64,000 bases of DNA from a virus, in the IMG/VR virus record IMGVR_UViG_3300021356_000007, positions 27,889 to 91,888 of that record; one strand, written 5' to 3'. Positions 1-64,000 of the stretch are shown here, one piece after another (the first letter of the stretch is position 1; the number at the start of each line of letters is the position of its first letter). The notes beneath the pieces are model-generated. The model did no database searches. It was given only the letters and a program-made list of their open reading frames with translations, and was not told where the DNA came from. A program made the translations under genes and the position numbers.

Positions 1-658
1 GTTGCTGTCCATACCTTTGTGCATCGAGTCTTAGAGGTTGTTTGGTTTCAACACCTAAGTGAGTCCTGTGTACAGCAAGAGGGGCTCTATCTAATCCTCT
101 CTTTTTCTGAGGACTCATAGTCCTTGACTGTTGTTTAGAACGCCTACTGGTTGCTGATGCGATGTTAGAACCGCCCGGTTGAATCTCAAATTGAGGCTGA
201 CTCCAAGTCTTATCCTTGGCAGTACCCATCTCATCTAACTTAGACTTCATCAAACTAGACCAAGCATCCTCCATAGGCTCACCTGTAGCGAGCATACCGC
301 CCGGTGCAGGCATAGTCCCAGTAGCAGCACCAAGACTGAGGTTACCCATATCGGGCATACCTGTCATAGCACCGAACTGCTGACCTTCATTGAATTGGTC
401 GCTCATCTGTAAAGGGTCTTCTTCTTCCTCCATCATAGGAGGCATCATAGGAGGTTCTTGTTGAGGGATTGATATTTGTAGATGCGGTAGAGTTTCACTC
501 ATAACAGGCTTTTCCTTTTCAGCCTGCTTTTCGTCACGCACCTTTTCCATTTCTTCAGGGTCGCCATAACCATGCTTGTAGTCTTCATCTTTGGAATAAC
601 CAAGATTAGACTCACTTCTAGGTGAGTACATGCGTGTATCAGAACCTGTACTTGGCAT
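1..658 (-). CDS. Tagged low-complexity virion-type protein, C-terminus beyond window edge
   Basis: The frame is open from an ATG at 658 to the left edge, at least 219 codons, so the C-terminus is missing. The protein is Met, Pro, Gln and Glu rich and looks disordered. Around residue 133 it carries GEPMEDAWSSLMKSK, a form of the AW..LK motif found at the ends of several neighbouring proteins; the same GEPM-xx-AW context recurs at the C-terminus of the 8101-8925 protein. It is the most downstream visible gene of the leftward operon. No enzymatic motif is seen. A scaffold, internal virion or packaging-linked role is inference from composition and position. Confidence 0.7.
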   Translation of the reverse strand, partial: MPSTGSDTRMYSPRSESNLGYSKDEDYKHGYGDPEEMEKVRDEKQAEKEKPVMSETLPHLQISIPQQEPPMMPPMMEEEEDPLQMSDQFNEGQQFGAMTGMPDMGNLSLGAATGTMPAPGGMLATGEPMEDAWSSLMKSKLDEMGTAKDKTWSQPQFEIQPGGSNIASATSRRSKQQSRTMSPQKKRGLDRAPLAVHRTHLGVETKQPLRLDAQRYGQQ

Positions 659-669
659 GTTTCTTCACC

Positions 670-1371
670 TCATAAAATGTCAAGGATGTCCTCATCCACT
701 GTTCCATCAGCGTTGGCGAGTAGGCTGGCCTTGACTCGCTTCCATACATCGGTACTTTCTTTGCCTAATTCAACTTTGAGGACATTTATCGTATTATTGG
801 CTACATTTGTAGATGGTTCAGCCCATTTTTCTTGGTAAGCACTCAAATCCTTGAGTGTCTCTCTGACCTCTTTGTGGAGTCTTACCATGTCACTGATGAC
901 ACCGTCATCGTGTATGTTGGTTTCTTCCATATACTGTGCTAACTTACCGTTCAGTCCTTGTACATTGTTCCTAAGAATATCAATTTCTTCGCCTACTTTG
1001 ATAGCAACTACGGCTGCGGAACTCTTTCTAACTAGAGGCTGGAAGTGTTGCTTCATGTGTCTATACACTGAATCTTCACTGCACTCTAGTTCCGTGGCAA
1101 TATCGTCACTGGTCCTTTCACCTTCAAAATATGCTACTTCCAATTCCTTTCGATTCTCGCTAGTGCATACTGCACATGAATGATTAGAAGTAGAATGATA
1201 TTCACCTACATGATTTTTCATGTGACGCTCTGCTGTGTTGGCTCTCCAGCCCATATCTTTATCCATTATTTGGGGGTTAGCGATACCGTCAATGATACTC
1301 TGCTCTAAAGCATCACGGTCACCATGTTGACAAAAAGAACAACTTCTCTTTGTCTGACGAGTACCTCCCAT
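670..1371 (-). CDS. Duplicated CxxC-HxxxH zinc/HTH DNA-binding protein, possible small terminase-like
   Basis: The N-terminal half holds two copies of a unit with CxxC followed about 35 residues later by HxxxH (C11, C14, H50, H54; then C66, C69, H105, H109). The helix before each HxxxH looks like a helix-turn-helix recognition segment (for example DDIATELECSEDSVYRHM). The C-terminal half is helical, with LNGKLAQYM and TLKDLSAY stretches typical of phage proteins often annotated as small terminase or packaging regulators. I use the ATG at 1371 because an upstream start at 1428 would run into the divergent gene. DNA binding is well supported by motif; a terminase small subunit role is inference. 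Confidence 0.7.
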   Translation of the reverse strand: MGGTRQTKRSCSFCQHGDRDALEQSIIDGIANPQIMDKDMGWRANTAERHMKNHVGEYHSTSNHSCAVCTSENRKELEVAYFEGERTSDDIATELECSEDSVYRHMKQHFQPLVRKSSAAVVAIKVGEEIDILRNNVQGLNGKLAQYMEETNIHDDGVISDMVRLHKEVRETLKDLSAYQEKWAEPSTNVANNTINVLKVELGKESTDVWKRVKASLLANADGTVDEDILDIL

Positions 1372-1392
1372 ACCATGTCGGAGGGGGCTGGT

Positions 1393-1743
1393 ATGAATAA
1401 CCTTTTTGAATGGGAAGGTTACCCTCATTTTGTGAAACTGCCTAGAATTAAGCCCAAAATCATGGGTGTACCTGTTTCTATAGAAACTGCTCGTGGCTTG
1501 TCAAGAGCCTCTAAGGATATATTAAGAAAAAGAGTAGTCCCTGAAGAAATAAAGCAAGAAAGACTCGACATTTGTATGTCCTGTCCCAGTTGGAAAAACT
1601 ACAGATGTATGGAATGTGGTTGTCAAATGCGTGTCAAGACTACACTAACATCGAGCAGATGCCCCAAAGGTAAATGGAAAGAGTACCTAGACTTCAGAAA
1701 TACGGGAATAAATACCAGTCAACATGAAGAAAGCACCGAATAA
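1393..1743 (+). CDS. Zinc-ribbon protein of a phage-wide family
   Basis: A 116-residue protein whose middle and C-terminal part holds CMSCPSWKNYRCMECGCQM followed by a CPKGKW ending, giving a four to five Cys zinc ribbon. The pattern IC.SC....CxxCGC.M..KT.L..S.CP.GKW is familiar from many tailed phage genomes. The ATG at 1393 has a GGAGGGGG ribosome binding sequence just upstream. It is the only plus-strand gene in the leftward late block, lies divergent from the 670-1371 gene and overlaps the next minus gene by 57 bp at the 3 prime end. Function is unknown; nucleic-acid or protein binding is likely. Confidence 0.8.
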   Translation: MNNLFEWEGYPHFVKLPRIKPKIMGVPVSIETARGLSRASKDILRKRVVPEEIKQERLDICMSCPSWKNYRCMECGCQMRVKTTLTSSRCPKGKWKEYLDFRNTGINTSQHEESTE

Positions 1744-1929
1744 TCCCAGCACAAGGTAAGCCATTGTATTACTAGCCATCTTGCCACCTGATGTCAGCAG
1801 TAAAACTGTGAGAGTGACTATTATTGTCAATAGTTGAACCATAACCATGTCAATGATTACACTTTTACGAGGTGCAAATATTTCCATAGCAGTCCCTGAA
1901 AAGCCAGCAATTGGTGTAAAATCCTTCAT
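1687..1929 (-). CDS. Small protein with two membrane segments
   Basis: An 80-residue protein with two strongly hydrophobic segments (about residues 27-46 and 55-73) separated by a short SGGKMASN loop. The size and two-helix hairpin layout are compatible with a holin-like or virion membrane protein, but no family is recognised. It sits just upstream in transcription of the zinc-finger gene and downstream of the Met/Gln-rich gene, in the same cluster as the GTPase and other membrane proteins. Its 3 prime end overlaps the convergent 1393-1743 gene. Confidence 0.65.
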   Translation of the reverse strand: MKDFTPIAGFSGTAMEIFAPRKSVIIDMVMVQLLTIIVTLTVLLLTSGGKMASNTMAYLVLGLFGAFFMLTGIYSRISEV

Positions 1930-1934
1930 CTATA

Positions 1935-2567
1935 TCACCTCGTACCCATAAAATTACCCATGAACTTACCCGCAGCAGAACCTGCCTTGTCCATCAGATT
2001 GTCATTAGCCAGTGCAGCACTCAAAGCCCCGCCCATCATAGATTGTTGAGCGAAAGCAGCAATCTGCTGTTGCTGCATCTCTGCGTTTTGAATACTCTGT
2101 TGACTTGCCATCTGTAAATTACTGAACTGACCTTTGACATTCTCTGCACTCATAGTCTGTAGACTATCAGGTAGAGAAGTTACATCCATTTTCATTGTCC
2201 CTTCTTTGTCGTTAATCACGAATTCGGCATTCTTTAGTATCTCAAGTACAGAAAAACTCACTAAATCGTTCATCATTTGTAAGAAAACAGCCATCTGAGC
2301 CCCTACTACGAACCTATCAATAGGTGCAAGTGAGCGCATCATAGCCATTTGTATCTCCATTTCACTCGGAGGTTGTATAGGTTGCTGCATCATATTCGCT
2401 TGCATACCCATTCCGCCCATCATTCCGCCCACAAATGTATTCTGAGAAGCCTGTTGCATCATACCTTGTGGTGCGAATGGGTTCATTTGGGCAGCCATTG
2501 GGCTAGAATTACCTTGTGCGCTGAGATTCAGTGCGCCGTTTTGCTGTTGTCCATTACCAAATATCAT
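1935..2567 (-). CDS. Met/Gln-rich protein of unknown function
   Basis: A 210-residue protein with a low-complexity N-terminus rich in Gln, Met and Asn (for example GGMMGGMGMQANMMQQ), a more ordered helical middle (PIDRFVVGAQMAVFLQMMND and following) and a Gln/Ala-rich helical tail ending GKFMGNFMGTR. Such composition is typical of scaffold or internal virion proteins, but that is inference. It is preceded by a GGTGAAA-type ribosome binding sequence and is embedded in a run of closely packed minus-strand genes. Confidence 0.65.
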   Translation of the reverse strand: MIFGNGQQQNGALNLSAQGNSSPMAAQMNPFAPQGMMQQASQNTFVGGMMGGMGMQANMMQQPIQPPSEMEIQMAMMRSLAPIDRFVVGAQMAVFLQMMNDLVSFSVLEILKNAEFVINDKEGTMKMDVTSLPDSLQTMSAENVKGQFSNLQMASQQSIQNAEMQQQQIAAFAQQSMMGGALSAALANDNLMDKAGSAAGKFMGNFMGTR

Positions 2568-2578
2568 ATCTTTTCACC

Positions 2579-3592
2579 TCATACTGTGGATTGTGTAAAT
2601 ATACCTTGCTCTGTCTGTGGCAGGACATCCTGATTGATAACACCATTGGCATTTTCTTGGGGTAAACTCTGCGCTACACTAGGTTGAGGGACTTGATTTA
2701 TACCCAATTGAGTGATAGCATCGGACAAAGTAGGGCTCATATTAGCCATTTCTTGTTGAAATAGCCTCAAATCGAACACAATCATAGTCACATCGTTGAT
2801 TCCAGTCTCAGGATTCTTGTAATGTAATAGGTTAATACCGTTATATGCCTTAGAATCCTTCTCTAATTGCATGAAAAATGGCTCATATTTCTTCAATAAT
2901 TCAGGTGTATTGTCCTTCTTTTTGACTACTGCAATGGGTACAGCGACTGTAGAAACGCCCTTTTTCACCATTTCTTTCATGCCCATGCTAGTTTTATTGT
3001 GGTCTTTGTCTGCTTCAGACTCCCATTTGCACAATAAATGGTACAAATGTAGGTGTTCAGGGCAATATGTACCCTTCATTTTCCTACCATTAGTAACTTG
3101 TTCTCTTGCTACAAAGGCTTCAGGGGCATTAGTTACAGGGTTTTTCCAATACATTTCCCACAAACTCTTACCTGAAACCTCATCTGTAATCTTAGCATAG
3201 AGATTATCATACTTGATTAACTCTTCACAGTCACAACCATCAATCACACAAAGATTACTTTGTCTATTATATCTATATTTTCTACCCCAAATCCACCTTA
3301 GAGGACTGTACCACTTACGCTTAGTAGGTGTCAAAAGCCTTCTCGCACTTCTGATGTCTTGTTTTCTTGCCTTTCTTGGGTCAGGGTGACGACTTGGGTA
3401 GAAATTCACCTTTGGAACTTCTATATTCTGCTTAGCAATTTCTTGCATACCTTGTTGAGCAGCCTGCATTTCGAGTAACTGTTCATGACTAGCATTACCC
3501 TGCTGGCTCAAAGCCATCATGTGCGCCTGACTCATATTAGCCAAATTCACATCCCCTTGTGGGACTCTTCCATATCCGCCTATCCTCATCAT
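2579..3592 (-). CDS. Conserved-looking virion-cluster protein with a Cys/His centre
   Basis: A 337-residue protein. The first 60 residues are Gln, Met and Ala rich. The centre is basic (RKARKQDIRSARRLLTPTKR) and then holds CVIDGCDCEEL and, 70 residues later, CPEHLHLYHLLC, which together could bind a metal. The C-terminus is again Gln-rich. No known family is recognised. It lies immediately upstream, by coordinate, of the GTPase gene with 8 bp between them, so the two are probably co-transcribed and may work together. Confidence 0.7.
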   Translation of the reverse strand: MMRIGGYGRVPQGDVNLANMSQAHMMALSQQGNASHEQLLEMQAAQQGMQEIAKQNIEVPKVNFYPSRHPDPRKARKQDIRSARRLLTPTKRKWYSPLRWIWGRKYRYNRQSNLCVIDGCDCEELIKYDNLYAKITDEVSGKSLWEMYWKNPVTNAPEAFVAREQVTNGRKMKGTYCPEHLHLYHLLCKWESEADKDHNKTSMGMKEMVKKGVSTVAVPIAVVKKKDNTPELLKKYEPFFMQLEKDSKAYNGINLLHYKNPETGINDVTMIVFDLRLFQQEMANMSPTLSDAITQLGINQVPQPSVAQSLPQENANGVINQDVLPQTEQGIFTQSTV

Positions 3593-3600
3593 AATATCAC

Positions 3601-4317
3601 CTAACTTAGTAACTCCATCATTGTATTTTCAACATTCCAGCCTATTCTTGTAGCCATCATTCCCCTCTTCGTAGGAACGCCCGCTTTTTGGAGGCGTACA
3701 AGGTCTTCTCTGAAGGGGTCGAACATCTTGTGTTCACCCAATCTTTGTTGCTGCCAAAGTATATTGGCTTGCTCATCCCACCATTCATCTGCTTTATTTG
3801 CAACCAACATAATAGTCTTTGGAACATACTTTTTACCTCTCAATCTACTTTTAAAATTTCTATAACGATACTGCCTGTGGAGTATTGAATCTACGAGGAA
3901 CTTAAAACCCCCCACTGCTTGTACTGCTGGGTCTCCACCTAATGTAGTTCTGTTATCAAATAAGAATATAATGGCTTCAACTTGTCTATTAACCATATCA
4001 TCTATCCAAAGATTCCAAAACCTTTCCTCACCTGCTATGTCAGAAGAATAAACTACTCTCTTGTCACCTTTCCAAGCAACTCTTTTTCTTGTAGGGTTTG
4101 GTAACAAGAATCTGTTTATACCCGGCACTTTGAAATGTTTAGTCCTTTCACTAAGAGGTATCTCTTCCATTTCGCCCGGTGTTGTCATGTAGCGGTCAAG
4201 TGTAGTCTTACCTACCATTGTCGGTCCGTACACCCCTACTCTTCTTGGCTTCCAGTAGTGGTAGAATTCCTTAGCGAACACCACTCCGCCAACTAAAGCA
4301 CTACCACCCAATGACAT
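3601..4317 (-). CDS. Ras/Rab/Arf-like small GTPase with hydrophobic N-terminus
   Basis: A 238-residue protein with a full set of small-GTPase motifs: G1 P-loop GPTMVGKTT at residues 31-39, G3 DIAGEERF at 93-100 (compare the Rab/Ras DTAGQERF), G4 NKAD at 174-177, and a C-terminal ATRIGWNVENTMMEL segment that resembles the G5 plus last helix of Rab proteins. The first 20 residues (GGSALVGGVVFAKEF) are hydrophobic and could be a membrane anchor. Family knowledge says such proteins bind and hydrolyse GTP as switches. Neighbours on both sides encode membrane or metal-binding proteins. Finding this fold in a late viral operon is unusual. The motifs make GTPase identity strong; its role is unknown. 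Confidence 0.88.
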   Translation of the reverse strand: MSLGGSALVGGVVFAKEFYHYWKPRRVGVYGPTMVGKTTLDRYMTTPGEMEEIPLSERTKHFKVPGINRFLLPNPTRKRVAWKGDKRVVYSSDIAGEERFWNLWIDDMVNRQVEAIIFLFDNRTTLGGDPAVQAVGGFKFLVDSILHRQYRYRNFKSRLRGKKYVPKTIMLVANKADEWWDEQANILWQQQRLGEHKMFDPFREDLVRLQKAGVPTKRGMMATRIGWNVENTMMELLS

Positions 4318-4318
4318 T

Positions 4319-4576
4319 TCAATTTCTCCAACTGAATATAGCGTCAGACCACTCTCTTAACTTTTCTTTGAGCCAGTCTCCAGTTGACTCCCATAAATTC
4401 CAATCAGTGTAAAACTCAAACGCACTGACTACAAACGCAGTACAAACAGAAAAAATGACGGTCCTAATCCAGCCCCACCCTCTTTCGTATGCTACATCAA
4501 CCGTATTGGCTATGTGCATACTCCTCAGTGTTTCTTCAACTGCGTCATCACTGGGGGTCTTGAAGATTCGACCCAT
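4319..4576 (-). CDS. Single-pass membrane protein next to the GTPase
   Basis: An 85-residue protein with one clear membrane helix (about residues 34-55, WGWIRTVIFSVCTAFVVSAF) and a Trp-rich amphipathic C-terminus (WLKEKLREWSDAIFSWRN). Its stop is separated from the start of the GTPase gene by a single base, which argues for translational coupling and a joint role at a membrane. No known family recognised. Confidence 0.7.
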   Translation of the reverse strand: MGRIFKTPSDDAVEETLRSMHIANTVDVAYERGWGWIRTVIFSVCTAFVVSAFEFYTDWNLWESTGDWLKEKLREWSDAIFSWRN

Positions 4577-4582
4577 AAGTTA

Positions 4583-5137
4583 TCACTTCTCCTTTTTCTT
4601 GAATGTCCCATCTGCGTTTCTCTTTCTCTTAGCGTCTTTTTCATCATCAGTTTCTTCGAATGTTAAACCAAGTGACATAGGCTCTTTTGATACTGGTTGA
4701 GTTGCTGGTACAAAATCAGCAGTGCTAGTAGTAGGTGGATTCATCCTTTCTTGAATCCAAGGTGGAGTTTGACCGGGGTTTTGCTCAAGCCAGTTTAGTT
4801 CAGCCTCCAACTGTGCTTCTTGAAGTCTTAATTCCATGTCTTGTCTTCTACGGTCAAAGTTCATCTCCATACTTCTGTACCTTGTTTTTCTCTGTTTTTC
4901 CTGTGCGGCCAATCTCGCTCTTTCATCCATACCTTGTTGGAAGAACATTTTGAAAAGATAGTACGCTACACCCTGAACAGCAAATGCTGCCATAGCATAA
5001 GTAATTCCGTTAACTGTAGGGTCGTCTAATTTTAACCAGTATTCTGCATCGAAAACGGCTATTGCTATACCGATTGATACGGCTTGGGTGAGTATCAAAC
5101 CCATCAATCTTATTTCTGCTTGGTCTACATCTCTCAT
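4583..5137 (-). CDS. Two-helix membrane protein with cytoplasmic coiled coil
   Basis: Two hydrophobic segments near the N-terminus (around LMGLILTQAVSIGIAIAVF and ITYAMAAFAVQGVAYYLF) are followed by a long charged helix rich in Arg, Glu and Gln (RARLAAQEKQRKTRYRSMEM onward) likely to form a coiled coil, then a Pro-rich stretch and a basic end, RKRNADGTFKKKEK. I prefer the ATG at 5137; a GTG at 5188 would add 17 residues. It sits upstream of the single-pass membrane protein and the GTPase in the same operon, so the three probably form one membrane module. Confidence 0.7.
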   Translation of the reverse strand: MRDVDQAEIRLMGLILTQAVSIGIAIAVFDAEYWLKLDDPTVNGITYAMAAFAVQGVAYYLFKMFFQQGMDERARLAAQEKQRKTRYRSMEMNFDRRRQDMELRLQEAQLEAELNWLEQNPGQTPPWIQERMNPPTTSTADFVPATQPVSKEPMSLGLTFEETDDEKDAKRKRNADGTFKKKEK

Positions 5138-5221
5138 TGTCTCTCTGCCACTCTGCAAAGTTATCCCTCTAACCTTCTGCAAGACCACTGCGTAAATAAA
5201 GGTATCACAAAATTAGAAGGC

Positions 5222-5257
5222 GGGTCGGCAGGGAATGAGAGAGAACCTGACCGACCC
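5222..5257. terminator. GC-rich hairpin between minus-strand genes
   Basis: GGGTCGG at 5222-5228 pairs with CCGACCC at 5251-5257, extended by AGG against CCT inside the arm, with a purine-rich loop. It lies in the 88-bp gap after the stop of the 5277-6572 gene and before the membrane-protein gene. It may be a transcript-processing or termination structure. There is no long T run after it, so classical intrinsic termination is uncertain. Confidence 0.45.
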
Positions 5258-5276
5258 ATGTGTTGTAATTATATCA

Positions 5277-6572
5277 TCAATCTTTTTTCTTTTCAGAATC
5301 AAGTTTTTCCCTCTTGCCATTCTTTGAAGGGCCCGGGCCTGCTTTAGAACCGATAACAATAACCATGCCATGTGCTGGCTTTTTGCTACCTTCTTTTTTG
5401 TTCAAATCTTCTTCACCTTTACCGTCAGCAGCGAACTTAGGGACTTTCTTGCCCTCATGCTCTACCATTTCCAGTTCTCCCTTAGCCGTACATCCCATTT
5501 TATTGACGCAGTTTTCTTTACCGCATCCGGGGCATTTAGCCTTAGACATTTCTTCATTCATCCCGTAAGGGCAGGTCATTTTACCGATGCACTCAGGTTT
5601 AGCGCATCCAGCGCACCTTGCTTTGTACATCATATCTTCAACTTGCTTCTTTATTTCTTCGCCTATATTGTTTGTAAACATATACTCACCTAATGATTTC
5701 CTAGTCCCGCCATACTCTGCCTGTTGTTCGAAAGCAGAACCCTGATTCGGATTCCAAATCTCTCTATCAAGAACAGAACTACTCTGAACATTGGAAATAT
5801 CACCCATACCTGCATTAGTCTGACCTAGACCAAATGTTGAACCTGAACCACCCCCACCAATCAAAGACGAAAGGTTTGTCCCTTGCCCGCCACCGCCACC
5901 ACCGGGCGTATTATTTTGCATATAATTCAGACCTGCCATACCGAGTCCTACTGCACCTGCACCCAAAGCACCAAGACCAGCCATTCTTCCAAGAGAAATA
6001 GACTCGTCTACTCCTTTAGCACCCCTTCCAATTTGACTGTAAGCACCTTGTCTGAAAGCACCCCTACGGGCAGCATCTGTTCCGGCTTCTCTTGCCATTC
6101 TTCGAGTATAAGGTTGGTTTCTTGCTAGTTCAAATAATCGAGCGTCTGCGTTAGCAGCAGTCACAGGAGGAAGTTGTCGGCTGACTGCATCAGCCTGCTC
6201 TCTTGCAATACGGTTTCTAGTAGCAGTTTCTGCTGCTTCTCTTGCTGCTGCTCTCTGTGAAGCAATTTGAGCCCCTCTTCTTCCAGCGAGTCTTCCCACT
6301 CCCTTAGCACCTAACTTAACTGCTGCACCTGCACCAAGACCTTGAGCCATTCCTGTACCAAACTCAAGTGCATTAGAACCAAAACTATCGTCACCTTCAG
6401 CGAGTTCCATACCAATGAATGGGTCTGTGATTTGATTATCACGGACATTCTTATAACCTTGATAAGCACCATAGCCCAATAATGCCAATGGTATAAGCGG
6501 AAGTGCCTTGTTTACGGTGTCTTCTTTAACCACCGACCATGCTCGGTCAATCGGCGAAATAGATTCCGACAT
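5277..6572 (-). CDS. AW-tagged, Gly/Ala-rich protein with two CxxCx4CxxxxC metal motifs
   Basis: The 431-residue product starts MSESISPIDRAWSVVKED, the AW..LK-type tag shared with other late proteins; I use this ATG because 23 upstream codons would overlap the preceding gene. Then come a hydrophobic stretch (LPLIPLALLGYGAY), an Ala/Arg-rich helical region, Gly-rich hydrophobic segments near MAGLGALGAGAVGLGMAGL and GGGGGGQG, and a C-terminus with paired motifs CAGCAKPECIGKMTC and CPGCGKENCVNKMGC. These resemble twin zinc modules. The mix of membrane-active and disordered regions fits an internal or ejected virion protein, but this is inference. Confidence 0.75.
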   Translation of the reverse strand: MSESISPIDRAWSVVKEDTVNKALPLIPLALLGYGAYQGYKNVRDNQITDPFIGMELAEGDDSFGSNALEFGTGMAQGLGAGAAVKLGAKGVGRLAGRRGAQIASQRAAAREAAETATRNRIAREQADAVSRQLPPVTAANADARLFELARNQPYTRRMAREAGTDAARRGAFRQGAYSQIGRGAKGVDESISLGRMAGLGALGAGAVGLGMAGLNYMQNNTPGGGGGGQGTNLSSLIGGGGSGSTFGLGQTNAGMGDISNVQSSSVLDREIWNPNQGSAFEQQAEYGGTRKSLGEYMFTNNIGEEIKKQVEDMMYKARCAGCAKPECIGKMTCPYGMNEEMSKAKCPGCGKENCVNKMGCTAKGELEMVEHEGKKVPKFAADGKGEEDLNKKEGSKKPAHGMVIVIGSKAGPGPSKNGKREKLDSEKKKD

Positions 6573-6750
6573 GAATATCCCCATGCTGTTTGTTTTCATA
6601 AGCCTGTTGCAAGTAATGGTAACTTTCTGCGGCTTCAACAAGTAGGTTCATAGCCTCTATGCTACCGTCTTGAAGGTCTTGTATCTTACTCAAGTTGTAT
6701 TCACTAACCTTGAGTAACTCTTTCAAAAGTGTGTTCCAAAAATCTTCCAA
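6547..6750 (-). CDS. Small helical protein with a degenerate AW tag
   Basis: A 67-residue, probably all-helical protein beginning MEDFWNTLLKELLKVSE, which looks like a variant of the AW..LK tag with Phe in place of Ala. Its 3 prime end overlaps the start of the next gene (6572) by 26 bp, which is usual in this operon. It may be a structural adaptor or simply carry the tag followed by a short helical body. No family recognised. Confidence 0.6.
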   Translation of the reverse strand: MEDFWNTLLKELLKVSEYNLSKIQDLQDGSIEAMNLLVEAAESYHYLQQAYENKQHGDIHVGIYFAD

Positions 6751-6760
6751 GTCAGTCCCT

Positions 6761-7324
6761 CTACCTAACCAGTACTATATCTGATTTAAGAGTACCTCGT
6801 TCTTTGAAATGTCGGGCTCTGTTGCTATGAGGGTCTTCTGCTACCAAAGTGTGGTCTTTGGTGTGACTCATATCAGGTCCACCCTGTCCGTAAATACCTC
6901 TTTTCCTGCGCTCACGATTCAACTCTTCACGATACTTGACACGCTTAGGACTAGACTCATACTTCTTGTCATACTCCAACTTGTGCCTTTTGGCTTCAGG
7001 GCTGACAGGACTCTTGATAACCAAGACTCCTTTGACAATAGTAGGCTTACCGCCGACACCTTGTTTCTTAGCACGCTTTCTTTTGGTAGCAGCCTGCTTC
7101 TGACCGCTAGTCATTTCACCACTGGTCTTGGGTGTTTTGCTGCTGACTCTCACACTTGGTCTACACTTTGGATAGCCTTTGCTTCCTTTCTTGGCTTTCG
7201 ACCTACCACAAGGAGGGTGCTTACCATCCTTGTCTTTACGACTGACATCTACCCACTTTTCTTTGAACCATCTGTTGAGGTTCTTGACAACTAATGTGTC
7301 ATGACAAGTGCATCTATCGTTCAT
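6761..7324 (-). CDS. Basic protein with KWVDVSRKDKDGKHPPCGR motif, widespread in phages
   Basis: A 187-residue strongly basic protein. The N-terminus holds CTCHDTL and WFKEKWVDVSRKDKDGKH followed by PPCGRSKAKKG and YPKCRPSVRVSSKTPKT, a block I recognise from many uncultured marine phage and some large eukaryotic virus proteins. The C-terminal block PKRVKYREELNRERRKRGIY ... DMSHTKDHTLVAEDP ... ARHFKERGTLK is another widespread viral block. It likely binds nucleic acid or coats DNA in the particle, judged from charge only. It overlaps the next gene by 4 bp. Confidence 0.75.
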   Translation of the reverse strand: MNDRCTCHDTLVVKNLNRWFKEKWVDVSRKDKDGKHPPCGRSKAKKGSKGYPKCRPSVRVSSKTPKTSGEMTSGQKQAATKRKRAKKQGVGGKPTIVKGVLVIKSPVSPEAKRHKLEYDKKYESSPKRVKYREELNRERRKRGIYGQGGPDMSHTKDHTLVAEDPHSNRARHFKERGTLKSDIVLVR

Positions 7325-7527
7325 TTTTTACCCGCCCAAGCATCACATACATGGTCTGCTCGACACATGAAGTCGTACCATTCACAATAGCCCGTCATAG
7401 GGTCATCGGTCTTCGAGGAGTCCCACGCTTTACAATTACCGCACTTTTCAGAGCCAGTGGCTTTTCTATAATTAGGCGCATCCTCTTTGCCCTTAATTAT
7501 AGCCCACGCTTCTTCGAGAGGTATCAT
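7321..7527 (-). CDS. AW-tagged mini protein with Cys-rich domain
   Basis: A 68-residue protein made of an N-terminal tag, MIPLEEAWAIIKGKE, and a compact domain with CGNCKAWD, GYCEWYDFMC and VCDAW. Four to five Cys at these spacings recur in small phage proteins and suggest a metal-binding or disulfide fold. It shows that the tag can be attached to a minimal domain. ATGA overlaps join it to both neighbours. Confidence 0.75.
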   Translation of the reverse strand: MIPLEEAWAIIKGKEDAPNYRKATGSEKCGNCKAWDSSKTDDPMTGYCEWYDFMCRADHVCDAWAGKK

Positions 7528-7727
7528 TTCTTCTTCCCCTTTTTCTTACCACGGAACTTACCCTTACAGTATTGAACAGCCCAGCCATTTGCATAAGCAG
7601 ATGGATAAACTTTGAATTTTCTTTTTGCTGCTGCTTTACCAGCAGGACAGAGTTTCTTTTCTAAAAAATCAAAAGCAGAGTCGATACCTATGCAATGTCC
7701 ACAGTCGCACTCACTCAACAGTTCCAC
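7524..7727 (-). CDS. Small basic protein with CPAGKAAAKRKFKVYPSAYA motif
   Basis: A 67-residue protein with an N-terminal CDCGHC, then CPAGKAAAKRKFKVYPSAYA and NGWAVQYCKGKFRGKKKGKKK. The AAKRKFKVYPSAYAN block is a recognisable viral block seen in phages and in nucleocytoplasmic large DNA viruses, of unknown function. The strongly basic tail suggests DNA contact. It is coupled to the tagged mini protein by ATGA overlap. Confidence 0.75.
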   Translation of the reverse strand: MELLSECDCGHCIGIDSAFDFLEKKLCPAGKAAAKRKFKVYPSAYANGWAVQYCKGKFRGKKKGKKK

Positions 7728-8104
7728 CTCTTTAATGCCGCACCTTTAGGTGTTAATTTACCTTTTTTACTGGTTGGACCTTTAACTCCACTCATACGAG
7801 CACAGAATGATTTTCTCCTTTTCGATGCCTTGCTACCCCTTTTTAGTTTAGAAGGCTTCTTAGTGACAGGTCTTTTCAGATTTGCGCCCGTCTTACGCTT
7901 TGCTGCCGCACGACCCTTAGCATTGAGTCCTCCAGTCTTGGCGTGTTTGTTAGGATTGTAACCGTGGAAAGGTTTTGACTTTTTCTTGGCTTTCATAACC
8001 GCAAGACTGAGTTCCATAGGACTACAGCAATCACAGAAATTGACATCCGACCAGTCGGTTTTACCTACAATGTCAGCCTCAGTCAACCATTCTATATCTG
8101 TCAT
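7715..8104 (-). CDS. Basic protein with GGLNAKGRAAAKRKTGANLK block (DUF6321-like)
   Basis: About 129 residues from the ATG at 8104, which overlaps the stop of the preceding gene. The N-terminal part is acidic (MTDIEWLTEADIVGKTDW) with a CDCC cluster; the rest is very basic: GGLNAKGRAAAKRKTGANLK, PVTKKPSKLKRGSKASKRRK, SFCARMSGVKG and KLTPKGAALKRWNC. This block order is typical of DUF6321-like proteins of phages and large eukaryotic viruses. I assign the family from memory of these motifs, so treat the name with caution. Role in the particle or on DNA is inference. Confidence 0.75.
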   Translation of the reverse strand: MTDIEWLTEADIVGKTDWSDVNFCDCCSPMELSLAVMKAKKKSKPFHGYNPNKHAKTGGLNAKGRAAAKRKTGANLKRPVTKKPSKLKRGSKASKRRKSFCARMSGVKGPTSKKGKLTPKGAALKRWNC

Positions 8105-8925
8105 ACTAATCCCTTCAATAATCTCCAAGCCATATTCATCGGCTCGCCTGTTTGTATATCCCTTTCTTCGTCTCTTCTCCTTACTGCATCCCTAAACGCA
8201 GGTGGTAAATTAGCATATTTATCAAAAGGCTCAGGTGCAGGCGGAGGAGTTTGTAAATCTTCAAAGGTAGACGGTACATCTCTTGGGAAGAAATCTACCC
8301 TGTTAGGTAGCCCTTCGTGGATTCTTGAGTTGTTGTGTGTATCTTGCTCAGGAAGTATAGGGCTTGTCGTAGGTAAAACATGTATGTTTTGTCGAGTTTT
8401 ATCATTTAGCATACCATGCCCTATAGTCTTGAGTTGCAACTTATCATTCTCATCTAAGTTAAAATGAGGAGTTACGGTATGACTCAGTCCCATTTGCTTT
8501 TCACTTTCGTCAAGTTTAGGGTCATCAGTTCTCATCACATCAAAACTCAGACTAGGTTCACGCTCATCTAGTCGCTCATCAGATGCAGGCTTCTTGAGTT
8601 TCATAGCCTCAATTATCTCAGGATGATTGTTAGCCAAATCGTTAGCCATAAAGGAAAAGATGTCTGCTAAATTGAACTTATAGCCTTTCATACCTCTTTT
8701 CTTGAATGCATTCGGCAACTCTTGATTTTCATTGTATCTCTGACTTAATCGCTTTTTGTAATGCTCATGAGGGTTAGCGTTAACATGTTCAAGTGGTTTT
8801 CTACTCTTCACCCTGTCCATCATTCGTTGTGACAAATTGTCGTAATACTCTTCAGGGAGGTGATTAAGTAAAGTATAATCTTTGAGTAAAACCCAAGCCT
8901 GCTGTAGACTATGGCTTTCGCTCAT
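8101..8925 (-). CDS. Protein carrying the AW tag at both ends
   Basis: A 274-residue protein starting MSESHSLQQAWVLLKDYTL and ending GEPMNMAWRLLKGLV, so the same short motif sits at both termini. Between them lie a charged helical part, a Pro-rich region (PPPAPEPFDKYANLPP) and no recognisable enzyme motif. The C-terminal GEPM-xx-AW context matches the internal tag of the 1-658 protein. A bivalent linker or scaffold joining two copies of a common partner is a reasonable inference. Confidence 0.75.
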   Translation of the reverse strand: MSESHSLQQAWVLLKDYTLLNHLPEEYYDNLSQRMMDRVKSRKPLEHVNANPHEHYKKRLSQRYNENQELPNAFKKRGMKGYKFNLADIFSFMANDLANNHPEIIEAMKLKKPASDERLDEREPSLSFDVMRTDDPKLDESEKQMGLSHTVTPHFNLDENDKLQLKTIGHGMLNDKTRQNIHVLPTTSPILPEQDTHNNSRIHEGLPNRVDFFPRDVPSTFEDLQTPPPAPEPFDKYANLPPAFRDAVRRRDEERDIQTGEPMNMAWRLLKGLV

Positions 8926-8962
8926 GGCTGTCGCATGTTTGCACAGAACAAAAAGATTAGGG

Positions 8963-9024
8963 TGGCTGACAGGAAAAAAAGAGGAAGTGCAACCCCGGTT
9001 GGTGTTAGGTCGGCCTGTCAGCCA
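8963..9024. terminator. Long inverted repeat in late-operon gap
   Basis: TGGCTGACAGG at 8963-8973 and CCTGTCAGCCA at 9014-9024 form a perfect 11-bp stem. The 40-nt loop contains CAAC/GTTG around CCCG. On the minus strand the loop carries a run of seven T and another T-rich run follows the stem. It separates the small zinc protein gene from the double-tagged protein gene and may attenuate or process the late transcript. Confidence 0.5.
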
Positions 9025-9048
9025 AAGTTGAATCCAAAGTAGACTATA

Positions 9049-9186
9049 TTATTCTTTTGTAAAAAGAGTGCACATTTCACAATACCAAGCGAGCCCTCTG
9101 AAAACACCGTTGACTTTCATGTAAACTCTTTTGGTAGGATGATGAAAACAATGTTCGCATTTGATGCTTTTTCTTTTACCCGCCAA
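9049..9186 (-). CDS. 45-residue zinc-ribbon protein with TTG start
   Basis: The frame from a TTG at 9184-9186 reads through AGKRKSIKCEHCFHHPTKRV and FRGLAWYCEMCTLFTKE to a TAA. CEHC and CEMC form a classic two-knuckle zinc ribbon. GGTGAGG stands immediately upstream of the TTG at good spacing, and an in-frame TAA lies just upstream, so no longer version is possible. It fills the otherwise empty gap between 8925 and 9248. Confidence 0.6.
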   Translation of the reverse strand: MAGKRKSIKCEHCFHHPTKRVYMKVNGVFRGLAWYCEMCTLFTKE

Positions 9187-9247
9187 GTCCTCACCCGCTT
9201 ACAGGGCAAGTGAAGTGCATTCACTACTTGTAGTTTGGTGTCACTAT

Positions 9248-10501
9248 TCAGGCTGACCTATCAATTTCACCCTGAACCTTAGAACCATCTTGGCGACCCA
9301 TGTTCATTGCTGCCTGCATAAGTTGCTGTCTAGCAAATTGTTGTGCCTCCGGGCTAGATGGGTCAGCGAATGCTCTCATAGTTGGTGTATTTCTTAAGCC
9401 CGGACTTAGCATTATTTCTTTTTCTTCAGCACTCATAGGTTGCCTTTGCATGTCATCCATTGCTTGTCTCCTTGCGCCAGTCATCCTTGGCTCGAATAAT
9501 TTACGAGAAACTCTCTCAGGTTTGTCCTCTTCGACAGGTGCTTCTTGTATTTTAGAACCGCCCGGTGTCATCATACCTTCGAGCATTGCTCGGATTCTAT
9601 CTTCTTGGCTCATTTCTTGAGGTGCTTCTTCTTGTTCAGGTTGAATGAATCTAGTTGTCATACCGGATAGAGGGTCTTTTCCAAAACCTCCAGTCTTCAT
9701 ACCTTCGACATTGCTAAGTTTTGAAGCAGACCTTTGACGAGCAAATGGATTTCTTTGGACCCTGCCAGTCTTATCACTGACTACTGGCTGATTGAATTGG
9801 TCTGTTTGCATACCAAGGTTCAGTAAATTTTGACCTGACCTAGCACCACCTCTAACATCGAACCTACCGCCTCTGCTACCTGAAACCATACGGTCAGCAG
9901 CAGATGTCATACCTTCTCTACCTCTTGCTCTTTCAAGCGGAGTAGTGAAACTTTGTTCAGGGTCTACATCCATCATAGGGATAGTCTGTGTAGGGTGTCT
10001 CACTTCTAGTTGCCCTGTGTTTGGGTTCAAAGCCATACTCGTACCCATTTGGTCTACCACATCTTCTCTTAGAGGACTGATGTCTCTCTCGATAGCAGCG
10101 ACACTTTGAGGGATAGGGTCACCCCTGCCTCCTCCAAGGTTACCTAGAGGAACTGGAACGCTCGCTGTCATTTCACCGGGTCTTTCTACATCACGCTGTA
10201 CTGCGTCACCTCTACCACTAAAGGTATCAGTCATCCCCTCTAGTTCAGCCCTTTGCTCAGGAGTAAGCATCTCCAAATCTTTACCTCTTAGTCTGTTGAG
10301 CATACCGCCCCTCATTGTCGCTACTGGGTTCAAAACTCTTGTAGCGATACCTTGACGATTATCTAAAGCACTGTCGCCCATGTATTCATCAATGTATTCG
10401 TTAGACGGCATACCTGCAATAGCAGGGTGAACTGTACCGTATATACCCTGTGCGCCGGGTTGTGCTTTCAATGTAGTCCAAGCGTTTTCGAGTGCGCTCA
10501 T
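9248..10501 (-). CDS. AW-tagged disordered protein, candidate scaffold
   Basis: A 417-residue protein starting MSALENAWTTLKAQPGAQG. The remainder is rich in Arg, Gly, Met, Gln and Glu with few hydrophobic blocks, and repeated motifs around MTSAADRMVSGSRGGRFDVRG. No catalytic motifs are visible. Its ATG overlaps the stop of the HMG-CoA lyase gene, so these two head the leftward operon together. A scaffolding or internal virion role is inferred from composition and tag. Confidence 0.75.
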   Translation of the reverse strand: MSALENAWTTLKAQPGAQGIYGTVHPAIAGMPSNEYIDEYMGDSALDNRQGIATRVLNPVATMRGGMLNRLRGKDLEMLTPEQRAELEGMTDTFSGRGDAVQRDVERPGEMTASVPVPLGNLGGGRGDPIPQSVAAIERDISPLREDVVDQMGTSMALNPNTGQLEVRHPTQTIPMMDVDPEQSFTTPLERARGREGMTSAADRMVSGSRGGRFDVRGGARSGQNLLNLGMQTDQFNQPVVSDKTGRVQRNPFARQRSASKLSNVEGMKTGGFGKDPLSGMTTRFIQPEQEEAPQEMSQEDRIRAMLEGMMTPGGSKIQEAPVEEDKPERVSRKLFEPRMTGARRQAMDDMQRQPMSAEEKEIMLSPGLRNTPTMRAFADPSSPEAQQFARQQLMQAAMNMGRQDGSKVQGEIDRSA

Positions 10502-11343
10502 GAGGTGGGGATAGCGAGACCACTAAAAAAAGTGTTGATTGATTTTGCAAAGTCAGTTGCTTTCCCCAGCATCTTCTCGTCTACCCCTGTTTCAAAGCCC
10601 CAAGCGTGTAGATGGCTGACAAGAAGGGCAGTATCAAGATTAGCCCCGCTGCCCTCTGCGAAGGGACAACCACCCAATCCCCCGATGCTAGAATCAAATT
10701 GCCTGATACCGGAAAATAAGCCAGCCCTAACAAGCCTGATTGCCTGTTCTTCTGAGCCTTTATGGTGCAAATGCAGAGCCGGAGTTAGGTCTTCTTCGTA
10801 TACAATAGAAGCCCAGTCCTTTACCTCTTGCTCAGTCGCAGCACCAACCGTATCGCTGAGAACTACAGTAGAGCCTAGCATCTTCGCATCTCTGATGCAA
10901 GACTTGATTTCTGACTCAGAAAAACTACCGCTATATGGACTACCAAACGCCATGCTTATGTATACCCTAACTAAATCCTTGGGGTAAGCGTTGAGCATCG
11001 TCTTGTACATCAGAACAATTTCGCTTCGAGTCTTACCCATGTTCTTCAGGTTGAATGTCTCACAAGGGCTGAACACGATGTTGATGTAGTCCATACCTAA
11101 ATCCATAGCCCTGTCAAAGCCCCTCTGATTCATGACAAGCCCAGCACCTATGCCAGTCCAAACTTCCTCTGCATCAGCCATCTGCGGCAAGATTTTCGGG
11201 TGAGCGAAACTGACTTCCTCAATCTCAGTCAGCCCGCTGTCATACAGAAGCCCTATGAGTTTCTGTTTGTCAGAGGTAGGGACAAAGTGCTTGATGTATT
11301 GCAACCCATCTCTAGGACCAACTTCGTAGACTGTGATTTTCAT
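10498..11343 (-). CDS. Hydroxymethylglutaryl-CoA lyase
   Basis: A DRE-TIM metallolyase of about 281 residues. HMG-CoA lyase cleaves HMG-CoA to acetoacetate and acetyl-CoA. Seen here: YEVGPRDGLQ at the N-terminus (catalytic Arg-Asp), SFAHPKILPQMADAEEV (family SPKWVPQMAD block), VLSDTVGAATEQEV, the metal-binding HxH in LHLHHKGS, and GGLGGCPFAEGSGAN with the active-site Cys of the HMGL signature. All key residues appear to be kept, so an active enzyme is likely. The ATG at 11343 fits the family start; one at 11355 adds four residues. It is the first gene of the leftward operon, directly beside the origin-like control region. A metabolic role in a virus is unusual. Confidence 0.87.
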   Translation of the reverse strand: MKITVYEVGPRDGLQYIKHFVPTSDKQKLIGLLYDSGLTEIEEVSFAHPKILPQMADAEEVWTGIGAGLVMNQRGFDRAMDLGMDYINIVFSPCETFNLKNMGKTRSEIVLMYKTMLNAYPKDLVRVYISMAFGSPYSGSFSESEIKSCIRDAKMLGSTVVLSDTVGAATEQEVKDWASIVYEEDLTPALHLHHKGSEEQAIRLVRAGLFSGIRQFDSSIGGLGGCPFAEGSGANLDTALLVSHLHAWGFETGVDEKMLGKATDFAKSINTFFSGLAIPTS

Positions 11344-11417
11344 AAGACCGTTCATACGAGTCCGGTGTAGAAATTAAACTTGTTGGTGATTACTCAAGTA
11401 GAAAAACTAGCGGGCTC

Positions 11418-11446
11418 TTTGGTATACCAAATTTTCTGTAAAATTT
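11418..11446. promoter_or_regulatory. Palindrome and AT-rich dyad upstream of the leftward operon
   Basis: TTTGGTATACCAAA at 11418-11431 is a perfect 14-bp palindrome, and AAATTTT-ctgt-AAAATTT at 11429-11446 is an overlapping 7-bp inverted repeat followed by a T run. They sit between the HMG-CoA lyase start and the CGTCTAAAC repeats. Such overlapping dyads may bind a dimeric regulator or mark an origin unwinding element; which one cannot be decided from sequence alone. Confidence 0.5.
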
Positions 11447-11487
11447 TTTTTGTTGGAACGCCGTGTGCGGTTAAAGGAGGCTAAACT

Positions 11488-11591
11488 CCCGTCTAAACTC
11501 CATCCCTCCGTCTAAACTCAGCCGTCTAAACTGCCGTCTAAACCGCAGTCCCCCAGTCTATAGACCGTATCACAGCGAGCCCGTCTAAACT
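11488..11591. repeat. CGTCTAAAC iteron array, candidate replication origin
   Basis: Five copies of cGTCTAAACt occur at 11490, 11509, 11523, 11535 and 11582, all in the same orientation, with irregular 12-47 bp spacing, plus a degenerate copy (CTAAACT at 11481) and an isolated GTCTAAAC near 11833. The array is in the only long non-coding region between the divergent arms. Direct repeats bound by an initiator are typical of plasmid and viral origins. The units do not match the archaeal ORB consensus that I know, so any binding protein is probably viral. Confidence 0.55.
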
Positions 11592-11708
11592 CCAGTCGCT
11601 CGTAGGCGTACCTCTCGTATGTCATGCGTACCGTTGGTATTCGAAAGGGGCATTGGTGTCCATGTGAGCGAGCCAGCCCACACACTAATCGGGGTACTGC
11701 GAGCCAGT

Positions 11709-11736
11709 CGAGTACCAGTGGGCGGGCTGGTACTCG
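11709..11736. repeat. Perfect 10-bp hairpin in the control region
   Basis: CGAGTACCAG at 11709-11718 and CTGGTACTCG at 11727-11736 form a perfect stem around an 8-base GC-rich loop. This is the strongest hairpin in the 11356-12159 gap and lies between the iterons and the first promoter copy. It could be a cruciform at an origin or a terminator for leftward antisense transcription. Confidence 0.5.
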
Positions 11737-11888
11737 TGGGTAGGTGGTGGGGCGTGGGGAGTACCTCCCTCAACCCACGCATATGGGTGGTACATATTGC
11801 CCATTACCATACTTACACGCCTAAACCCCATGTGTCTAAACGCACGCATATGATTCCTCTGCTAACTGGAAAACGATGGACTGAGCCG

Positions 11889-11913
11889 AACTGGTTATAA
11901 AGACCCAACAAAG
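11889..11913 (+). promoter_or_regulatory. Archaeal-type promoter, upstream variant copy
   Basis: AACTGGTTATAAAGACCCAA followed by CAAAG. The AACTGGTTATAAA core is identical to the other copies at 15028, 19014, 25381, 30744 and 39069; the downstream part shows ACCC instead of AAAC. TTATAAA is a good archaeal TATA box and the AACTGG in front sits where a BRE would be. A GCCG-aaaa-CGGC hairpin follows at 11923-11934. This is the first of two promoters for the 12160 gene. Confidence 0.75.
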
Positions 11914-11980
11914 GAGATGTTCGCCGAAAACGGCAGTCAACAACCACCTCCCCTCCCCTCCTCGACACATGGGGTGGGGC

Positions 11981-12029
11981 AGTACACCCTCATGGTGTAC
12001 TACGGTGGTGTACTCGAATGGTTTCGAGT
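11981..12029 (+). promoter_or_regulatory. Two adjacent leader hairpins between duplicated promoters
   Basis: AGTACACC (11981-11988) pairs with GGTGTACT (11994-12001) over a CTCAT loop, and ACTCGAA (12012-12018) pairs with TTCGAGT (12023-12029) over a TGGT loop. Transcripts from the upstream promoter at 11889 would carry both; those from the promoter at 12083 would not. They may be regulatory or stabilising leader elements, or part of the origin. Confidence 0.45.
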
Positions 12030-12082
12030 GCATCAGGGTGGTTGTATATATCCTGCTAAATGATAACCGACTGACTGAACAG

Positions 12083-12107
12083 AACTGGTTATAAAAACCC
12101 AACAAAG
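12083..12107 (+). promoter_or_regulatory. Archaeal-type promoter, proximal variant copy
   Basis: AACTGGTTATAAAAACCCAA followed by CAAAG. It is a near repeat of the promoter at 11889, including a downstream GCCG-aaat-CGGC hairpin at 12117-12128, so the promoter-plus-hairpin unit has been duplicated. The TATA box lies about 70 bp before the ATG of the 12160 gene, leaving a short leader with an AAAAAGGAGAG ribosome binding site. Confidence 0.75.
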
Positions 12108-12159
12108 GATATGACTGCCGAAATCGGCAACCAAAACAAAACAAAAAGGAGAGATACAA

Positions 12160-12810
12160 ATGAGTAATAAACACACAATGGAACAACTGAAAGTAACAGG
12201 GGTAGCAATACCTGTGCAATTCAACGCTTGCACAGAGTTAATGAGGCAACATGTAAATGCCAAAGGTAGTGCGAAACTTGCGCTACCTATACAACCTGAC
12301 GCTTTTGAGAACGGTAGGCTTGAATGGGATGACAAGATGAACGACTTTACTAAGGCTGACATCCACAGAGGTCTTGCGGCTATCGTGAAACTGGGTCAAG
12401 AACTGAACATAACAAATGCAAACGGACTACCAACCGCAGGTAAGGCTGTCGGTTCAAAGGCTATCCTAAGCAGTTACCACACACCTACAAGAGGCAAGAA
12501 CATAGGCAAGAGATTCTTCAACATCTTGATTGTATGGCAGAAGATTAAGCAAGCAGAGAAAGCCAACGCTAACATGCAGGCTCTTGAGGTTGCTAAGAAA
12601 TTCGGTATGCAAGTCTATGTCGAAACAGTCACACTGAAAGACGGTTCGCACAGAGCATTCACTGACATCAAGAAAGCAATGGGTGCATATTGCAGACAAA
12701 ACTTTGGTAATGAATGGCACAATTCGCCTAACAAAAGATTGTATCAGGCTGAAGCAATGGGTGCTATCATGTCTGCTGATGACGAAAGAATCGTTCACCC
12801 ACAAGAGTGA
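12160..12810 (+). CDS. First rightward gene, unknown function, tandem promoters
   Basis: A 216-residue, slightly basic protein with no motif I recognise. The middle (SYHTPTRGKNIGKRFFNILI) and the C-terminal part (AMGAYCRQNFGNEWHNSPNK) look globular. It has a strong ribosome binding site (AAGGAGAG) and is served by two promoter copies, so high early expression is likely. The position beside the candidate origin makes an initiator, DNA-binding or host take-over role possible, but nothing in the sequence proves it. Confidence 0.75.
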   Translation: MSNKHTMEQLKVTGVAIPVQFNACTELMRQHVNAKGSAKLALPIQPDAFENGRLEWDDKMNDFTKADIHRGLAAIVKLGQELNITNANGLPTAGKAVGSKAILSSYHTPTRGKNIGKRFFNILIVWQKIKQAEKANANMQALEVAKKFGMQVYVETVTLKDGSHRAFTDIKKAMGAYCRQNFGNEWHNSPNKRLYQAEAMGAIMSADDERIVHPQE

Positions 12811-12835
12811 ACCTATCAAACTCATACAGAAGTAG

Positions 12836-13260
12836 TACGGCGTTATGCCGAGACCAACGATTCCCCAGCGGGGAGGGGTAGTAACAATATCCCCCGCATC
12901 ACATTCCACTGGAGAGAGAATGCTGACGGGCATGGTGGCGACTGAGGTGTAAGATACCTTATCTCGAAACATCTATCTGTAACACGACCAAAGAATTCGG
13001 TCAGTGTTGAAAACCGAGGACAACATACGCAAGTATCGAGTCGCCTGTTAGCAGACGGGAATGAACTAATCTCGTAGCGGTGAGAGATAATTGACCGCCG
13101 ACTGGGTGCGATGCCCAGTTATATTCGTGGTTGCTACCCTTCTTGGAAAATAAAGCCACACCCTCGGAGAGCCGTATGCAACCAGCATCCTCCACCTACC
13201 CACGGCATTTCATTATCACATTCCACCAGCCTCTTACCTGTAAGGTAATCGAGGCACTGC
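12836..13260 (+). ncRNA. Candidate large structured RNA
   Basis: This 610-bp gap has no credible gene but many phased hairpins: CGGC/GCCG (12838-12850), CCCC-agc-GGGG (12863-12873), CATTC/GAATG (12902-12922), AACACGACC/GGTC-A-GTGTT (12981-13008), ATAC-GCAA-GTAT with a GNRA tetraloop (13025-13036), ATCTC/GAGAT (13069-13088), ACTGGG/CCCAGT (13101-13119), GGTTGC/GCAACC (13129-13183) and GCCTCTTACC/GGTAA-tc-GAGGC (13229-13255). It is more GC-rich than the flanking sequence. It would be transcribed behind the highly expressed 12160 gene. It lacks features of tRNA, RNase P, SRP RNA or group I introns that I know. Strand is inferred from context. Confidence 0.6.
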
Positions 13261-13261
13261 T

Positions 13262-13400
13262 AAGAAGTAGTAAGAAATAGTATAGTAATAATACAATTAA
13301 TACAATATATACAACATACTACTTTACTTTATTATAATATTAGGGGCTTACCATATTGTTGTATATTATATTCCGAACATTGAATACATTGAATTAACCA
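13262..13400 (+). promoter_or_regulatory. Very AT-rich leader with dyad and TATA-like sequences
   Basis: About 140 bp that is almost entirely A and T, with ATATACAAC (13307-13315) and GTTGTATAT (13358-13366) as an inverted repeat around AGGGGCTTACC. TATATTATATT at about 13361-13373 could be a TATA box for the 13420 gene, about 50 bp from its ATG. Such a stretch next to a structured region could also be an unwinding element. The conserved AACTGG promoter is absent here. Confidence 0.4.
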
Positions 13401-13419
13401 TAAAAAGGAGACTGAAAGC

Positions 13420-14157
13420 ATGACGATAGCATTTGTGAAAGGACAAAGAGCAAGAGGAAAGAGACTGATACTAACTGGCGATGCAATAGTAAGACAGTTA
13501 CATGAACTAGCCGAGGATATAATCTACCATGATGTAGATGAATACAATAACTTGGGTGACGAATGCCGTGTGCCTCCTGACTATGCCGAGGCTTGTATGC
13601 TAGTAGACAATCTCAGGATAGTCACACAGAAGTTCCAAAAGATAACAGATAAGATTAGCAGGTGGGGCTATCAAAAATACTACGCTCAATCATACAAAGA
13701 AGGGAGTACCTTGAGAGAGATAGATGGCTTCGGACTTGAAGACTGGGAGTCCGAGTATCAAGAGAAAGCACACAGGTGCATGGGCAAAATACAGGAGAAG
13801 TTCGACACACTCATGGACACAATCAAGAACCTTGAGCCCAGTGACTTGCACGATTCTATTTCCTTTTTCGACCAAAGTTATCAAGCAAGTAGCGGGAGAT
13901 GGGAATACGAATCAACGAAAGTAGTCATTGTCAAAGGGTTCGATGACTTTGGTATCGAGGACAACAGAACACGCTACAAAGATATGACACTCAAAGAAAT
14001 GCATGACGCACAAGAGCAAGCGTACTGGGATAGCCTCTCCGATGCACAGAAGCAGAAGGAAGAGGAGTACGCTAAACCTGACATCACATACATGAGAGAG
14101 AACGGCTACACTTCCTTCGCATGTAATGACAACGGTACAATATCCTACTGGAGATGA
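13420..14157 (+). CDS. Unknown early protein, 245 residues
   Basis: The ATG follows AAAAAGGAG at good spacing. The N-terminus is basic (KGQRARGKRLILTGDAIVRQ), the rest acidic with many Tyr, Trp and Asp residues and predicted long helices around EKAHRCMGKIQEKFDTLMDT. No known family recognised. It opens a run of tightly packed plus-strand early genes. Confidence 0.75.
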   Translation: MTIAFVKGQRARGKRLILTGDAIVRQLHELAEDIIYHDVDEYNNLGDECRVPPDYAEACMLVDNLRIVTQKFQKITDKISRWGYQKYYAQSYKEGSTLREIDGFGLEDWESEYQEKAHRCMGKIQEKFDTLMDTIKNLEPSDLHDSISFFDQSYQASSGRWEYESTKVVIVKGFDDFGIEDNRTRYKDMTLKEMHDAQEQAYWDSLSDAQKQKEEEYAKPDITYMRENGYTSFACNDNGTISYWR

Positions 14158-14161
14158 TAAC

Positions 14162-14542
14162 ATGAGAACAAAAGCAGAATGGTTCGACCAACAACCAATG
14201 ATGAAAAAGCGGGTAGGGAATATTTCATATGAGATATGGGCTAATGGAACATTCGCTTGCACCGCACCTAATGGTGATAGGTTCAAGCATTACGATAGCG
14301 CAGAAGATTGGTTAGTCGCAAGAGGCATCACTAATGATGAAGAGTTAAGCGCAATGCAAAACGGTGAGAAAGAAGGATGGTCTTGCGACATGAACCGTTG
14401 GTTCGAGTTAATTGTATTCAAGGGTGAAGACAACTGTATGACAGAATTGTATTGTGATGATGTATTCTTTGAATGGGATAAAGAGTATGCAAGCACAGTC
14501 ATACACGAAGCAATCGAGAGAGATAAGGAGGTGAATGTATGA
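14162..14542 (+). CDS. Unknown small acidic protein
   Basis: A 126-residue protein starting MRTKAEWFDQQPMMKKR, with a GNISYEIWANGTFACTAPNG segment that looks like a small beta hairpin domain and an acidic helical C-terminus. The ATG at 14162 avoids overlap with the previous gene and has GGAGATGATAAC upstream. Stop overlaps the next start by 4 bp. Function unknown. Confidence 0.7.
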   Translation: MRTKAEWFDQQPMMKKRVGNISYEIWANGTFACTAPNGDRFKHYDSAEDWLVARGITNDEELSAMQNGEKEGWSCDMNRWFELIVFKGEDNCMTELYCDDVFFEWDKEYASTVIHEAIERDKEVNV

Positions 14543-14985
14543 ACAACAGTTGGCTAAGTCATAGTACTTGTAAGGTATGCAACCAAAGACTTGAAGCAAG
14601 CGGTCATCCCTACGGTGATGTATTCCTTTCATGCACATACTGTGGATGGTTCAGCGAGGAAGAGGATGGTGAATCCACATACCTCAACACCGAACCTACC
14701 ATGAAGATGTCAGTGGAAGTGATTGACCTCATGAACTATCTTCAATCACAGATGAAACACAACGACACTGTAAATGAAATTACAAGAGCAGTCATGGCTT
14801 GCTTGCGTACTAATGTGAACAAGGACTACCGCTTACAAATACAAATGTATGATGATGACGGTGAACTTTCATGGGAAGATTACAGTGAGAAAAGATTCGC
14901 TACTAAAGCACAAGCAATTGTGTGGAGAAATAAATACACAGAAGATGAACCATACAACTTCCGTGTACATGAGGTGATTGAATGA
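14539..14985 (+). CDS. Zinc-ribbon early protein
   Basis: A 148-residue protein with an N-terminal zinc ribbon, CKVCNQRL and CTYCGWF, followed by a helical stretch and a C-terminal beta-rich block (YRLQIQMYDDDGELSWEDYS). The start follows GGAGGTGAATGT. Likely a nucleic-acid or protein binding accessory factor; no family recognised. Last gene before the promoter at 15028. Confidence 0.7.
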   Translation: MNNSWLSHSTCKVCNQRLEASGHPYGDVFLSCTYCGWFSEEEDGESTYLNTEPTMKMSVEVIDLMNYLQSQMKHNDTVNEITRAVMACLRTNVNKDYRLQIQMYDDDGELSWEDYSEKRFATKAQAIVWRNKYTEDEPYNFRVHEVIE

Positions 14986-15027
14986 CGACCTCATCGAGTG
15001 CTACTAAGGAATCGAAGGACTGGATAG

Positions 15028-15052
15028 AACTGGTTATAAAGAAACAATAAAG
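15028..15052 (+). promoter_or_regulatory. Conserved early promoter copy
   Basis: AACTGGTTATAAAGAAACAA followed by TAAAG, identical across all 25 bp to the copies at 19014, 25381, 30744 and 39069. The TATA box lies about 40 bp before the ATG at 15074, with an expected start site near the end of the element. Confidence 0.85.
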
Positions 15053-15073
15053 AAGATGAACGGAGAAATTGAA

Positions 15074-15328
15074 ATGACAATAACAATTGAAGAAAGAAAA
15101 GCATTGATGAAAACTGACGAAGGAATACTATGCGAGGTACTGATAGACATACTGGATTCACTGGAGGGAGGCGACATCATTGAGGATGCGACCACTCCAT
15201 TCGAAGCAGGTATCATACACACAATCAGTACCTTAACCAAAGCACTACTCGAATCAAGACTTAGGAATCTCCAAGTCCGTAAGGAAATGGATGACATCAT
15301 TAGGAACAAAACAAACACAGAGGAATGA
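15074..15328 (+). CDS. Small acidic early protein
   Basis: 84 residues from the ATG at 15074, which has CGGAGAAATTGAA in front; the same GGAGA-ATTGAAATG arrangement precedes the first gene after the promoter at 19014. The ATG at 15056 lies close to the expected transcription start and is less likely. The product is helical and acidic, ending NTEE. Function unknown. Confidence 0.65.
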   Translation: MTITIEERKALMKTDEGILCEVLIDILDSLEGGDIIEDATTPFEAGIIHTISTLTKALLESRLRNLQVRKEMDDIIRNKTNTEE

Positions 15329-15330
15329 AC

Positions 15331-15768
15331 ATGAAGATTAAAACAATTTACACAGTAAAACAAAAGCGAGTCGTTGAAGACTATTACAGAGTCGAAGCAA
15401 CGAGTAAGGCTGAGGCACTTCGCAAGTTCGAAGATGGCGAACACGGTTATGACTACGAGTCTTACACTGACAAAGAGTACAACCCAAGTGTCGAGAAACT
15501 ACACGACATACTTGAGTGTCCTAACAAAGGTGAGGCATGGACAAACATACCTCTCAGTCAAATCGCTGGTATTGATTTCACTAAGTATGGCTGGGGTCTT
15601 GACTGGCACTACAATGGTAAGTGTCAAGGTGAGAGAACTGACAGCCAAACGCACTGCCACAATTGTAAAAGTTCTATGCTCAGGGGACTCAGATTACTTA
15701 CACTTGAGGAAAAGAAATACCTCAAGAGAACTTACTCATTCAATGAGGACTTAAACACAGAGGAATGA
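15331..15768 (+). CDS. Unknown protein with C-terminal Cys/His cluster
   Basis: About 145 residues. It starts with a beta-rich YTVKQKRVVEDYYRVEATSK block followed by AEALRKFEDGE, a pattern often seen in small phage proteins, and later has CQGERTDSQTHCHNCKSS, a possible metal site. The second ATG at 15331 fits the ribosome binding spacing of AGAGGAATGAACATG better than the overlapping ATG at 15325. Confidence 0.65.
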   Translation: MKIKTIYTVKQKRVVEDYYRVEATSKAEALRKFEDGEHGYDYESYTDKEYNPSVEKLHDILECPNKGEAWTNIPLSQIAGIDFTKYGWGLDWHYNGKCQGERTDSQTHCHNCKSSMLRGLRLLTLEEKKYLKRTYSFNEDLNTEE

Positions 15769-15770
15769 AC

Positions 15771-15950
15771 ATGGAAGAAACAACAGAAGAACTAGCAATA
15801 TATGTGCTGAGATGGCTGGATAGAAACGACCTCAGCATGACTAACCTGAGAGAGATGATGGACTTGATGGCTAACTACAACAGAACACTTGAGGAAGCAA
15901 GAGACAGGCAGAAGGAGAGACAATACCAACACGGTGATACATATGAATGA
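15771..15950 (+). CDS. Very small helical protein
   Basis: Around 59 residues, probably two helices, with no motif. It uses the same AGAGGAATGAACATG junction as the preceding gene, again favouring the second ATG. It overlaps the next gene start by 8 bp. Unknown function. Confidence 0.55.
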   Translation: MEETTEELAIYVLRWLDRNDLSMTNLREMMDLMANYNRTLEEARDRQKERQYQHGDTYE

Positions 15951-16380
15951 TATAAAATACACAGAGACAAACCAAGCAGATACACTGAACAGACTGGACT
16001 ACCTCTTGCAGGTAGTCAAAGACAGACAAGCCATGCAGAGAGGTGACGAAGGATGGGAGTACGGCTTCGATAGTGATGCAGAAATCACCATCAGTACAGC
16101 GTACGATGGGGCTCTCATCAGACCATCTAAGACTATGGCTAAGCAATGGATTAAAGATTCATGGAACAGTATGAGAAGAATGTACGACCCTGATAACTTA
16201 CCCGATTACATAGAGTCTGTATCTCCTGAGTTCGACCTTGAACTTACGAAGTACGGTACGATTTGGTTGAGACCTCGTGTGAGAACAGAAAGGTCAGAAC
16301 AAAACAAAGCGTACCTTGCTGAAGCACAGCAAGCGAGAGAAGAAATTTATTCAAAGCACTACGGAGATGATGAAGAATGA
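15943..16380 (+). CDS. Unknown early protein
   Basis: 145 residues from the ATG at 15943, ending in the acidic SKHYGDDEE. This GDDEE ending recurs in the next gene. It has a helical N-terminus (DTLNRLDYLLQVVKDRQAM) and a mixed C-terminal half. No family recognised; position before ArdA suggests the same early, host-facing group. Confidence 0.65.
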   Translation: MNDIKYTETNQADTLNRLDYLLQVVKDRQAMQRGDEGWEYGFDSDAEITISTAYDGALIRPSKTMAKQWIKDSWNSMRRMYDPDNLPDYIESVSPEFDLELTKYGTIWLRPRVRTERSEQNKAYLAEAQQAREEIYSKHYGDDEE

Positions 16381-16547
16381 ATGACGCAGATTGGATAATA
16401 TTATCACAGGCTGAAATAGATTACATTGTTAATTGTATGTGGTATTTACAATCCTATAAAGTAAATAGAGAAGAATTAGCGAAGAAAATAACGAGCCTAC
16501 CTGCTGGTAGAAAGAGGCTACAATACTGGGGAGATGATGAAGAATGA
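16377..16547 (+). CDS. 56-residue protein upstream of ArdA
   Basis: The frame from the ATG at 16377 reads MNDADWIILSQAEIDYIVNC to QYWGDDEE. It overlaps both neighbours by ATGA. The GGAGATGATGAAGA end doubles as ribosome binding region for the ArdA gene. AT-rich compared with its neighbours. Function unknown. Confidence 0.6.
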   Translation: MNDADWIILSQAEIDYIVNCMWYLQSYKVNREELAKKITSLPAGRKRLQYWGDDEE

Positions 16548-17077
16548 CAGAAGAGATACACTTCGAGAAAGAAGCATGTGTACAATGCTTAGGTTGCTAC
16601 AACGAAGGGAGACTGAACTTCAAGTGGGTCAACGCTGAGTACATACAAGAGAACATCCAAGACCTGAACCCATGCAAGCGAGCCGACCATGAAGAATACA
16701 TGATGGCTGATACTAACTTTGGACTGACCCACAAGATGGGTGAGTACCCTGACTGGGAAGTAGTAGCACAGGTGATGGAACTGATTGAAGAACACGGAGA
16801 GCCGTTCAAAGTGTGGCTCACTTACTCAGACACAGACCACTTGGATGTCAGCGAACTTGCTGACATATTCATGGAAGAATATCGTGGCGAAATGTCTGAG
16901 AAAGATTACGCATACGAATACATAAATTCCATTTACTCACTTTCTGACCTCGACTACATCATTACAGGCAACATCGACTACGAGGGTGTGTGGATTGACC
17001 TCAGTCACGGACAACACTGGAGTCACACAACTGGCTCACCTAACTATAACACTTACATATTTGAGAGGCGATACTAA
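16544..17077 (+). CDS. ardA: ArdA-type antirestriction protein
   Basis: A 177-residue, strongly acidic protein. ArdA proteins mimic bent B-form DNA and inhibit type I restriction enzymes. Seen here: an N-terminal CLGCYNEGRLNFKWV block matching the ArdA CLAAYNxGRLxGxW motif, DTNFGLTHKMGEYPDWEVVAQ matching the FGG-L-EYE segment, VMELIEEHGEPFKVWL, EEYRGEMSEKDYAYEY matching xxYxGEYxSxEDYA, NIDYEGVWIDL matching YIDYEAYARDL, and YIFERRY at the end. Extra Cys residues (CVQCLGC) near the start are unusual for the family. It lies in the early plus-strand block, as expected for protection right after DNA entry. Confidence 0.85.
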   Translation: MTEEIHFEKEACVQCLGCYNEGRLNFKWVNAEYIQENIQDLNPCKRADHEEYMMADTNFGLTHKMGEYPDWEVVAQVMELIEEHGEPFKVWLTYSDTDHLDVSELADIFMEEYRGEMSEKDYAYEYINSIYSLSDLDYIITGNIDYEGVWIDLSHGQHWSHTTGSPNYNTYIFERRY

Positions 17078-17484
17078 TGGGAATAGAAAATTGGAACATG
17101 TACGAAATGGAAGAGAGAGAACTATGGACACCGAGGTTCGGAGGTAACCTAGCAGAGTTCATAAGAAGAATGGTTGAGCAAGAGGGCTTCACACTTGGTA
17201 ACCTCTTCCCTTTTTACGAGGGCAGACATCACAACATCATCGAGGGGAAAGGTATTGCTCTTGATGACTACGAAGAGATTGCTTACCAAGCACTGAACTA
17301 TGAACACACTAACCTTGACTTCGAGAAAGAAGGACACGGACAGACTGTATCAATCATGTGCAGTGGAGATGCTTGGTGCGATGTAGTTCCTATCAACGAC
17401 TGGTCGTTCAAGAGAGACAAAGAAGATGTGGTTGACAGAGTGTACAACACAATGAGAAAAGAAATCATGGGAGATGAGGCTTGA
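17077..17484 (+). CDS. Unknown protein following ArdA
   Basis: 135 residues, acidic, beginning MGIENWNMYEMEERELWTPR. There is no recognised family. Its start overlaps the last base of the ArdA stop codon (TAATG arrangement), so the two are probably translated together and it may be a second counter-defence factor; this is guilt by association only. Confidence 0.65.
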   Translation: MGIENWNMYEMEERELWTPRFGGNLAEFIRRMVEQEGFTLGNLFPFYEGRHHNIIEGKGIALDDYEEIAYQALNYEHTNLDFEKEGHGQTVSIMCSGDAWCDVVPINDWSFKRDKEDVVDRVYNTMRKEIMGDEA

Positions 17485-17654
17485 TGGCGTTGCCTCCCGA
17501 TGGCGACCCAATAGACCCCCATGCTTTACCGAGAACTATTGTACAACAAATTACATCTGCTATTTATGAGATTGAATTTAGGAATGACACGGAACTAGGA
17601 CTGGTTAAGTTATACCGCTTACTCAGACACATGGAAGACCCTGAAAATTACTAA
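17484..17654 (+). CDS. 56-residue protein
   Basis: Frame from ATG 17484 reads MALPPDGDPIDPHALPRTIV to RHMEDPENY. A Pro-rich start is followed by a helical C-terminus with LGLVKLYRLLRHM. It overlaps the preceding stop by ATGA-like TTGATGG. No function assigned. Confidence 0.5.
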   Translation: MALPPDGDPIDPHALPRTIVQQITSAIYEIEFRNDTELGLVKLYRLLRHMEDPENY

Positions 17655-17663
17655 GGTGATACT

Positions 17664-17702
17664 ATGACATGGAAAGATAAAGCAATGGAGATGATTGAAT
17701 GA
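17664..17702 (+). CDS. Possible 12-residue leader peptide
   Basis: ATG at 17664 with AAGGTGATACT upstream encodes MTWKDKAMEMIE and stops in an ATGA overlap with the 17699 gene. Given the good ribosome binding site it may be a genuine mini gene or a translational coupler that supplies the GGAGATGATTGA binding site for the next gene. Confidence 0.35.
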   Translation: MTWKDKAMEMIE

Positions 17703-17995
17703 ACAAAGAAGAACTAATAGAAATACTACAAAGTAACTACGATGATGAAGCACCCGTTGAGGTGAACGATGAACTGTGGACACTCGCTGACTTGTTCGCA
17801 CGACAGTACCTGAACAATGGCGGGGATGGATTTCACATGACAGATGTCAGAGCGATGTATGTATTGTTGTGCAAGAACAAAGAATTGCTTCTTGATAACA
17901 ACATGATAAGTGAATCGGCAAGTAACAATTCAGGCTATCCTCTTTGGGATAACTTTGACTTTGACTCATACTACCGAGAGGAGATGATTGAATGA
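17699..17995 (+). CDS. Small acidic early protein
   Basis: 98 residues, acidic, starting MNKEELIEILQSNYDDEAPV, followed by a globular-looking stretch with YVLLCKNKELLLDN. Preceded by GGAGATGATTGA, the same sequence that ends this gene and precedes the next one, a small junction repeat. Unknown function. Confidence 0.65.
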   Translation: MNKEELIEILQSNYDDEAPVEVNDELWTLADLFARQYLNNGGDGFHMTDVRAMYVLLCKNKELLLDNNMISESASNNSGYPLWDNFDFDSYYREEMIE

Positions 17996-18600
17996 ACAAA
18001 CTAACACAACACGAACAAGAAGCAATTGACTGGTGGAATGAAAAACTATCCGAACAAGAGTACCCCTCTGACTACGGGGGAGAGGACTACTGGAAAGATG
18101 ACGGATGGATTCTTGCTACCTCTTGGAATCCTTCATTGGGTAAAGTAAATGAGATAGCATTCGATTTATTCAAGCAAGACTTAGAAGAAGAAGAACCTGA
18201 CAACATTGAGCAAGTTAGGTTCAAGCACTGGGCTTGTGGCTATGTGCTACAACTGAATGTCAGACCCATCGTTAACAATAGACTAACCAAAGTCGGAGAG
18301 ATGGTGTACGATTACAGCATCAACGATGGCTCGATGGATTACTTTGACTTAGCATACGAGGATGAAAGATACTACGAATGGTGTGCAGAAATGATGAGAG
18401 ACTATGTTGAGTGGGAACTCAGAGATGAAGAAGAGTTCGATGACTTGACTGACGAACAATACGAATTGATTACTACCGCACTTGAGCATGAAGAACCCTA
18501 CGCTACTGTTGAGTATGATGGTAGTGTATACATAAGTGACAGAAACTTTGACCTAATCACATTCGCAAGAGAGATACTAGCAAAGGAGGAAGAAGAATGA
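17992..18600 (+). CDS. Strongly acidic protein, DNA-mimic candidate
   Basis: 202 residues with runs of Asp, Glu, Tyr and Trp throughout (for example QDLEEEEPDNIEQ, WELRDEEEFDDLTDEQYELI) and an EEEE end. The even spread of negative charge and the nearness to ArdA suggest a DNA or nucleic-acid mimic, but no homologous family is recognised and this is inference. Confidence 0.65.
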   Translation: MNKLTQHEQEAIDWWNEKLSEQEYPSDYGGEDYWKDDGWILATSWNPSLGKVNEIAFDLFKQDLEEEEPDNIEQVRFKHWACGYVLQLNVRPIVNNRLTKVGEMVYDYSINDGSMDYFDLAYEDERYYEWCAEMMRDYVEWELRDEEEFDDLTDEQYELITTALEHEEPYATVEYDGSVYISDRNFDLITFAREILAKEEEE

Positions 18601-18887
18601 AAGAAGAAACAAGAAAGAAATTAGAATACATCGAGAAACAGAAAGAAAAATATCGAAAGTACAGCAAAGAACGATTGATAGAAATGGCCCTAAGTGCTGG
18701 TGCTCTTTGGGAAATCGCAGACAACTGGGGCATGTGTGAAGATGACTATACCATGCACGACCTATACGAAAAACTTGACGAGCGTTATGCTTGGGATGAT
18801 GGTTGGGATGGAAGCAGAATTATTCTCAAAGAACTATACACATACACAGAAGAAGATGGATGGATAAGAAAGGAGGAAGAAGAATGA
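18597..18887 (+). CDS. Small charged helical protein
   Basis: 96 residues, with a charged coiled-coil-like N-terminus (KLEYIEKQKEKYRKYSKERL) and an acidic C-terminus ending KEEEE. ATGA overlaps on both sides, with GGAGGAAGAAGA in front. Function unknown. Confidence 0.65.
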   Translation: MKEETRKKLEYIEKQKEKYRKYSKERLIEMALSAGALWEIADNWGMCEDDYTMHDLYEKLDERYAWDDGWDGSRIILKELYTYTEEDGWIRKEEEE

Positions 18888-19009
18888 GCAAGAAAGAAGA
18901 ACAACTGAACGCACTAATGATTGACACCGCAGGAACTGAACCACTAACTCAGGGGGAGTGGATGAGCGCAGTGAATATCATCATGCGAATAATGAAACAA
19001 GAGGACTGA
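18884..19009 (+). CDS. 41-residue protein ending the operon
   Basis: From ATG 18884 the frame encodes MSKKEEQLNALMIDTAGTEP to IMRIMKQED. It starts in an ATGA overlap with a GGAGG site upstream and stops five bases before the next promoter, so it is the last gene of its transcription unit. Unknown function. Confidence 0.55.
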   Translation: MSKKEEQLNALMIDTAGTEPLTQGEWMSAVNIIMRIMKQED

Positions 19010-19013
19010 ACTG

Positions 19014-19038
19014 AACTGGTTATAAAGAAACAATAAAG
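19014..19038 (+). promoter_or_regulatory. Conserved early promoter copy
   Basis: AACTGGTTATAAAGAAACAA followed by TAAAG, identical to the other full copies. It directs the operon starting with the nonapeptide-repeat gene at 19056, with only about 17 bp between the end of the element and the ATG. Confidence 0.85.
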
Positions 19039-19055
19039 AGAATGGAGAGATTGAA

Positions 19056-19706
19056 ATGATGAAGAAATGGATTAAGAGAATGATTACAGAACTACTGGAT
19101 GAGAAAGAAACTATTGAGCAAGTCGCAGAGCATATCAGTGACAAGGTTACTGATGCTTGTGTTGCTTCTATGAGTGCACAAGATGTGGCTCATGAGATGG
19201 ACTACTCAGAAGTTGCCGAACACATTAGTACTAGCGACATCGCTAGTGACTTGGCATACGACATTGATGCTGGAGAAGTTGCAGAAAACATATCACTGGA
19301 TGACCTAGCATACCACTTAGACAACGATGAGATAGCAGACTACCTTGACAAAGCAGAGGTAGCAGAAAGTATCAGACTTGACGACTTGGCTGGTGCAATT
19401 GATTACAGGAACTTAGCAGATTACATAGACTCAGACGACATCGAAGTTGACTTGCATGACTTACAAAGTCACATTGACATGAGTGAATTGGGTGAGTACA
19501 CTGCCGACCACATTGATTACGAGTCAGTGGTTGGTGCTATGGATGACACCGCACTTTACAATCAATTGAGAGATGCGTTTGAGACTGACATCGAGCAACT
19601 TCACATCGAACTAAATAAGAAAATGAAATCACTCATTCACTGCTTCGAGTCTATAGAACTAGCAGTGACAGAGATGAGAATGACACTAGGGAGTGAAGAG
19701 GAATGA
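19056..19706 (+). CDS. Acidic nonapeptide-repeat protein
   Basis: 216 residues. Between residues 43 and 127 there are nine units with the pattern [DEN]-[VIL]-A-x-x-[ILM]-x-x-x, spaced exactly 9 residues apart (43, 52, 61, then 74, 83, 92, 101, 110, 119), for example EVAEHISTS, EVAENISLD, DLAYHLDND, EIADYLDKA, NLADYIDSD; an isolated unit begins at 22. The repeat region is very acidic, while the N-terminus (MMKKWIKRMI) is basic and the C-terminus is helical. It is the first gene after a conserved promoter. A rod-like DNA mimic or a solenoid binding surface are possible; no known family matches. Confidence 0.8.
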   Translation: MMKKWIKRMITELLDEKETIEQVAEHISDKVTDACVASMSAQDVAHEMDYSEVAEHISTSDIASDLAYDIDAGEVAENISLDDLAYHLDNDEIADYLDKAEVAESIRLDDLAGAIDYRNLADYIDSDDIEVDLHDLQSHIDMSELGEYTADHIDYESVVGAMDDTALYNQLRDAFETDIEQLHIELNKKMKSLIHCFESIELAVTEMRMTLGSEEE

Positions 19707-19774
19707 GTATACTACCACTCATCAAATACATAATGACAGGAGAGATACCTGAAGAACAAACAGAGGAGGAATGA
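19703..19774 (+). CDS. Possible 23-residue peptide
   Basis: ATGA overlap with the preceding gene starts a frame MSILPLIKYIMTGEIPEEQT ending EEE. The hydrophobic N-terminal half could be a membrane-associated helix. The end supplies the GGAGGAATGAATATG junction used by the next gene. Real but tiny at best. Confidence 0.4.
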   Translation: MSILPLIKYIMTGEIPEEQTEEE

Positions 19775-19776
19775 AT

Positions 19777-19935
19777 ATGACAGAGAACACAAAGGACTGG
19801 AAAAAATACGAGAAGAAATACAACTGTACAAGGAATCAGTATAGGCGAATCGTCAACGGTGCGCCATACCAACTTGAACTTGATGGACCGTATGAAGAGT
19901 ACACCGCACGAAAGGAACTGATTGGAAAGGAATGA
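19777..19935 (+). CDS. 52-residue basic/aromatic protein
   Basis: From ATG 19777, MTENTKDWKKYEKKYNCTRN to RKELIGKE. More basic than its neighbours. The ATG is the second one of a GGAGGAATGAATATG junction. No motif seen. Confidence 0.55.
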   Translation: MTENTKDWKKYEKKYNCTRNQYRRIVNGAPYQLELDGPYEEYTARKELIGKE

Positions 19936-19937
19936 AC

Positions 19938-20918
19938 ATGGGACAGACAGAATGGAAATACAGAAGAGACCTAGCACCCAAGATTAAATGGGTGAAGACT
20001 GCTGGGCAATTGAAGTTCAAGGGTGCTGAGGCATATGACAAACAGATGCTCAAGAAACTCAAGGCTGGAGATAATCATTGGGAGAAACTCAGTCTCGACC
20101 AACTAGAAGAACTAAAGCAATGGGCTTTAGAGAAAAGAAAATACATTTGGACTGACAACAGAAACGCAAGTTCTTATTCTAGTTACCCACAGTACATGAT
20201 AGCACTAGAACCTAACATCAAACTGTCAGGGCGTTTCAAAGGTAAAAAGAATACTTTGTGCAGAAGACAGTTCAACATCGAGGAACACCTACACACGAGG
20301 ACTACTACATACAATTGGTCGTATCGCAATACTGAAGACAAAACCACTGTGAGTGTTTACAGAGGACTGTTCGATTACATAGACGACAGACTTGAGGAAG
20401 GTGAGGACTCTGTGTTCAAAGCCAATGTCGCTGAGAGAGTCAGACAAATGAATGTGAAGTACAAGGAGAATGTACAAGCAAGAGGCAGGGTCGGCATACC
20501 CGAAGAGCAAGCGACCAAATCTTACATCCTCAGACAAATGCTTGAGACAGTAAAGAGTGAAGCCATCGGAGGAAGTCAGTCATTCACTCGGAGTAATTAC
20601 ACTAGAGGACTAGACAGGGAAAACGATAAGGGTGGATGGAATGAAACTGTTATCCTGAGAGTCACACCTGCGTCAGACGAAGGGATTGCAGACGCACTGT
20701 ACGGTGCAGTCAATGGGACTCGTTATGATGCCATTGGCTTCAGTGACGAAGTGGAAGAGTTCGCTAAGGACATTATCATCAAGCAACACCTCACTGACTA
20801 CACCAATCGTATCAGGCTACAAGAGCAAGCATCTCAAAACTGGTGCGAAGTTATGACACAGTTAGAGACGGCACTGAAAGAAATGCTAGACGGAGTAGAG
20901 GAGTCGTGGAAAATATGA
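19938..20918 (+). CDS. Unknown 326-residue early protein
   Basis: One of the larger early proteins, about 326 residues from ATG 19938 (second ATG of a GGAATGAACATG junction). It is mixed charged with a basic N-terminal third (KWVKTAGQLKFKGAEAYDKQ), a middle YRGLFDYIDDRLEEGED and an acidic C-terminal helix. No catalytic motif is recognised. Its size and globular look suggest an enzyme or DNA-binding protein, not identified. Confidence 0.7.
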   Translation: MGQTEWKYRRDLAPKIKWVKTAGQLKFKGAEAYDKQMLKKLKAGDNHWEKLSLDQLEELKQWALEKRKYIWTDNRNASSYSSYPQYMIALEPNIKLSGRFKGKKNTLCRRQFNIEEHLHTRTTTYNWSYRNTEDKTTVSVYRGLFDYIDDRLEEGEDSVFKANVAERVRQMNVKYKENVQARGRVGIPEEQATKSYILRQMLETVKSEAIGGSQSFTRSNYTRGLDRENDKGGWNETVILRVTPASDEGIADALYGAVNGTRYDAIGFSDEVEEFAKDIIIKQHLTDYTNRIRLQEQASQNWCEVMTQLETALKEMLDGVEESWKI

Positions 20919-21175
20919 ACACAGACAAAGAATCAGTGTGGATTACTGACGAGGAACTATTGCACAACGCTCGTATAGACATAGAGAATCAGATAGATAA
21001 CGGACTGATGTATGTGATTGGAGAAGAACCTGAACCATTCAATGACGGAGATAATCTACACACAATAGTTACTGCTCATGCTCAGTATCAAAAAGATGAG
21101 GGCAGAGCGCACAAGATATTGTGGGAGATGTTCAGGAAAGAATACCCTCAATACTTAGGGGAGGCAATCGAATGA
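20915..21175 (+). CDS. Small acidic protein
   Basis: 86 residues starting MNTDKESVWITDEELLHNAR, helical and acidic. It overlaps the preceding stop by 4 bp. The NTDKE start is reminiscent of the MIDTDK starts further right. Unknown function. Confidence 0.65.
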   Translation: MNTDKESVWITDEELLHNARIDIENQIDNGLMYVIGEEPEPFNDGDNLHTIVTAHAQYQKDEGRAHKILWEMFRKEYPQYLGEAIE

Positions 21176-21270
21176 ACACAATCCAAACAAGACATGGAAA
21201 AGCAACTCTCATTTGTATCGCTGAGAGTGAAGACGGACAAACCGAAATGATACTACAACTGGAGGAATAA
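21172..21270 (+). CDS. 32-residue protein
   Basis: ATGA overlap start; MNTIQTRHGKATLICIAESE to LQLEE. Short beta-rich product with a GGAGGAATAAACATG junction after it. Could be a real mini gene; function unknown. Confidence 0.4.
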   Translation: MNTIQTRHGKATLICIAESEDGQTEMILQLEE

Positions 21271-21272
21271 AC

Positions 21273-21953
21273 ATGCCACTAACAATAGGGATAACATTGG
21301 AGAAAGCAAACGAAAACGGAATAACAGAAACAGAAAGAATGATAGCGAACTCATTTGAGTTCGGCATTGTCTGTATGCACGCTGGTGTATGCAAACTAGA
21401 AGGTACATACTACGGTACTAACTACAAGAAAAGACCTATCACTATTGATGAGGTACTTGAGAGATTCACTGTCGTGGAGAATGAGTTCAAGGTTCTTGAG
21501 CAAACACACAGAGGAGAAGGTGATGAGAAAATCAATGGGAAAGATTTCATCTTGAACAAGGACAACCTCATCAGGCTACACAATGCTGGCTGGGAATGCA
21601 ACGCTGGCTGGAAGTCAAGTGAGGAATTCATTTGGCACATGGGTAGGTTGGCTGTGGAGAATGTGTTCAAGAACACTGAGCATCTAGGCTACGAACAAAC
21701 CTATGACACATACGATGACTACCTGAAAAGAAAGAGAGTACCTGCTCATGTTGTAGGTATGCTATTGACTGGTGAGAAGAAAATGTTCTTCGACACTGAC
21801 AAGGAATTCGCTGAAATGATTATCGAAGAAGGTAACATGTACGACCAGTACTGGAACAAGTCATTCTATCAAGATGCTAATGGTACTGACTGGTACTTGC
21901 ACTGGCACGATGATGGTACATTCACAATCGACACAAGTAAACAGGAGGAATGA
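21273..21953 (+). CDS. Unknown 226-residue early protein
   Basis: Preceded by GGAGGAATAAAC at ideal spacing. Contains a repeated-looking NAGWECNAGWK stretch in the middle and an acidic, aromatic C-terminus (DWYLHWHDDGTFTIDTS). No family recognised. Confidence 0.7.
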   Translation: MPLTIGITLEKANENGITETERMIANSFEFGIVCMHAGVCKLEGTYYGTNYKKRPITIDEVLERFTVVENEFKVLEQTHRGEGDEKINGKDFILNKDNLIRLHNAGWECNAGWKSSEEFIWHMGRLAVENVFKNTEHLGYEQTYDTYDDYLKRKRVPAHVVGMLLTGEKKMFFDTDKEFAEMIIEEGNMYDQYWNKSFYQDANGTDWYLHWHDDGTFTIDTSKQEE

Positions 21954-21955
21954 AT

Positions 21956-22207
21956 ATGGGAGGCGCATGGAGAAACATGGTAAGAGTAGCCTGTTATGTT
22001 TCCATAGACATCTATGATTGGGGTAAGAATGAGATAGAGTTAATGGTAGAAGATATACGGTGTGTAGAAACTGTAGTTGATTTCTTGAGAGCATATCAAA
22101 GCACATTTGGTGTTGATATGAAAGATAAAATCGAATGGGCTTTCTTAGCCGATATAAAGATACAAGAGGAATACTATGCTTCGAAAGAAAAGGAGGAGGA
22201 AGAATGA
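21956..22207 (+). CDS. Small early protein
   Basis: 83 residues from the second ATG of GGAGGAATGAATATG. Starts MGGAWRNMVRVACYVSIDIY, beta-rich at the start and acidic at the end (KEKEEEE). AT-richer than its neighbours. Function unknown. Confidence 0.6.
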   Translation: MGGAWRNMVRVACYVSIDIYDWGKNEIELMVEDIRCVETVVDFLRAYQSTFGVDMKDKIEWAFLADIKIQEEYYASKEKEEEE

Positions 22208-22632
22208 GAGCCTTCCCCTACTCAAAACACAGGAGAACGGTTGAGATTTCTAACCACCAATATGTACTCAAGCAACTCATGAACAAGTTCAAACTAACTG
22301 ACTATCAGATAGTCAGGTACGAAGATGAGGACTGGATAGAAGTCAAAGAGTCGCAAGGTGCATACGAATTCATACAACAGTGCATGAAGGCAGAGGAACA
22401 ATACCCTGTCCTAAATGATATGCACTACGCAGAACTTGAGTGGGCTGGAATCGTTGACGCTATGCGTAGCAGGGCGAAGTCATTGGGCACTATCATCGTC
22501 TCCATCGAGGACTTCCATGACGCACTAATAGACCACTCTATCGAGATAATAGAGGACACCCCACAGAAGTACATTGTACTATGTGGTGACGACACCTTCC
22601 TGAAAATACTGAACGGAGATGAAGAAGAATGA
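22204..22632 (+). CDS. Small early protein
   Basis: 142 residues from ATG 22204 (ATGA overlap, GGAGGAAGA upstream). The N-terminus is basic (MRAFPYSKHRRTVEISNHQY), the rest acidic with a GDDTFLKILNGDEEE end. No known domain. Confidence 0.65.
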   Translation: MRAFPYSKHRRTVEISNHQYVLKQLMNKFKLTDYQIVRYEDEDWIEVKESQGAYEFIQQCMKAEEQYPVLNDMHYAELEWAGIVDAMRSRAKSLGTIIVSIEDFHDALIDHSIEIIEDTPQKYIVLCGDDTFLKILNGDEEE

Positions 22633-22868
22633 ATGATGCTGAAAAGGAATTAGTTGAAAGGTTGTTCGCAGAAGTCGAAAGACTGCAAGCAATAGTCGAA
22701 GAAGATAACGAAGTGCTGAGGAATTCGATAGATACTATCGCAGAACTGCGTATTCAGAACAGGCGACTGCGTTCAATTGCAGATGACTTGTATGCTTACA
22801 TTGTAAGTGATGCAGATATTTCACTAAAGGTGATTGAAGAACAGATGGACTGGAGGGAAGAAGAATGA
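22629..22868 (+). CDS. Coiled-coil mini protein
   Basis: 79 residues dominated by heptad-like helices (LFAEVERLQAIVEEDNEVLR, IAELRIQNRRLRSIADDLY). Likely a homo- or hetero-oligomeric coiled coil. ATGA overlaps on both sides. Confidence 0.65.
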   Translation: MNDAEKELVERLFAEVERLQAIVEEDNEVLRNSIDTIAELRIQNRRLRSIADDLYAYIVSDADISLKVIEEQMDWREEE

Positions 22869-23092
22869 TTGACACAGACAAATTGATAAATTGGTTGAGA
22901 GAATATCTGGACTTATTAGAGAAAGAAGTCAAGGGGTTGCGTAGAGATAGGGACTTGTTATGGGATGCTATACGCTTTGCAGGAACAGGCGGTAATCAAG
23001 AAGAAGAAATCGCTTTTTGGCATGAGAAACTTCTCAATATGAATGAAGCCGAATTGAAAAAGGCTCTCAAAGAACACTACGGGGATGATTGA
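22865..23092 (+). CDS. MIDTDK-start coiled-coil protein
   Basis: 75 residues starting MIDTDKLINWLREYL, the first of four genes sharing the same first six residues and the same first 21 bases or so. The body is a charged coiled coil (LLEKEVKGLRRDRDLLW). Ends in GDD. Unknown function. Confidence 0.65.
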   Translation: MIDTDKLINWLREYLDLLEKEVKGLRRDRDLLWDAIRFAGTGGNQEEEIAFWHEKLLNMNEAELKKALKEHYGDD

Positions 23093-23341
23093 ATGATTGA
23101 CACAGACAAATACGAAGGACTCACACATGACGAAGCGTTAGAAGTTTGGAACACAAAAGGCATACCTATGGGTAGGTGCGATTATTGTTTGGGCTTCTTT
23201 CCTATGACACATTTCAATTCATTGAATGCACAAAAGCACATCACTTTTCAAGACGAGATTTGCGTTAAGTGCTTTGAAGAAAAGAAAAGAACAGGCGGTT
23301 ATTCTAAAGAACAATTGAAACTATGGGGTGAAGAAGAATGA
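23093..23341 (+). CDS. MIDTDK-start zinc-ribbon protein
   Basis: 82 residues starting MIDTDKYEGLTHDEALEVWN. It has CDYCLGFF and CVKCFEE, a zinc ribbon. The start codon directly follows the preceding stop, which provides GGGGATGATTGA as binding region. The leader is shared with unrelated bodies, pointing to cassette shuffling. Confidence 0.65.
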   Translation: MIDTDKYEGLTHDEALEVWNTKGIPMGRCDYCLGFFPMTHFNSLNAQKHITFQDEICVKCFEEKKRTGGYSKEQLKLWGEEE

Positions 23342-23619
23342 TTGACACAGACAAATACGAAAGGATGAGACTACTGTTCCTTGACTTCATTGATACTGCT
23401 TCTGATGAAGTAGACGAGGAAGCATGGAAAGACAAACTAACAGCACTCGATGAACTACTCGCAGAAGTCAAGCGACTACAAAAGAAAGTCAGGAAACTCA
23501 ACTGGGTACTAACCGACCTTGATGAAAAGATACGGAACTACGAAAGTCATGTTGAACTCATGAAGGCATTTGAGCAAGGGCTAGAGTTACCTGAGACTTG
23601 GAAGGAGATGGTCGAATGA
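23338..23619 (+). CDS. MIDTDK-start coiled-coil protein
   Basis: 93 residues starting MIDTDKYERMRLLFLDF. The body has heptad-rich helices (LAEVKRLQKKVRKLNWVLTD) similar in style to the 22865 product and the 25069 product. ATGA overlaps on both sides. Confidence 0.65.
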   Translation: MIDTDKYERMRLLFLDFIDTASDEVDEEAWKDKLTALDELLAEVKRLQKKVRKLNWVLTDLDEKIRNYESHVELMKAFEQGLELPETWKEMVE

Positions 23620-23783
23620 CTGAGAAACACTGTGCTTACTGCGAAGAAGTAATTCAAGGGGAAGCAACGATGACTACATACGGAACACCGTATCATCACT
23701 ACTGCGCTGACAAATTGATTGAAATGAAGCATCGAGGCTACGATGGTCTTGACGAAGAAGATATTGCATATTGGGGTGATTAA
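23616..23783 (+). CDS. LIM-like zinc mini protein
   Basis: 55 residues: MTEKHCAYCEEVIQGEATMT and HHYCADKLIEM, giving CxxC and HxxC knuckles like half of a LIM or FYVE-type finger. Ends EEDIAYWGD. ATGA overlap with the previous gene. Confidence 0.6.
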   Translation: MTEKHCAYCEEVIQGEATMTTYGTPYHHYCADKLIEMKHRGYDGLDEEDIAYWGD

Positions 23784-23784
23784 A

Positions 23785-24075
23785 ATGACCGACAAACCCG
23801 AATGGGCTGAATGCACCAAAGAAGAAGATTACCACAGATACATGTCCGACTGGAAGGATGTAATAGTTATGCACTTGATTGGTGGCTACGGTGTTCTTGA
23901 ATGGCAGTATTATCAACACATGGTTAACCATGCAGGATGGTGTCCTGTTTGTTTAAGACCCGATGATGGTGATGGTAGTTCGAAGTATTGGCAAGGCAGA
24001 ACACTGGGTAAAGACGAAGATGGTAACTACGAATGTTTTTACTGCGATGAAAGAGAGGTGAATGAAAATGATTGA
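23785..24075 (+). CDS. Zinc-ribbon early protein
   Basis: 96 residues from ATG 23785, which follows GGGGTGATTAAA. CPVCLRPDDGD and CFYCDERE form a zinc ribbon in the C-terminal half. The N-terminal half is helical and aromatic. Unknown function. Confidence 0.65.
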   Translation: MTDKPEWAECTKEEDYHRYMSDWKDVIVMHLIGGYGVLEWQYYQHMVNHAGWCPVCLRPDDGDGSSKYWQGRTLGKDEDGNYECFYCDEREVNEND

Positions 24076-24430
24076 ATGTAATTTAACAAGAGAAGAATTG
24101 ATTGACGAGTGTTTGAGACTATGGGAAGGGATAGACTATCTAATGCGCTATGCACCGAATACTATTGGAGTCAATGTCAAATACGGATGGAGAGTATCGG
24201 AATGCTTACAGCGTGATAAGTTTGTGGAAGAAGGCGGTGAAGATATTCTTTACGGTGATGTATACGAGCAAAAACACACTAGCGACTTTGCGCCTGAATC
24301 TATGCAAGAAAGATATGCAACACTTCCCCCAAGAGATTTCTTTTGGAAAAGATTAGAGAAAGCGATAGACGAAAGCGCAAGGCTAGGAAAGAAACGATGG
24401 GAAAAAGCAAGAAAGGAGATAGAAGAATGA
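24068..24430 (+). CDS. Small early protein
   Basis: 120 residues from ATG 24068; GAGGTGAATGAAA in front favours this over the ATG at 24062. Helical, with a basic C-terminal helix ARLGKKRWEKARKEIEE. No known family. Confidence 0.6.
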   Translation: MIECNLTREELIDECLRLWEGIDYLMRYAPNTIGVNVKYGWRVSECLQRDKFVEEGGEDILYGDVYEQKHTSDFAPESMQERYATLPPRDFFWKRLEKAIDESARLGKKRWEKARKEIEE

Positions 24431-24666
24431 TTGACGATAGCAAATTCACATACGAAAAGGACTGGACTGAAATCTTTCAATTGCTAGAGTTCGCTGAGGC
24501 TGAAAGAGCGAAGCACAAGAGATTAATTCATGACAAGGACACTACGATGAAAGACAGAGCCAAACACATGAGAGATTACAAGGGGTTGCAGGGTGTCTGC
24601 TATTCACTTAGATGGGTGATGGGCGACCCACAAATCAGCCTAAACAAAGTACTAGGGAGAGAATGA
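24427..24666 (+). CDS. Helical mini protein
   Basis: 79 residues starting MIDDSKFTYEKDWTEIFQLL, all helical with KHKRLIHDKDTTMKDRAKHM in the middle. The start is a loose variant of the MIDTDK start. ATGA overlap, function unknown. Confidence 0.6.
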   Translation: MIDDSKFTYEKDWTEIFQLLEFAEAERAKHKRLIHDKDTTMKDRAKHMRDYKGLQGVCYSLRWVMGDPQISLNKVLGRE

Positions 24667-24668
24667 AA

Positions 24669-25064
24669 ATGGAAAAAGAGAGTATGTATTTCATATTTGC
24701 AGATGGAAAAGACCACATAATAGCAGAAGGCGAGGAAGAAGAACACTATGTCACTATGACATGGCATCTTCCTTATTCCGAGATTAGGGATTATGTGAAT
24801 GAATGGACTGATAGTTTGAGGGAAGACCAAGAATGGAGGCGTAGCCCTTATGAGATTGCCCACAAATTCGCATACGGCAAGTGGGAAGATGAACCCTACG
24901 GTATGAATTGGGCTGAATGCGTAAAGGATGCAATAATTAGTCGTCTTAGAACATCCGATGGTTACTCAACAAGTGTTACCTATGATTTGAACGAACCAAT
25001 GACAAAAGCGGAGATAAGGTCATTCCTCACAGGAATTGATGAAAGGTATCTAACTAGGAGATGA
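24669..25064 (+). CDS. Small acidic early protein
   Basis: 131 residues from the second ATG of GGGAGAGAATGAAAATG. Mostly acidic with aromatic residues (WHLPYSEIRDYVNEWTDS), ending basic ERYLTRR. No motif recognised. Confidence 0.6.
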   Translation: MEKESMYFIFADGKDHIIAEGEEEEHYVTMTWHLPYSEIRDYVNEWTDSLREDQEWRRSPYEIAHKFAYGKWEDEPYGMNWAECVKDAIISRLRTSDGYSTSVTYDLNEPMTKAEIRSFLTGIDERYLTRR

Positions 25065-25068
25065 AAGA

Positions 25069-25368
25069 ATGATTGACACAGATAAATACGAAGGACACTT
25101 GATAGACAAAGCAGTAGAGGACAACTCACAAGTTTGGGTTTGGAAGAATTGGATGCTCAAGAATGCTGAAACGATTGAACAACACAGGGCTACCTCCGCA
25201 CTACTGAATGACGCACCACTTCTCTTAGAAGAAGTCAAGCGGTTGTGTAAAGGTATTTGTGGCATTTTATCGGACTATGACATTACTGAACTTATCCGTG
25301 ATGTTCCCGAAGAGGAATGGAACTTTGAGCAACGAGCATTAGTGCGAATGAAGGAGTTGATTGAATGA
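25069..25368 (+). CDS. MIDTDK-start helical protein
   Basis: 99 residues starting MIDTDKYEGHLIDKAVEDNS, fourth member of the shared-leader group. It is helical with LLLEEVKRLCKGICGILSDY. Last gene before the promoter at 25381. Preceded by AGGAGATGAAAGA. Confidence 0.65.
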   Translation: MIDTDKYEGHLIDKAVEDNSQVWVWKNWMLKNAETIEQHRATSALLNDAPLLLEEVKRLCKGICGILSDYDITELIRDVPEEEWNFEQRALVRMKELIE

Positions 25369-25380
25369 CTGACAAATCCA

Positions 25381-25405
25381 AACTGGTTATAAAGAAACAA
25401 TAAAG
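25381..25405 (+). promoter_or_regulatory. Conserved early promoter copy
   Basis: AACTGGTTATAAAGAAACAA followed by TAAAG, identical to the other full copies; the element begins 12 bp after the preceding stop codon. It serves the operon that leads to the SNF2 helicase. Confidence 0.85.
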
Positions 25406-25421
25406 ATAATGAGGGAGACAA

Positions 25422-25811
25422 ATGACAACGACAAAGAATACACTTAGAAAAGAACTCCGTAAGATACAGGAGAAGATGGAACTACTATCGGATTTCGAGA
25501 GTTACAATTTCGAACACAAGACTTGCGAAAACAACGAACATGAATGGGCAAACCCTGAAGTCATATCGCACGAGGCAGGTTGTATCAAAACAAGTGATAC
25601 TTGCAGACTTTGTGGCGTGACGACCATCAGGATATACAACCTAGACAAAGTCGTATACGAAGATGACTACGAGGAATTCAGAGACGAATCCCTCGACCAA
25701 GAAACCACAGAAACAGATGACAAACCTACACTTCCACTGGAGAAAACCAGCCAAAGCGATGGCACATACAAAGTGGATGTTGCTAGTATTTTAGGGAGAG
25801 ATGAAGAATGA
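25422..25811 (+). CDS. Zinc-binding acidic early protein
   Basis: 129 residues. A basic helical start (TLRKELRKIQEKMELLSDF) is followed by CENNEHEW ... HEAGC and CRLCGVTT, a possible zinc ribbon, then a very acidic tail (DDYEEFRDESLDQETTETDD). First gene of its operon with GAGGGAGACAA in front. Unknown function. Confidence 0.65.
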   Translation: MTTTKNTLRKELRKIQEKMELLSDFESYNFEHKTCENNEHEWANPEVISHEAGCIKTSDTCRLCGVTTIRIYNLDKVVYEDDYEEFRDESLDQETTETDDKPTLPLEKTSQSDGTYKVDVASILGRDEE

Positions 25812-26008
25812 ATGAGAAGGAACAAGAGTTACGGGAAATAGAGGAACTGGCTAAGTTGGCTGATGAAGTAGAAGGAATGGTAAGCCATCTCCTAGAAGAG
25901 ATGAGACATCATGACTTCCAAGAGCCACACGGCTGGCTGTCACAGATAGTCCACGAACTGAGGACAGAGATTGAACAGAAGCACAAAGAACTGGAGGCGA
26001 AAGAATGA
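25808..26008 (+). CDS. Helical mini protein
   Basis: 66 residues, likely coiled coil (ELREIEELAKLADEVEGMVS). Its last 24 bases, encoding KELEAKE and the overlap with the next start, are repeated at the end of the next gene with one difference over 31 bp. Confidence 0.6.
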   Translation: MNEKEQELREIEELAKLADEVEGMVSHLLEEMRHHDFQEPHGWLSQIVHELRTEIEQKHKELEAKE

Positions 26009-26192
26009 GACAACTAGCAAGAGGGGCGGCAAGCATCCGTATGGAACTCACAGATGGACAACTATTAGTATTCCACGGTGATGACGGTATCAAGTTACAT
26101 CAAAGACCAATCTACGAAGGAGAGTGGGATGAACTTTGGAACTGGATAAGAACTACACCGGAAGAACTGGAGGCGAAAGAATGAGGCAACTA
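25986..26192 (+). repeat. Duplicated 31-bp gene junction
   Basis: AAGAACTGGAGGCGAAAGAA followed by TGAG-x-CAACTA occurs at 25986-26016 and 26162-26192 with a single difference. It spans the end of one gene and the start of the next, bounding the 26005-26184 mini gene exactly. Confidence 0.7.
26005..26184 (+). CDS. 59-residue protein between duplicated junctions
   Basis: From ATG 26005, MRQLARGAASIRMELTDGQL to PEELEAKE. Beta-rich. It is exactly bounded by two copies of the AAGAACTGGAGGCGAAAGAA-type junction, so it could have been inserted or duplicated as a cassette. Next gene also starts MRQL. Confidence 0.55.
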   Translation: MRQLARGAASIRMELTDGQLLVFHGDDGIKLHQRPIYEGEWDELWNWIRTTPEELEAKE

Positions 26193-26597
26193 ATTAGCAT
26201 AGACGAAATACAAAGACTCGGATTGACAAAGGAGATGATACCGCCACAGAAAGGGTATCAACTGGATGCAATGTATGCCTTTGACTTGAGCGAAACTCAG
26301 CGAAACGGCAAGAGAGATGAACTGCTTGAGGATGGCTATACTGAGGAACAGATAGTATGGGAAGTAGTCGAAGGTAACACACTCCTTTGGCTACCTATTG
26401 ACCCTGACAGAAAATACAGGAACATCAGACTCACTTTCACGAACGACTCATACTCATCCTGCGCCCTGCCGTGGGAGACAGATACGACACTCTACGATAT
26501 TGCTTACTGGAATGAAAGTGAGGAAGACATCAGTTACCTCATCGGACAACTGGAAGAGGCTTGTGCAGAAATAGTGAAGAAATGGAATGGTGAATAA
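26181..26597 (+). CDS. Small acidic early protein
   Basis: 138 residues starting MRQLISIDEIQRLGLTKEMI, acidic C-terminus (EACAEIVKKWNGE). The N-terminal sequence looks like a short helix-turn-helix or loop but is not a clear match to any family. ATGA overlap start. Confidence 0.65.
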   Translation: MRQLISIDEIQRLGLTKEMIPPQKGYQLDAMYAFDLSETQRNGKRDELLEDGYTEEQIVWEVVEGNTLLWLPIDPDRKYRNIRLTFTNDSYSSCALPWETDTTLYDIAYWNESEEDISYLIGQLEEACAEIVKKWNGE

Positions 26598-26599
26598 GA

Positions 26600-26767
26600 A
26601 TGAAGGTGAAACAAAGAAATTGGCTAGAAATAGTGATGAAGGTATTCGAAGCACAGAGAGAGATGTACCACCAAATTGATGAGTCTCGTGGGTTAGACCT
26701 ATCCGATTTGAGCGAGCAAGAGAAAATGGAATGGATAGCAGATTTAATAGAGTGTGAACAAAGATGA
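26600..26767 (+). CDS. 55-residue helical protein
   Basis: From ATG 26600, MKVKQRNWLEIVMKVFEAQR to LIECEQR. All helical, amphipathic. Overlaps the next start by 4 bp. Function unknown. Confidence 0.55.
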   Translation: MKVKQRNWLEIVMKVFEAQREMYHQIDESRGLDLSDLSEQEKMEWIADLIECEQR

Positions 26768-26937
26768 CTACACTACCAAAAGATATGATTGGGATAAAAA
26801 TGGAACCCATTTGGGAAAATGAATACTATGAAATTAACTTTGAAGATTTTTCGGATGAAGAATTGATAGATTTGAGAAATTGGATAAATAAATATCTATC
26901 ATTTAGATTAATAATAGAAGTAATAGGAGATGAATGA
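26764..26937 (+). CDS. 57-residue AT-rich gene product
   Basis: From ATG 26764, MTTLPKDMIGIKMEPIWENE to IIEVIGDE. Its base composition is clearly more AT-rich than neighbouring genes, which may mean recent acquisition. Acidic and aromatic. No family seen. Confidence 0.5.
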   Translation: MTTLPKDMIGIKMEPIWENEYYEINFEDFSDEELIDLRNWINKYLSFRLIIEVIGDE

Positions 26938-27111
26938 ATGAGCGAAACAGAACAGACAGTAAATGAGATAAGAGAACATCTCGAAGATGCAGTACATCTA
27001 GCCCACTCTCTGATGATGGCTCTTGAAATGAAAGATAGTGACTACAGTTACTTCAACAACACAGTCGCAGCACTAGAGATGATGCTATCAAGAACAGTAC
27101 TAGGTGAATAG
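26938..27111 (+). CDS. 57-residue helical protein
   Basis: From ATG 26938, MSETEQTVNEIREHLEDAVH to LSRTVLGE. All-helical, immediately after the preceding stop. It ends two bases before the helicase gene and may be coupled to it. Function unknown. Confidence 0.55.
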   Translation: MSETEQTVNEIREHLEDAVHLAHSLMMALEMKDSDYSYFNNTVAALEMMLSRTVLGE

Positions 27112-27113
27112 AT

Positions 27114-28781
27114 ATGGAGATAGTAACCACAGTAGTCTACAAGAATGACTACGGTGACGAGAGGCTGGGTCTCAAGTACAATTACAACCCTGACACAAAT
27201 GAAATGCTCAAAGCCAATCTTAGATTTCCTAAGTTCGCTTGGGACAAAGACAGAAAGATGTGGAATGTTGAGAACAACAAATCAGTAATCAAACAACTGT
27301 GTGACACACTCGATGCGATTGGTCGCTATGATACATCGGCAATCAGAGACTACGCAGAGGTGTACTCCACTGATGCACCCAGCAGAAGTGACTGCTGGAC
27401 TAAAGTGAAGCGCACCCGTATGTATCTGAACTGGCCTTGGATTAACGACCCTGACTTGAGAGATGATGTCAGACTCGCAGTGAAGAGTATCAGTGGTAGC
27501 CGGTGGCACAATGCGGAGAAAAGTTGGTCTATACCTACGCCACAGGCTACCACCCTACACGGACTGCTAGAGGACTTGTACCCACCACTGGCTGAAGCAA
27601 TCATCAGCAACGAGGACATCAAGGAAGCAGTAGTCAAGAGCATTGAGCGTGTCAAGATAAGCGGTGCTAAGCAACTAGACGAAGCAACACAACTTGACAT
27701 TGACAGCAGACTGGCTGGTAAATTCCCTGAAGGTCTTGACCTCTACCCGTTCCAAAAGGTAGCGGTGGCTTTCGCAGAGATGGCTGGCGGTAGGTGTTTG
27801 ATTGGTGACGAGATGGGCATTGGTAAAACAATCAGTGCTATCGGTTACTCAGCCTTGCACCCTGAAGCGAGACCAGCGATTGTTCTTTGTCCTTCGAATG
27901 TAAAGTTCAACTGGAAGAAGGAACTGAACAAGTGGTTACCTACTGAATCAGTGCATGTAGTGCAACCTGACAACGAACTGAAGGTTCAGTACTTCAAGGA
28001 CATCGCTGAATCTCTAGGAGGTACAGGAGAACAAATCAGAACTGGCAACAATGCCAAGAAGTACATCAAGTCAAAGGGTTTCAATCCTATGACATACATA
28101 CCCAAGTGTGATTTCGTAGTTGTCAACTACGATGTGATTGAGAAGTTCAAGGACTCACTCATCGACATATCACCGAAACTAATCATACTCGATGAGAGCC
28201 ACTACATCAAGAACAGTGGCTCTAATAACAAACCTGTTCAGAGGACTGTGGCTACGCTAGAAGTGTGTAGTTACATTGAGAAGGTAATCGCACTATCAGG
28301 TACAGCGATTGCAAGTAGACCGAAGGAGTTCTTCAACACATTGAACCTACTCAACCCTGCTCTGTTCAGGAGTGAATGGGATTTCAAGCAGAGGTACTGT
28401 GACCCTTTCCATAACGGAATCGGATGGGACTTCAATGGCGCATCCAATACCAAAGAACTGAATGAGAGAACAAGAGACCTGTGTATCAGGAGACTCAAGA
28501 GCGAAGTACTACCTGAACTCCCACCAAAGACTAGAACATTCTTACCGATTGTACTGGACAAGGCTACTAGAAGCCCTTACGACTCAGCACAAGATGAGTG
28601 GGACAAGAAGATTGACAGTTATTATCTCAACGGTCAACCCCTACCAGCAGGTACGATGCTGAACATGATTAACGACTTGCGTCACATGTGCGGTCACATC
28701 AAAGTCAATTACGCAGTTGGTTGGATTAACCAGTACCGTGAACAAACAGGTAAGCCGATTGTAGTATTCACGCATCACTGA
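27114..28781 (+). CDS. SNF2-family helicase, N-terminal part (SMARCAL1/HARP-like)
   Basis: 555 residues. An N-terminal region resembling HARP-type DNA-binding blocks (RFPKFAWDKDRKMWNVEN and SGSRWHNAEKSWSIPTP) is followed by a SNF2 ATPase domain: YPFQKVAVAFAEMAGGRCLI, Walker A GDEMGIGKT, VLCPSNVKFNWKKEL, Walker B DESH, and SGTAIASRP. The frame ends at TGA 28779-28781 right after IVVFTHH, where SMARCAL1-like enzymes continue HHxxVL into the second RecA lobe. That lobe is encoded downstream in the same frame. Such enzymes anneal or remodel stalled forks. As written, this half lacks motifs IV-VI and would not be active alone. Confidence 0.85.
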   Translation: MEIVTTVVYKNDYGDERLGLKYNYNPDTNEMLKANLRFPKFAWDKDRKMWNVENNKSVIKQLCDTLDAIGRYDTSAIRDYAEVYSTDAPSRSDCWTKVKRTRMYLNWPWINDPDLRDDVRLAVKSISGSRWHNAEKSWSIPTPQATTLHGLLEDLYPPLAEAIISNEDIKEAVVKSIERVKISGAKQLDEATQLDIDSRLAGKFPEGLDLYPFQKVAVAFAEMAGGRCLIGDEMGIGKTISAIGYSALHPEARPAIVLCPSNVKFNWKKELNKWLPTESVHVVQPDNELKVQYFKDIAESLGGTGEQIRTGNNAKKYIKSKGFNPMTYIPKCDFVVVNYDVIEKFKDSLIDISPKLIILDESHYIKNSGSNNKPVQRTVATLEVCSYIEKVIALSGTAIASRPKEFFNTLNLLNPALFRSEWDFKQRYCDPFHNGIGWDFNGASNTKELNERTRDLCIRRLKSEVLPELPPKTRTFLPIVLDKATRSPYDSAQDEWDKKIDSYYLNGQPLPAGTMLNMINDLRHMCGHIKVNYAVGWINQYREQTGKPIVVFTHH

Positions 28782-28793
28782 GATGTTCTCAGT
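28777..28793 (+). other. Hairpin spanning the in-frame TGA of the helicase
   Basis: ACTGAGA (28777-28783) and TCTCAGT (28787-28793) form a perfect 7-bp stem over TGT, with the TGA stop codon (28779-28781) inside the left arm. It could be chance, since the arms encode conserved protein, or a recoding or readthrough element. Confidence 0.4.
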
Positions 28794-28796
28794 CGT

Positions 28797-29219
28797 TTGG
28801 CTGAGAAGATGAGCAATGTCAAAACCATCACAGGTGACACACCTTCGCACACTAGACAGGAGATAGTCGATGACTTCCAAGCAGGCAACATCGGTGTACT
28901 CATCTGTAACACAGTCGCAGCGAAGGAAGGTATCACACTCACTAGAGCAGACACAGTTCTGTTCCTAGAGCGTGAATGGACTCCTACTGACGAAGAACAA
29001 GCAGAGGACAGAGTGTATCGTATTGGGCAAGAGAGCCAGCATGTACACGCTGTCTATCTGTCATGCGAAGGGACAATTGATGAACACTTTGACAGAGTCA
29101 TTGAGTCTAAGAGAGCAGTAGTCAAAGCAGTGCTGGATGGCGGAGATGTAGAACAGCGAAAGGGATTGGTCGCCCAACTTGTCAAGCGACTACAACAAGA
29201 GAGAGGTTGGAAGATATGA
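28797..29219 (+). CDS. SNF2-family helicase, C-terminal lobe, same frame after TGA
   Basis: The frame continues without a shift from the TGA: DVLSRLAEKMSNVKTITGDT, ICNTVAAKEGITLTRADTVL, ERE-WTPTDEEQAEDRVYRIGQ (motif VI with the arginine finger), then a charged C-terminus. Possible independent starts are TTG 28797 or ATG 28809, neither with a strong ribosome binding site. The two halves together have every SNF2 motif, so either the gene carries one nonsense change, is read through, or works as two polypeptides. The next gene overlaps its stop. Confidence 0.75.
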   Translation: MAEKMSNVKTITGDTPSHTRQEIVDDFQAGNIGVLICNTVAAKEGITLTRADTVLFLEREWTPTDEEQAEDRVYRIGQESQHVHAVYLSCEGTIDEHFDRVIESKRAVVKAVLDGGDVEQRKGLVAQLVKRLQQERGWKI

Positions 29220-29413
29220 GAGAGAATTGGAATGGTAGAACACAAGAGATACACAAGGACATGATTATGTACATCATGGACTGTTATACCCACAGAAGAG
29301 AAGACAGAGAACACTTCATGGATATGAGAGACATCAGTAAAGAACTAGAAGAATCCCTGTGGTGGGAATTGGCTCATCTTGTCGCAAAGAAGTTTAACAT
29401 AAAGGGTGACTGA
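29216..29413 (+). CDS. Small early protein
   Basis: 65 residues from ATG 29216 (overlaps the helicase stop), MRENWNGRTQEIHKDMIMYI onward, helical. No known motif. Confidence 0.55.
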   Translation: MRENWNGRTQEIHKDMIMYIMDCYTHRREDREHFMDMRDISKELEESLWWELAHLVAKKFNIKGD

Positions 29414-29414
29414 A

Positions 29415-29600
29415 ATGAAGAGAATAACGAAACACACTAAGCAATTAGTATGGCACATATTGAGTGAAGGGATGGATAGAGAATGCCCGTCTTTACTAGA
29501 GATAGCAAACCATGAATGGGAATGCGAGACAAACAGACCATACACCATGGAAGATTACTGGGATGCTTACTATTGGATTCTCAAGAAGGTAGGTAATTGA
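29415..29600 (+). CDS. Small early protein
   Basis: 61 residues from ATG 29415 with GGGTGACTGAA in front. Basic start (MKRITKHTKQLVWHILSEGM), acidic and aromatic end (DYWDAYYWILKKV). Unknown function. Confidence 0.55.
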   Translation: MKRITKHTKQLVWHILSEGMDRECPSLLEIANHEWECETNRPYTMEDYWDAYYWILKKVGN

Positions 29601-29601
29601 C

Positions 29602-29931
29602 ATGGGTATCGGAGTAGAATATATTCAAGACCACAACCAAGAATACTGGTACGACAATCTCTTAGGAATGCTCAAGATGGTAGACCAAATTATCAGAATC
29701 TACGGTGATGACGAAGAGACATTCAGAGAGCGTATCAGTGACTACATGTGGGAATTAGTCGTCAGGAATCTTGACGCTGATACCAAAGCAAGACATGACG
29801 GCGAGTTCGAGAGGTGCGGTACATTCCCTAAGTTCAAGGGCGAGCCGGGCATCAGTCATCTGATTGCTGAGGCTTACCCTAGAGAGAATCCACTCAAGCC
29901 TCAAGACCTAGAAGACCAAGAATCCGATTGA
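29602..29931 (+). CDS. Last gene of the early block
   Basis: 109 residues, MGIGVEYIQDHNQEYWYDNL onward, acidic. It converges on the 29894-30694 minus-strand gene and overlaps it by 38 bp, so the two transcripts are antisense at their ends. No family recognised. Confidence 0.6.
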   Translation: MGIGVEYIQDHNQEYWYDNLLGMLKMVDQIIRIYGDDEETFRERISDYMWELVVRNLDADTKARHDGEFERCGTFPKFKGEPGISHLIAEAYPRENPLKPQDLEDQESD

Positions 29932-30694
29932 GTTCGGTTTGCTGGTTACTGACACGGTCAGACAAATCTAGTTCTTGTTGTGCAGTCATTGGTACTTCAG
30001 AATCGAACACTGGGTCAACGAAGTCTTCAAATGACTGTGCATCTATTTGTCTAGCGAATGGCTGTAACTGAGCGTCAGTTAATTCATAGTCAATCCCATA
30101 CCTGCGAGGGTCTTTTCTAGCCAACCTAGAAGCCATCTGAGCGACTGGGTCTTTTGGGTGAGCAGCACCATAGAACATAGGGTCATTGAATAAAGCGTGT
30201 CCTTCTATGGGTCTACCAGTAACCTGACTCGCAGTCAATGCCGTGGGTCGGTCTACTGCCATCCAGTTAGGAGGCTTTGCATCTGCTACGCCGGTAGCCT
30301 CTGCTAGGGGTATGGCATGGTGTATGGATGTAGCGAGTGTTCTACCTCTGTCTGAGTCAGCCTTTGGATTACCTGATTCGGCAAATGGTCTGCCTCTTAT
30401 CTGTTGAGATAAAATAGGCGTACCACGACCTGACATAAATTGTTGAGCCTCCGGTGGCAATTCATAAGTCTGCGCTATTGGTGTCTGTTCAACAAAGATG
30501 TCCGGCATCAAACGAGCCAACTGGCTCGCAAGGTACATGTCACTCAATGTATTACCGTGACCTACCTTAGTAACATCAGGATTACCTTCTTGACCGAACA
30601 CCATCTGATTCATCCCCTGCCCTATCCGAACACCTTCGGAGGGTTGGAAGACAGCCTTGAGCAATAACCATGCTCTCTCAAATGGGCTGTTCAT
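29894..30694 (-). CDS. Lone AW-tagged late-type protein, kinase-like features uncertain
   Basis: About 266 residues from ATG 30694: MNSPFERAWLLLKAVFQPSE carries the tag of the left late operon. The following GNPDVTKVGHGNTLSDMYLA and ADAKPPNWMAVDRP weakly recall nucleotide-binding and catalytic-loop blocks of kinase-like folds, but the usual HxD motif is not clear. It is the only minus-strand gene between 11.4 and 53.8 kb and is flanked by an early gene and a divergent promoter. It is probably a late virion protein that became relocated; this is inference. Confidence 0.7.
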   Translation of the reverse strand: MNSPFERAWLLLKAVFQPSEGVRIGQGMNQMVFGQEGNPDVTKVGHGNTLSDMYLASQLARLMPDIFVEQTPIAQTYELPPEAQQFMSGRGTPILSQQIRGRPFAESGNPKADSDRGRTLATSIHHAIPLAEATGVADAKPPNWMAVDRPTALTASQVTGRPIEGHALFNDPMFYGAAHPKDPVAQMASRLARKDPRRYGIDYELTDAQLQPFARQIDAQSFEDFVDPVFDSEVPMTAQQELDLSDRVSNQQTELNRILGLLGLEA

Positions 30695-30708
30695 GCACAT
30701 CGCAAGGC

Positions 30709-30725
30709 GTGATGTGTAATATCAC
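30709..30725. promoter_or_regulatory. Operator-like dyad between divergent genes
   Basis: GTGAT at 30709-30713 and ATCAC at 30721-30725 flank a 7-bp AT-rich spacer. It lies between the minus-strand tagged gene and the plus-strand promoter at 30744, a good place for a regulator that would switch the two directions. Short, so may be chance. Confidence 0.35.
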
Positions 30726-30743
30726 TTTCCGCTTACCAAGCCA

Positions 30744-30768
30744 AACTGGTTATAAAGAAACAATAAAG
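30744..30768 (+). promoter_or_regulatory. Conserved promoter copy heading the replication arm
   Basis: AACTGGTTATAAAGAAACAA followed by TAAAG, full match to the other copies. It lies about 60 bp upstream of the DUF932-like gene, a longer leader than for the other copies. Confidence 0.85.
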
Positions 30769-30831
30769 GAAATGGCTGGGACTTTGGAAAAAACCACAAA
30801 AACAAATAAGAAATGAAAACGAGGAGATAAT

Positions 30832-32343
30832 ATGGAAGACATAGTATTGATAGGAAAAGTAACGCAAAGCACACCGAACACAGTAGAAGTGGAGTACCCT
30901 TCTATTGTGGGAATCAACGCCGTAAGAGTACCAAGAACAATGGTAGCAAGATTCGAAAGAATCAGCGGTGGTAGAGTGGCAGTGCTGGTAAGAACAGACG
31001 AAACAGAAAAAGGCAAGAACTTGTATCAGCATATTGGTATCGACCAAGCACCATTGCATGTAACAGATGAGCACATGAGCATCGTTTCAGCACTGGAATA
31101 CAACGAACCAATCCCAGCAGGACTAACACAAGACACAGCAGAGGAGTCAGTGATGTGGGGCGCATCAGCCCCAGTCAACAATCAACCTCTCATCACCATT
31201 GCTAACAATGATGGTACAGAAGAATTTGTGATTGCTAATGAGGCATTCGATGCAATGCTTTTCTCAGGCGGTAGAAAGAAAGTTGAGAGCATCAACTGGG
31301 ACTTCACACCATCTAGGAAGCCAGCATTTGTAATGCACGAAGAAGGACAATCAGGTACAACCGTAGCAAGAGTCAATGACAATGCTGGTAAACCTGTTGC
31401 CTACCACATCTTCAATCCAACTTACGCTAATGAATCAAGACCAGCAGGTGCTTACCTTGGTACATTCAGTGGCTCATATTACCCAATGCCATACAGAGAT
31501 GGCTACCAACCAATCATGGACATGTCTGCTGAAAGAGGCTGGCCTTGTCAAGTGATTGCTTGGGATGAAGGTAAGAGGTCTGCTCTGTTCTGTGATGTTA
31601 CAAGCAGTGTAGATTGGGACAAAGCAACCAAGGGATTCGGCAATAGGTGGTCGGGTCTTGTTAACACTGGTGACTACAGAATCGGTATCGCTGTGTACAA
31701 CAGCCTTGACGGTTCATCATCATTCAAAGTACAAGCGGTAGCGATGAGACTTACATGTTCTAACGGTATGTTCATGGGAGACTCTGCTACTCTAATCAAC
31801 CTCAAGCACACAGTCAACACACTGGGTAACTATGACTTTGAGAAGTTGGCTGGTAGAATTATGGATGTCATTGAGACCGCAGCACAAGAAATTGTTGTCA
31901 CTGAATCAATGCGTGATGTCGAAATTAACAGAGATACCTTTGAGAAACTCATGACTATCTGTGAGAAGAAAGGACTAATCACCAAGCCTGTCATCAAAAG
32001 AGATGACACTGGCAATGTATCTGCTGTCACTAGAGGACACATGTGGAGACTGATGGGACAAGGATGGACTAACCCAAGCGAGCCTTGGGTTGCAGTCGAT
32101 GAACAAGACACTGGTTCTCTTTACCATGTATACAATATCATGACTGGTGCTATCACCCACAAACCTGTGTGGACTGATGGGGCAACCAAACTAGAAGGAA
32201 GTAAACTTAACTTCAGCACACTCACTGACAGACTGAGCAAGGTTCACAAAATCTTTGGTGACATCGCAAACAAGTCAATCAACGGTACACCTGTTGAGGA
32301 ACAACTTGAGAAGGTCAAGATGTTCAGTGAGATACTATACTGA
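30832..32343 (+). CDS. DUF932-like phage/plasmid protein
   Basis: 503 residues with GGAGATAAT at the start. The segment FKVQAVAMRLTCSNGMFMGD followed by INLKHTVNTL matches the RLVCxNGM ... H pattern of DUF932 (TIGR03299-like) proteins, which are abundant in phages and plasmids and of unknown function. The N-terminal 80 residues form a separate small beta-rich domain (VTQSTPNTVEVEYPSIVGIN). First gene of the operon, so probably well expressed. Family call is moderate. Confidence 0.7.
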   Translation: MEDIVLIGKVTQSTPNTVEVEYPSIVGINAVRVPRTMVARFERISGGRVAVLVRTDETEKGKNLYQHIGIDQAPLHVTDEHMSIVSALEYNEPIPAGLTQDTAEESVMWGASAPVNNQPLITIANNDGTEEFVIANEAFDAMLFSGGRKKVESINWDFTPSRKPAFVMHEEGQSGTTVARVNDNAGKPVAYHIFNPTYANESRPAGAYLGTFSGSYYPMPYRDGYQPIMDMSAERGWPCQVIAWDEGKRSALFCDVTSSVDWDKATKGFGNRWSGLVNTGDYRIGIAVYNSLDGSSSFKVQAVAMRLTCSNGMFMGDSATLINLKHTVNTLGNYDFEKLAGRIMDVIETAAQEIVVTESMRDVEINRDTFEKLMTICEKKGLITKPVIKRDDTGNVSAVTRGHMWRLMGQGWTNPSEPWVAVDEQDTGSLYHVYNIMTGAITHKPVWTDGATKLEGSKLNFSTLTDRLSKVHKIFGDIANKSINGTPVEEQLEKVKMFSEILY

Positions 32344-32352
32344 GGAGATAAA

Positions 32353-32622
32353 ATGAAAACACACTACATAGAAACAGACCACGGAGTATACGAGATTGTC
32401 CCACTATGGGATAGTCACGCACACTACATGAGAGAAAGGTATGACGAGGATGATGCAAAGTGGGAGATATTTGCACCTAAAGGTAGAAACTTCAACACTT
32501 GTCATTCTTACCTAGAGATTTCCTACGAAAACTGCTTAGGTCATGTAGGTGAAGCAGATTACACTTGTAACATCGACAACGACTGTGGGTGCTTAGAGAA
32601 TATGAATGAGGGAGACGAATGA
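32353..32622 (+). CDS. Small acidic protein
   Basis: 89 residues with GGAGATAAA upstream. MKTHYIETDHGVYEIVPLWD onward, with C-terminal CNIDNDCGC. No known family. ATGA overlap with the next gene. Confidence 0.6.
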   Translation: MKTHYIETDHGVYEIVPLWDSHAHYMRERYDEDDAKWEIFAPKGRNFNTCHSYLEISYENCLGHVGEADYTCNIDNDCGCLENMNEGDE

Positions 32623-33335
32623 CACAAACACCGGAAGAAGAACTACAGACCATACTTGAAAGAGTGATAGACGGAGGACTATGGCAACCAGCAGGGCTGG
32701 GACTATCCTATGTCCGTAGTGGAGACAGAGAGATTCAACTTGTATCTCAAGAGAACAACCCTACATCGGCTCAAGCAAGAATCAGAATGAAACTGCTGGC
32801 TGAAAGCATAGGTTGGTCTGTCGATGAAAGTAATGTACAACTGAAAGATGTCCAGCACTTGTCTCCTCAAGAGGCACACATGCAAGAGATGGCTCTCAGA
32901 CAAGAGATGGCACAGAACTGGAAATGCCAATGTGGTACACCACTGTCAGCCTTCCCACTGGAAGATGGTAAGTGGGTTCATGACGGACAGTCAGAAATGA
33001 AACTACCCCATGGTGAAGTTGAACTGGTTGAGCAGTGGTCTGTCGCAATCGACTGCCCTGTGTGTGAACTGAGAATACCACTTGAGCCATACGACTACGG
33101 TCTGTTGGCTGGCGATGATGCTATGCTCACTTACAAGACACCCAATGGTGTAACATACACAGCACTTTCGAGACCTGAAATCATAGAAAGAATTGACAGC
33201 GAGGCGACTGGTAACTTTGACCTGAATAGTTTACTCATGGTACTTGGGACATTTTGTCCTAGGTACGGAGACTTGCTACCTCCTCATGTAAGAGGTAGCG
33301 TTGTATTGAAAACAGAAGGAGATGAAGAAGAATGA
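32619..33335 (+). CDS. Unknown protein with central zinc ribbon
   Basis: 238 residues, acidic. CQCGTPLSAF and CPVCELRIP in the middle suggest a zinc ribbon. The N-terminal half is helical with ARIRMKLLAESIGWSVDES. Ends KTEGDEEE, with a GGAGATGAAGAAGA junction to the next gene. Function unknown. Confidence 0.65.
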   Translation: MTQTPEEELQTILERVIDGGLWQPAGLGLSYVRSGDREIQLVSQENNPTSAQARIRMKLLAESIGWSVDESNVQLKDVQHLSPQEAHMQEMALRQEMAQNWKCQCGTPLSAFPLEDGKWVHDGQSEMKLPHGEVELVEQWSVAIDCPVCELRIPLEPYDYGLLAGDDAMLTYKTPNGVTYTALSRPEIIERIDSEATGNFDLNSLLMVLGTFCPRYGDLLPPHVRGSVVLKTEGDEEE

Positions 33336-33490
33336 TACTAGAAGATAAATTGGAGGAGATGAACTCTGTAGACCTTGAAGAACTGATTAATAAACTGAAG
33401 AAGCGACTAAAAAGGGTGAAGGAAGATGAATTCTTGGCGGAATTTCATGCAAAGCATTTCTCAGGACAAAGCGAGAGGGAAGAAGAATGA
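33332..33490 (+). CDS. 52-residue coiled-coil protein
   Basis: From ATG 33332, MILEDKLEEMNSVDLEELIN to GQSEREEE. A charged helix with KLKKRLKRVKEDEF. ATGA overlaps on both sides. Confidence 0.55.
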   Translation: MILEDKLEEMNSVDLEELINKLKKRLKRVKEDEFLAEFHAKHFSGQSEREEE

Positions 33491-33753
33491 AGGTAGAAAT
33501 GATACCGATTGAGGGAGTCATCGTAAGATGTCTCATAGTAGACGACAATGACAAATGGACTCACTGTGAGAACTGTGGGGCTCAGAATTACAATCACGAA
33601 TTACTGGCTAAGGAAGACGATGAATGGTGTATGGATTGCAACGACAAGCATTACCGTAAAGATTGGTCTGACATGCAATTGGGACAATGGACTGTCCAGC
33701 AAATGATTGCTGGTAAGATTACCCATGTAGTCCGTGATGCGAACAAAAAATGA
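33487..33753 (+). CDS. Zinc-ribbon protein
   Basis: 88 residues with CENCGAQNYNH and CMDCNDKH, a clear four-Cys zinc ribbon. Its C-terminal half is helical. Unknown function, one of many such small proteins here. Confidence 0.65.
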   Translation: MKVEMIPIEGVIVRCLIVDDNDKWTHCENCGAQNYNHELLAKEDDEWCMDCNDKHYRKDWSDMQLGQWTVQQMIAGKITHVVRDANKK

Positions 33754-33764
33754 GAGGAATAGAT

Positions 33765-33974
33765 ATGAAGAGATTTCCAAAATCAAAAGGTAAGATACAG
33801 GCACTGAACATTTGCATCATGCAATACACATGTATTGAGGGAAGCGAAAGAGATTGGTTCAAAACATACAATGACGGTATGGACACTTTCGGTAGACCTA
33901 TCATTTGTACAGCAGAAGATATTGATTGGGCTATGGAATACCTGTGGGAAAGATGTCAGAAGGTGGAAGCATGA
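33765..33974 (+). CDS. Small protein
   Basis: 69 residues from ATG 33765, which fits the GAGGAATAGAT binding region. MKRFPKSKGKIQALNICIMQ onward. No motif. ATGA overlap with the next gene. Confidence 0.55.
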   Translation: MKRFPKSKGKIQALNICIMQYTCIEGSERDWFKTYNDGMDTFGRPIICTAEDIDWAMEYLWERCQKVEA

Positions 33975-34480
33975 ACATATTTGTATTAGACAAAGACCCT
34001 GTCAAGGCAGCGAAGTACATTGACGACCAAAGAATCAGCAAGATGATTATTGAGTCAGGACAAATGATGCGAGCAGCACTGGGTAGACATGGCATGAGTG
34101 AAGAAGACTGCCGACAGTTCGGCATCCTGACTAAGAGTGGTAACCCTTGGCGTGTCACTCACAAGAATCATCCTTGTACACTGTGGGCTGGTGAAACTAG
34201 AATGAACTTCATGTGGCTTGCTACTCATGCCCTTGCTATGTGCAAAGAGTTTGAGTATCGTTATCTCAAAGAACACGCATGTCGTAAACCAATCATGCAC
34301 ATGATTGACTACATGGACATGTTCATTCCTGAAGGTGACTACACACCTTTCGCTCAGGCTATGCCTGACGAGTACAAGGATGACGATGCAGTATTTGCTT
34401 ATCGTAGATACTACAAGAGCAAGGACAACATCAGATACAGAAAAACAGATGTCCCTACTTGGTGGGAGGTGACGGCGTGA
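33971..34480 (+). CDS. Conserved phage protein of unknown function
   Basis: 169 residues from ATG 33971. MNIFVLDKDPVKAAKYIDDQ, SKMIIESGQMM, KNHPCTLWAGETRMNFMWL, FAQAMPDEYKDDDAVFAYRR form a set of blocks that I recognise from a protein family found in many tailed phages and usually left without function. Here it ends WWEVTA, the first of five copies of a repeated gene junction. Role unknown; the conserved His, Cys and Trp suggest an enzyme. Confidence 0.75.
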   Translation: MNIFVLDKDPVKAAKYIDDQRISKMIIESGQMMRAALGRHGMSEEDCRQFGILTKSGNPWRVTHKNHPCTLWAGETRMNFMWLATHALAMCKEFEYRYLKEHACRKPIMHMIDYMDMFIPEGDYTPFAQAMPDEYKDDDAVFAYRRYYKSKDNIRYRKTDVPTWWEVTA

Positions 34481-34632
34481 GTGAATGCTTTGATGACGAG
34501 TATTGGGAACACCATGCAAAAGAGCAATTGCTGAAATGCAAAGGTTGTACTGGTTGCCCTATTACTTACTATCCTCTTACTACAATAGTAGGCTATGGTT
34601 TAGAGTGTGAATGCGTGGAGGTGACGGCGTGA
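34477..34632 (+). CDS. 51-residue Cys-rich protein with GTG start
   Basis: GTG at 34477 in the junction repeat. The product has KCKGCTGCP and LECECVEVTA, five Cys that could bind zinc or iron-sulfur. Cassette 1 of the array. Confidence 0.6.
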   Translation: MSECFDDEYWEHHAKEQLLKCKGCTGCPITYYPLTTIVGYGLECECVEVTA

Positions 34633-34838
34633 AGGATATTGTAGAATACAGAATCCATTATGGTGAGGATGGAGACTCACACGACATTCTGTATTATGAG
34701 GGTAAGGATTGGCGCAAGTGGAAACAGCACATTGGCGAAGAAGGAGTCCAATGGATTGAGAGAGTGGTTGACACTTTCTGTTCCAACGGGGATTTGATTA
34801 GTTCGGAGTATGAAACCCTGTGGGAGGTGACGGCGTGA
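34629..34838 (+). CDS. Cassette-array protein, GTG start
   Basis: 69 residues from GTG 34629; an ATG at 34611 lies upstream but before the ribosome binding site, so GTG is preferred. KDIVEYRIHYGEDGDSHDIL onward, acidic and beta-rich, ending WEVTA. Cassette 2. Confidence 0.6.
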   Translation: MKDIVEYRIHYGEDGDSHDILYYEGKDWRKWKQHIGEEGVQWIERVVDTFCSNGDLISSEYETLWEVTA

Positions 34839-34966
34839 ATCATGAATACAGAATAAAGCGAATTAGAAATATCATCAAGCGGTTTGAAGAAAAGGAAGGT
34901 GGCAACATTGGTGACCTCGTGGACGCTTGGGAAAGAATCAAAGAACAAGTGGAGGTGACGGAGTGA
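34835..34966 (+). CDS. Cassette-array 43-residue protein, GTG start
   Basis: GTG at 34835 starts NHEYRIKRIRNIIKRFEEKE, a basic helix, and ends VEVTE. Cassette 3. Likely real because the junction context is fully kept. Confidence 0.5.
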   Translation: MNHEYRIKRIRNIIKRFEEKEGGNIGDLVDAWERIKEQVEVTE

Positions 34967-35139
34967 AGTGCATACCAAAGAAAAACAGTCGTGCAATTTC
35001 CTATTCAAGCCAAGTTGATTGGTTGCTGGACATTGACTGCGCTACTTGTAGGAGTCGGACATCAATGTGTAGGGTCAAGGTGACAATGGATGAAATGGAA
35101 GATTGGATTGCTGAACGAGGCGTGGAGGTGACGGCATGA
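34963..35139 (+). CDS. Cassette-array zinc-type protein, GTG start
   Basis: 58 residues from GTG 34963. CIPKKNSRAISY, then CATCRSRTSMC, which could coordinate zinc, and an acidic helix ending VEVTA. Cassette 4. Confidence 0.55.
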   Translation: MKCIPKKNSRAISYSSQVDWLLDIDCATCRSRTSMCRVKVTMDEMEDWIAERGVEVTA

Positions 35140-35297
35140 AGTGTTGTGAGAAGATAGATGATGATTGGATAAATGGTGATATGTGGCATGATAATCACAC
35201 TACATTTGGGTTTAGTGGCAGGATGCTTTTAGTGACTTACCAATGCCCTCACTGTGGTAAAAGAAGTGAGAGAGATTTCTTAGAGGTGAATGAGTGA
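35136..35297 (+). CDS. Cassette-array zinc-ribbon protein
   Basis: 53 residues from ATG 35136: MKCCEKIDDDWINGDMWHDN and CPHCGKRSERDFLEVNE. CC and CPHC make a zinc ribbon. Its end, GAGGTGAATGAGTGA, supplies the binding site and GTG start of the methyltransferase. Confidence 0.6.
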   Translation: MKCCEKIDDDWINGDMWHDNHTTFGFSGRMLLVTYQCPHCGKRSERDFLEVNE

Positions 35298-36073
35298 AGA
35301 GCATTCTAAGATATGTCGGTGGTAAGAGTAGGGCAGTCAAGCACATCCTACCTTACCTTGAGGGCGCAGACACATTGTACTCTCCCTTCTTTGGGGGAGG
35401 CTCAATCGAGTTTGCCTTCTCCGAGAAAGGTAAGGTCATCGGTTGTGACTTGTACAAACCAGTCGCAATGTTTTGGCAACAGGTACTCAGAGACCCTGAC
35501 CTTGTAGCAGACGAGGTACAGAAATTTCACCCTCTACCAAAGTGTGACTTTGTTTCTTTACAGCATCTGTTACCTCACATGGAAATACCAGTCAACATAG
35601 CATGTTCCTTTTATGTCCTGAACAGGGCATCATTTTCAGGCTCAACAAATTCAGGTGGTATGTCACCTGAACATCCAAGATTTAATCAAGCGTCTATTGA
35701 CAGATTGAGAGAATTCTCAGCACCAAATGTAGAGGTGCATCACAGTGACGCATTCGTTTTCCTCAAAGGTTTGATGGGGCAGAATCCATCAGGCAAAGTG
35801 ATTTACCTTGACCCACCTTACATGATTAAGAACAACTTGTACGGTAACAAAGGAGACATGCACAGAAACTTCGACCATGAAAAGTTAGTCGAGGTCGTCA
35901 AAGGATTAGATGCACTGGGTTGGAAGATAGTCATGTCTTACAACAATAACGAGGATATTGAGAAGTGGTATAGTGACTTTGAAATCATCCCGCTTGAATG
36001 GAAGTATGGGATGAATAGTAGTAAAGAATCAAATGAGATTTTGATAGTAAGTAAAAGAGAGGTGAATGAATGA
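35294..36073 (+). CDS. DNA N6-adenine methyltransferase, Dam/D12 class
   Basis: 259 residues from GTG 35294. RYVGGKSRAVKHILPYL is the SAM-binding start typical of D12-class enzymes, FFGGGSIEFAF is the FxGxG motif, NRASFSGSTNSGG is the variable-loop block and VIYLDPPYM holds the catalytic DPPY. These enzymes methylate adenine at N6, usually in GATC-like sites. In a virus this would protect its DNA from host restriction, matching the ArdA gene, or mark DNA for replication or packaging. No cognate endonuclease gene is seen beside it. Confidence 0.9.
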   Translation: MKSILRYVGGKSRAVKHILPYLEGADTLYSPFFGGGSIEFAFSEKGKVIGCDLYKPVAMFWQQVLRDPDLVADEVQKFHPLPKCDFVSLQHLLPHMEIPVNIACSFYVLNRASFSGSTNSGGMSPEHPRFNQASIDRLREFSAPNVEVHHSDAFVFLKGLMGQNPSGKVIYLDPPYMIKNNLYGNKGDMHRNFDHEKLVEVVKGLDALGWKIVMSYNNNEDIEKWYSDFEIIPLEWKYGMNSSKESNEILIVSKREVNE

Positions 36074-36243
36074 AAGAAAAAACAGTCTGCGTATGTGGTT
36101 CAACCACTTTCAATATGTACATGCCAACCGAACACGGAGAGGAAGATATATTCCTATGCACTGAATGTGGTAGGATTTACAATCGAACCGTACTAGGTTA
36201 CTGGTCGGATGAAACAAAGAAAAAGGAGAAGGTGAAAGAATGA
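36070..36243 (+). CDS. 57-residue zinc-ribbon protein
   Basis: From ATG 36070, MKEKTVCVCGSTTFNMYMPT and CTECGRIYNRTVLGYW. CVCG and CTECG form a zinc ribbon. Coupled to both neighbours by ATGA overlap. Confidence 0.65.
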   Translation: MKEKTVCVCGSTTFNMYMPTEHGEEDIFLCTECGRIYNRTVLGYWSDETKKKEKVKE

Positions 36244-36551
36244 ATAGGAAAGATGTAATTTGGAGTAATGAGATAAAGGACTTTGCCGCTTATCTCTTTG
36301 GCTTTACAGGAGTGTCTAAGCAAGCGGCTGACTATCTATGGGGTAGAGCAGTTGGCTGGTACAAACGAGGACTTACAGGTGTAAGTGAAGAAGGTTTAGA
36401 ACAAGAAATTGCTGATGACATGATGTCAACAAAGGAATACAAAGACATAGTGAAATTGTTACACTGCTTGTCAGCGTATTTTGGGCACGACCATCCGAAA
36501 GAATTTGTTGATTATTTCAAAGAGTACTATTTAGTAGAGGTGAAAGTATGA
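36240..36551 (+). CDS. Small helical protein
   Basis: 103 residues, helical; FTGVSKQAADYLWGRAVGWY and KEYKDIVKLLHCLSAYFG. Preceded by GGAGAAGGTGAAAGA. No family recognised. Confidence 0.6.
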   Translation: MNRKDVIWSNEIKDFAAYLFGFTGVSKQAADYLWGRAVGWYKRGLTGVSEEGLEQEIADDMMSTKEYKDIVKLLHCLSAYFGHDHPKEFVDYFKEYYLVEVKV

Positions 36552-36793
36552 AGAAAGAATTTTGGGAAAACAGATATGAAGAATTGATGAATGCAGTGAA
36601 GCAAGGTGCTGATATAGCGTTCTGTGACAAATGTGACGAATGGTACGACTATGAGCAAGGTAGGCAATGTGGTTGCTGCCCCATCTGTGTAGGTGACTGG
36701 GATGGTGACATGGATGGTAACATATGTAGGAGTTGCTTAGAAGAAATGACGGCAGCCCCTGCGACCATGAGTGCTTGGGAGAGAAACGCATGA
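36548..36793 (+). CDS. Zinc-binding small protein
   Basis: 81 residues with CDKCDEWYDY, CGCCPIC and CRSCLEEM, eight Cys likely binding two zinc ions in a RING- or ribbon-like arrangement. Function unknown. Confidence 0.65.
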   Translation: MKKEFWENRYEELMNAVKQGADIAFCDKCDEWYDYEQGRQCGCCPICVGDWDGDMDGNICRSCLEEMTAAPATMSAWERNA

Positions 36794-37041
36794 TAACTGC
36801 CGAGTTCGCTAACGGTAAGGCTCAGGCTAACCTCATCAAGGGTGAGAAAGAAACATACCATGTAACTGTATATTCTGATGCACCTAAACACGATTATCAA
36901 TGTATCATGGACACAATCTCTTGGGGAAGCAAACAGGGCTTTGCTATTATGAGTACAAGAGAAAAGCGTATTGTCTCGGTCACGCCTGAGTACAAAGGTA
37001 AGTCAGTAAAACAATTCAGATTCGTAAAGGTAGATGAGTGA
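36790..37041 (+). CDS. Small beta-rich protein
   Basis: 83 residues from ATG 36790. MITAEFANGKAQANLIKGEK, beta-rich throughout and ending RFVKVDE. No motif. Confidence 0.6.
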   Translation: MITAEFANGKAQANLIKGEKETYHVTVYSDAPKHDYQCIMDTISWGSKQGFAIMSTREKRIVSVTPEYKGKSVKQFRFVKVDE

Positions 37042-37042
37042 C

Positions 37043-37318
37043 ATGAGAGGATTCAGTCAGATAATCAAGTGGAGAGTTCCTGCTACTACTTTCAGGTGGA
37101 AAGGTAAGGCAGAAGTCATCATGAGTGTGGCTGACCCTAAAGGTGACTCTGAGCCTAAAATAGACATTAGAGTTAGAAGAACAATTGAGCATCCACAAGG
37201 AGAGGGCTATACAAAAGAGGGAGTGCGCCTGAGTCTTGAAGATGCGAGTTCACTAGCAAAGGCAATCCAACACTCCCTCAAAGAACTGAGGGAAACAGAT
37301 GACACGCAAGAAACTTGA
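37043..37318 (+). CDS. Small beta-rich protein
   Basis: 91 residues from ATG 37043, preferred for spacing over 37034. RGFSQIIKWRVPATTFRWKG onward, beta strands then a helix SLAKAIQHSLKELRE. Overlaps the next gene by 20 bp. Confidence 0.55.
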   Translation: MRGFSQIIKWRVPATTFRWKGKAEVIMSVADPKGDSEPKIDIRVRRTIEHPQGEGYTKEGVRLSLEDASSLAKAIQHSLKELRETDDTQET

Positions 37319-37610
37319 TTATGCTCTGTTAGAGGAAGCACACAAGTTGGCTTTCGACTCACTGGACAAAGATGAAATGTACAGACCGAGAAAAATCTCA
37401 ATTAGAATAACTGAGGCTTACTCGGTTTTACTCAAAAACTGCTACAGAGAAGGCAATCAATACGGCAATAGGAAGCAACTGAGAATAAAAAGAAAGTGGG
37501 CTAGAAAACTAGGCTGGGATTCTCGTGTTTTCAGAGACCATGAAATCATTAAGGGTAAGATATATCCTTGTGAAAACACCAAGTATTTCTACATAGGAGA
37601 GGAAGAGTGA
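37299..37610 (+). CDS. Small basic protein
   Basis: 103 residues. Basic with RKQLRIKRKWARKLGWDSRV, so nucleic-acid contact is possible. Ends IGEEE, with GGAGAGGAAGAGTG as the binding site for the next gene. Confidence 0.55.
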   Translation: MTRKKLDYALLEEAHKLAFDSLDKDEMYRPRKISIRITEAYSVLLKNCYREGNQYGNRKQLRIKRKWARKLGWDSRVFRDHEIIKGKIYPCENTKYFYIGEEE

Positions 37611-39064
37611 TGCTACTAGCAGAGGCTGCTACTATCTCAGAGAGTCTGAGAACTCTGTACAGTAAGTACATGACAGACGCTGAAGAGAAGTCTAAGCATT
37701 TCAGAAAGATGCTAGACCTAATCAGGCAAGCAGTCAACAACTCAATTGATGATAGTTCTCAGTTGATTGACATGTACTATCCTGAGTATTCGAGATACCC
37801 AAGGCAGTTCATTTCAATCAGAGAGATAAGAGACGATGTCTGTCGTAAACTATCCATCTCCCCGCTAGTGTGGGATGAGTCATTGGCAGGCAAACCGATA
37901 GTACCTCTGTTGGCTCTTGAGTCTCCTGAATATGGAGGTCAGGGACTGACAGTCAAGCAAGCGTTCAATCTCATGGCTAGGATAAGAGACGAAGGCTTTC
38001 TTCAAGTTGCCAGCAAAATGAATGAGAGAGAAGCCCTACTCTTTTGGGGCAGGGCTACAGACGAGCGACCTCCTATGCCAGTCAATCGTTTTCTACAGAT
38101 AGTGTCGTACACTACAGAGAAGGGGGCTCAGAGCCTCCAATCAATCAATATCATGTTACAGACCATGACTCCCTCTGAGATTATACAGAGGCTGTACTCT
38201 GAGAAAGAGGACATGGAAGTTCGCACTATGCAACCGGGACAGGCTTTCCTTGGCTCGGTCTATAGAGCATGGGACAAGTTAACAACTCCTGATGATGTCT
38301 ATGCAGATGTCATTGAAGGAGACAGGAGATTCCTACACATCACTGAATTCCCAGTAGGGACATTCAAGGGTGTGTTTTACAACCGTCACAAGCAAATGAT
38401 GGGCAAGTCACATGAGCCCATCTACACAGATAGTGAGGCTATCTTTGAGGTAGAAGTTGACGGTAACCAAGTCAAGTATGTTACTGATGTATATGCAGTC
38501 GATGACGATTGGAATGTATACAAAGAGAACTACAAGGACAGGCAAGATAAACTTGCCAAACTGAGACTGGCTGTGCCTACCAAGTCAGGTAAATTCATAC
38601 CTGCCTCTACGGATTTCAGCCATTTGCTTGGGACTTTGGAAGACAACCAAAGGCTCAGATTCGTAAGCACTGGTGCTATCAAATTGGGTAGCAACGGTGG
38701 GTGGGCTATCCTCAAGGATGCCTTTCACATCAATCTACTTGTCACTGCTGTCAAGCGTGACCGTGAGTTCGAGACACACATTAGAGTGTCTGCTATGGAT
38801 GGGTTCGAAACCTATGAAGTAGGACAGATACAGTTAACTGTAGAAGTCGCTCAGCACATGCGTCAGAGGTTGGCATTACAAGGTGTACTCGCAGGACAGG
38901 ACTGGTTACCTGTCGATGAGTATGCTATGGTGGTGGTAGTTGAACTCGCAGAGTTTTCTCTCAGTGACCTTTCTCTTGAGAAAGTGGAACTGAAATACCT
39001 TGATGACGACTTGGGCTACAGTGATGTAACTCAATTAACTGACCTGATAGAAATGAGCAACTGA
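37610..39064 (+). CDS. Large unknown protein upstream of the clamp loader
   Basis: 484 residues from ATG 37610. The N-terminal quarter is helical (LRTLYSKYMTDAEEKSKHFR); the middle has QPGQAFLGSVYRAWDKLTTP, and the C-terminal half is beta-rich with VPTKSGKFIPASTDFSHLLG and VVVVELAEFSLSDLSLEKVE. The last block distantly recalls the C-terminal strand of ATP-dependent DNA ligases, but I see no KxDG nucleotidyl motif, so I do not call ligase. It is the last gene before the promoter at 39069. Structure prediction would help most here. Confidence 0.65.
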   Translation: MLLAEAATISESLRTLYSKYMTDAEEKSKHFRKMLDLIRQAVNNSIDDSSQLIDMYYPEYSRYPRQFISIREIRDDVCRKLSISPLVWDESLAGKPIVPLLALESPEYGGQGLTVKQAFNLMARIRDEGFLQVASKMNEREALLFWGRATDERPPMPVNRFLQIVSYTTEKGAQSLQSINIMLQTMTPSEIIQRLYSEKEDMEVRTMQPGQAFLGSVYRAWDKLTTPDDVYADVIEGDRRFLHITEFPVGTFKGVFYNRHKQMMGKSHEPIYTDSEAIFEVEVDGNQVKYVTDVYAVDDDWNVYKENYKDRQDKLAKLRLAVPTKSGKFIPASTDFSHLLGTLEDNQRLRFVSTGAIKLGSNGGWAILKDAFHINLLVTAVKRDREFETHIRVSAMDGFETYEVGQIQLTVEVAQHMRQRLALQGVLAGQDWLPVDEYAMVVVVELAEFSLSDLSLEKVELKYLDDDLGYSDVTQLTDLIEMSN

Positions 39065-39068
39065 GAGA

Positions 39069-39093
39069 AACTGGTTATAAAGAAACAATAAAG
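39069..39093 (+). promoter_or_regulatory. Conserved promoter copy for replication genes
   Basis: AACTGGTTATAAAGAAACAA followed by TAAAG, full match, four bases after the preceding stop codon. It controls the clamp loader, RecA-like and downstream genes. Confidence 0.85.
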
Positions 39094-39112
39094 TAAATGT
39101 GGTGAGCCAAAA

Positions 39113-40039
39113 ATGAATTTTAGAGAGAAATACAGACCATCCACTTTGGATGATTTGACAGGTTGTGATGAGTTCGTAAAGTCTGCTAAGACTTGGACCA
39201 TCGACACCTGCCCTCCTAACATTCTAATTGTCGGTAAACCGGGCATCGGTAAGACCAGTGCAGCATACGCCTTAGCAAAGGATATGCTCGGTGAGTTCTT
39301 CGACCCTATGAACTTCAGAGTCACTAATGCTAGTGACGACAGAGGCATTGATTCAGTAAGAGACCTCAAGAGAGTGAGCAAGCAAAAGGGACTAGGAGTA
39401 TCGAGGAAGATTGAGTTCCTAGATGAGTTCGAGAGTTACACATCTCCAGCACAGAAAGCACTCAGACAAATCATGGAGGAGAGTCACAAGACTACTGTAT
39501 TTATCCTGACAGCCAACGACATCTCACCTATACACTCTGCTATCAGAGACAGATGTATCACATTCCACTTCAAGCCAATTGACGATGAGAACACAGGTCG
39601 ATTGGAATACATCATAGATGAAGAAGGACTTCCACAAGAATGGAAAGAACACCTACCTCACCTAATCAAATCTACAGGGGGCTCTCTGAGAAAGTCTATT
39701 GACACACTTGAGAGCCTAGTCAGAGAGCCTGACGCTTTGTCTGAGAGAATCCGCAGAGACGGTAACTACCTCAGCAAGGCTGCTCTCAATCTAATGGGTA
39801 GTGACTACCCTAAATTAACAGCCTACTTGGTTCAAGCACTTGAATCAGGTATCTCCGGCTTTGGAGTCATCAAAGGACTCCGATGGAGAGCCAAGCCCCT
39901 CATGGAGAATGAGGCAGACTGGCACAATTTCATGCTCACATACGGCGAGTTTGCCGTCTTGTCTACACAATGGCCTGACGATGACTTATCGTATGTTGAG
40001 TACTTTGTAGCAAAACTAAGAAAAAATATGGAGAGATAA
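39113..40039 (+). CDS. Replication factor C small-subunit-like clamp loader ATPase
   Basis: 308 residues. Starts FREKYRPSTLDDLTGCDEFV, the RFC box. Walker A is GKPGIGKTS, followed by NASDDRGIDSVR as in archaeal RFC-S; the Walker B region reads FLDEFESYTSPAQKALRQIM with DEFE in place of DEAD; ILTANDISPIHSAIRDRC holds sensor 1 and the RC arginine-finger motif (DRC for SRC). These ATPases load the sliding clamp on primed DNA. No RFC large subunit is seen in the window, so it may act as a homopentamer or with the host large subunit. Confidence 0.9.
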   Translation: MNFREKYRPSTLDDLTGCDEFVKSAKTWTIDTCPPNILIVGKPGIGKTSAAYALAKDMLGEFFDPMNFRVTNASDDRGIDSVRDLKRVSKQKGLGVSRKIEFLDEFESYTSPAQKALRQIMEESHKTTVFILTANDISPIHSAIRDRCITFHFKPIDDENTGRLEYIIDEEGLPQEWKEHLPHLIKSTGGSLRKSIDTLESLVREPDALSERIRRDGNYLSKAALNLMGSDYPKLTAYLVQALESGISGFGVIKGLRWRAKPLMENEADWHNFMLTYGEFAVLSTQWPDDDLSYVEYFVAKLRKNMER

Positions 40040-40041
40040 AA

Positions 40042-41280
40042 ATGAGCGAAACAACAGGTTACCCAGCAGATGTAATGGAAAGACTCGAAGGCTATGCTGA
40101 AAAATTCGGCATCAGTGTCGGGGAGGCAGCGAACAAGTTCGGTGCGTGGTTGAAAGAAGAGTACGAGATAGAAAACCCACTCACTGAAGACCCGTTCTAC
40201 TTGAGCCAATGGTCGGAACAATTCGTCATCGAGACAAGAAATGCAAGTGCTGGCAAACAAAGAGAGACTGTAGCATATGTCGGTATGTTTGTCGGTGTCG
40301 AAGACGAGCCAAGAGACAACAGAAAGGGTATGTATGACAAGGCAATGAACTTGTTCAGAAACAACAGAGACAGAGCAATCAATGAGAACCTCATTGGTAT
40401 ACTGACTGCCAAAGAAGGTAGATGGCACATCAACGGTAAAGTCACAGAAGACAGAGTCAGCGGAAGCGACTTACCTTGGTATGGATTTGAGCACAACGAT
40501 ATGATTCTATGTTTGTTGAACACTCGTGATGGCAAGGTTAGCCCTGTAGCACCAAAGAGCCTCAGCAAAGCAGCATACTTCTTGGGTTCAAGAGAAGGTG
40601 GAAGCGACATCAAGATGTGGCGTGTCAACTTACAAGGTAAGGCTATGGAAGCAAACTACACACAATGGACAGCAAGTCGTATTCAAGTCATTGAACCTAC
40701 CAAAGAAGGTATGGACACACTATACACCAACAACAACTTCCATGAGACTGTCGAGTACACTGACAGTTGGCTGGCTGAGAATCTAAGACAAGCATTCAGT
40801 GCTGAAAGATTACTGGTTAATCAAAAGATGCACAATGAATATGTCCCTCTAGGTGAACTGCTTGAGGCTCACCCTGAGAGAAAGATTACTACCAGCAATG
40901 GTATGACACTCAATCCTATTGTTATCACTAGAGGTCTCATCACATATCTGAACAGAGACCCAATGGACAGTGAGTACGACCCTACAGGTCGCTCTTACAG
41001 ACTACAGATTTACGGTACTGGCGTAGAGCCAGTAACAGTATGGGTCTCAGGTTCAATGCATGACAGAGACAATGTATTCCAATACACAGATGTCAACGGT
41101 AATGTCAGGCATTACAATGAGAAGACCAGTGTCATAGTAGTCGGTAGACTGAAACTAAGACCATATCAAAACGAGATGCAACCATCTATGTCTGCTCTCG
41201 GTATCTACATTCCACCAAGAACTGCTCGCCCAGCGGGCGGTGTTGGAGACACAAGTTTGGAACAATTTAGAGGTGAATGA
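40042..41280 (+). CDS. Candidate single-stranded DNA-binding protein (RPA-like, tentative)
   Basis: 412 residues, abundant beta strands, acidic. QRETVAYVGMFVGVEDEPRD and LLNTRDGKVSPVAP could be OB-fold strands, and SYRLQIYGTGVEPVTVWVSG followed by SVIVVGRLKLRPYQNEMQPS another. Position between the clamp loader and a RecA-like ATPase fits a replication SSB. I see no diagnostic motif, so the assignment rests on context and strand pattern only. Two bases separate it from the RFC gene; it overlaps the next gene by ATGA. Confidence 0.55.
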   Translation: MSETTGYPADVMERLEGYAEKFGISVGEAANKFGAWLKEEYEIENPLTEDPFYLSQWSEQFVIETRNASAGKQRETVAYVGMFVGVEDEPRDNRKGMYDKAMNLFRNNRDRAINENLIGILTAKEGRWHINGKVTEDRVSGSDLPWYGFEHNDMILCLLNTRDGKVSPVAPKSLSKAAYFLGSREGGSDIKMWRVNLQGKAMEANYTQWTASRIQVIEPTKEGMDTLYTNNNFHETVEYTDSWLAENLRQAFSAERLLVNQKMHNEYVPLGELLEAHPERKITTSNGMTLNPIVITRGLITYLNRDPMDSEYDPTGRSYRLQIYGTGVEPVTVWVSGSMHDRDNVFQYTDVNGNVRHYNEKTSVIVVGRLKLRPYQNEMQPSMSALGIYIPPRTARPAGGVGDTSLEQFRGE

Positions 41281-41282
41281 AA

Positions 41283-42347
41283 ATGAGTTGGGAAGCATTA
41301 GCAGAAGGAAACACAGCAAGTAACAACAACCCAGTGAGGGTTGCTGAACTACCAAAGAAGGTCGGTGAGCCAATAGAGAAGGCTACACCAGCACCAGTGA
41401 CACCAGCACCAGTGCAAACTGATGCCAAAGTCCCTGAACCAGTGACACTGACATCTTCGGACTTTATCAGCAAGTTCCCCGGAATTGCCGAGGAAATGAG
41501 AGCACAAGAAAAGCCACCTGAGATAGAACCGAGTTCTGTTTTCTGCGCTTTCGTAGGACACGAGGGTACAGGTAAGACAGGGCTGGCTATGGATGCACAC
41601 TTTCACAAGCATCCTGATGGCTTGGCTATTGTACTTGACAATGATAACGGAGGACTATCTTGTAAGAATGCCCACTACAACGGGAATACTAACATTCGTA
41701 TCTTCTCCCCTTGGGTCATGCAACAAGAAGACACAACGGCTTACAATTACTTACTGAGTTATATCAGGACAATGGAGATTGCTAAGTTCGCAGTCGAGTA
41801 TGCAGAGAGACAGACAGAGCCCGGATTCGAAGGGCAACTACTGAAGTCATTCATCGTCACTGGTGTAGACCAGTTCGATGAGATGTGTGTCAATTGTATG
41901 AAGATATACGACCTTGACATGAAGGCGACAGATGCTGTCGAAGCAAGTCATGCTAAACTGAATTCTGAGATTGGATGGAACTGGAGTATTCGTTCCACGA
42001 GATTCAAGCAACTCACAGCACAGTGTCAAAAGTTGAACAGACTTGGCGTTGATGTTTACTGGGAGACTCACTTGAAGCCTGATGACGGATTGTTGAGTCA
42101 TGATGGATTCAAGTTCGTATGGGAAAAGAGTGCTAACAAAGACCTATTCCAAATCGTTTGGGTCAAGGGTAAGCCTGTCCGTAACAATGACGGTGGCTTG
42201 ACCGGAGAGACAAGATACACAGCAAAATTCTACAAGAGTAAGACCAACCCTAACCTACTCAATCAAGAGAGGTTATACTTCGTCACCAAAGAAGGTGAAG
42301 ATGCACAATGGTATGGGCTACCTGAACTAAGGGATGGTGTTATCTGA
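41283..42347 (+). CDS. RecA/Sak4-like P-loop ATPase
   Basis: About 354 residues from ATG 41283, favoured by GAGGTGAATGAAA. The first 90 residues are a Pro/Thr/Ala-rich linker (ATPAPVTPAPVQT). Then a RecA-type core: VFCAFVGHEGTGKTGLAMDA holds Walker A, GLAIVLDNDNGG follows, and FIVTGVDQFDEM is a likely Walker B. Phage single-strand annealing or RadA-like proteins of this size (Sak4 type) are common beside SSB genes. Role in recombination-dependent replication is inferred. Confidence 0.75.
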   Translation: MSWEALAEGNTASNNNPVRVAELPKKVGEPIEKATPAPVTPAPVQTDAKVPEPVTLTSSDFISKFPGIAEEMRAQEKPPEIEPSSVFCAFVGHEGTGKTGLAMDAHFHKHPDGLAIVLDNDNGGLSCKNAHYNGNTNIRIFSPWVMQQEDTTAYNYLLSYIRTMEIAKFAVEYAERQTEPGFEGQLLKSFIVTGVDQFDEMCVNCMKIYDLDMKATDAVEASHAKLNSEIGWNWSIRSTRFKQLTAQCQKLNRLGVDVYWETHLKPDDGLLSHDGFKFVWEKSANKDLFQIVWVKGKPVRNNDGGLTGETRYTAKFYKSKTNPNLLNQERLYFVTKEGEDAQWYGLPELRDGVI

Positions 42348-42465
42348 TTAACTACACATGGGGGTTCGCTCGGTAATATTGAGAAACATCATCCAATGAG
42401 CATAGTGCTTTTCTTTCTATTTTGCATGAACTCAATCCCCCCGCCTGTAGTTTGGAGGTCTTAGT
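42348..42465. promoter_or_regulatory. 118-bp intergenic region before the clamp gene
   Basis: The longest gap in the replication block. It holds a GGGGGTT stretch that can partly pair with AATCCCCCC, T-rich TTTTCTTTCTATTTT, and a TTTGGAGGTC binding site ahead of the clamp. Possible terminator plus internal promoter; the conserved AACTGG promoter is absent. Confidence 0.35.
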
Positions 42466-43227
42466 ATGGTATCATTTACAATCACAAGAGATAGTTTGAA
42501 TTCATTTTTGAATTCATTCGGTAAGGAACTGGCTGATATAGCAATCACAGTAAGCAGTGACAACATCTATGCAGCGGTGGGGAAGAGTACACACTTCATC
42601 TCAAGACAAGTGCAGTGCGTCAGTAGCAACACTGGCAACCTGTACATATCGGATATACCGAAAGTCAAAGCCTTTCTAAGTACCAGCAAAACGCCTGAGT
42701 TATCTTTCACTCAAAATGGGAAGACAGGTACATTGCATATCGCTAGTGGTAACACTACACTACAGATACCTACCACATCCCACATCGGGTCGCAAGATAA
42801 GGTCGGCTTGATGTCTAAGACAATCGAAGACTCAAGAAACAGTATGTGGCGTAAGTGGTTCAACATACCACTGACACACCACGCTAGAGTTACAGCAGAC
42901 TCGCTGAAACCTGCCACAGGATTCAAGAAGGTACTAGGTGACAAGTTCGCTTGTAAGACCGAGTTCGATGTAGAGGGTGAGATGCTGATTATCAGAGGCG
43001 GTAAGAAGGCGACAGGTAAGATGTTCGTCAAAGCCCCTCTGACTAACATAGAGGCTACTACTTTACCAGTGAGGTCAGCGTTTGACAAGTGGTTGCCTGA
43101 GTTACTAACTAATCTACCGAGTGGGTCATTCGACCTACATACGGGAGACGAGACTGTGATTATCCTAGAGCAACCATCTACCAATTTCTTGATGGTCGTT
43201 ATAGACCAAGAATATGAGGAGGACTGA
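42466..43227 (+). CDS. PCNA-like sliding clamp (probable)
   Basis: 253 residues, the usual PCNA length. MVSFTITRDSLNSFLNSFGK, a central IPKVKAFLSTSKTPELSFTQ repeat-like half, and the C-terminal SFDLHTGDETVIILEQPSTN leading to FLMVVIDQEYEED match the two-domain clamp layout, but no single diagnostic motif stands out. Context with RFC and family B polymerase supports a sliding clamp for processive synthesis. The own intergenic region upstream may allow separate expression. Confidence 0.65.
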   Translation: MVSFTITRDSLNSFLNSFGKELADIAITVSSDNIYAAVGKSTHFISRQVQCVSSNTGNLYISDIPKVKAFLSTSKTPELSFTQNGKTGTLHIASGNTTLQIPTTSHIGSQDKVGLMSKTIEDSRNSMWRKWFNIPLTHHARVTADSLKPATGFKKVLGDKFACKTEFDVEGEMLIIRGGKKATGKMFVKAPLTNIEATTLPVRSAFDKWLPELLTNLPSGSFDLHTGDETVIILEQPSTNFLMVVIDQEYEED

Positions 43228-43229
43228 AT

Positions 43230-43412
43230 ATGAACATAGAATATATTGACAAGGATAGAAGAGATGTATGTTGGTTCTGTGGAGGCAGACTGATATGGGG
43301 GAGTGACTTTGATGCAGAGGACTTAGGTTATGACCGGGCGGGCATCGTTGCTCAACTACATTGCTCTAACTGCGGTGCTTTCGTAGAGTACACATTGCTT
43401 GAAGAGGAATAG
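43230..43412 (+). CDS. 60-residue zinc-ribbon protein
   Basis: CWFCGGRLIWGSDF and CSNCGAFVEYTLLEEE make a classical zinc ribbon. Two bases after the clamp gene. Function unknown. Confidence 0.7.
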   Translation: MNIEYIDKDRRDVCWFCGGRLIWGSDFDAEDLGYDRAGIVAQLHCSNCGAFVEYTLLEEE

Positions 43413-43414
43413 TC

Positions 43415-43561
43415 ATGAAAAGAATGAAGCACAGAATGAGATGTAAACAATGCTGGAAAATAGTAGGCATTTCACATCACAATTTTGAGGATAAGGTATT
43501 CTTTTGTAGCGAAGAGTGTATGGAAAAGTTCGGTAAGGGGATGAGTAAGCATGGTTATTAA
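43415..43561 (+). CDS. 48-residue TRASH-like zinc finger
   Basis: From ATG 43415, MKRMKHRMRCKQCWKIVGIS and FFCSEECMEKFGKGMSKHGY. CxxC followed by FCSxEC with FxxKF is the TRASH/MYM treble-clef pattern, usually metal-binding. Overlaps the next gene by 11 bp. Confidence 0.65.
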   Translation: MKRMKHRMRCKQCWKIVGISHHNFEDKVFFCSEECMEKFGKGMSKHGY

Positions 43562-43763
43562 GTCGTTACTTGATTCTTTATTCGGTCCTGATGACAGTTT
43601 ACCTAAGTGTGCATACGGTTGCGGTTATGATGATGAGGAAATGCTGTTCCGACACAAGGGTGAATTGACCTGTGCGACATGTCTTGAATCTTATGAAGGT
43701 ATAGTATACAATCATGCAACTAAGCGTTACAGAAAAGTAGAGTCCTACCTAAAAGAGGAATAG
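43551..43763 (+). CDS. 70-residue zinc-ribbon protein
   Basis: MVIKSLLDSLFGPDDSLPKC, then CAYGCGYDDEE and CATCLESYEG. Four Cys for a zinc site. It stands two bases before the polymerase gene. Confidence 0.65.
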   Translation: MVIKSLLDSLFGPDDSLPKCAYGCGYDDEEMLFRHKGELTCATCLESYEGIVYNHATKRYRKVESYLKEE

Positions 43764-43765
43764 AT

Positions 43766-46159
43766 ATGATTATTGAAGCGTACAATCCTGACTACACTGG
43801 CTCTGATTACATCTACAAGAGATGGAGAGACAGCGAAGGGAATCTCATCGAAGAAACAGTAACTGACTTCAGACCATACTTTTGGATTAAGTCAAGCACG
43901 AGCCCTAGATTCGTTGACAACATTATCGACCAATTCCCCGGTTCAAGGGTAGACTGGGATGACAGAGCAGAAGCCCTGAGAACGGGCGAAGAACTGGTTA
44001 AAGTATACGCATTCAGACAAAGAGAGGTCAAGGATATGGCTCGTATGTTTGGTAAGACATGGGAGGCTGACCTCAGTTTGGAAGACAGGTATCTAATCGA
44101 CAAAGTAGAGAAGATGCCTAACTGGAAGCCTAGAGTTTGGCACTTTGACCTTGAATGGTGTACCAAGACCAAGCAAACGACAGTCATGGCTGTCATTGAC
44201 AATTACAACAACAGACTGGTTGCCTTCTGCTGGAAGAAGGACAATCCGAATGGACTATTCCACGGTGACTATCACATTGAGCAGAGAGCCACCGAATACG
44301 AATACAAGGGAGAGCAAATCCCTTTGACCTACGAGAGACATCTGTACGGCTCAGAACAAGAGATGCACGATGCCTTCCTTCACTACATGGATGAATGTAA
44401 TCCTGACATCTTCGTGGCTCACGCTATGATGTGGGCTGACCTACCTCACTTGGTAGAGAGAATGTCTGAGTACAAACGACTCAGTCCTCTAGGTAGAGTG
44501 CTACCGGGCAGGAATGGTTACGACTATGTAGACCAACCAATCTACGGTAGGCTCTGCTTCGACACTGCCTCTCCGATGAGAAGTGGTAGTGGATTCGAGA
44601 GAGTATGGAAAGACAGCGGTAAGCCTCAACTAAAGAATCTCAAACTAGATACAATCGCAAGAGTATGTGGTTACGGTGGTAAGTTGGATATGGATGTTCA
44701 CACAGGATGGACAGAGAGATTCGATGACTATGTTGACTACTGTATGGTAGATACATTCCTACTGAAACACATAGATGAGGACAACCATGTACTCAATTTC
44801 TTCCTGTCATTACAGGAATTCACAGGGGTGAGTTTCCCATCTTGTCACAATGTCACTAGATTCGCAAGAGGTCTACTACAGAGAAGAACAGATTGGAAAG
44901 CACCGACACATTCGGGTCAGGAAAAAGAGGACTACGAGGGTGCTTTCATTCCACCGCCCAAGCCGGGCAGATACGAGGGAGTAGCCTGTGTGGATTACAA
45001 AGGTCTGTACCCTTCACTTATTCTAAGTCACAATCTATCATGGGAATCTCAAGTCCCAAAAAGCATGTCAGGTGAGGCAAATGTCAGAGAATTACCTGAC
45101 GGCACTTGCTGGAGGCAAGATGTTGATGCTCTCCTTCCAAGCATGGTAACTGAACTGTTTGAGGTTAGAGACCAGTACAAGAAAAACATGAAGGAAGCCC
45201 CTACCGAATCTGAGAGAAACGGATGGAACACATTGCAACTAGCAGTAAAGCGTGTGATGGCGAGCCTATACGGTGCGACAGCGAGCCCTTACTGGGGCTG
45301 GTGTGATTTCGACATAGCCTCTGCTATCACAGCATGTGGTAGACAAGCAATCAAAGGTCTGATGGAAGAGTCAGAGAACGCAGGTTACAAAGCACTGTAC
45401 GGGCACACTGACTCTGCCTTCGTACAAGTCCCATTCGATGAGGCGCATGACCTCGCCAAGCATCTCACTGAGACTATACAGAGAGAACATCAAGCGAGTC
45501 ATCTGATAGTAGAATTCGAGGCTTACATGCCCTACTGGATTGTAGGAGGTAAGAATCTCTACTATGGAATCTGCTCTTACCCTCCTGAAGATGAAGGGAA
45601 GACAAAGAGTGCTAGATGGGGTAAGATAAGTACACTTGCCCCTATATCCAAGAACCTCGAAAACGATGTACTGACAGCCATTTGTTCGGGTGCTGATGAA
45701 GAAGAAGTCATCGGTATGGTTAGACCACTGGCTAAGAAGATACAGCGTGGCGATGTAGAACTGAAAGAAATCGCCACTACAACGAGATTACAAAAGTCAC
45801 TTGACAAGTATGCTCACTCCATCGGAGGGGCTGTCAAAGCAGCGAGATATTACAATCAGCACATTGTAGGTCGCAAAGCCCTAGGTGATGGAGATTCAGT
45901 CAACTGGGTGTATGTCAATCAGTTCCCTGAAGGTAAGCCTAATTATATCATAGCCAAGAACCTCGATACCAAAGAACAGGTAGAAGTCAAGGTAGATGTA
46001 GTGGCTTTCGAAAATGATAGCGATTTAGATGGCTTTAGTCTCGACCATGATATAATGGTTGACCGACTGATTAAGAGAAAACTCAAGCCTATCTTCAAGG
46101 CACTTGATTGGGACTTGGAGAGAGCGAGTGGGGCAGCGATGCCTAAACAATATTGGTGA
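43766..46159 (+). CDS. polB: Family B DNA polymerase
   Basis: 797 residues. Exonuclease motifs: HFDLEWCT (Exo I Asp-Glu), ADLPHL within PDIFVAHAMMWADLPHL (Exo II) and YCMVDTFLL (Exo III), so proofreading looks intact. Polymerase motifs: CVDYKGLYPSLI (motif A), KRVMASLYGATASPYWG (motif B) and LYGHTDSAFVQV (motif C, with His replacing the first Asp of DTDS while the second Asp is kept). C-terminal KLKPIFKALDWDLERASG resembles the thumb. The gene is the core of the viral replisome with the RFC-type ATPase, clamp and primase nearby. Confidence 0.95.
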   Translation: MIIEAYNPDYTGSDYIYKRWRDSEGNLIEETVTDFRPYFWIKSSTSPRFVDNIIDQFPGSRVDWDDRAEALRTGEELVKVYAFRQREVKDMARMFGKTWEADLSLEDRYLIDKVEKMPNWKPRVWHFDLEWCTKTKQTTVMAVIDNYNNRLVAFCWKKDNPNGLFHGDYHIEQRATEYEYKGEQIPLTYERHLYGSEQEMHDAFLHYMDECNPDIFVAHAMMWADLPHLVERMSEYKRLSPLGRVLPGRNGYDYVDQPIYGRLCFDTASPMRSGSGFERVWKDSGKPQLKNLKLDTIARVCGYGGKLDMDVHTGWTERFDDYVDYCMVDTFLLKHIDEDNHVLNFFLSLQEFTGVSFPSCHNVTRFARGLLQRRTDWKAPTHSGQEKEDYEGAFIPPPKPGRYEGVACVDYKGLYPSLILSHNLSWESQVPKSMSGEANVRELPDGTCWRQDVDALLPSMVTELFEVRDQYKKNMKEAPTESERNGWNTLQLAVKRVMASLYGATASPYWGWCDFDIASAITACGRQAIKGLMEESENAGYKALYGHTDSAFVQVPFDEAHDLAKHLTETIQREHQASHLIVEFEAYMPYWIVGGKNLYYGICSYPPEDEGKTKSARWGKISTLAPISKNLENDVLTAICSGADEEEVIGMVRPLAKKIQRGDVELKEIATTTRLQKSLDKYAHSIGGAVKAARYYNQHIVGRKALGDGDSVNWVYVNQFPEGKPNYIIAKNLDTKEQVEVKVDVVAFENDSDLDGFSLDHDIMVDRLIKRKLKPIFKALDWDLERASGAAMPKQYW

Positions 46160-46163
46160 TAAC

Positions 46164-46352
46164 ATGAGTAGCATAGAAGATACAGTTTGTGAGAAGATAC
46201 AGAAAAGAGCCGAACTAGGTAAGAACAAGTATGGGGTAACGATGGAAAGAGACGACCTCAAGTTCCTTGATTGGTTAGTACACTTGCATGAAGAACTGAT
46301 GGATGCTACAGTCTACCTTCAACGCATCATCGAAGAGGAGGGAGGCGAATGA
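46164..46352 (+). CDS. MazG-like small helical protein (tentative)
   Basis: 62 residues from ATG 46164. IQKRAELGKNKYGVTMERDD and DWLVHLHEELMDATVYLQRI resemble single-unit all-alpha NTP pyrophosphatase-like proteins frequent in phages, with the EExxDxxxYL metal-site helix. Such enzymes cleanse nucleotide pools. It is short, so function is uncertain. Confidence 0.6.
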   Translation: MSSIEDTVCEKIQKRAELGKNKYGVTMERDDLKFLDWLVHLHEELMDATVYLQRIIEEEGGE

Positions 46353-46519
46353 GTAAGTGGAAGTTTTGGAAGAAGATTAGAGAAACTCCTATAAAGCCTA
46401 ATGTTAACAGAAGAATCCCCTGCCCGACCTGTGGTAGGGTAGACGAAAAAGAGACTCGACAAAGTAAACTATTCGAATACACAATCATGCAACAAAGGAC
46501 ACTGGAGGCATACAAATGA
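46349..46519 (+). CDS. 56-residue zinc-knuckle protein
   Basis: From ATG 46349 (ATGA overlap), MSKWKFWKKIRETPIKPNVN, CPTCGRVDEKE, then a helix. One CxxC; a second pair is missing so dimerisation would be needed to bind zinc. Confidence 0.55.
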   Translation: MSKWKFWKKIRETPIKPNVNRRIPCPTCGRVDEKETRQSKLFEYTIMQQRTLEAYK

Positions 46520-46626
46520 AAGTACTGAAATTTATGTTAAATGTATTGAGGGGACTGAGAGACAGTGGTGCTGAACTTGACCCTGATATAGAAGCAGTCA
46601 TTGATTTGATGGAGGAATTAGAATGA
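46516..46626 (+). CDS. 36-residue protein
   Basis: ATGA overlaps at both ends frame MKVLKFMLNVLRGLRDSGAE to LMEELE. Helical, acidic C-terminus. Small but boxed tightly between real genes. Confidence 0.45.
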   Translation: MKVLKFMLNVLRGLRDSGAELDPDIEAVIDLMEELE

Positions 46627-47624
46627 GTGACAGAGACTGGAGTGCATACGCCAAGTCTGAATACAACTGGACACCCGGTAGTGAGAAGCATCTGCGAATG
46701 ACTAAGACCAGTTTGACAAGTGATTTTGACTTCTGCCCTAAGCAGTATGAGTACAAAAGAATACACCGTTTACCTGAGCCATCCACTGATGCTATGGTGA
46801 AGGGTACTAATGTCCACGATGCTATTGAGAAGTACTATGATAATGTTCCAACGGTTCTTGATGAACTGTATACATTGGTTCAGAGAGACAAATGGAATGA
46901 AGCAATGCAACTTGCCCTGAGTGTTATTCCTGAACAGGACTATCAACTCGGAGAAGAAGGCTCTATAGAACAAAGAATCAGATGGGATTTACAGAGACTA
47001 CAGAGTGGAGGTAAAGAAGCCTACATGCCCGTAATCAACGAGTTAGAAGTTCATGCCTTTGTCGAAGAAGAGTTTGAGTTCAACGGCGAAGTCCACACAG
47101 TTCCTATCCATTTTGCTGGGAGTATTGACCGAGGTTATGCGACAGAAGATGGTACATACGCTGTAATGGAATTGAAGACAGGTAAGTGGGTTCAGACCAA
47201 AAACAAGAATGATGTGTGGGAAGACTCATCCTTCAAGATGCAATCCATGAGAACAGAGATGGCGTTTTACAAGAGGCTACTAGATTGGGCTAATCACCCG
47301 TTCCAAGATGTCACCCACTGGGGGTGGGTATATCCTTCAGGTGGAGAGAAAGAAGTAGAACCCATGAACAAATACGGCAAAGAACAGAGAGCCGTTAACA
47401 AAATCGTATACGAGGCTTGTACAGGTAGGACTTGGACAACATACTCGAAGAAGATTGATAGAATGAAGAATGCACTATTGACTGCTTATTTCACTGGAGA
47501 CTTCCCTACAAAGGCAAGTACAGGTAAGTGTTCTTGGTGCAATTTCAAATCTATTTGCCCCAGTTGGGAGGGCAGTGATAATCCACAAGAATATCTCGAC
47601 AACTATGAGGGGGATGAGGAATGA
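46623..47624 (+). CDS. Cas4/RecB-like PD-(D/E)XK nuclease with Fe-S cysteines
   Basis: 333 residues. SLTSDFDFCPKQYEYKRIHR supplies the first Cys, KGTNVHDAIEKYY the H-containing helix, GSIDRGY and AVMELKTGK the D...ExK catalytic core, and CSWCNFKSICPSW three more Cys near the C-terminus. Four Cys at these positions form the 4Fe-4S cluster of Cas4 and AddB-type nucleases. It is probably a viral end-processing exonuclease for recombination or replication; there is no CRISPR array nearby. Confidence 0.88.
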   Translation: MSDRDWSAYAKSEYNWTPGSEKHLRMTKTSLTSDFDFCPKQYEYKRIHRLPEPSTDAMVKGTNVHDAIEKYYDNVPTVLDELYTLVQRDKWNEAMQLALSVIPEQDYQLGEEGSIEQRIRWDLQRLQSGGKEAYMPVINELEVHAFVEEEFEFNGEVHTVPIHFAGSIDRGYATEDGTYAVMELKTGKWVQTKNKNDVWEDSSFKMQSMRTEMAFYKRLLDWANHPFQDVTHWGWVYPSGGEKEVEPMNKYGKEQRAVNKIVYEACTGRTWTTYSKKIDRMKNALLTAYFTGDFPTKASTGKCSWCNFKSICPSWEGSDNPQEYLDNYEGDEE

Positions 47625-47893
47625 GACCTGTAGAAAATTTAGAGCAAGAAACTAGAGAGATTGAAAGAATGATGAGCGAGGTGACTGGTAGACCTGTACA
47701 GGTTTCGTTTTCACTTTTAGGTCAGTACAAGAATTACACTGTAGCCATACAGAAAACTCTGTTTGAGTTTGATGGTGAAGCAAGTGGTCCAAAGGGTGTG
47801 ATGTATGTCACATTCAATCGAAACCTGTTGATGAATGAACATGGTTTGAGGGCTGTGGCAGGACAAGTAGCAAGGAAGTACAAGGGTGCTTGA
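47621..47893 (+). CDS. Small protein upstream of the primase
   Basis: 90 residues, RPVENLEQETREIERMMSEV, then beta-rich VQVSFSLLGQYKNYTVAIQK. No family recognised. Its stop directly precedes the primase ATG, suggesting coupling. Confidence 0.6.
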   Translation: MRPVENLEQETREIERMMSEVTGRPVQVSFSLLGQYKNYTVAIQKTLFEFDGEASGPKGVMYVTFNRNLLMNEHGLRAVAGQVARKYKGA

Positions 47894-48997
47894 ATGCAGA
47901 TTGTATTCGACTTCCCAAGGGAAGTTATGGAACTGAGCCCTGAGAGAGGCAGGGGTTACAGGAAAATCGTTAGGAACAATAACGACCTAGAAAGATACTG
48001 GGAAGGGAAGAACGGGGTTTCTAATGCCTACATGACAGTGTATGGTTACAGAGCAACTCTACCCCCCTACAACAAGCGTGTCAACCTAGAGACCCCTATT
48101 ATCAGGCATTTCGTTATGGATTTCGACCCAAAGGATTTCAGAAAGAACAAGGGTAACTCTGTCGATATAGAAGCACCCCTTGAGCAAACCAAGCGTCTAC
48201 ATTACCATCTATTAGAGAGTGACATCTCTCACTGTATATGGTACAGCGGTGGAGGCTTCCATGTATGGATAGGACTCGACAAAGCGTACATCCCTAGTGG
48301 TGGTGACAATCTATCTGACATCAAGGAAGCAGGTATGAAGCAAGTCAGTGACTGGATTCATCAGTTAGACTTGTATTGTTCAGACCCTGCCGTTCCTTTC
48401 GATACCAGTGGAATGATTCGTATTCCTAACTCTTACAATTCAAAGCGTGGACTGTGGTCTGTACCGCTGACAACTAATGACCTAGAAAGAGGGCTGGAAC
48501 ATATCATGCTCAAGGCACTTGAGCCCGGCAAAGGTATGATACCTTACGGGTCAGAAGGCTTGAAACTTGATGTCGTAAAAGGCAAGAGTAGAGGTAAGAT
48601 ATTCAATCCTAACTCTAAGCCCATCGACCTACCTACAATATCAATGGATGGTGTCATTATCTTACCTTGTTTGAATCAGTCGGCATGTAGAGTGGGTAGC
48701 AACCCAAGTCATGATGAGCGAGTGCAACTCGTCAAGTATCTATCAAAACGGCTGAGAAATTTCATACCTGTTGAAAGAATAGACAGGTCAAAGATAGAAG
48801 AACACACAGAAACAATTGTCAATTTCATCAAATCACTAGAGTGGGCTGATTTCAAAGAAGAAACGACCCGCTACCAAGTGAGCACCATAGTAGGGACTGA
48901 ATACCCTCAGACTTGTTCTATGCTTTACAAGAAAGGTATGTGCCTAGGTAAATGCAGATACTGGGACAAAACTGGTGCTATAGATGAGGAGGAATGA
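47894..48997 (+). CDS. Archaeo-eukaryotic primase with PriS- and PriL-like parts in one chain
   Basis: 367 residues. The N-terminal half has RHFVMDFDPKDF (catalytic DxD) and WYSGGGFHVWIGL (sGxGxHxW), the primase core, then PFDTSGMIRIPNSYNSKRGL. The C-terminal half has PCLNQSACRVGSNPSHDERV, RYQVSTIVGTEYPQTCSMLY and KGMCLGKCRYW, resembling the iron-sulfur C-terminal domain of PriL with four or more Cys. It therefore seems to combine the small and large subunit functions, as in some reduced archaeal primases. It would make primers for the family B polymerase. Confidence 0.88.
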   Translation: MQIVFDFPREVMELSPERGRGYRKIVRNNNDLERYWEGKNGVSNAYMTVYGYRATLPPYNKRVNLETPIIRHFVMDFDPKDFRKNKGNSVDIEAPLEQTKRLHYHLLESDISHCIWYSGGGFHVWIGLDKAYIPSGGDNLSDIKEAGMKQVSDWIHQLDLYCSDPAVPFDTSGMIRIPNSYNSKRGLWSVPLTTNDLERGLEHIMLKALEPGKGMIPYGSEGLKLDVVKGKSRGKIFNPNSKPIDLPTISMDGVIILPCLNQSACRVGSNPSHDERVQLVKYLSKRLRNFIPVERIDRSKIEEHTETIVNFIKSLEWADFKEETTRYQVSTIVGTEYPQTCSMLYKKGMCLGKCRYWDKTGAIDEEE

Positions 48998-48999
48998 AC

Positions 49000-49206
49000 A
49001 TGCGAAGATGCAGGATATGTGAGGCTAGAATATACAGAAGAACAACTAAGATTTGTCAAAAGTGCTATACCAAAGGTCCGTATGGACATGATGATAGTAC
49101 TCTGATAGCGAAAGCCTGTAAAGGTCAAAACGCTCAAGGTAAGCCTTGTAGCAAGTGGTCTTTGGAAGATAGCGATTATTGTGCTTGGCATGGGAAAGAT
49201 GATTGA
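49000..49206 (+). CDS. Zinc-binding small protein
   Basis: 68 residues from the second ATG of GGAGGAATGAACATG. CRICEARIYRRTTKICQKC and CKGQNAQGKPCSKWSLEDSD leading to YCAWH, a common phage-type zinc block (GxPCxxWxxxxxxYCxxH). Function unknown. Confidence 0.7.
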   Translation: MRRCRICEARIYRRTTKICQKCYTKGPYGHDDSTLIAKACKGQNAQGKPCSKWSLEDSDYCAWHGKDD

Positions 49207-49207
49207 T

Positions 49208-49327
49208 ATGACTTGGACTGAGTATCTACGATTTGCATTCATAGAATTACCGTTAGCGGTATTGAAAGGAACAATATTAGTAGTTACATATCCAATATAC
49301 AAAGTACTCAAGGAACTGATAGGATGA
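49208..49327 (+). CDS. 39-residue membrane peptide
   Basis: From ATG 49208, MTWTEYLRFAFIELPLAVLK and GTILVVTYPIYKVLKELIG. One hydrophobic segment long enough to cross or lie in a membrane. ATGA overlap with the nuclease gene. Confidence 0.5.
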   Translation: MTWTEYLRFAFIELPLAVLKGTILVVTYPIYKVLKELIG

Positions 49328-50055
49328 AGAAGACACAACCTCTACTGATTGACTCTAACGAGCGTGGTCCATTACATGATGCCATAGTCAGAGCAGTCGA
49401 GAGAGAGGGCTACCCCGTAAAGAAAGTACACTTACAGGGTATGGGTGATTACAAAGCAGGGAATGCTAACATAGAGTGTAAAAGTATCTCTGACCTCATC
49501 CAATCCACATTCAAAGGACATTTACAGCGTCAGATAGAAAACCTTGATGCTAACTGTGAGCGTGTAGTGCTTGTAGTACATGGTGACATAGCGAAGTATG
49601 TCGCAATGTGTAGAAACCAAGGCAGACCGACCAGTTACGCTAAAACGCTTGACCTGATGTTAGGTATCTTTGCTAGATTGACAGCAGACTTTGATTGTCA
49701 CATCTATAGAGCGAAGGACTACGCTGAAGCAGGTATATTCATAGCAAAATTACATAGTAAGATGCACAAGCCAGCAAGTAGGCATGGTGCAAGAGCAGTA
49801 ACGAGGACAAGTACCAATGATGTGAGGGCTGATATGCTCGTCACCATACCCGGAATCGGTCCTGAAATGGTAGAGAAACTGCTGAAACAATGCGGTTCGA
49901 TAGAAGAAATGCTCTATCCCGAATCGCTTAAATCAGTGAGGGGTTTGGGTCCAAAGTTGCGCCAAAGAATCCTTGATGTATTAACATCAGAAGAACCAGT
50001 CGCAGTCCAAAAGACATACAAAAGGGGAGATAACAATGGAACACAAGGCAAGTGA
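49324..50055 (+). CDS. XPF/ERCC4-type nuclease with helix-hairpin-helix domain
   Basis: 243 residues. LLIDSNERG and MGDYKAGNANIECKSISDLI hold the ERCC4 GDY ... ExK ... D catalytic residues (Cys replaces the usual Arg in ERK), LVVHGD follows, and the C-terminal half has two HhH units, MLVTIPGIGPEMVEKLLKQC and VRGLGPKLRQRILDVL. XPF/Hef/Mus81 enzymes cut forks and flaps. It lacks the helicase domain of Hef. Probably a viral fork or junction resolvase. Confidence 0.9.
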   Translation: MKKTQPLLIDSNERGPLHDAIVRAVEREGYPVKKVHLQGMGDYKAGNANIECKSISDLIQSTFKGHLQRQIENLDANCERVVLVVHGDIAKYVAMCRNQGRPTSYAKTLDLMLGIFARLTADFDCHIYRAKDYAEAGIFIAKLHSKMHKPASRHGARAVTRTSTNDVRADMLVTIPGIGPEMVEKLLKQCGSIEEMLYPESLKSVRGLGPKLRQRILDVLTSEEPVAVQKTYKRGDNNGTQGK

Positions 50056-51466
50056 TTATGAGTGTGTAAAGAAGTACGACATTTTGAACGGGTATCTTGA
50101 GCACTTCAAAGAAGTAAGTAAGAACAACGAAATACCCGGATTGATTTCTTTCTTCTATATCCTAGGTCAGGCTTCGATACCCTATGTAAGAATACCAGTG
50201 GGTGGTAGTAACCTTGACCCAAGAGTGAGTATCTTTTGGATTCAAGATACTAGGACAGGTAAATCCGCTGCCTACCAAATGATTGAGAAGGTACTCAAAG
50301 GTGCTAATCTCAACTCTATGGATTACAACAGTGGTAACGATGCAGCACTACTAGGTACACTTGTACCTGACCCTGATTCAGAAGACCCAAGAAACCCTGA
50401 TATGATGGTTAGAGAAGGTATTCTAGCAGGTAGAAAGGGTCTGAACTTTGACGAAGGTAGCGTAGTTTTGAAGACAGGGCAATACAACGAAAGTACTACT
50501 CTCTTCTTACAATCTGCCTTGAACTCTGCTGGTACAGGTAGAAACCTGATTACCAAGAACATGGCAAGAGAGTCGTTTACAATCAAGTCAGAAGTATCTC
50601 TGTGGATTACAACATACCCACCAAAGGGTATCAAAGAGCATGTACTGGACAAAGGTATCTTCCAGCGTGTTCTGACATACTGGAGGCACTGGACACTTGA
50701 CATGAAGCGTGAAATCAACCACGCTCTTGCGGAAGATGTGTACAGTAAGAAATCATTCGAAGTACCCTTTGATGATGTAGTAGGCTTCTTCTTGGATGTG
50801 CAGAAAAGACTGAAGCGTAGAGTCATGGAACTGGCTGGCTACGCACCTATCGAATGGGACACTATGGATGGTGACGACCAAGAGCAAGTAGTCATGGACC
50901 TGTGCTGTAATCAGAAGGTCATGTTCACTATTGATGAATCATACATACCTGCTTTGATGTCGGCGATAGATGAGTACTACAGTGTTGTAGAAGTCATGAG
51001 TCCTGACAAGCAAGGTATCTGTTCTTCTTTCATTATGGGGCTACAGAACTACACTAACATCCTCGCTCACCACTTCGCTATGATAGAAGATACATGGGAA
51101 GTCACAGGCGACCATGTAGATATGGCTAAGGAGATACTCTTTGACTTGTACAGAAACCTCATCCAATGGCTCGAATCAGAGGTCAATATTGGTGCAGGTG
51201 CTTCCGAGAAGAACAAGATGCAAGGGCACTGGAAAGAAGCCTACAAGCAATCTGAGTTGTTCGACTTTGACGACCACAGAGGATTCGGATGGGTGAGCAA
51301 GAAAGACATGATGAAAGCCTTTGGAAGATTGGCTAACTACAGCAGTCCGGCTACTGTTAACGAAAAGTTCAACACTTACGGAACTGAAATGTTCAGCAAC
51401 ACAAGAGAGGGTGTTCGTGTCTATGTGCGCCTAAAAGATGAGTTCAGAAAGGGTGGTAAGTCTTGA
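50036..51466 (+). CDS. P-loop ATPase, candidate replicative helicase (DUF3987/primase-helicase-like)
   Basis: 476 residues. SIFWIQDTRTGKSAAYQMI is a P-loop with QDTRTGKS, GLNFDEGSVVL a likely Walker B, and LWITTYPPKGIKEHVLDKGI followed by FQRVLTYWR looks like sensor 1 and the arginine finger. The C-terminal half is helical, ending with a small winged-helix-like block (WVSKKDMMKAFGRLANYSSP). The order resembles phage helicases of DUF3987 type. It overlaps the ERCC4 gene by 20 bp. A replicative helicase role fits the gap in the set, since no MCM is seen. Confidence 0.7.
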   Translation: MEHKASDYECVKKYDILNGYLEHFKEVSKNNEIPGLISFFYILGQASIPYVRIPVGGSNLDPRVSIFWIQDTRTGKSAAYQMIEKVLKGANLNSMDYNSGNDAALLGTLVPDPDSEDPRNPDMMVREGILAGRKGLNFDEGSVVLKTGQYNESTTLFLQSALNSAGTGRNLITKNMARESFTIKSEVSLWITTYPPKGIKEHVLDKGIFQRVLTYWRHWTLDMKREINHALAEDVYSKKSFEVPFDDVVGFFLDVQKRLKRRVMELAGYAPIEWDTMDGDDQEQVVMDLCCNQKVMFTIDESYIPALMSAIDEYYSVVEVMSPDKQGICSSFIMGLQNYTNILAHHFAMIEDTWEVTGDHVDMAKEILFDLYRNLIQWLESEVNIGAGASEKNKMQGHWKEAYKQSELFDFDDHRGFGWVSKKDMMKAFGRLANYSSPATVNEKFNTYGTEMFSNTREGVRVYVRLKDEFRKGGKS

Positions 51467-51612
51467 AAACTGCTTTTTGGTATACCGAATGTCTAATATG
51501 TAAGTCCGAAATAGGCAAGGACATCGGAGGTCGTGTAGTGGGGACATATCTAAGTAAGATGGTCTGCCTATGCGAGGGATGCGCCCACCAAATGCAGGAG
51601 ATAGTAAAATGA
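51463..51612 (+). CDS. 49-residue zinc-ribbon protein with TTG start
   Basis: TTG at 51463 overlaps the helicase stop (TTGA) with GGTGG upstream. KTAFWYTECLICKSEIGKDI and CLCEGCAHQM form a four-Cys ribbon. It ends in an ATGA overlap with the exonuclease gene, so the TTG start is well supported by context. Confidence 0.6.
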   Translation: MKTAFWYTECLICKSEIGKDIGGRVVGTYLSKMVCLCEGCAHQMQEIVK

Positions 51613-52217
51613 AAAAAATGCTCGCCCTCGACATTGAAACTGGGAATTTCTCCCACGAAATCGGGGGATGGGGGCAAAGTCACATGTTCGAACCTACCGT
51701 TGTAGCCACATGGGATGGGGACAAAGGCATTGTATACGCTAACGAAGGTGTTTCAAAATATCTTCCTGAAAACACAGAAGTCAAACCACTACATCCAAAA
51801 GTGATAGGTGAAGACTTGGCTAAGCATGTGTCAGAGGGAGGGATGGTTCTTGGACACAATCTCAAGAACTTCGACCTACCTATCATTAGAGACGCATTAG
51901 ATTGCTGGACAGCAGGCGACATCATGGCTAAGTCAGAAGAACAGGTGTTTGACACATCTGCTTTGCTTAGAAGTATAGTAGGTCATGCTGTACCATTATC
52001 CGATGCTTGTTATCACACACTTGCTAAAGGCAAACTGATGAACAGCCATGACGCACCTATAGAGTGGCGCAAAGGTAATTATGACAAAGTGGCAGAGTAC
52101 TGCCTCAAAGATGCTCAACTGGTTTACGAACTGTGGGAACACGGTATGAATGAAGGCTTTGTGAAAGCAAGGTGTAGACATACTGGTGACATCAAAGAGT
52201 TCGAAGTAGATTGGTAG
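51609..52217 (+). CDS. DEDD-family 3 prime-5 prime exonuclease
   Basis: About 202 residues from ATG 51609. MKKMLALDIETGNF holds Exo I (DxE), VLGHNLKNFDLPII Exo II, and YCLKDAQLVYELW Exo III (Yx3D), all on an RNase H-like fold. There is no polymerase domain, so it is a free proofreading-like or repair exonuclease. It sits between the helicase and the thermosome. Confidence 0.85.
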   Translation: MKKMLALDIETGNFSHEIGGWGQSHMFEPTVVATWDGDKGIVYANEGVSKYLPENTEVKPLHPKVIGEDLAKHVSEGGMVLGHNLKNFDLPIIRDALDCWTAGDIMAKSEEQVFDTSALLRSIVGHAVPLSDACYHTLAKGKLMNSHDAPIEWRKGNYDKVAEYCLKDAQLVYELWEHGMNEGFVKARCRHTGDIKEFEVDW

Positions 52218-52230
52218 GGGAGAGATTAAC

Positions 52231-53730
52231 ATGAACGAAAATGAGAGTAATACAACAGCAGTAGTCCACAACATAAGGGCAGCAAGGAGAGCAGTAAACA
52301 CGGTCAAGACTACACTTGGTCCGATGGGAATGGACAAGATGATGGTAGACGGTGGCGGTAATGTCATCGTTACCAATGACGGTGCAACCATCCTACAAGA
52401 ACTAGACATCAGCCACCCCGCTGCCAAAATGGTAGTAGAGGCTGCTAACACACAAGAGAACATGTGCTACGATGGTACGACCAGTACTGTAGTGCTTGCA
52501 GGTGAACTACTTGGTAACAGTGAACTACTATTCAACAAAGGTCTACACGCTAACATCATCTGTAGAGGTTACAGAAAGGCATCTAGGTGGGCTACAGAAC
52601 ACATAGAGGCTGAGTTAACGAAGTCATCGGAGAATCACCTTGTCAATGTAGCAAGGACATCAATCACAGGTAAAGCACTTGAATCTAGTGTAGAGCATGT
52701 CAGTCAACTTTGTGTTGACGCTGTAAAGACTGCTGGTGGAGAGTTTGAGAGAATCAGAGTTCTGTGCCAGCCGGGTGGTAGTTTGGATGACTCATCCTGC
52801 TTCTCAGGTGTAGTTTTGCACAAGGAGTTCATGCTACCTGCTATGCCACTTGTTCCTACTGGTAGGGCTCTACTAATCAACACAGGACTGAGTGACATCA
52901 AGGACAATGAAAACATACAACTCAGTCTATCATCGGCTAGTGAATACCAGCAATATAAACGCCAGTCAAGTAGAGAACAATGGATTGACAAAGCAGAAGC
53001 AATAGTCAATCTATTACCTGACGGTGGAGTAGTATTTTGTCGAGATACTGTACACGAAGTAGTCGCAGCAACGCTGGCTAAGTCAGGCATTTCTCTTGTT
53101 CATAGAATACCTGAGAGTGACATGACAGCCCTATCAAAACTACTAGGTGCAACAGTATCTCACAGTACTGATGACTTGATAGAAGCAGTAGACTGTGACG
53201 CTGAGTGTAAGCAAATAGGTGACATGAAGTATGTCGTAGTCAAGGGCAAAGGAGAAGTAACCACTCTAATTCTAAGAGGTGCTACTAAGCAAACACTTGA
53301 CGAGACAGAGCGTGGATTCGAAGATGCTCTTGGTGTAGTCTGCCTTGCTTACAACTCAGGTAAAGTCGTAGCAGGCGGAGGCTCATCTTATCTCAATTCA
53401 GCCCTACATCTAAGGTCAAGGGCAGCAGAGGCAGGTGGTCGTGAACAAATGGCTATTGATGCATTCGCTGACGCTTTAGAAGCAATCCCTGCTACTATCG
53501 CAGAGAACGCAGGGCATGACCCACTAGACACCATCTTGACACTAAGGAATGAACACAAAGCAGGTAACACTGACAGTGGTCCTGATATTGAAAACGGTGG
53601 CGGTTGCTCTATGCTTGAGCAAGATGTTTACGAACCTCTTGAATTAGTTAAGCAGGCGATTCAATCTGCTAGTGAAGTCACAATCAGTATTCTAAGAATT
53701 GACGACATCATCGGAAAGAGAGGGGAATAG
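52231..53730 (+). CDS. Group II chaperonin (thermosome), viral
   Basis: 499 residues, slightly short for a thermosome. TTLGPMGMDKMMVDG, VTNDGATIL and CYDGTTSTVVLAGEL are the ATP-binding blocks, with the catalytic Asp of GDGTT kept although the Gly is Cys-Tyr context. VAGGGSSYLNSALHLRSRA replaces the usual GGGAxExELA so the conserved Glu is missing, and NAGHDPLDTI matches NAGLDPID. The C-terminal GGM tail is absent. Thermosomes fold host proteins; viral copies are a hallmark of magroviruses of Group II Euryarchaeota and may fold capsid or replication proteins. Confidence 0.92.
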   Translation: MNENESNTTAVVHNIRAARRAVNTVKTTLGPMGMDKMMVDGGGNVIVTNDGATILQELDISHPAAKMVVEAANTQENMCYDGTTSTVVLAGELLGNSELLFNKGLHANIICRGYRKASRWATEHIEAELTKSSENHLVNVARTSITGKALESSVEHVSQLCVDAVKTAGGEFERIRVLCQPGGSLDDSSCFSGVVLHKEFMLPAMPLVPTGRALLINTGLSDIKDNENIQLSLSSASEYQQYKRQSSREQWIDKAEAIVNLLPDGGVVFCRDTVHEVVAATLAKSGISLVHRIPESDMTALSKLLGATVSHSTDDLIEAVDCDAECKQIGDMKYVVVKGKGEVTTLILRGATKQTLDETERGFEDALGVVCLAYNSGKVVAGGGSSYLNSALHLRSRAAEAGGREQMAIDAFADALEAIPATIAENAGHDPLDTILTLRNEHKAGNTDSGPDIENGGGCSMLEQDVYEPLELVKQAIQSASEVTISILRIDDIIGKRGE

Positions 53731-53874
53731 ATGGGAAAGAAAGGTAGAGTATACCTGAACTGCCCTAAATGCGGTAGCCTGCTCAAGAGGTTCTACATGC
53801 GTGAAGGTGAGAAGAAGCAATTCAAACCTAACGGTTTCACTTGCAAAGATTGCAAGATGACAGTATTCGATTAA
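53731..53874 (+). CDS. 47-residue zinc-ribbon protein
   Basis: Starts on the base after the thermosome stop: MGKKGRVYLNCPKCGSLLKR and FTCKDCKMTVFD, a two-knuckle zinc ribbon. Its TAA shares bases with the stop of the convergent 53871 gene (TTAA), so the plus and minus arms meet with no spacer. Confidence 0.7.
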   Translation: MGKKGRVYLNCPKCGSLLKRFYMREGEKKQFKPNGFTCKDCKMTVFD

Positions 53875-54125
53875 TATTTAGTAGCCTTACGCATTAGATA
53901 CCTACTGAATCTACCTTTAGCAGATTTGGCTACAGGGCTGGCTTTACGCTTGCGTTCACCTTTGAATCCAAGTTGTCCATGAAAGCGAATGTATTTGCAG
54001 AACGGACATTGATGCAGTACAGCCTTTTCACCGCTGATATAGTTACCAGCGATACTTAGAGGCAAAGCGATGCGATTGCAGTTTTCGCACTTCTGCTTCA
54101 GTTCGTCAACAAGTCTCCCCATCAA
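53871..54125 (-). CDS. Basic zinc-ribbon protein ending the right minus-strand operon
   Basis: 84 residues. KCENCNRIALPL and QCPFCKYIRFHGQ form a zinc ribbon; the C-terminus is basic (GERKRKASPVAKSAKGRFSR). ATGA overlap with the upstream tail gene. DNA or nucleic-acid binding likely. Confidence 0.7.
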   Translation of the reverse strand: MMGRLVDELKQKCENCNRIALPLSIAGNYISGEKAVLHQCPFCKYIRFHGQLGFKGERKRKASPVAKSAKGRFSRYLMRKATKY

Positions 54126-55315
54126 CTTACGGTATGCAGTTCTAACTTATGCCAGTTTGCCCCATCGTAGATGAATTTGGCATATTTGTTGATTGCTACA
54201 TCTACATTGATTTTAGTACCTGTACTGTGCCCACCACTGGTAGAATCAAAGTGCAGAGTGTGACTACCGGCTTTGTGATAGATTTCTACTACATGCCCAG
54301 CACCGAATGTACCTGTAGGGTTGATAGTACGGTTGTTGTCTGTAGTTACAATCCAAACATTACCTTGGTCGAATGTGAATGTCACATCGGCTGTTGTAGT
54401 AATCACCTCTAGGCGATTTGGTCCGAGGACATAGGTATTAGTCACAGGCGTACTGTTGAGACTCCTAGGGACTGATGCGTAGATGTTAGCGTGTTTGTTA
54501 CCAGTCTTATCTTCGTAGTGAGTCTGCCATATTGCACCGAATGTACTACCGCTGAAGTCACCATCTTCAGGGCTTGCAAAGAAAGCATCTAGGTCAGTCA
54601 CTGCGTTGGCTGTATCTACATTCCCAATCGCACCTTTTGTCAGAGGAGTCATGTACATAGGCGTAGACCTGATGTATGTCCTCCTGTCGTGGATAGTAGG
54701 GTCAGTGTTCAAAGACGCAGTAACGCTACCTGCACCACCTGTCATTGTGTATCTCAATACACCCAGTATGGTGTGATGATGATTAGCGTCAGTATTACCG
54801 CTGATACTTGGACTAGAAAGGAAACGGTTAGGAATAAGAGGCGTACCGCTGCTAGGTGAAGCAGGTGTGCCCATCTCATACATCAGATGGGCTTCAGGTG
54901 TGTTTCTACCGACTAGATAGACTACAACAAATACATCGCTGTTAGCACTTGGAACACTTGGTAAGTCTCCACTGTGGTTAGCACCAGCACCTGTAGTTCC
55001 GACTACGAATGTCTCACTCGCACCTTGACCGCCTGCGAACTCATAGAGCGTACCATCGAGTACACAGTGTCCTCCGTAGACCTTGACTTCGCCCTGACTT
55101 GAGCCTATCTCAATGAATCCGGGCGTGTTAGATATGATACTGTTTCTTAGTGTGTCACCTCTAGCACCGTCACCAAGTCTCATGATACCGTTGCCGTGTA
55201 GTCCTTCGTAGATGTTAGTCAGGCTAGGGCTAGTCAGCCCATCGCCATCTCTTAGTCCCTGTGCGTCAGTACTCATACCACTCGCACTCATGTGCCCTGC
55301 CTTTGGATTCGTCAT
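54122..55315 (-). CDS. Tail-fibre or virion appendage protein
   Basis: 397 residues, Gly/Ser/Thr/Asn rich and beta-rich: GLTSPSLTNIYEGLHGNGIM, GGHCVLDGTLYEFAGGQGAS (a pattern seen in phage structural proteins with GGxxxxDGxxY), and a C-terminal VTFTFDQGNVWIVTTDNNRT ... AKFIYDGANWHKLELHTVS that resembles the C-terminal repeats of fibre proteins. Probably exposed on the particle and possibly receptor-binding. Coupled by ATGA to the next gene. Confidence 0.75.
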   Translation of the reverse strand: MTNPKAGHMSASGMSTDAQGLRDGDGLTSPSLTNIYEGLHGNGIMRLGDGARGDTLRNSIISNTPGFIEIGSSQGEVKVYGGHCVLDGTLYEFAGGQGASETFVVGTTGAGANHSGDLPSVPSANSDVFVVVYLVGRNTPEAHLMYEMGTPASPSSGTPLIPNRFLSSPSISGNTDANHHHTILGVLRYTMTGGAGSVTASLNTDPTIHDRRTYIRSTPMYMTPLTKGAIGNVDTANAVTDLDAFFASPEDGDFSGSTFGAIWQTHYEDKTGNKHANIYASVPRSLNSTPVTNTYVLGPNRLEVITTTADVTFTFDQGNVWIVTTDNNRTINPTGTFGAGHVVEIYHKAGSHTLHFDSTSGGHSTGTKINVDVAINKYAKFIYDGANWHKLELHTVS

Positions 55316-55638
55316 GCTGTCACCTCAATTATCGCTGAGAATTGTAGTTCGTTGTTGCTGGTCTTTTGCACAGCGTTATATGTGTATCTCATAAAGTCAG
55401 TAGTATCAGTAGAATCGCTGGGATTCTTGTACCTAATCACTACTTCCTTCAGTGGTCGTGTGAAGGAAGTATCTAATGCTAGTTTCGCTTCTACTATCAG
55501 AGTATTGTCATCTATTACTCTCACAGTAGGGGTGACTACAACAGCAGGGCTACCTATGCCACCATCTTCTTGAGTTGCAATCGTGCCATCGAAGCCAAAC
55601 ACGACTTCGTTAATACGACTCTTCAGCGTGTCAATCAT
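55312..55638 (-). CDS. Small tail-associated protein
   Basis: 108 residues, beta-rich: RINEVVFGFDGTIATQEDGG, VRVIDDNTLIVEAKLALDTS and KEVVIRYKNPSDSTDTTDFM. Size and position next to fibre-type genes suggest a baseplate or tail accessory protein like the short proteins near phage baseplate genes. No direct family match. Confidence 0.65.
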   Translation of the reverse strand: MIDTLKSRINEVVFGFDGTIATQEDGGIGSPAVVVTPTVRVIDDNTLIVEAKLALDTSFTRPLKEVVIRYKNPSDSTDTTDFMRYTYNAVQKTSNNELQFSAIIEVTA

Positions 55639-55669
55639 AAATCTAGTTCCTTCATTTAATAGCGGTATA

Positions 55670-57319
55670 TCATCCTCTCCTGTTCTTTAGGTAATAACTG
55701 TGCACAGAGCCTATCTTCAAGTGTGAGTTCAGTGCTTCTGCTGCATCAGATAACAAGAATAACTCTTCGTTATCTGCTACTTTGTGTACGCTTGCTGATT
55801 TGACTACTACAGTAGTAGAGCCGATTGAAGCGAGGTGAATGTGACCTAGTTTGTTACCATTAGCAGTGTACACTGCTTGGTTATCAGTACCAAACGCAGA
55901 TGAGGCAGATGTCCCATCTACGGTGAATGATGTAGTTCCGACAGCATATCCTCCGCTATTATTGATGAATACGCCTGTACTCTCTAGTCTGCGTGAGCCG
56001 TTGATTGAGTTTCTGCGTGTCAGACCGATTGTCATACCGACACCTCTGTTCATGTCTACTCTTTCAGCCAGTTGCCAACTAACCTTGACCTTGAAACCAA
56101 AAGAGGTAGTAAATTCTTCTACAGCAAACTGTCTGTTTCTTTCTTCGTTAGCATCTATACTACCCGCTACATCTATCTCTTGGAAGCGTTGCAGTACATC
56201 TTCTAATGTGACATCTACAGAGTTGACATGTAGTTCTGCTCGCTTCTCATTCAAATCTATACTACTGCCCAATACAATGTATCTGTCATTGTCAGTCCTT
56301 GTCTGATGCGATACCATGTCACCGGGGTGCATGTGACTAGCCGATATTACATCGACCAGTCTACGACTACCTGTGGCGTTCTTAGCCATCTTCAGCATAC
56401 GCTGACCTATTACTCTAGCACTGGCTTTTGTGACAGCAGTAGGGGCATGGATGCCTCCCGGTACTTCGTTTATACCATCTTGTTGTCTACCAAAGTCATT
56501 TACTTGGACTACATTCTGCTGATTGTTTGCTATCGGTTTTCCTCTAACTACGACACGGTTAGGTGTGTTCTCGCTGGCTTCTTCTAACGAGCCGCCTAGC
56601 ACTCTGTTCTCGCCAACAAAATACTCTCGCTCGATATGATTCTGAGGGAAGTAGCATACATTCCCAAAGCGGTCTGACTTAGGACTGTAGCCATCGTGCT
56701 TAGATAGATACCTGAGCGCACTGTATGCTTCTACTCCTAGGAAGTCTTGAGCCAAGAATGTCAGACTTGGTGTTCTTGCTCTGACTCCGTTGATGCTACT
56801 GGTGTTAGCCTTAGCAACACGATGAGCCAAATCAGAAGTTCGCAATCCCACTCCAACTTTCTGAGCAAAATGGATGGTTTTGTCAGTGAAGCCAATCGAC
56901 CTCAGATTACCACCTTTGAGATTCTCTAGTCTGAATCTAGTACCTTTGGTAGCGTCTTGTATCTGTGACGCTACGAGAGCCTGCCTGCTATCCTCTGCAC
57001 CTACGATAAGAGCAGGTAGAGTGCTTGAGGTAGTCACCTTGTCTCCGTCTAGGAACAGAGCCCCTTCGTATCTGACATTCTCTGTCGGATTGTGAAGCAA
57101 ACGGATAGTATCTTCTTCTTCAATCAACTTGTAACGCTTCTCTGTAGTAGGTACAAAGTCAGATTGAGTAGGAGAATTGACTACGAAACCAGCAGAGGTC
57201 TTCGTATATTCACCATGTCTGACTGCATTATCTACGAATCTCGGCTTACGGATTACTTTCATTACAGAATTTTGGTCGGCATCAAAGCGACCAGTTGAAA
57301 GGTTCTTGCCCAGTGCCAT
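55670..57319 (-). CDS. Tail/baseplate-type structural protein
   Basis: About 549 residues from ATG 57319 (GGAGTGAGGCAC upstream; a GTG nine bases earlier lies inside the ribosome site). The N-terminal part is globular; HMHPGDMVSHQTRTDNDRYI and FGFKVKVSWQLAERVDMNRG precede a C-terminal beta-rich domain (TGVFINNSGGYAVGTTSFTV) that could be a carbohydrate-binding or fibre-attachment module. The order giant protein, this protein, small protein, fibre is typical of a tail-tip module. Confidence 0.7.
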   Translation of the reverse strand: MALGKNLSTGRFDADQNSVMKVIRKPRFVDNAVRHGEYTKTSAGFVVNSPTQSDFVPTTEKRYKLIEEEDTIRLLHNPTENVRYEGALFLDGDKVTTSSTLPALIVGAEDSRQALVASQIQDATKGTRFRLENLKGGNLRSIGFTDKTIHFAQKVGVGLRTSDLAHRVAKANTSSINGVRARTPSLTFLAQDFLGVEAYSALRYLSKHDGYSPKSDRFGNVCYFPQNHIEREYFVGENRVLGGSLEEASENTPNRVVVRGKPIANNQQNVVQVNDFGRQQDGINEVPGGIHAPTAVTKASARVIGQRMLKMAKNATGSRRLVDVISASHMHPGDMVSHQTRTDNDRYIVLGSSIDLNEKRAELHVNSVDVTLEDVLQRFQEIDVAGSIDANEERNRQFAVEEFTTSFGFKVKVSWQLAERVDMNRGVGMTIGLTRRNSINGSRRLESTGVFINNSGGYAVGTTSFTVDGTSASSAFGTDNQAVYTANGNKLGHIHLASIGSTTVVVKSASVHKVADNEELFLLSDAAEALNSHLKIGSVHSYYLKNRRG

Positions 57320-57324
57320 GTGCC

Positions 57325-60300
57325 TCACTCCCCACTGTGGTCTCCTGTGTTATAAGTTGCATCGCCTTTACTGCCCTTTGGATGTAATGTTTGACTGAAT
57401 CTAGGCTGTACGCTATAGTCGCCGTCTTCATCGTCTGTAGAACGCCTACTAGCATCAGAACGGAAGTGTTCTAGTGTGTTCTCAGACATGACTACTCTTG
57501 CTACTGGTGACCTGATGTCAGTCTTGTCGTAGCCAGTAACCTCTACACCCTGAATCTTTGGTCCGTCACTATCAGGTTCAATGATACTAACAGTAGGGTC
57601 TACTGTATACACTGGTGCGTAAGGCGGGCTACTCGGTGTACCAGTCCTTGCACTTGGTACATCGCTAGTGAACAGACCGTACTTTCCACCGGCAGTCGCT
57701 CTGTAGAAGTTAGAACCAGCCTGTGGACCAGTGGTATCTAGGAACGCCCTGAACATTTGACTGTGCTTGTAGTCCAGTCCGTATGCAGGTCTGTAGATGA
57801 ACTGTATCACACTATCTGTATAATTGATATTCTCAAGTGCAGGGTCGTGGTTAGCGTCTTGATATGGGTTAGATGAGGAAGAAGCACCAGCCTTACCCCA
57901 GCCTTTGACATCTAACACCCCTGCGTGTTTACTCCACTCCATGATGTATGTACCTCCGAGAGACCACATAGCGTGGGCGTTAGAATGCTTGACTACACCT
58001 GTGACTGGTTTATCAGACCAGTTGAGGGCAGTCATGTCCAAATCTTTCAGAGTTCTGCTACCTACATTGTAAGCACCACGGATGTTAGTTCTTTGACCTA
58101 CTTCCTTGTCTGTGTGTAGACTGTGAGCCTCTGTAGAGATAACGACATACTCACGAGAGACACCGTCATTCAATTCGGCTAATGTATCTACATCCAGCCC
58201 AATCCTGACATCGTTTCTTGATACAGGTTCAGCACCTCTGTTGTCTGCGTTGACTGTCTCTGTAGCCTCCCCTACATTCGCAGAAGGTTTGAGTAGACCG
58301 TCATCAGAGTTCAAATCAACCCTGTCGCTGATACCTCTTTCTACTTCTCCGTCTTGTAGGGCGAGGTTACTTGGTCTGACAAGTCCTTGTCCGAATATAG
58401 GTTCTGCTGTACTGTGACTCAATACAAGCCCGGTAGCGTCATGCTTTTCGCTGACAGCCATCAACATACTTTCGTTGAACACTGTAGGCCACCTGACACC
58501 TCTACCGTCTCCTCTGTCACCTACTCTGAGTGCGCTGGCTGGGTTGAACCAGTCAACCTTACTCATGTTACTTGCAGAGTTGTTGTCGCTGTTGGTGTTA
58601 CCACTATAGCGGTCATTACCATCTCCGCCAAACAAATCATGCGCTGCTGGTCTGTGTGTGACATTCGTATCTGCATAAGCGTCTTCTGCATCCCATGAAG
58701 GTCTCAATCCGAATCCTCTTACAGGGAATCGCCTGACATCTTCACCACGAGTGTTACCCCACCAGTCTACCATATAGTGACGATGAGCCCTTGCTAAATC
58801 TTCTACACCTTGACCGCTTTCGTCATTGGGGTACATTCTTGTAGTAGTGGAAGCATTCCTCAAGGTTCTCACTGGGCAGCCGAATGGCGCAGTCATTCTT
58901 CTACCATCGCTGTATCTTACCTGTCTGCCGATTTGGTCTTGACCTAACAAACTAGAAACTTGAGTCAATCTTTCTAAGATACCTACATATAGAGCATTAA
59001 CATCTTGGTCGGACTCAGCAGAATCGCTACCGACATAATCCCAGCCATTTGATTTAGAGTCCCATTGAACAAGCGGTCCGTGGTAGTAACCTAGCATAGC
59101 ATTACTGTTGGCTACTTCAAGCCAGCCTCTAACATACGGAGACCATCTTGGTCTGTTATACAATTGCCTGACAGCCATCCTGTAACCAAAACATCTGTTA
59201 CGGTCAGAAGGCAGAGTAAGTTCTGCTACTCCTGATGAGTCTTGGTAAGTATTACAGTCCATTCCGAAAGTGTCACTGCCCCATCCTATGAGTGAGTGAC
59301 CGTAAGATTCGAGCCTACTGACAGCACCTCCACCGTGGCTACCGCCTCCCCAAAAGCCTGAGAAGTTGTATTTGTTAGAGCCGATAGTACCTCCTTGGTG
59401 CGCTAAGTTCACTTCTGCATCTATTTCTGTAGCAGTGAAGTTAGCACCTGCACCTCCATGAGATGTAGTTGTGGTAATCGAGAACTCAATGACAGGGAAA
59501 GTATTGGTTCTGCTTCCCCCTTCACCAGTAACAGTTGCAGGTAATGGTGCACCAGTTACGGCACTAGCCTTGGTTACACCCCAAAGAGTGATGACATACA
59601 ATTTACTACCGTCATCATTCCAAGAGATACCTGCCAACCAAGGTGTTGTTCCAGTGTTACTACTCGGTCTCCAAGGTGATACTCCTTCTACATCAAAGAA
59701 AGAAGTCAAATCAAGAGTATAATCTAGTGATTGACTGGTCGGGTCAAATGGTGTGCTGAGAGTATACTCCCTGACATAACCTGTATGTTGACTCACCCAC
59801 ATCTTAGAACCATCGGAATTAAACAAAATGTCACTGACATTCGCATAAGATAAGTTCAGAACAGACCCTTCAGTGTCTCCACTTGCTGTCTCATAAGCAG
59901 TCGCAGCCGTAAACTGTCTGATTACGCTGGTACTTCCACTTGTCCCGTAGCCCATGTAATACTTAGTACCGTCATTGTTCCAAGAACATGCTCTTACCCC
60001 ATTACCACCTGAACTCTTTTGGCTTCCAGTCAAAGCAAATGTACTAGACAAATCGAATCCTGTGGCAAGAGATGCACTTCTTACACCGTGTCCGTGGAAA
60101 TTGGCAATCAGTAATTTAGTTCCGTCTGCGCTAATATCAAAGCCGTCACTGCTACTTAGTACTCCGCCGTCTATATCCAACTGCTGCGTGTGTTCACCAT
60201 CAGCATTGACGATTGGTAATTTAGATAATAGTATATCCGAGTCGTCAAATGAATTACTGTTACCTCTGTTGGAGATATACATATTAGAACCTACCACACG

Positions 60301-63300
60301 AATACCTGTCATCCAAGCAGAATCATTACCTATCAGCGGCAGAGTTTGACCTCCACCTGCAAGGAAGTTTCTACCTACTACATTCGCTATTGTAGACATA
60401 GAGTCGTTGACACCTTCTAATGAATAAGTCACTGGTCTAGTAAACGGAGGTTTTAGCCACTCCATACCTAATCCGAATGGACCTTTACTCGCTACATAGT
60501 TGAAGTCATGGTAGTGTACAGTTTCGAAATGCTCAGGTACATGGTTGTAAGGCTTCTTGTCAACAGGAGTGTCAGCCAATCCAGTGTTAGCGTAGAAAGA
60601 CCTACTACTGTCATCACTGTACCAAGTGTAAGGTCTACCTAAATTAGGATGCCACATACACAAATAAGCGTCTGTAGGTTGCAAGGAATTGCTGTCTCTG
60701 CTACCGTTAGATAGTTGCTCAAGATTTCTTGTCGCCACGCTTGTAGATATGTCAGTATATATTTCGCTTGCATCTCCGTTGTCGTACGGACTTGTGAGAT
60801 GAAGGATGGTGTTAGCACTGATGTTAGCCCAAAACTCTGCACTACCTGTGACCCCTTCGAAAGTATCACTTTCACCAAGAGTAGCATGAGCAAGCGTACC
60901 TGTACGATTAGTGTATGTAGCAGTGTATCTAATGCCGTTCTTATAGTAAACTAAGTTTTCACCGTAGTAAGGTTGCACAGGGAATAAGTCGTTGTTGTCT
61001 ACAGTAATCGTAGAAGAACCGTTGTTACTAATGACTACGCAGTTAGGGTTCTGACTTCTCAGGCGTTTGTGTGGCTCGTAGATGTCGAGATAACTGGTAG
61101 GATAACCAGCCAATGTCAACTGAGCCCCGACAACACCGTAATTGGCTCTACAGAACTGGTAGTAGTTGTCAGGCTTGTGCCACTCAAGGTGTTTGAATTT
61201 ATCCGCACTGCTCGATGTAGCACCGTCTTTGTGCAGAATACCCCACCAAGGAATATTCAGAGTTCTGCCCGGAGTTGAAGACACGAACATACCGGGTCTG
61301 TAAGGAAGGCTTCTCCTTGTAAAAGAAGGACTGGTACTCTCTTGTACACCTAGAGGATTGTAAAGAGCCAGTGGTGCTAAGTTAGTAAACTGACTTCCTG
61401 CATCAGGTTCGATGTCTAGTATTACTTCATTCAGTATTACTTCACACCCTCTGACATCAGCCATCATAGCCTCTGCTAAAATCAAAGCATAAGCCCCTCT
61501 TGTGGACATATTCTTCTCTATGGCTATGACTGTGTTTACTTGTTGCCCTGTGAGTTCTGTGACCTTTGAGCCTGCTTCACTTGGGGCTTTGACTGCGTCT
61601 GAGTGATTTCTGTGGAATCCCTTGAGTTGTTGTTTGAAGACATTCGGCTGAATGATAATTTGGTAAGCACCAACTTCAAGCGGGTCAGGGAAGTGATTGT
61701 TGAGTGTGTAGGTATTGGCTGCCTCAAGAACAAGAGTATGTCCACCCTCTGCGTTGATGTCACCTGCGTTTGAACCAGCACTCGCTGCAATACCATATCC
61801 TTCGTACTTGACTTTAGTTTCAGTTAGTAGTGTAAATCCACCACCGTGTATGTCGCTCGGACCAAATGCACTAGAAGGTGTGGAGAACCAAACGAGTGAG
61901 TCTCTGACAAATCCATCTGTAGTTACATTCTCAGTTCCTGAAGTTCTTGTTGCCTCTAATGCACCAACTAAATCGTTACTGTGAGGCTGATAGTTAGAAC
62001 TCTGACAAGCAGTGTTCAAGTCGTACATTCTCTGATAAGCAGGGTGAGCATAATGTCCCGGCATCAAAGCCATCGTAGCGTTAACATAGTGATGCCCCAT
62101 TCTTGGTATAGGCATAGGTGTCATCTTTGGTTTAGTTAGGTTTGTGTAAGCAGTAGACGGCTGTGCCATAGCACCTGTACTAGCAGGCAAATTGCTGTAA
62201 AGAGTATGCCAATCAATCTTCTTCATGTCAGGACTTGCACCGCTGTATTCTGCGTGGTCTCTCAGTCTCCTTGATGCGAACATTCTCGTAGAGCCCGCTG
62301 GCATGTAATAACTCGGTACGACTTTCAGTCCAGTCTTACCAGTTATGAATGACTTGAAGTCAGGTGATACTACAACGCCTGTGAATTTGTTTGTACCTTT
62401 ACCTGTGTAGGATGCGATTACACCTTTGTCAGTAGTCGGGTCATACACTCTGAGGAAGTATCTACCACCACTTTGTTCGCTTGTGTCTACCCAAGTAGCA
62501 TCTTCAGGAGTAGAGCCTACATCAATCTCATTGTTTGTTTCGTCATAGGCAGTAAATGATAACTCGTCTACATCGTATCTGTGGGTCATTGTGATACCCA
62601 TTCTCGTTACATGGAAGAACAGACTTCTGTCATGTGGCTCGTAAGCAGACTGCAAAGGTGCATCTCCTGTATGGTCTGTCCAGCCCTCGTTAGTAGAGTT
62701 AGGTGAGGCAAGCCTAGTGTGACTCTTTGTTTGAGATACATCAGATGAGTCTTGACTGAGATGCTCCCATCCGTTGTTCTCCCATGTAGGCCAAAGCCTT
62801 GGTCCAGCATATTCATTATCGAACATCTCACGGATGTGTGTGATACTCTGCGCTGGGTGTTGCAAACCACCGCTACCCATTGTTTCATTTTGGTAGCCTT
62901 GTATTCGGTCAAATCCTGACCTGACAACTATGTTGCCCGGTATTTCATCAGGGTTAGGTAATCTAATCTTCATGTTAGGATTGACACCCGTACCTGCCAG
63001 TGCAGGCGCAAGTCCTTCAATGTCCCTGTCACTAACATGTCTGAAGTCCATGATTACAGTTCCAAGCGGGCTTCCTCCGTGTATAGTGTGCTCTTGTCCT
63101 GTGTCATCTACGACTGACATGTTTTGGAACTGCAAGTGTTCGTTAGGTAAAGCAAGTGCGTTACCTACGGTAAATCTGTGTTGTTCTGCTAACTGAGGAT
63201 GTGCAAGTTCCTGTGCTTGTATAACAGGAAACATAGCAGAGTTGGTAGTTTCGAATGAGAATCTGACATTTCCAAGTATCTTTTCTCCAACTCTTTTGTA

Positions 63301-64000
63301 CGCAGAGCCATCTTTACGCTTTACCCACGGAATCATACCGAGTCCACGAGCGTTGACGGCAGGCATCGTAGTGCTACCGCCATCCATACGCTTCCAAACA
63401 ATGTGCTCAGGTAAGAAGTTTCGAGCAGAACTTCTGCCCTCATAATAGTCATACAGACCGTTATGAGGCATATCAGTGCTACCTGCACCGATGTTCAGAT
63501 AGTCTGTATGGTCGCTTACACCTATACATTCTACTGCGTAAGTCGCAGAGTCTTGATGAAGCCCTGATGCCTTGACAACGCTCTCATCCCAAAACAAATC
63601 ACCAGTAGGGTATTTACAAGCATTCGCTCTAACCATATCGCCACTTTGTATTGTTCTGTGGAGTTGAGCATCCGTAGGTGCGCTACCTGTGTTAGGGTAA
63701 TCATCAGTAACAGAAGGTAAACTGAATCCACTATGAACCTGAGCCTCTACATGCGGTCCGGCAGTAGCAGAACCAATGTATCTACTCTTGTTGTGTACTT
63801 TACCTGTGTCCCAAGCGACTGTACCAGCGTGCTCGATGTTACCTGTTTGTCCTACATGTAGCCAATCACCGAGCCCTGTGACTCCATCTTTGTCGGCTTT
63901 CGCAATCAAAGGTAATTCACTTTCGTGTGTGATTGCTACAAGGTGTCTTGAGAAAAGACCAGTGACGCAGTATTCGTCAAAGTATGATGCAGTCGGCTGC
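57325..64000 (-). CDS. Giant tail/virion protein with beta-propeller-like stretch, N-terminus beyond window edge
   Basis: The frame is open from the right edge to TGA at 57325, over 2200 codons, and no credible start is present, so the N-terminus lies outside the window. The chain is beta-rich with many Thr, Ser, Gly and Asn. From roughly 60350 down to 59560 it encodes repeated blocks like FDISADGTKLLIANF, SWNNDGTKYYMGYGT, LFNSDGSKMWVSQHTGYV and SWNDDGSKLYVITLWG, a pattern known from beta-propeller repeats of marine phages. Such giants act as tail tip, spike or adhesin. Host attachment is inferred. It is the first visible gene of the right minus-strand operon. Confidence 0.8.
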   Translation of the reverse strand, partial: QPTASYFDEYCVTGLFSRHLVAITHESELPLIAKADKDGVTGLGDWLHVGQTGNIEHAGTVAWDTGKVHNKSRYIGSATAGPHVEAQVHSGFSLPSVTDDYPNTGSAPTDAQLHRTIQSGDMVRANACKYPTGDLFWDESVVKASGLHQDSATYAVECIGVSDHTDYLNIGAGSTDMPHNGLYDYYEGRSSARNFLPEHIVWKRMDGGSTTMPAVNARGLGMIPWVKRKDGSAYKRVGEKILGNVRFSFETTNSAMFPVIQAQELAHPQLAEQHRFTVGNALALPNEHLQFQNMSVVDDTGQEHTIHGGSPLGTVIMDFRHVSDRDIEGLAPALAGTGVNPNMKIRLPNPDEIPGNIVVRSGFDRIQGYQNETMGSGGLQHPAQSITHIREMFDNEYAGPRLWPTWENNGWEHLSQDSSDVSQTKSHTRLASPNSTNEGWTDHTGDAPLQSAYEPHDRSLFFHVTRMGITMTHRYDVDELSFTAYDETNNEIDVGSTPEDATWVDTSEQSGGRYFLRVYDPTTDKGVIASYTGKGTNKFTGVVVSPDFKSFITGKTGLKVVPSYYMPAGSTRMFASRRLRDHAEYSGASPDMKKIDWHTLYSNLPASTGAMAQPSTAYTNLTKPKMTPMPIPRMGHHYVNATMALMPGHYAHPAYQRMYDLNTACQSSNYQPHSNDLVGALEATRTSGTENVTTDGFVRDSLVWFSTPSSAFGPSDIHGGGFTLLTETKVKYEGYGIAASAGSNAGDINAEGGHTLVLEAANTYTLNNHFPDPLEVGAYQIIIQPNVFKQQLKGFHRNHSDAVKAPSEAGSKVTELTGQQVNTVIAIEKNMSTRGAYALILAEAMMADVRGCEVILNEVILDIEPDAGSQFTNLAPLALYNPLGVQESTSPSFTRRSLPYRPGMFVSSTPGRTLNIPWWGILHKDGATSSSADKFKHLEWHKPDNYYQFCRANYGVVGAQLTLAGYPTSYLDIYEPHKRLRSQNPNCVVISNNGSSTITVDNNDLFPVQPYYGENLVYYKNGIRYTATYTNRTGTLAHATLGESDTFEGVTGSAEFWANISANTILHLTSPYDNGDASEIYTDISTSVATRNLEQLSNGSRDSNSLQPTDAYLCMWHPNLGRPYTWYSDDSSRSFYANTGLADTPVDKKPYNHVPEHFETVHYHDFNYVASKGPFGLGMEWLKPPFTRPVTYSLEGVNDSMSTIANVVGRNFLAGGGQTLPLIGNDSAWMTGIRVVGSNMYISNRGNSNSFDDSDILLSKLPIVNADGEHTQQLDIDGGVLSSSDGFDISADGTKLLIANFHGHGVRSASLATGFDLSSTFALTGSQKSSGGNGVRACSWNNDGTKYYMGYGTSGSTSVIRQFTAATAYETASGDTEGSVLNLSYANVSDILFNSDGSKMWVSQHTGYVREYTLSTPFDPTSQSLDYTLDLTSFFDVEGVSPWRPSSNTGTTPWLAGISWNDDGSKLYVITLWGVTKASAVTGAPLPATVTGEGGSRTNTFPVIEFSITTTTSHGGAGANFTATEIDAEVNLAHQGGTIGSNKYNFSGFWGGGSHGGGAVSRLESYGHSLIGWGSDTFGMDCNTYQDSSGVAELTLPSDRNRCFGYRMAVRQLYNRPRWSPYVRGWLEVANSNAMLGYYHGPLVQWDSKSNGWDYVGSDSAESDQDVNALYVGILERLTQVSSLLGQDQIGRQVRYSDGRRMTAPFGCPVRTLRNASTTTRMYPNDESGQGVEDLARAHRHYMVDWWGNTRGEDVRRFPVRGFGLRPSWDAEDAYADTNVTHRPAAHDLFGGDGNDRYSGNTNSDNNSASNMSKVDWFNPASALRVGDRGDGRGVRWPTVFNESMLMAVSEKHDATGLVLSHSTAEPIFGQGLVRPSNLALQDGEVERGISDRVDLNSDDGLLKPSANVGEATETVNADNRGAEPVSRNDVRIGLDVDTLAELNDGVSREYVVISTEAHSLHTDKEVGQRTNIRGAYNVGSRTLKDLDMTALNWSDKPVTGVVKHSNAHAMWSLGGTYIMEWSKHAGVLDVKGWGKAGASSSSNPYQDANHDPALENINYTDSVIQFIYRPAYGLDYKHSQMFRAFLDTTGPQAGSNFYRATAGGKYGLFTSDVPSARTGTPSSPPYAPVYTVDPTVSIIEPDSDGPKIQGVEVTGYDKTDIRSPVARVVMSENTLEHFRSDASRRSTDDEDGDYSVQPRFSQTLHPKGSKGDATYNTGDHSGE

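Follow-up and report, generated by a model that had tools for sequence, protein, structure and literature searches.

The AW..LK tag, a peptide of about 11 residues, is carried by approximately 200 unrelated protein bodies of magroviruses and is, among the collections searched, confined to Magrovirales-like records. That it is a portable docking peptide is well supported, and we infer that the capsid is where the tagged proteins are taken. The stretch of DNA analysed here, the window, is 64,000 nucleotides long and is part of a 91.9-kb magrovirus, a virus of Poseidoniales. Among hundreds of proteins without annotation the tag serves as a sequence label that groups functionally linked ones, and it gathered candidates resembling ADP-ribosyltransferases (ART) and metallopeptidases that profile searches mostly missed.

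The virus and its relatives

The hosts of magroviruses, Poseidoniales (Marine Group II), rank with the most abundant archaea in the surface ocean; to our knowledge no magrovirus has been cultured. Magroviruses are known from metagenomics only, and chaperonin and HMG-CoA lyase are listed for them (PMC10768690). The gene set used for assignment to Magrovirales comprised MCP, S78 protease, portal, terminase, PolB, RFC, PCNA, chaperonin and HMG-CoA lyase. The window virus gave Pfam matches to MCP (HK97-fold), S78 protease, portal and terminase, and its chaperonin-like and HMG-CoA-lyase-like ORFs were recognised from their translations. Its relatives were identified via MCP, TerL and PolB.

The head module (S78 protease, MCP, portal and terminase) is encoded on the same strand as the tagged genes, and the tagged late-strand genes lie towards the genome end that carries the terminase. 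Between them and the terminase lies a conserved late block outside the head module (3601-5137). It encodes a GTPase-like protein, whose sequence includes GPTMVGKTT and NKAD, together with small proteins that appear to span the membrane.

Sequence of the tag

The consensus is [TNS]-[PA]-[FMIL]-[DE]-x-A-W-x-[LIV]-[LIV]-K. The tag thus combines the N-cap box [TNS]-[PA]-[F/M]-[D/E] with the hydrophobic face F3-A6-W7-L10, and its lysine, K11, is fixed. The A, W and K are near-invariant (96, 95 and 98%), which suggests specific docking and not generic amphipathicity, and the acidic residue 4 is conserved. The short amphipathic helix that had been proposed from the letters alone is borne out by a hydrophobic moment of 0.46, against 0.27 +/- 0.13 in shuffles, and by a helix at residues 3-11 that spans the tag in the AlphaFold model of a tagged protein.

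Codons at the tag are mostly free and third positions vary while the residues are fixed, so the protein sequence of the tag is under selection. Tags on unrelated bodies share 55% of their residues within a virus and 45% between viruses (permutation maximum 48%). A possible cleavage site, [TR]-[GS]-E, often stands before internal tags, and no conserved protease cleavage site is evident in the residues that follow the tag. A second terminal motif, VLVxK, is suspected from a modest enrichment (36 against 9.9 expected) and is given here as a lead.

Tagged genes in the window

The features described here are all on the minus strand. The eight peptides listed in the original prediction are present where it placed them and seven match the consensus. 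The eighth, MEDFWNTLLKE, lacks the A-W core and is degenerate at best; it is the start of a 67-aa ORF (6547-6750) that is tag-like only and was not counted as tagged. The ORF itself looks real, because an ortholog, MAENVYDWWEDLFLE, is found in the related record G002. Two degenerate copies that the prediction had overlooked, SPMELSLAVMKA in 7715-8104 and IDSAFDFLEKK in 7524-7718, are described below with their genes.

In the late operon the gene at 9248-10501 is the first to be tagged; it encodes a disordered-looking protein of 417 aa with the N-terminal tag SALENAWTTLKA (10463-10498). It matched no Pfam family above the cut-off and no PHROG. A search for relatives based on the body found only one near-identical contig, which we ascribe to bodies evolving too fast; in G001, where the body is almost the same, the tag is retained. 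A late protein of 274 aa (8101-8925) is tagged at both ends, with HSLQQAWVLLKD at the N-terminus (8878-8913, PSSM 10.2) and EPMNMAWRLLKG at the C-terminus (8110-8145, PSSM 18.0). Two-ended tagging is also seen in G001 and G004, and the G004 protein at the corresponding place is longer and has an HEVGH motif.

The 129-aa protein encoded at 7715-8104 is a DUF6321 protein (Pfam PF19846, E 4e-15), and immediately in front of its body stands the degenerate tag SPMELSLAVMKA (7988-8023); full tags are found at the matching place in G022, G015, L209 and L236. Likewise, the 64-aa KFKVYPSAYANG protein (7524-7718, PHROG 27331) has the degenerate tag IDSAFDFLEKK and its orthologs have full tags. A Cys-rich (CGNC...C) mini-protein of 68 aa (7321-7527) starts with the tag IPLEEAWAIIKG (7489-7524), and in 13 of 20 homologs the tag stands directly before the body. 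The protein encoded at 6761-7324, with DUF5872 and SPEAKRHKLEYD domains (Pfam, PHROG), is untagged here. In relatives the tag stands immediately in front of the second domain, SPEAKRHKLEYD, right behind it or at another place, and at the junction this protein has KGVLVIKSPV in the position of their PMDIAWRLLKE.

Further along, 5277-6572 encodes a Gly-rich late protein of 431 aa with Cys clusters and the N-terminal tag SPIDRAWSVVKE (6522-6557), a layout shared with a tagged family of 15. A 373-aa late protein (C1:27425-28546, window -463 to 658) has the internal tag EPMEDAWSSLMK (245-280), and many orthologs have internal tags in one to three copies. Another tagged protein, of 266 aa (29894-30694), is encoded on the late strand within the early region and starts with SPFERAWLLLKA (30653-30688). 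It has no Pfam or PHROG match and is possibly kinase-like by its motifs (VxKV, DxKPxNW). The DxKPxNW and DP motifs are present in an alignment of four sequences, and the AlphaFold model has a pLDDT of 35, for which reason we do not claim kinase identity.

Distribution of the tag

Twenty related records supplied 1,564 non-redundant proteins in which the core motif AW.[LIVMFTE][LIV]K was counted. The first 30 residues hold 72 copies (15.3 per 10,000 residues); nine lie near C-termini (2.4 per 10,000) and 14 are internal (0.36 per 10,000). Shuffled N-termini gave a mean of 0.21 and a maximum of 2, and reversed and swapped-order control motifs gave 0-2 matches in all. With a 12-column PSSM, 239 genes from 29 records yielded 268 sites, whereas shuffled proteins gave 4.

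Up to 18 genes are tagged in one virus, tagged genes stand in uninterrupted runs of up to 11, and a single chain has up to five tags. Non-redundant copies number 385 at the N-terminus, 92 internally and 22 at the C-terminus, and many begin at the second codon, often with a GGAG-type site upstream. The tag had been described as almost always terminal; this is true of the window genome but not of the group, since internal tags are common in relatives. Its description as a tag of late proteins stood when the opposite strand was examined: 197 of 1419 late-strand genes are tagged against 7 of 931 on the opposite strand (odds ratio 21, P 2e-36).

A search of 257 Gb of cellular genomes with a DNA pattern of the N-terminal form gave only 51 scattered single matches, attributable to chance or to PurH. 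Many of these lie within PurH (MKAMDFAWKVVKHVKSNAIV). In this collection, which may or may not include Poseidoniales genomes, no match came from an organism titled Poseidoniales. The tag is also absent from 41 annotated proteins of HVTV-1, a related haloarchaeal virus, in the late half that was examined. The order of head genes in HVTV-1 is similar to that of the magrovirus, and a virus with this head fold therefore need not have the tag.

Bodies and cargo

When the tag is masked, the tagged bodies fall into 220 connected components. The SPEAKRHKLEYD domain has the tag directly before it in 13 proteins and directly after it in 2; in 2 more the tag is elsewhere in the protein, and 15 lack it. 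Depending on the virus, then, the same body has the tag in front, behind or not at all. The bodies had been called unrelated, and both results uphold this; shared ancestry of the bodies was rejected. Most of them have no known function and many look disordered.

Tagged proteins are enriched in the metallopeptidase motif HExxH (14 of 228, against 3 of 1001 untagged late proteins, P 2e-8). The same holds for ADP-ribosyltransferase-like motifs, with [YFWM]HG[TS] in 16 of 228 and 3 of 1001, respectively (P 7e-10). For one tagged ART-like protein the AlphaFold model has a pLDDT of 78. The top 20 Foldseek matches of this model are all ART-superfamily structures, 18 of them KptA/Tpt1; the best has an E of 8e-4 and a probability of 1.00, but TM-scores are low (0.30-0.39). 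The KptA profile matched one tagged member with an E of 0.022, below the cut-off. We suggest from the predicted structure that one cargo class resembles the ART fold, with a KptA/Tpt1-like topology. An iterative profile search seeded with an ART drifted through the tag, and the 243 proteins that it gathered were therefore rejected as ART homologs. Further tagged cargo includes D12 and C5 methyltransferases, NUDIX, HD phosphohydrolase and PARP-like proteins.

Role of the tag

The original prediction spoke of a docking or packaging signal. Docking agrees with a helix found on unrelated late bodies, and packaging is suggested circumstantially by the late strand, the effector-type cargo and the precedents of T4 and P1. 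We lean towards the view that the tag is a portable docking peptide which loads accessory late proteins into the virion via a conserved viral partner. The late accessory proteins to which magroviruses attach it are numerous and change fast, and a single conserved viral partner would bind it, most likely at the internal face of the prohead (the scaffold-protease, the portal, MCP or the large protein intervening between portal and protease). With the partner in that place the tagged proteins would be packaged alongside the genome and then delivered into the next host, as with Alt of T4.

It should be noted that the docking peptide may have an intracellular hub as its partner, such as a viral late scaffold, a membrane complex or a host protein, and that tagged proteins would then act unpackaged. 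Such a hub explains portability, late expression, multivalency and homogenisation within a virus equally well. Chains with several tags resemble hub clients, and the GTPase-like and membrane-spanning-like proteins of the conserved non-head block are in keeping with it. On the other hand, late-made ARTs and metallopeptidases are harder to explain unless they are delivered to a new host, T4 being a phage that packages Alt, and the search of cellular genomes did not turn up the N-terminal tag pattern, though a partner need not carry the tag. We consider the hub unlikely, yet well worth keeping in mind. Recruitment of late proteins to a membrane by a generic membrane-binding amphipathic helix is quite improbable: the moment clearly exceeds that of shuffles and one of the bodies was originally noted as a Gly-rich putative membrane protein, but lipid binding tolerates substitutions and prefers several basic residues, and the near-invariant A6, W7 and K11 with the conserved acidic residue would be unusual for it. 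Internal copies, moreover, sit between modules within a single chain.

The arrays of adjacent tagged genes might also be read as traces of duplication or recombination, in which a shared 5' segment spreads with cassettes and has no docking role. Codon identity at shared residues within a virus is slightly higher than predicted from codon usage (48% against 40%), and thus some copying of tags occurs. As a full account this is, if anything, a shade less probable than the membrane helix, since the tag is also C-terminal and internal, its residues are fixed with mostly free codons, the same body gains or loses it at differing places, and the data already point to purifying selection on its residues. 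That the tag acts at the nucleotide level, enhancing translation or serving as a regulatory site where genes begin, is hardly credible; copies at the second codon with upstream GGAG-type sites would fit, but third positions vary and internal and C-terminal copies are in frame. A skew in the Ala codon before Trp was traced to a genome-wide avoidance of GCC before TGG that is not specific to the tag, and a nucleotide-level signal was rejected.

Taken further, virion loading would amount to a modular cargo system in which a position-independent, often multi-copy docking peptide loads quickly exchanged effectors into the capsid for injection, a proposal on which we are evenly divided. The injected effectors would be ADP-ribosyltransferases, zinc metallopeptidases, methyltransferases, nucleotide hydrolases and small zinc and DUF5872/DUF6321 modules. 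If packaging is true, sequence alone shows which proteins a group of archaeal viruses injects, and the tag is a ready-made cargo-loading peptide; if the modular system is true as well, archaeal viruses are effector-delivery particles with a cargo list legible in their sequence. We know of no virion proteome of these uncultured viruses. We did not find a description of the tag in the magrovirus literature searched, nor literature on Poseidoniales viruses with an ADP-ribosyltransferase.

Comparison with known systems

Cargo-loading peptides of encapsulins are short terminal peptides on unrelated enzymes that dock inside an HK97-fold shell. They are likened to the tag by description; they belong to bacterial and archaeal nanocompartments, are usually C-terminal and are of another sequence type. 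In the giant Salmonella phage SPN3US many head proteins are packaged with the DNA and ejected, and a prohead protease processes head proteins; the abstract describes no short portable tag of this kind (PMC7411985). The N-terminal 30 residues of DarB of phage P1 suffice to send a reporter protein to the capsid, and entry of DarB into the next host is believed to follow (PMC9024508). This likeness is again by description, and the P1 signal is described for one protein, with no consensus repeated on many bodies.

The capsid targeting sequence (CTS) of T4 has 10 residues and the ADP-ribosyltransferase Alt is packaged in the virion (PMC9026906). Compared by description, the CTS of IPI-IPIII is, like the tag, a short signal of about 10 residues common to divergent proteins (PMC9026906). 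In T4 the CTS forms an N-terminal propeptide that ends in a protease site, whereas the magrovirus tag, although mostly N-terminal, is also internal, C-terminal and multi-copy, lacks an evident downstream cleavage site and occurs on up to 18 genes per virus. The tag and the CTS are alike in being a short signal shared by unrelated virus proteins. Among the further points in common, T4 carries an ADP-ribosyltransferase together with small, variable internal proteins, its cargo differs between relatives and its genome encodes a prohead protease (PMC9026906).

Virus identity and genome layout

The complete virus record comprises 91,888 bases, of which the window covers C1:27889-91888 (C1, whole-record coordinates). 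The head module lies upstream of the window on the minus strand (C1:1-27,888) and encodes the MCP (Pfam SU10_MCP, E 1e-8), the prohead protease (C1:11618-13012; Pfam Peptidase_S78, E 7e-10), the portal (Pfam, E 1e-12) and the terminase large subunit (Pfam, E 9e-10). The plus-strand early block contains ORFs reading as DNA polymerase B (PolB), clamp loader, sliding clamp and thermosome, and an ORF at 10498-11355 reads as HMG-CoA lyase. The predicted gene content is that of the Magrovirales, which are tied to Poseidoniales and known from metagenomes only (PMC10768690).

Between portal and protease lies a conserved 1,926-aa protein (C1:13022-18811); HVTV1_115 (1,313 aa, annotated as zeta toxin) holds the same place in the haloarchaeal virus HVTV-1. 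In the window, 3601-4317 encodes a GTPase-like protein with the motifs GPTMVGKTT and NKAD, and its small neighbours 4319-5137 and 1687-1929 are apparently membrane-spanning. This block gave no match in Pfam or PHROG; similar genes occur in the related virus records G002, G013, G022 and G026. The divergent region between the late and early operons harbors two 82-nt direct repeats, 80% identical (11859-11940 and 12053-12134), and in each of them TTATAAA precedes a stretch resembling GGAGATG or GGATATG. These are possible paired promoters.

A short helical tag above chance

The original prediction named eight AW..LK-like peptides, and all were found at their positions. Seven follow one common pattern, and MEDFWNTLLKE (6547-6750) does not. 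The tag consensus is [TNS]-[PA]-[FMIL]-[DE]-x-A-W-x-[LIV]-[LIV]-K. The 385 non-redundant copies at N-termini have Ala in 96%, Trp in 95% and Lys in 98% of cases, and internal and C-terminal copies favour E-P-M-[DE]-[IL]-A-[WFM]-x-L-L-K, often preceded by [TR]-[GS]. The T/S/N-P-x-D/E stretch resembles a helix N-cap box, and one helix face would hold residues 3, 6, 7 and 10. The mean hydrophobic moment is 0.46, vs 0.27 +/- 0.13 for shuffled tags, and residues 3-11 are helical in an AlphaFold model of one tagged protein.

Relatives were sought by MCP, keeping the best 80 of 508, and 19 related records were fetched and their genes called. The resulting 1,564 non-redundant proteins contain the core AW.[LIVMFTE][LIV]K at 72 sites within the N-terminal 30 residues (15.3 per 10,000 residues), at 9 sites near C-termini (2.4) and at 14 other sites (0.36). 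Over 500 shufflings of the N-termini the mean was 0.21 matches and the maximum 2; control motifs, reversed or with swapped order, gave 0-2 in total. The Ala-Trp pair occupies residues 7-8 in 39 of the 72 N-terminal cores. A position-specific matrix made from 236 seeds found 268 sites at a score of at least 9, vs 4 in shuffled proteins. The 29 records scanned contain 239 tagged genes; 28 of these records have at least one, with a maximum of 18.

We scanned viral contigs and 257 Gb of cellular genomes with a DNA pattern of the N-terminal form. Viral loci had up to 11 matches each among the matches listed. The cellular genomes gave 51 single matches spread over unrelated phyla, none in a record titled Poseidoniales; many fall inside PurH. 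Among 50 tagged viral records of at least ~25 kb, a TerL relative was found in 34; of the others, 8 have a PolB relative and a further 3 an MCP relative. The tag is still present in deep relatives (PolB 38-46% identical). HVTV-1 has an MCP 35% identical and a similar head gene order; no tag was found in the half of its genome examined.

Late bias and portability

Tagged genes number 197 of 1,419 on the terminase (late) strand vs 7 of 931, mostly with weak tags, on the opposite strand (odds ratio 21, P 2e-36). The tag had been predicted to mark late proteins, and equal frequency at early-protein termini, the result named beforehand as refuting this, was not seen. Approximately 60% of tagged genes lie 10-20 kb upstream of the terminase, towards the late operon start. 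The tagged gene 29894-30694, possibly kinase-like by its motifs, is on the late strand though within the early region.

That the tagged bodies are unrelated also held: once tags were masked, 519 tagged proteins gave 220 connected components, of which 165 hold a single protein. The clearest case of a tag placed independently of its body is the SPEAKRHKLEYD domain (6761-7324). Of 32 proteins with this domain, 13 have the tag immediately in front of it, 2 immediately behind it and 2 elsewhere in the chain; 15 have no tag. The junction in 6761-7324 is GVLVIKSPV, where relatives have PMDIAWRLLKE. The tag at the DUF6321 domain of 7715-8104 is degenerate in the window and full in relatives. In chains with 2-5 tags, modules of ~100-200 residues lie between the tags, and one virus has 11 consecutive tagged genes. 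Judged from these sequences, the tag is portable and is not inherited together with the body.

Tagged bodies

Most bodies have no profile match. Those recognised include D12 and C5 methyltransferases, NUDIX, HD phosphohydrolase, a PARP-like domain, GP88, DUF5872, DUF6321 and zinc domains. HExxH is found in 14 of 228 tagged vs 3 of 1001 untagged late proteins (P 2e-8), and [YFWM]HG[TS] in 16 vs 3 of the same sets (P 7e-10). An AlphaFold model of the latter class, from an alignment of 25 proteins, has a mean pLDDT of 78. Its best structural matches are to KptA/Tpt1 (E 8e-4, probability 1.00, TM 0.30-0.39); other folds of the ADP-ribosyltransferase type rank next. With moderate confidence, we assign this class an ART-superfamily fold.

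Selection on the tag

As judged from its codons, the tag is selected at the protein level. Third codon positions vary, and Leu positions retain some codon preference. GCC is near-absent before TGG, and the same skew holds genome-wide in untagged Ala-Trp pairs (3 of 677 in the whole genome set), so we rejected it as a property of the tag. This scarcity fits avoidance of CCTGG.

Tags on unrelated bodies are 55% identical within a virus vs 45% between viruses (permutation maximum 48%), a likeness that includes a contribution from lineage differences. Codon identity at shared tag residues within a virus is 48%, vs 40% expected from codon usage. Copying of tags and co-adaptation to the putative receptor of each virus are therefore both plausible.

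Other shared motifs

The prohead protease and its orthologs have a conserved C-terminal end, M-[SD]-W-[DSE]-[DE]-V-H-x-L-A, which a 125-aa neighbour (C1:19216-19593) carries as MDWSEIHALA. In late proteins this motif lies near the C-terminus in 28 cases and internally in 5, and is perhaps a scaffold-shell or scaffold-portal contact. A possible beta-type terminal or junction motif, VLVxK, occurs in 6761-7324, 5277-6572 and late genes of the related records G004, G019 and G022 (TLVVKN, GVLVIKS, C-terminal SDIVLVR, MDKVLVTK). It was found at 36 late N-termini vs 9.9 expected, many being orthologs. MIDTDK, a second shared N-terminus, starts four early rather than late genes (22865, 23093, 23338, 25069), three with MIDTDKYE. 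DUF6321 (7715-8104) matches the C-terminal ends of PHROG 10346, 727, 3477, 30733, 11180 and 10538; because these families are otherwise different, other phages may use the domain as a portable module at C-termini.

Proposed role and known systems

The tag looks like a docking peptide, because a short, highly specific helix recurs in many copies and independently of position on unrelated bodies. Tagged proteins would dock through it on one putative receptor; a single receptor is likely. We lean slightly towards a location inside the prohead, from which it follows that tagged proteins would be ejected with the DNA into the next host. Late expression together with host-modifying enzymes suggests such delivery with the next infection.

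In phage T4, internal proteins enter the prohead by way of a 10-residue capsid-targeting sequence, and Alt, a packaged ADP-ribosyltransferase, passes into the host on ejection (PMC9026906). The first 30 residues of P1 DarB are enough to send a reporter to the capsid (PMC9024508). The T4 sequence is an N-terminal propeptide. The magrovirus tag lacks this feature and is therefore not classed with it; inspection of tag copies found no conserved cleavage site. Capsid-targeting peptides are already known; the tag differs from them in its archaeal host range, in its placement at both ends of and inside chains, in the several copies that one chain can carry, and in how many clients it has and their turnover.

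Follow-up and report, generated by a model that had tools for sequence, protein, structure and literature searches.

A short sequence repeated before successive operons on one strand of a magrovirus-like genome is read here, with a modest balance of probability in favor, as the core promoter of the early/middle operons of the replication module, combined with a virus-specific recognition element read by a factor. The evidence comes from the placement of the copies, from the anatomy of the site, and from a comparison with related viruses; from these we infer the use of host TBP and TFB, the early timing, the start site, and the existence of the factor itself.

Source record and probable host

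The window (the whole stretch of 64 000 bases that was analyzed) comprises bases 27889–91888 of a 91 888-base virus record. Its plus-strand module encodes an RFC-like clamp-loader ATPase, a family B DNA polymerase (PolB), a PD-(D/E)XK nuclease, an ERCC4-type nuclease, a group II chaperonin (thermosome), an SNF2-type helicase, a DUF932 protein, the antirestriction protein ArdA, and a primase-like protein with a weak match, under the Pfam cut-off. The minus-strand genes of the record include those for the major head protein, prohead protease, portal, and terminase. The order Magrovirales is defined as tailed viruses of Poseidoniales with genomes of 90–110 kb, carrying PolB, an archaeal primase, and a PD-(D/E)XK nuclease, and with the replication module on one strand and the virion module on the other (PMC12999244). 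PolB, the PD-(D/E)XK nuclease, and the opposite-strand modules were all found in this 91.9-kb record, the primase being matched weakly. Judged by its sequence, the record is thus magrovirus-like and, because the genome layout resembles that of Magrovirales, Marine Group II archaea (Poseidoniales) are its probable host. The PolB of the window is distantly related to those of haloarchaeal tailed viruses (23–25 % identity). Magroviruses are abundant ocean viruses that infect uncultured archaea.

Copies of the motif and their placement

A search of the window at up to three mismatches returned seven matches, all on the plus strand (shuffled expectation 0.01), and these are the copies of the original prediction, five identical ones and two variants, the latter carrying two (11889) and three (12083) mismatches (Table 1). 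The prediction had also placed the motif on the plus strand only, and this was upheld for the whole 91 888-base record, in which the count was the same (seven copies on the plus strand, none on the minus strand, and none with the reversed pattern). When a 31-column weight matrix was applied, the seven sites scored 44.8–51.5 bits, as against −0.1 for the next-best site in the record. An exact 20-mer of the motif was found in no other IMG/VR contig, and an exact 21-mer gave a single match in the species genomes scanned; this match, in a lake bacterium, falls in an AT-rich noncoding stretch and was judged to be accidental.

Table 1. Putative promoter copies and associated features of the window, followed by the putative promoter families of related records.
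Feature	Position	Strand	Sequence	Copies	Context
Variant copy, outermost	11889..11919	+	TTATAAAGACCCAACAAAG		followed by inverted repeat GCCGAAAACGGC and GC-rich structured stretch
Strongly foldable noncoding stretch	11920..12055	+			after outermost promoter; RNA fold −67 kcal/mol, z −6.5
Variant copy	12083..12113	+	TTATAAAAACCCAACAAAG		followed by inverted repeat TGCCGAAATCGGCA; before gene 12160–12810
Exact copy	15028..15058	+	AACTGGTTATAAAGAAACAATAAAG + NNNATG		before gene 15074–15328 (start taken as 15074) and ArdA-containing operon
ArdA gene	16544..17077	+			plus-strand module
Exact copy	19014..19044	+			before gene 19056–19706
Exact copy	25381..25411	+			before gene 25422–25811 and SNF2-type helicase operon
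Exact copy	30744..30774	+			before DUF932 gene 30832–32343; leader ca. 60 nt
Exact copy	39069..39099	+			before replication operon RFC-like/PolB/nuclease/primase-like/thermosome (39113–53730)
G003 family			TATATAAAGAACTAACAAAG	7	
G007 family			TTATAAAAGACCAATAAAG	5	
G021 family			TTATAAATAAACAAGAGA-type	7	
G006, G020 family			TTWTAAACTGACAATAAAG		
G012 family			TTTAAATAGAAACAAGAAAG	3	
G017, G018 family			TTATAAAGAATCAAAACAATAG		
G009, G010 family			TTATAAAGGTCCTAAGAAG		
G027 family			CTACTTAAAGCAGYATYAA	13 (≤3 mismatches)	

Every one of the five exact copies falls within a noncoding gap and has a run of genes immediately behind it, as expected from the claim that the motif is intergenic and does not occur inside genes; with only 1480 of the 40 920 bases of the plus module noncoding (96 % coding), the chance of this placement is about 2e-8. 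The more specific claim that each copy stands just before an operon is correct for these five, and the variant at 12083 directly precedes a gene; it does not extend to the outermost variant at 11889, which instead precedes a GC-rich structured noncoding stretch. Both variants are located in an origin-like region to the left of the first gene. No relatives of gene 12160–12810 were found in viral contigs. An Rfam scan of 8–45 kb gave no matches, and one of 12.7–13.5 kb gave no credible match. A stem-loop in the leader of the DUF932 gene was considered as well and was dropped, as folding gave no support for it.

Replication genes and ArdA lie behind the copies, and the virion genes, none of which is preceded by a copy, lie on the minus strand. 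The proposed clean early/late split is thus supported only as a division into replication and virion modules. Six of the 11 plus-module gaps of at least 20 bases are without a copy. It follows that the motif is absent before some operons, that other promoters or read-through must exist, and that the class marked by the motif could be middle instead of immediate-early. It is accordingly taken to be an early/middle promoter class, with "early" deduced from gene function.

Anatomy of the site

With offsets counted from the first A of AACTGG, each of the seven copies contains TATAAA at offsets 8–13 and AATAAAG or AACAAAG at offsets 19–25, and the 25-mer is extended by a conserved NNNATG, the ATG of which occupies offsets 29–31 in all seven. 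TATAAA is situated upstream of genes and on the same strand, as in archaeal promoters. The bases that precede it (AACTGG here; AAGTCC, TTCCGG, and CTTCTT in relatives) do not follow the usual purine-rich BRE pattern and are the less constant part of the site in several relatives. Four of the five exact copies are followed, no more than about 25 bases past offset 25, by a Shine–Dalgarno-like sequence and the next start codon; at 30744, the start codon is found about 60 bases past the motif. Position, strand, TATA core, the downstream Shine–Dalgarno-like sequence with its start codon, and the matching arrangement in many relatives together argue for the repeated viral promoter that had been predicted.

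Identity ends at the edges of the motif, and the flanks of the copies are unrelated. These observations bear on the idea that the copies are recently copied DNA (a mobile repeat or the product of gene conversion) without regulatory meaning, for which the exact identity of five copies might be cited. Copying of this kind is already contradicted by the sharp edges and unrelated flanks, by the relatives, which keep the positions while the sequences differ, and by the confinement of the exact copies to noncoding DNA of one strand, and it deserves hardly any credence.

Inverted repeats of the form GCCG-N3/4-CGGC occur after the outermost copies, both in the window and, at a similar offset, in the distant record G027. 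They could be taken to suggest that each copy is an operator that overlaps an ordinary promoter, so that a viral repressor silences all motif-led operons together; early promoters of the SIRV2 type offer precedents, Aca8 having been proposed as such a repressor in SIRV2 (PMC11065993). As the core motif shows no dyad symmetry and the remaining copies in the window are not followed by the inverted repeat, control by a repressor is considered quite unlikely.

Putative promoter families in related viruses

Protein searches with PolB and the RFC-like protein led to 88 loci; the longer records were examined piecewise, and several of the relatives are fragments. Most of the longer related records carry a repeated element of similar layout and different sequence (Table 1), with 2–13 strong copies per record, all on one strand within each record. 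Searching for the motif in related viruses thus revealed a recurring layout in which each lineage has its own sequence. By the methods used, no such repeat family was detected in G001, G013, G015, G025, and G026.

A comparison that relied less on the way in which the families had been identified used, for each of the 28 records containing both gene starts, the 26-base stretch that agreed best, without gaps, between the regions upstream of the RFC and DUF932 genes. The RFC protein was at least 63 % identical to that of the window in 23 of these records (about 11 lineages, as some records are parts of a single contig that overlap). In 22 of these 23, 24–26 of the 26 bases matched, the match being the promoter. 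In the one exception (L063), the second copy lies further upstream, before the preceding small gene. The distant records (RFC identity ca. 55 %) gave 15–17 of 26, which corresponds to background; they have no motif before RFC, a point against the favored reading.

When the promoters of eight independent genomes were aligned at TATA, a mean of 24.0 of 26 bases agreed within genomes, as against 14.8 of 26 between genomes at the orthologous place. In none of 56 comparisons did the orthologous promoter of another genome match as closely as the second promoter of the genome itself, and only one of 40 320 possible pairings, the true one, reached the observed sum. Comparison of best windows between genomes gave a mean of 16.9 and a maximum of 25, so some pairs of lineages are close. 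In the five columns after TATAAA, agreement was 87–100 % within the eight genomes and 21–42 % between them, the latter being nearly random; the TATAAA columns are common to nearly all genomes, and the AAYAAAG tract is largely shared.

Sites that are alike at dispersed positions within a genome and change between genomes at matching positions have undergone concerted evolution, the simplest cause of which, given unrelated flanks and conserved positions, is selection by one shared reader. The shared part of the promoter is compatible with recognition by host TBP, TFB, and polymerase, and the part specific to each genome points to a reader specific to the virus, with the promoter evolving together with it; this pattern of near-identity within each genome and difference between genomes lends indirect support to the earlier proposal that the extra bases may be bound by a viral or host factor. 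Alternatively, a repressor, or a host factor varying from host to host, could be the reader.

A plain TATA promoter of host type, with no additional factor, would produce a similar pattern if identity within a genome reflected the best fit to the TBP, TFB, and polymerase of its own host, and differences between genomes reflected different hosts. TATAAA is indeed common to all, the viruses may infect different Poseidoniales, and early promoters of SIRV2 resemble strong host promoters (PMC11065993). The near-identity of about 25 bases, however, includes positions after TATA for which no such strict reading by core factors is known, and, apart from the chance-like match in the lake bacterium, no exact 21-mer was present in the species genomes scanned. 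A promoter of host type alone is hence judged unlikely.

Proposed mechanism and search for the factor

According to the favored reading (a core promoter with a virus-specific element), the TATAAA box would be occupied by host TBP and TFB, with the RNA polymerase of the host starting about 20–27 bases downstream, probably near the conserved ATG or a few bases past it. The flanking bases, chiefly the five after TATAAA, would serve as an additional element for a virus-specific factor, the candidates being a DNA-binding activator encoded by the virus and a modifier that acts on the host initiation complex. Such a factor would switch on the dispersed replication operons together and apart from the virion genes on the opposite strand.

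No viral TBP or TFB was found in the 30 records searched, and no clear HTH or RHH regulator was recognized among the 70 plus-module proteins (Pfam, PHROGs), so the reader is put forward as hypothetical. A bolder version, in which each magrovirus lineage encodes its own initiation factor or host-factor modifier that reads the five bases after TATAAA and co-evolves with its promoter set as in T7-like phages, is offered tentatively, as possible yet doubtful. If it were true, it would amount to an orthogonal promoter system for archaeal viruses without a polymerase of their own. Lineage-specific promoter sets make the existence of a virus-specific factor in archaea testable and mark co-regulated operons in many uncultured genomes; they could also link contigs to one virus or reveal anti-defense genes behind a shared promoter.

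Relation to known systems

In the searchable literature, no description was found of the promoters or transcription program of magroviruses or other Poseidoniales viruses, nor of identity within genomes combined with divergence between lineages. The closest known case is that of the intergenic repeats of HF2 (Haloferacalesvirus), classes I and II of which were shown to be promoters by reporter assay and primer extension (PMC8707807). HF2 is likewise a tailed archaeal virus with TATA-core intergenic repeats, conserved in position and orientation in its relatives; its class I belongs to the early/middle module with the replication genes, and here, too, the repeats are restricted to the intergenic gaps of one module and are orientation-specific. 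The class I repeats are, however, longer (56–58 bp, with alpha, beta, and gamma blocks, versus 25–31 bp here) and are conserved throughout the genus, whereas the window motif diverges between related viruses. IR4 of HF2 is unlike the window motif in both sequence and layout, and the promoters of the window are predicted from sequence.

In SIRV1/SIRV2, a GTC element after TATA has been proposed to be virus-specific (Kessler 2004, as cited in PMC5569661). As far as that citation describes it, the arrangement of a TATA core with a downstream element proposed to be virus-specific is similar, the SIRV element consisting of three bases in a rudivirus, and that of the window virus and its relatives of five or more, which differ from one virus to another. 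Virus-specific regulatory sequences surround the early promoters of SIRV2 and other Sulfolobales viruses (PMC11065993). They resemble the present case in that a near-identical core promoter is used across the early genes of one virus and the surroundings differ between viruses; there, mostly single anti-defense genes are served, whereas in the window the promoters precede long replication operons, one of them with ArdA.

The bacteriophage T7 also has a short exact sequence before successive operons on one strand, with a specificity block that differs between phages. Promoters of this type consist of an AT-rich block, a variable specificity block, a second AT-rich block, and the start. T7 encodes its own RNA polymerase, and none was found in the window virus.

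Predicted transcription start

In HF2, mapped TATA boxes start at −24 to −28 (PMC8707807). If this spacing applies to the window motif, the predicted start falls at about offset 31–35, at or just past the conserved ATG. The motif might instead be read by an unrecognized viral RNA polymerase or a replacement initiation factor, with a T7-like start near AAAG (offset 22–25). The genome-specific block is flanked on either side by a shared AT-rich block, an arrangement known from T7-type promoters, and a start at AAAG would keep the Shine–Dalgarno sequences and the promoter-proximal inverted repeat in the RNA. On the other hand, a search for the single-subunit RNA polymerase family PF00940 gave no match in 19 virus records (nor in the control genomes, so that it had no positive control), no archaeal virus is known to encode an RNA polymerase (PMC5569661), and such an enzyme is unneeded in the window, where the HF2-like start lands close to the conserved ATG. 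Initiation by a viral polymerase or replacement factor is accordingly rated as very improbable.

Across the relatives, the distance from TATAAA to the start codon of RFC is 28–38 bases, and the Shine–Dalgarno-like sequences begin 17–29 bases past TATAAA. So tight a spacing between TATA and gene counts against the favored reading, since initiation at the canonical distance would, in several relatives, yield hardly any leader and remove the Shine–Dalgarno sequence; either the leaders are very short, or the spacing between TATA and start is below the usual.

Origin-like region and sequences after the promoter copies

The features described here are collated in the table below. Six GTCTAAAC iterons and a TCTATAGA palindrome are contained in the origin-like region, together with a ATATGGGTG element that is located at the GC-skew minimum, and parts of this region are held in common with five related virus records (G006, G009, G017, G018, and G027). 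The adjoining HMGL-like gene is a metabolic gene of a kind unusual in a virus.

The inverted repeat GCCG-N3/4-CGGC, which could be an operator or the 5' hairpin of an RNA, starts at a similar distance from the promoter copy in the window and in the distant relative G027, which has its own promoter family (offset about 35, counted from the first base of the promoter motif). The stretch following the outermost promoter copy is GC-rich, and a very stable RNA fold is predicted for it (RNA-fold score z -6.5); foldable GC-rich sequence is also present at the equivalent place in G009 (z -2.7) and G018 (z -3.6). It may act as a leader, represent a noncoding RNA, or belong to the origin.

Features of the window and of G027

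Feature	Position	Strand	Remarks
HMGL-like (pyruvate carboxyltransferase-type) protein	10498-11355	minus	First minus-strand gene; adjoins origin-like region
Origin-like region	11400-11860		Between divergent modules
GC-rich stretch	11920-12055		
Inverted repeat	11923-11934; 12117-12128; G027, near 9447		
Noncoding stretch	12811-13400		About 590 bases
Open frame	29894-30700	minus	268 codons; a short distance upstream of promoter copy 30744, within plus-strand module
Row of small ORFs	34477-35297		
ORF	57325-63909	minus	2194 codons

Other noncoding and coding stretches

The noncoding stretch at 12811-13400 is foldable (z -3.4); no credible match to it was returned by an Rfam search, and no convincing relative was found in the related virus records examined. 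Pfam searches with the 268-codon and 2194-codon minus-strand frames gave no match. The tiny ORFs standing in a row overlap and are joined by nearly identical GTGGAGGTGACGGCGTGA-type junctions, the sequence of which was found again in many relatives; the row resembles a cassette in which small genes can be exchanged.
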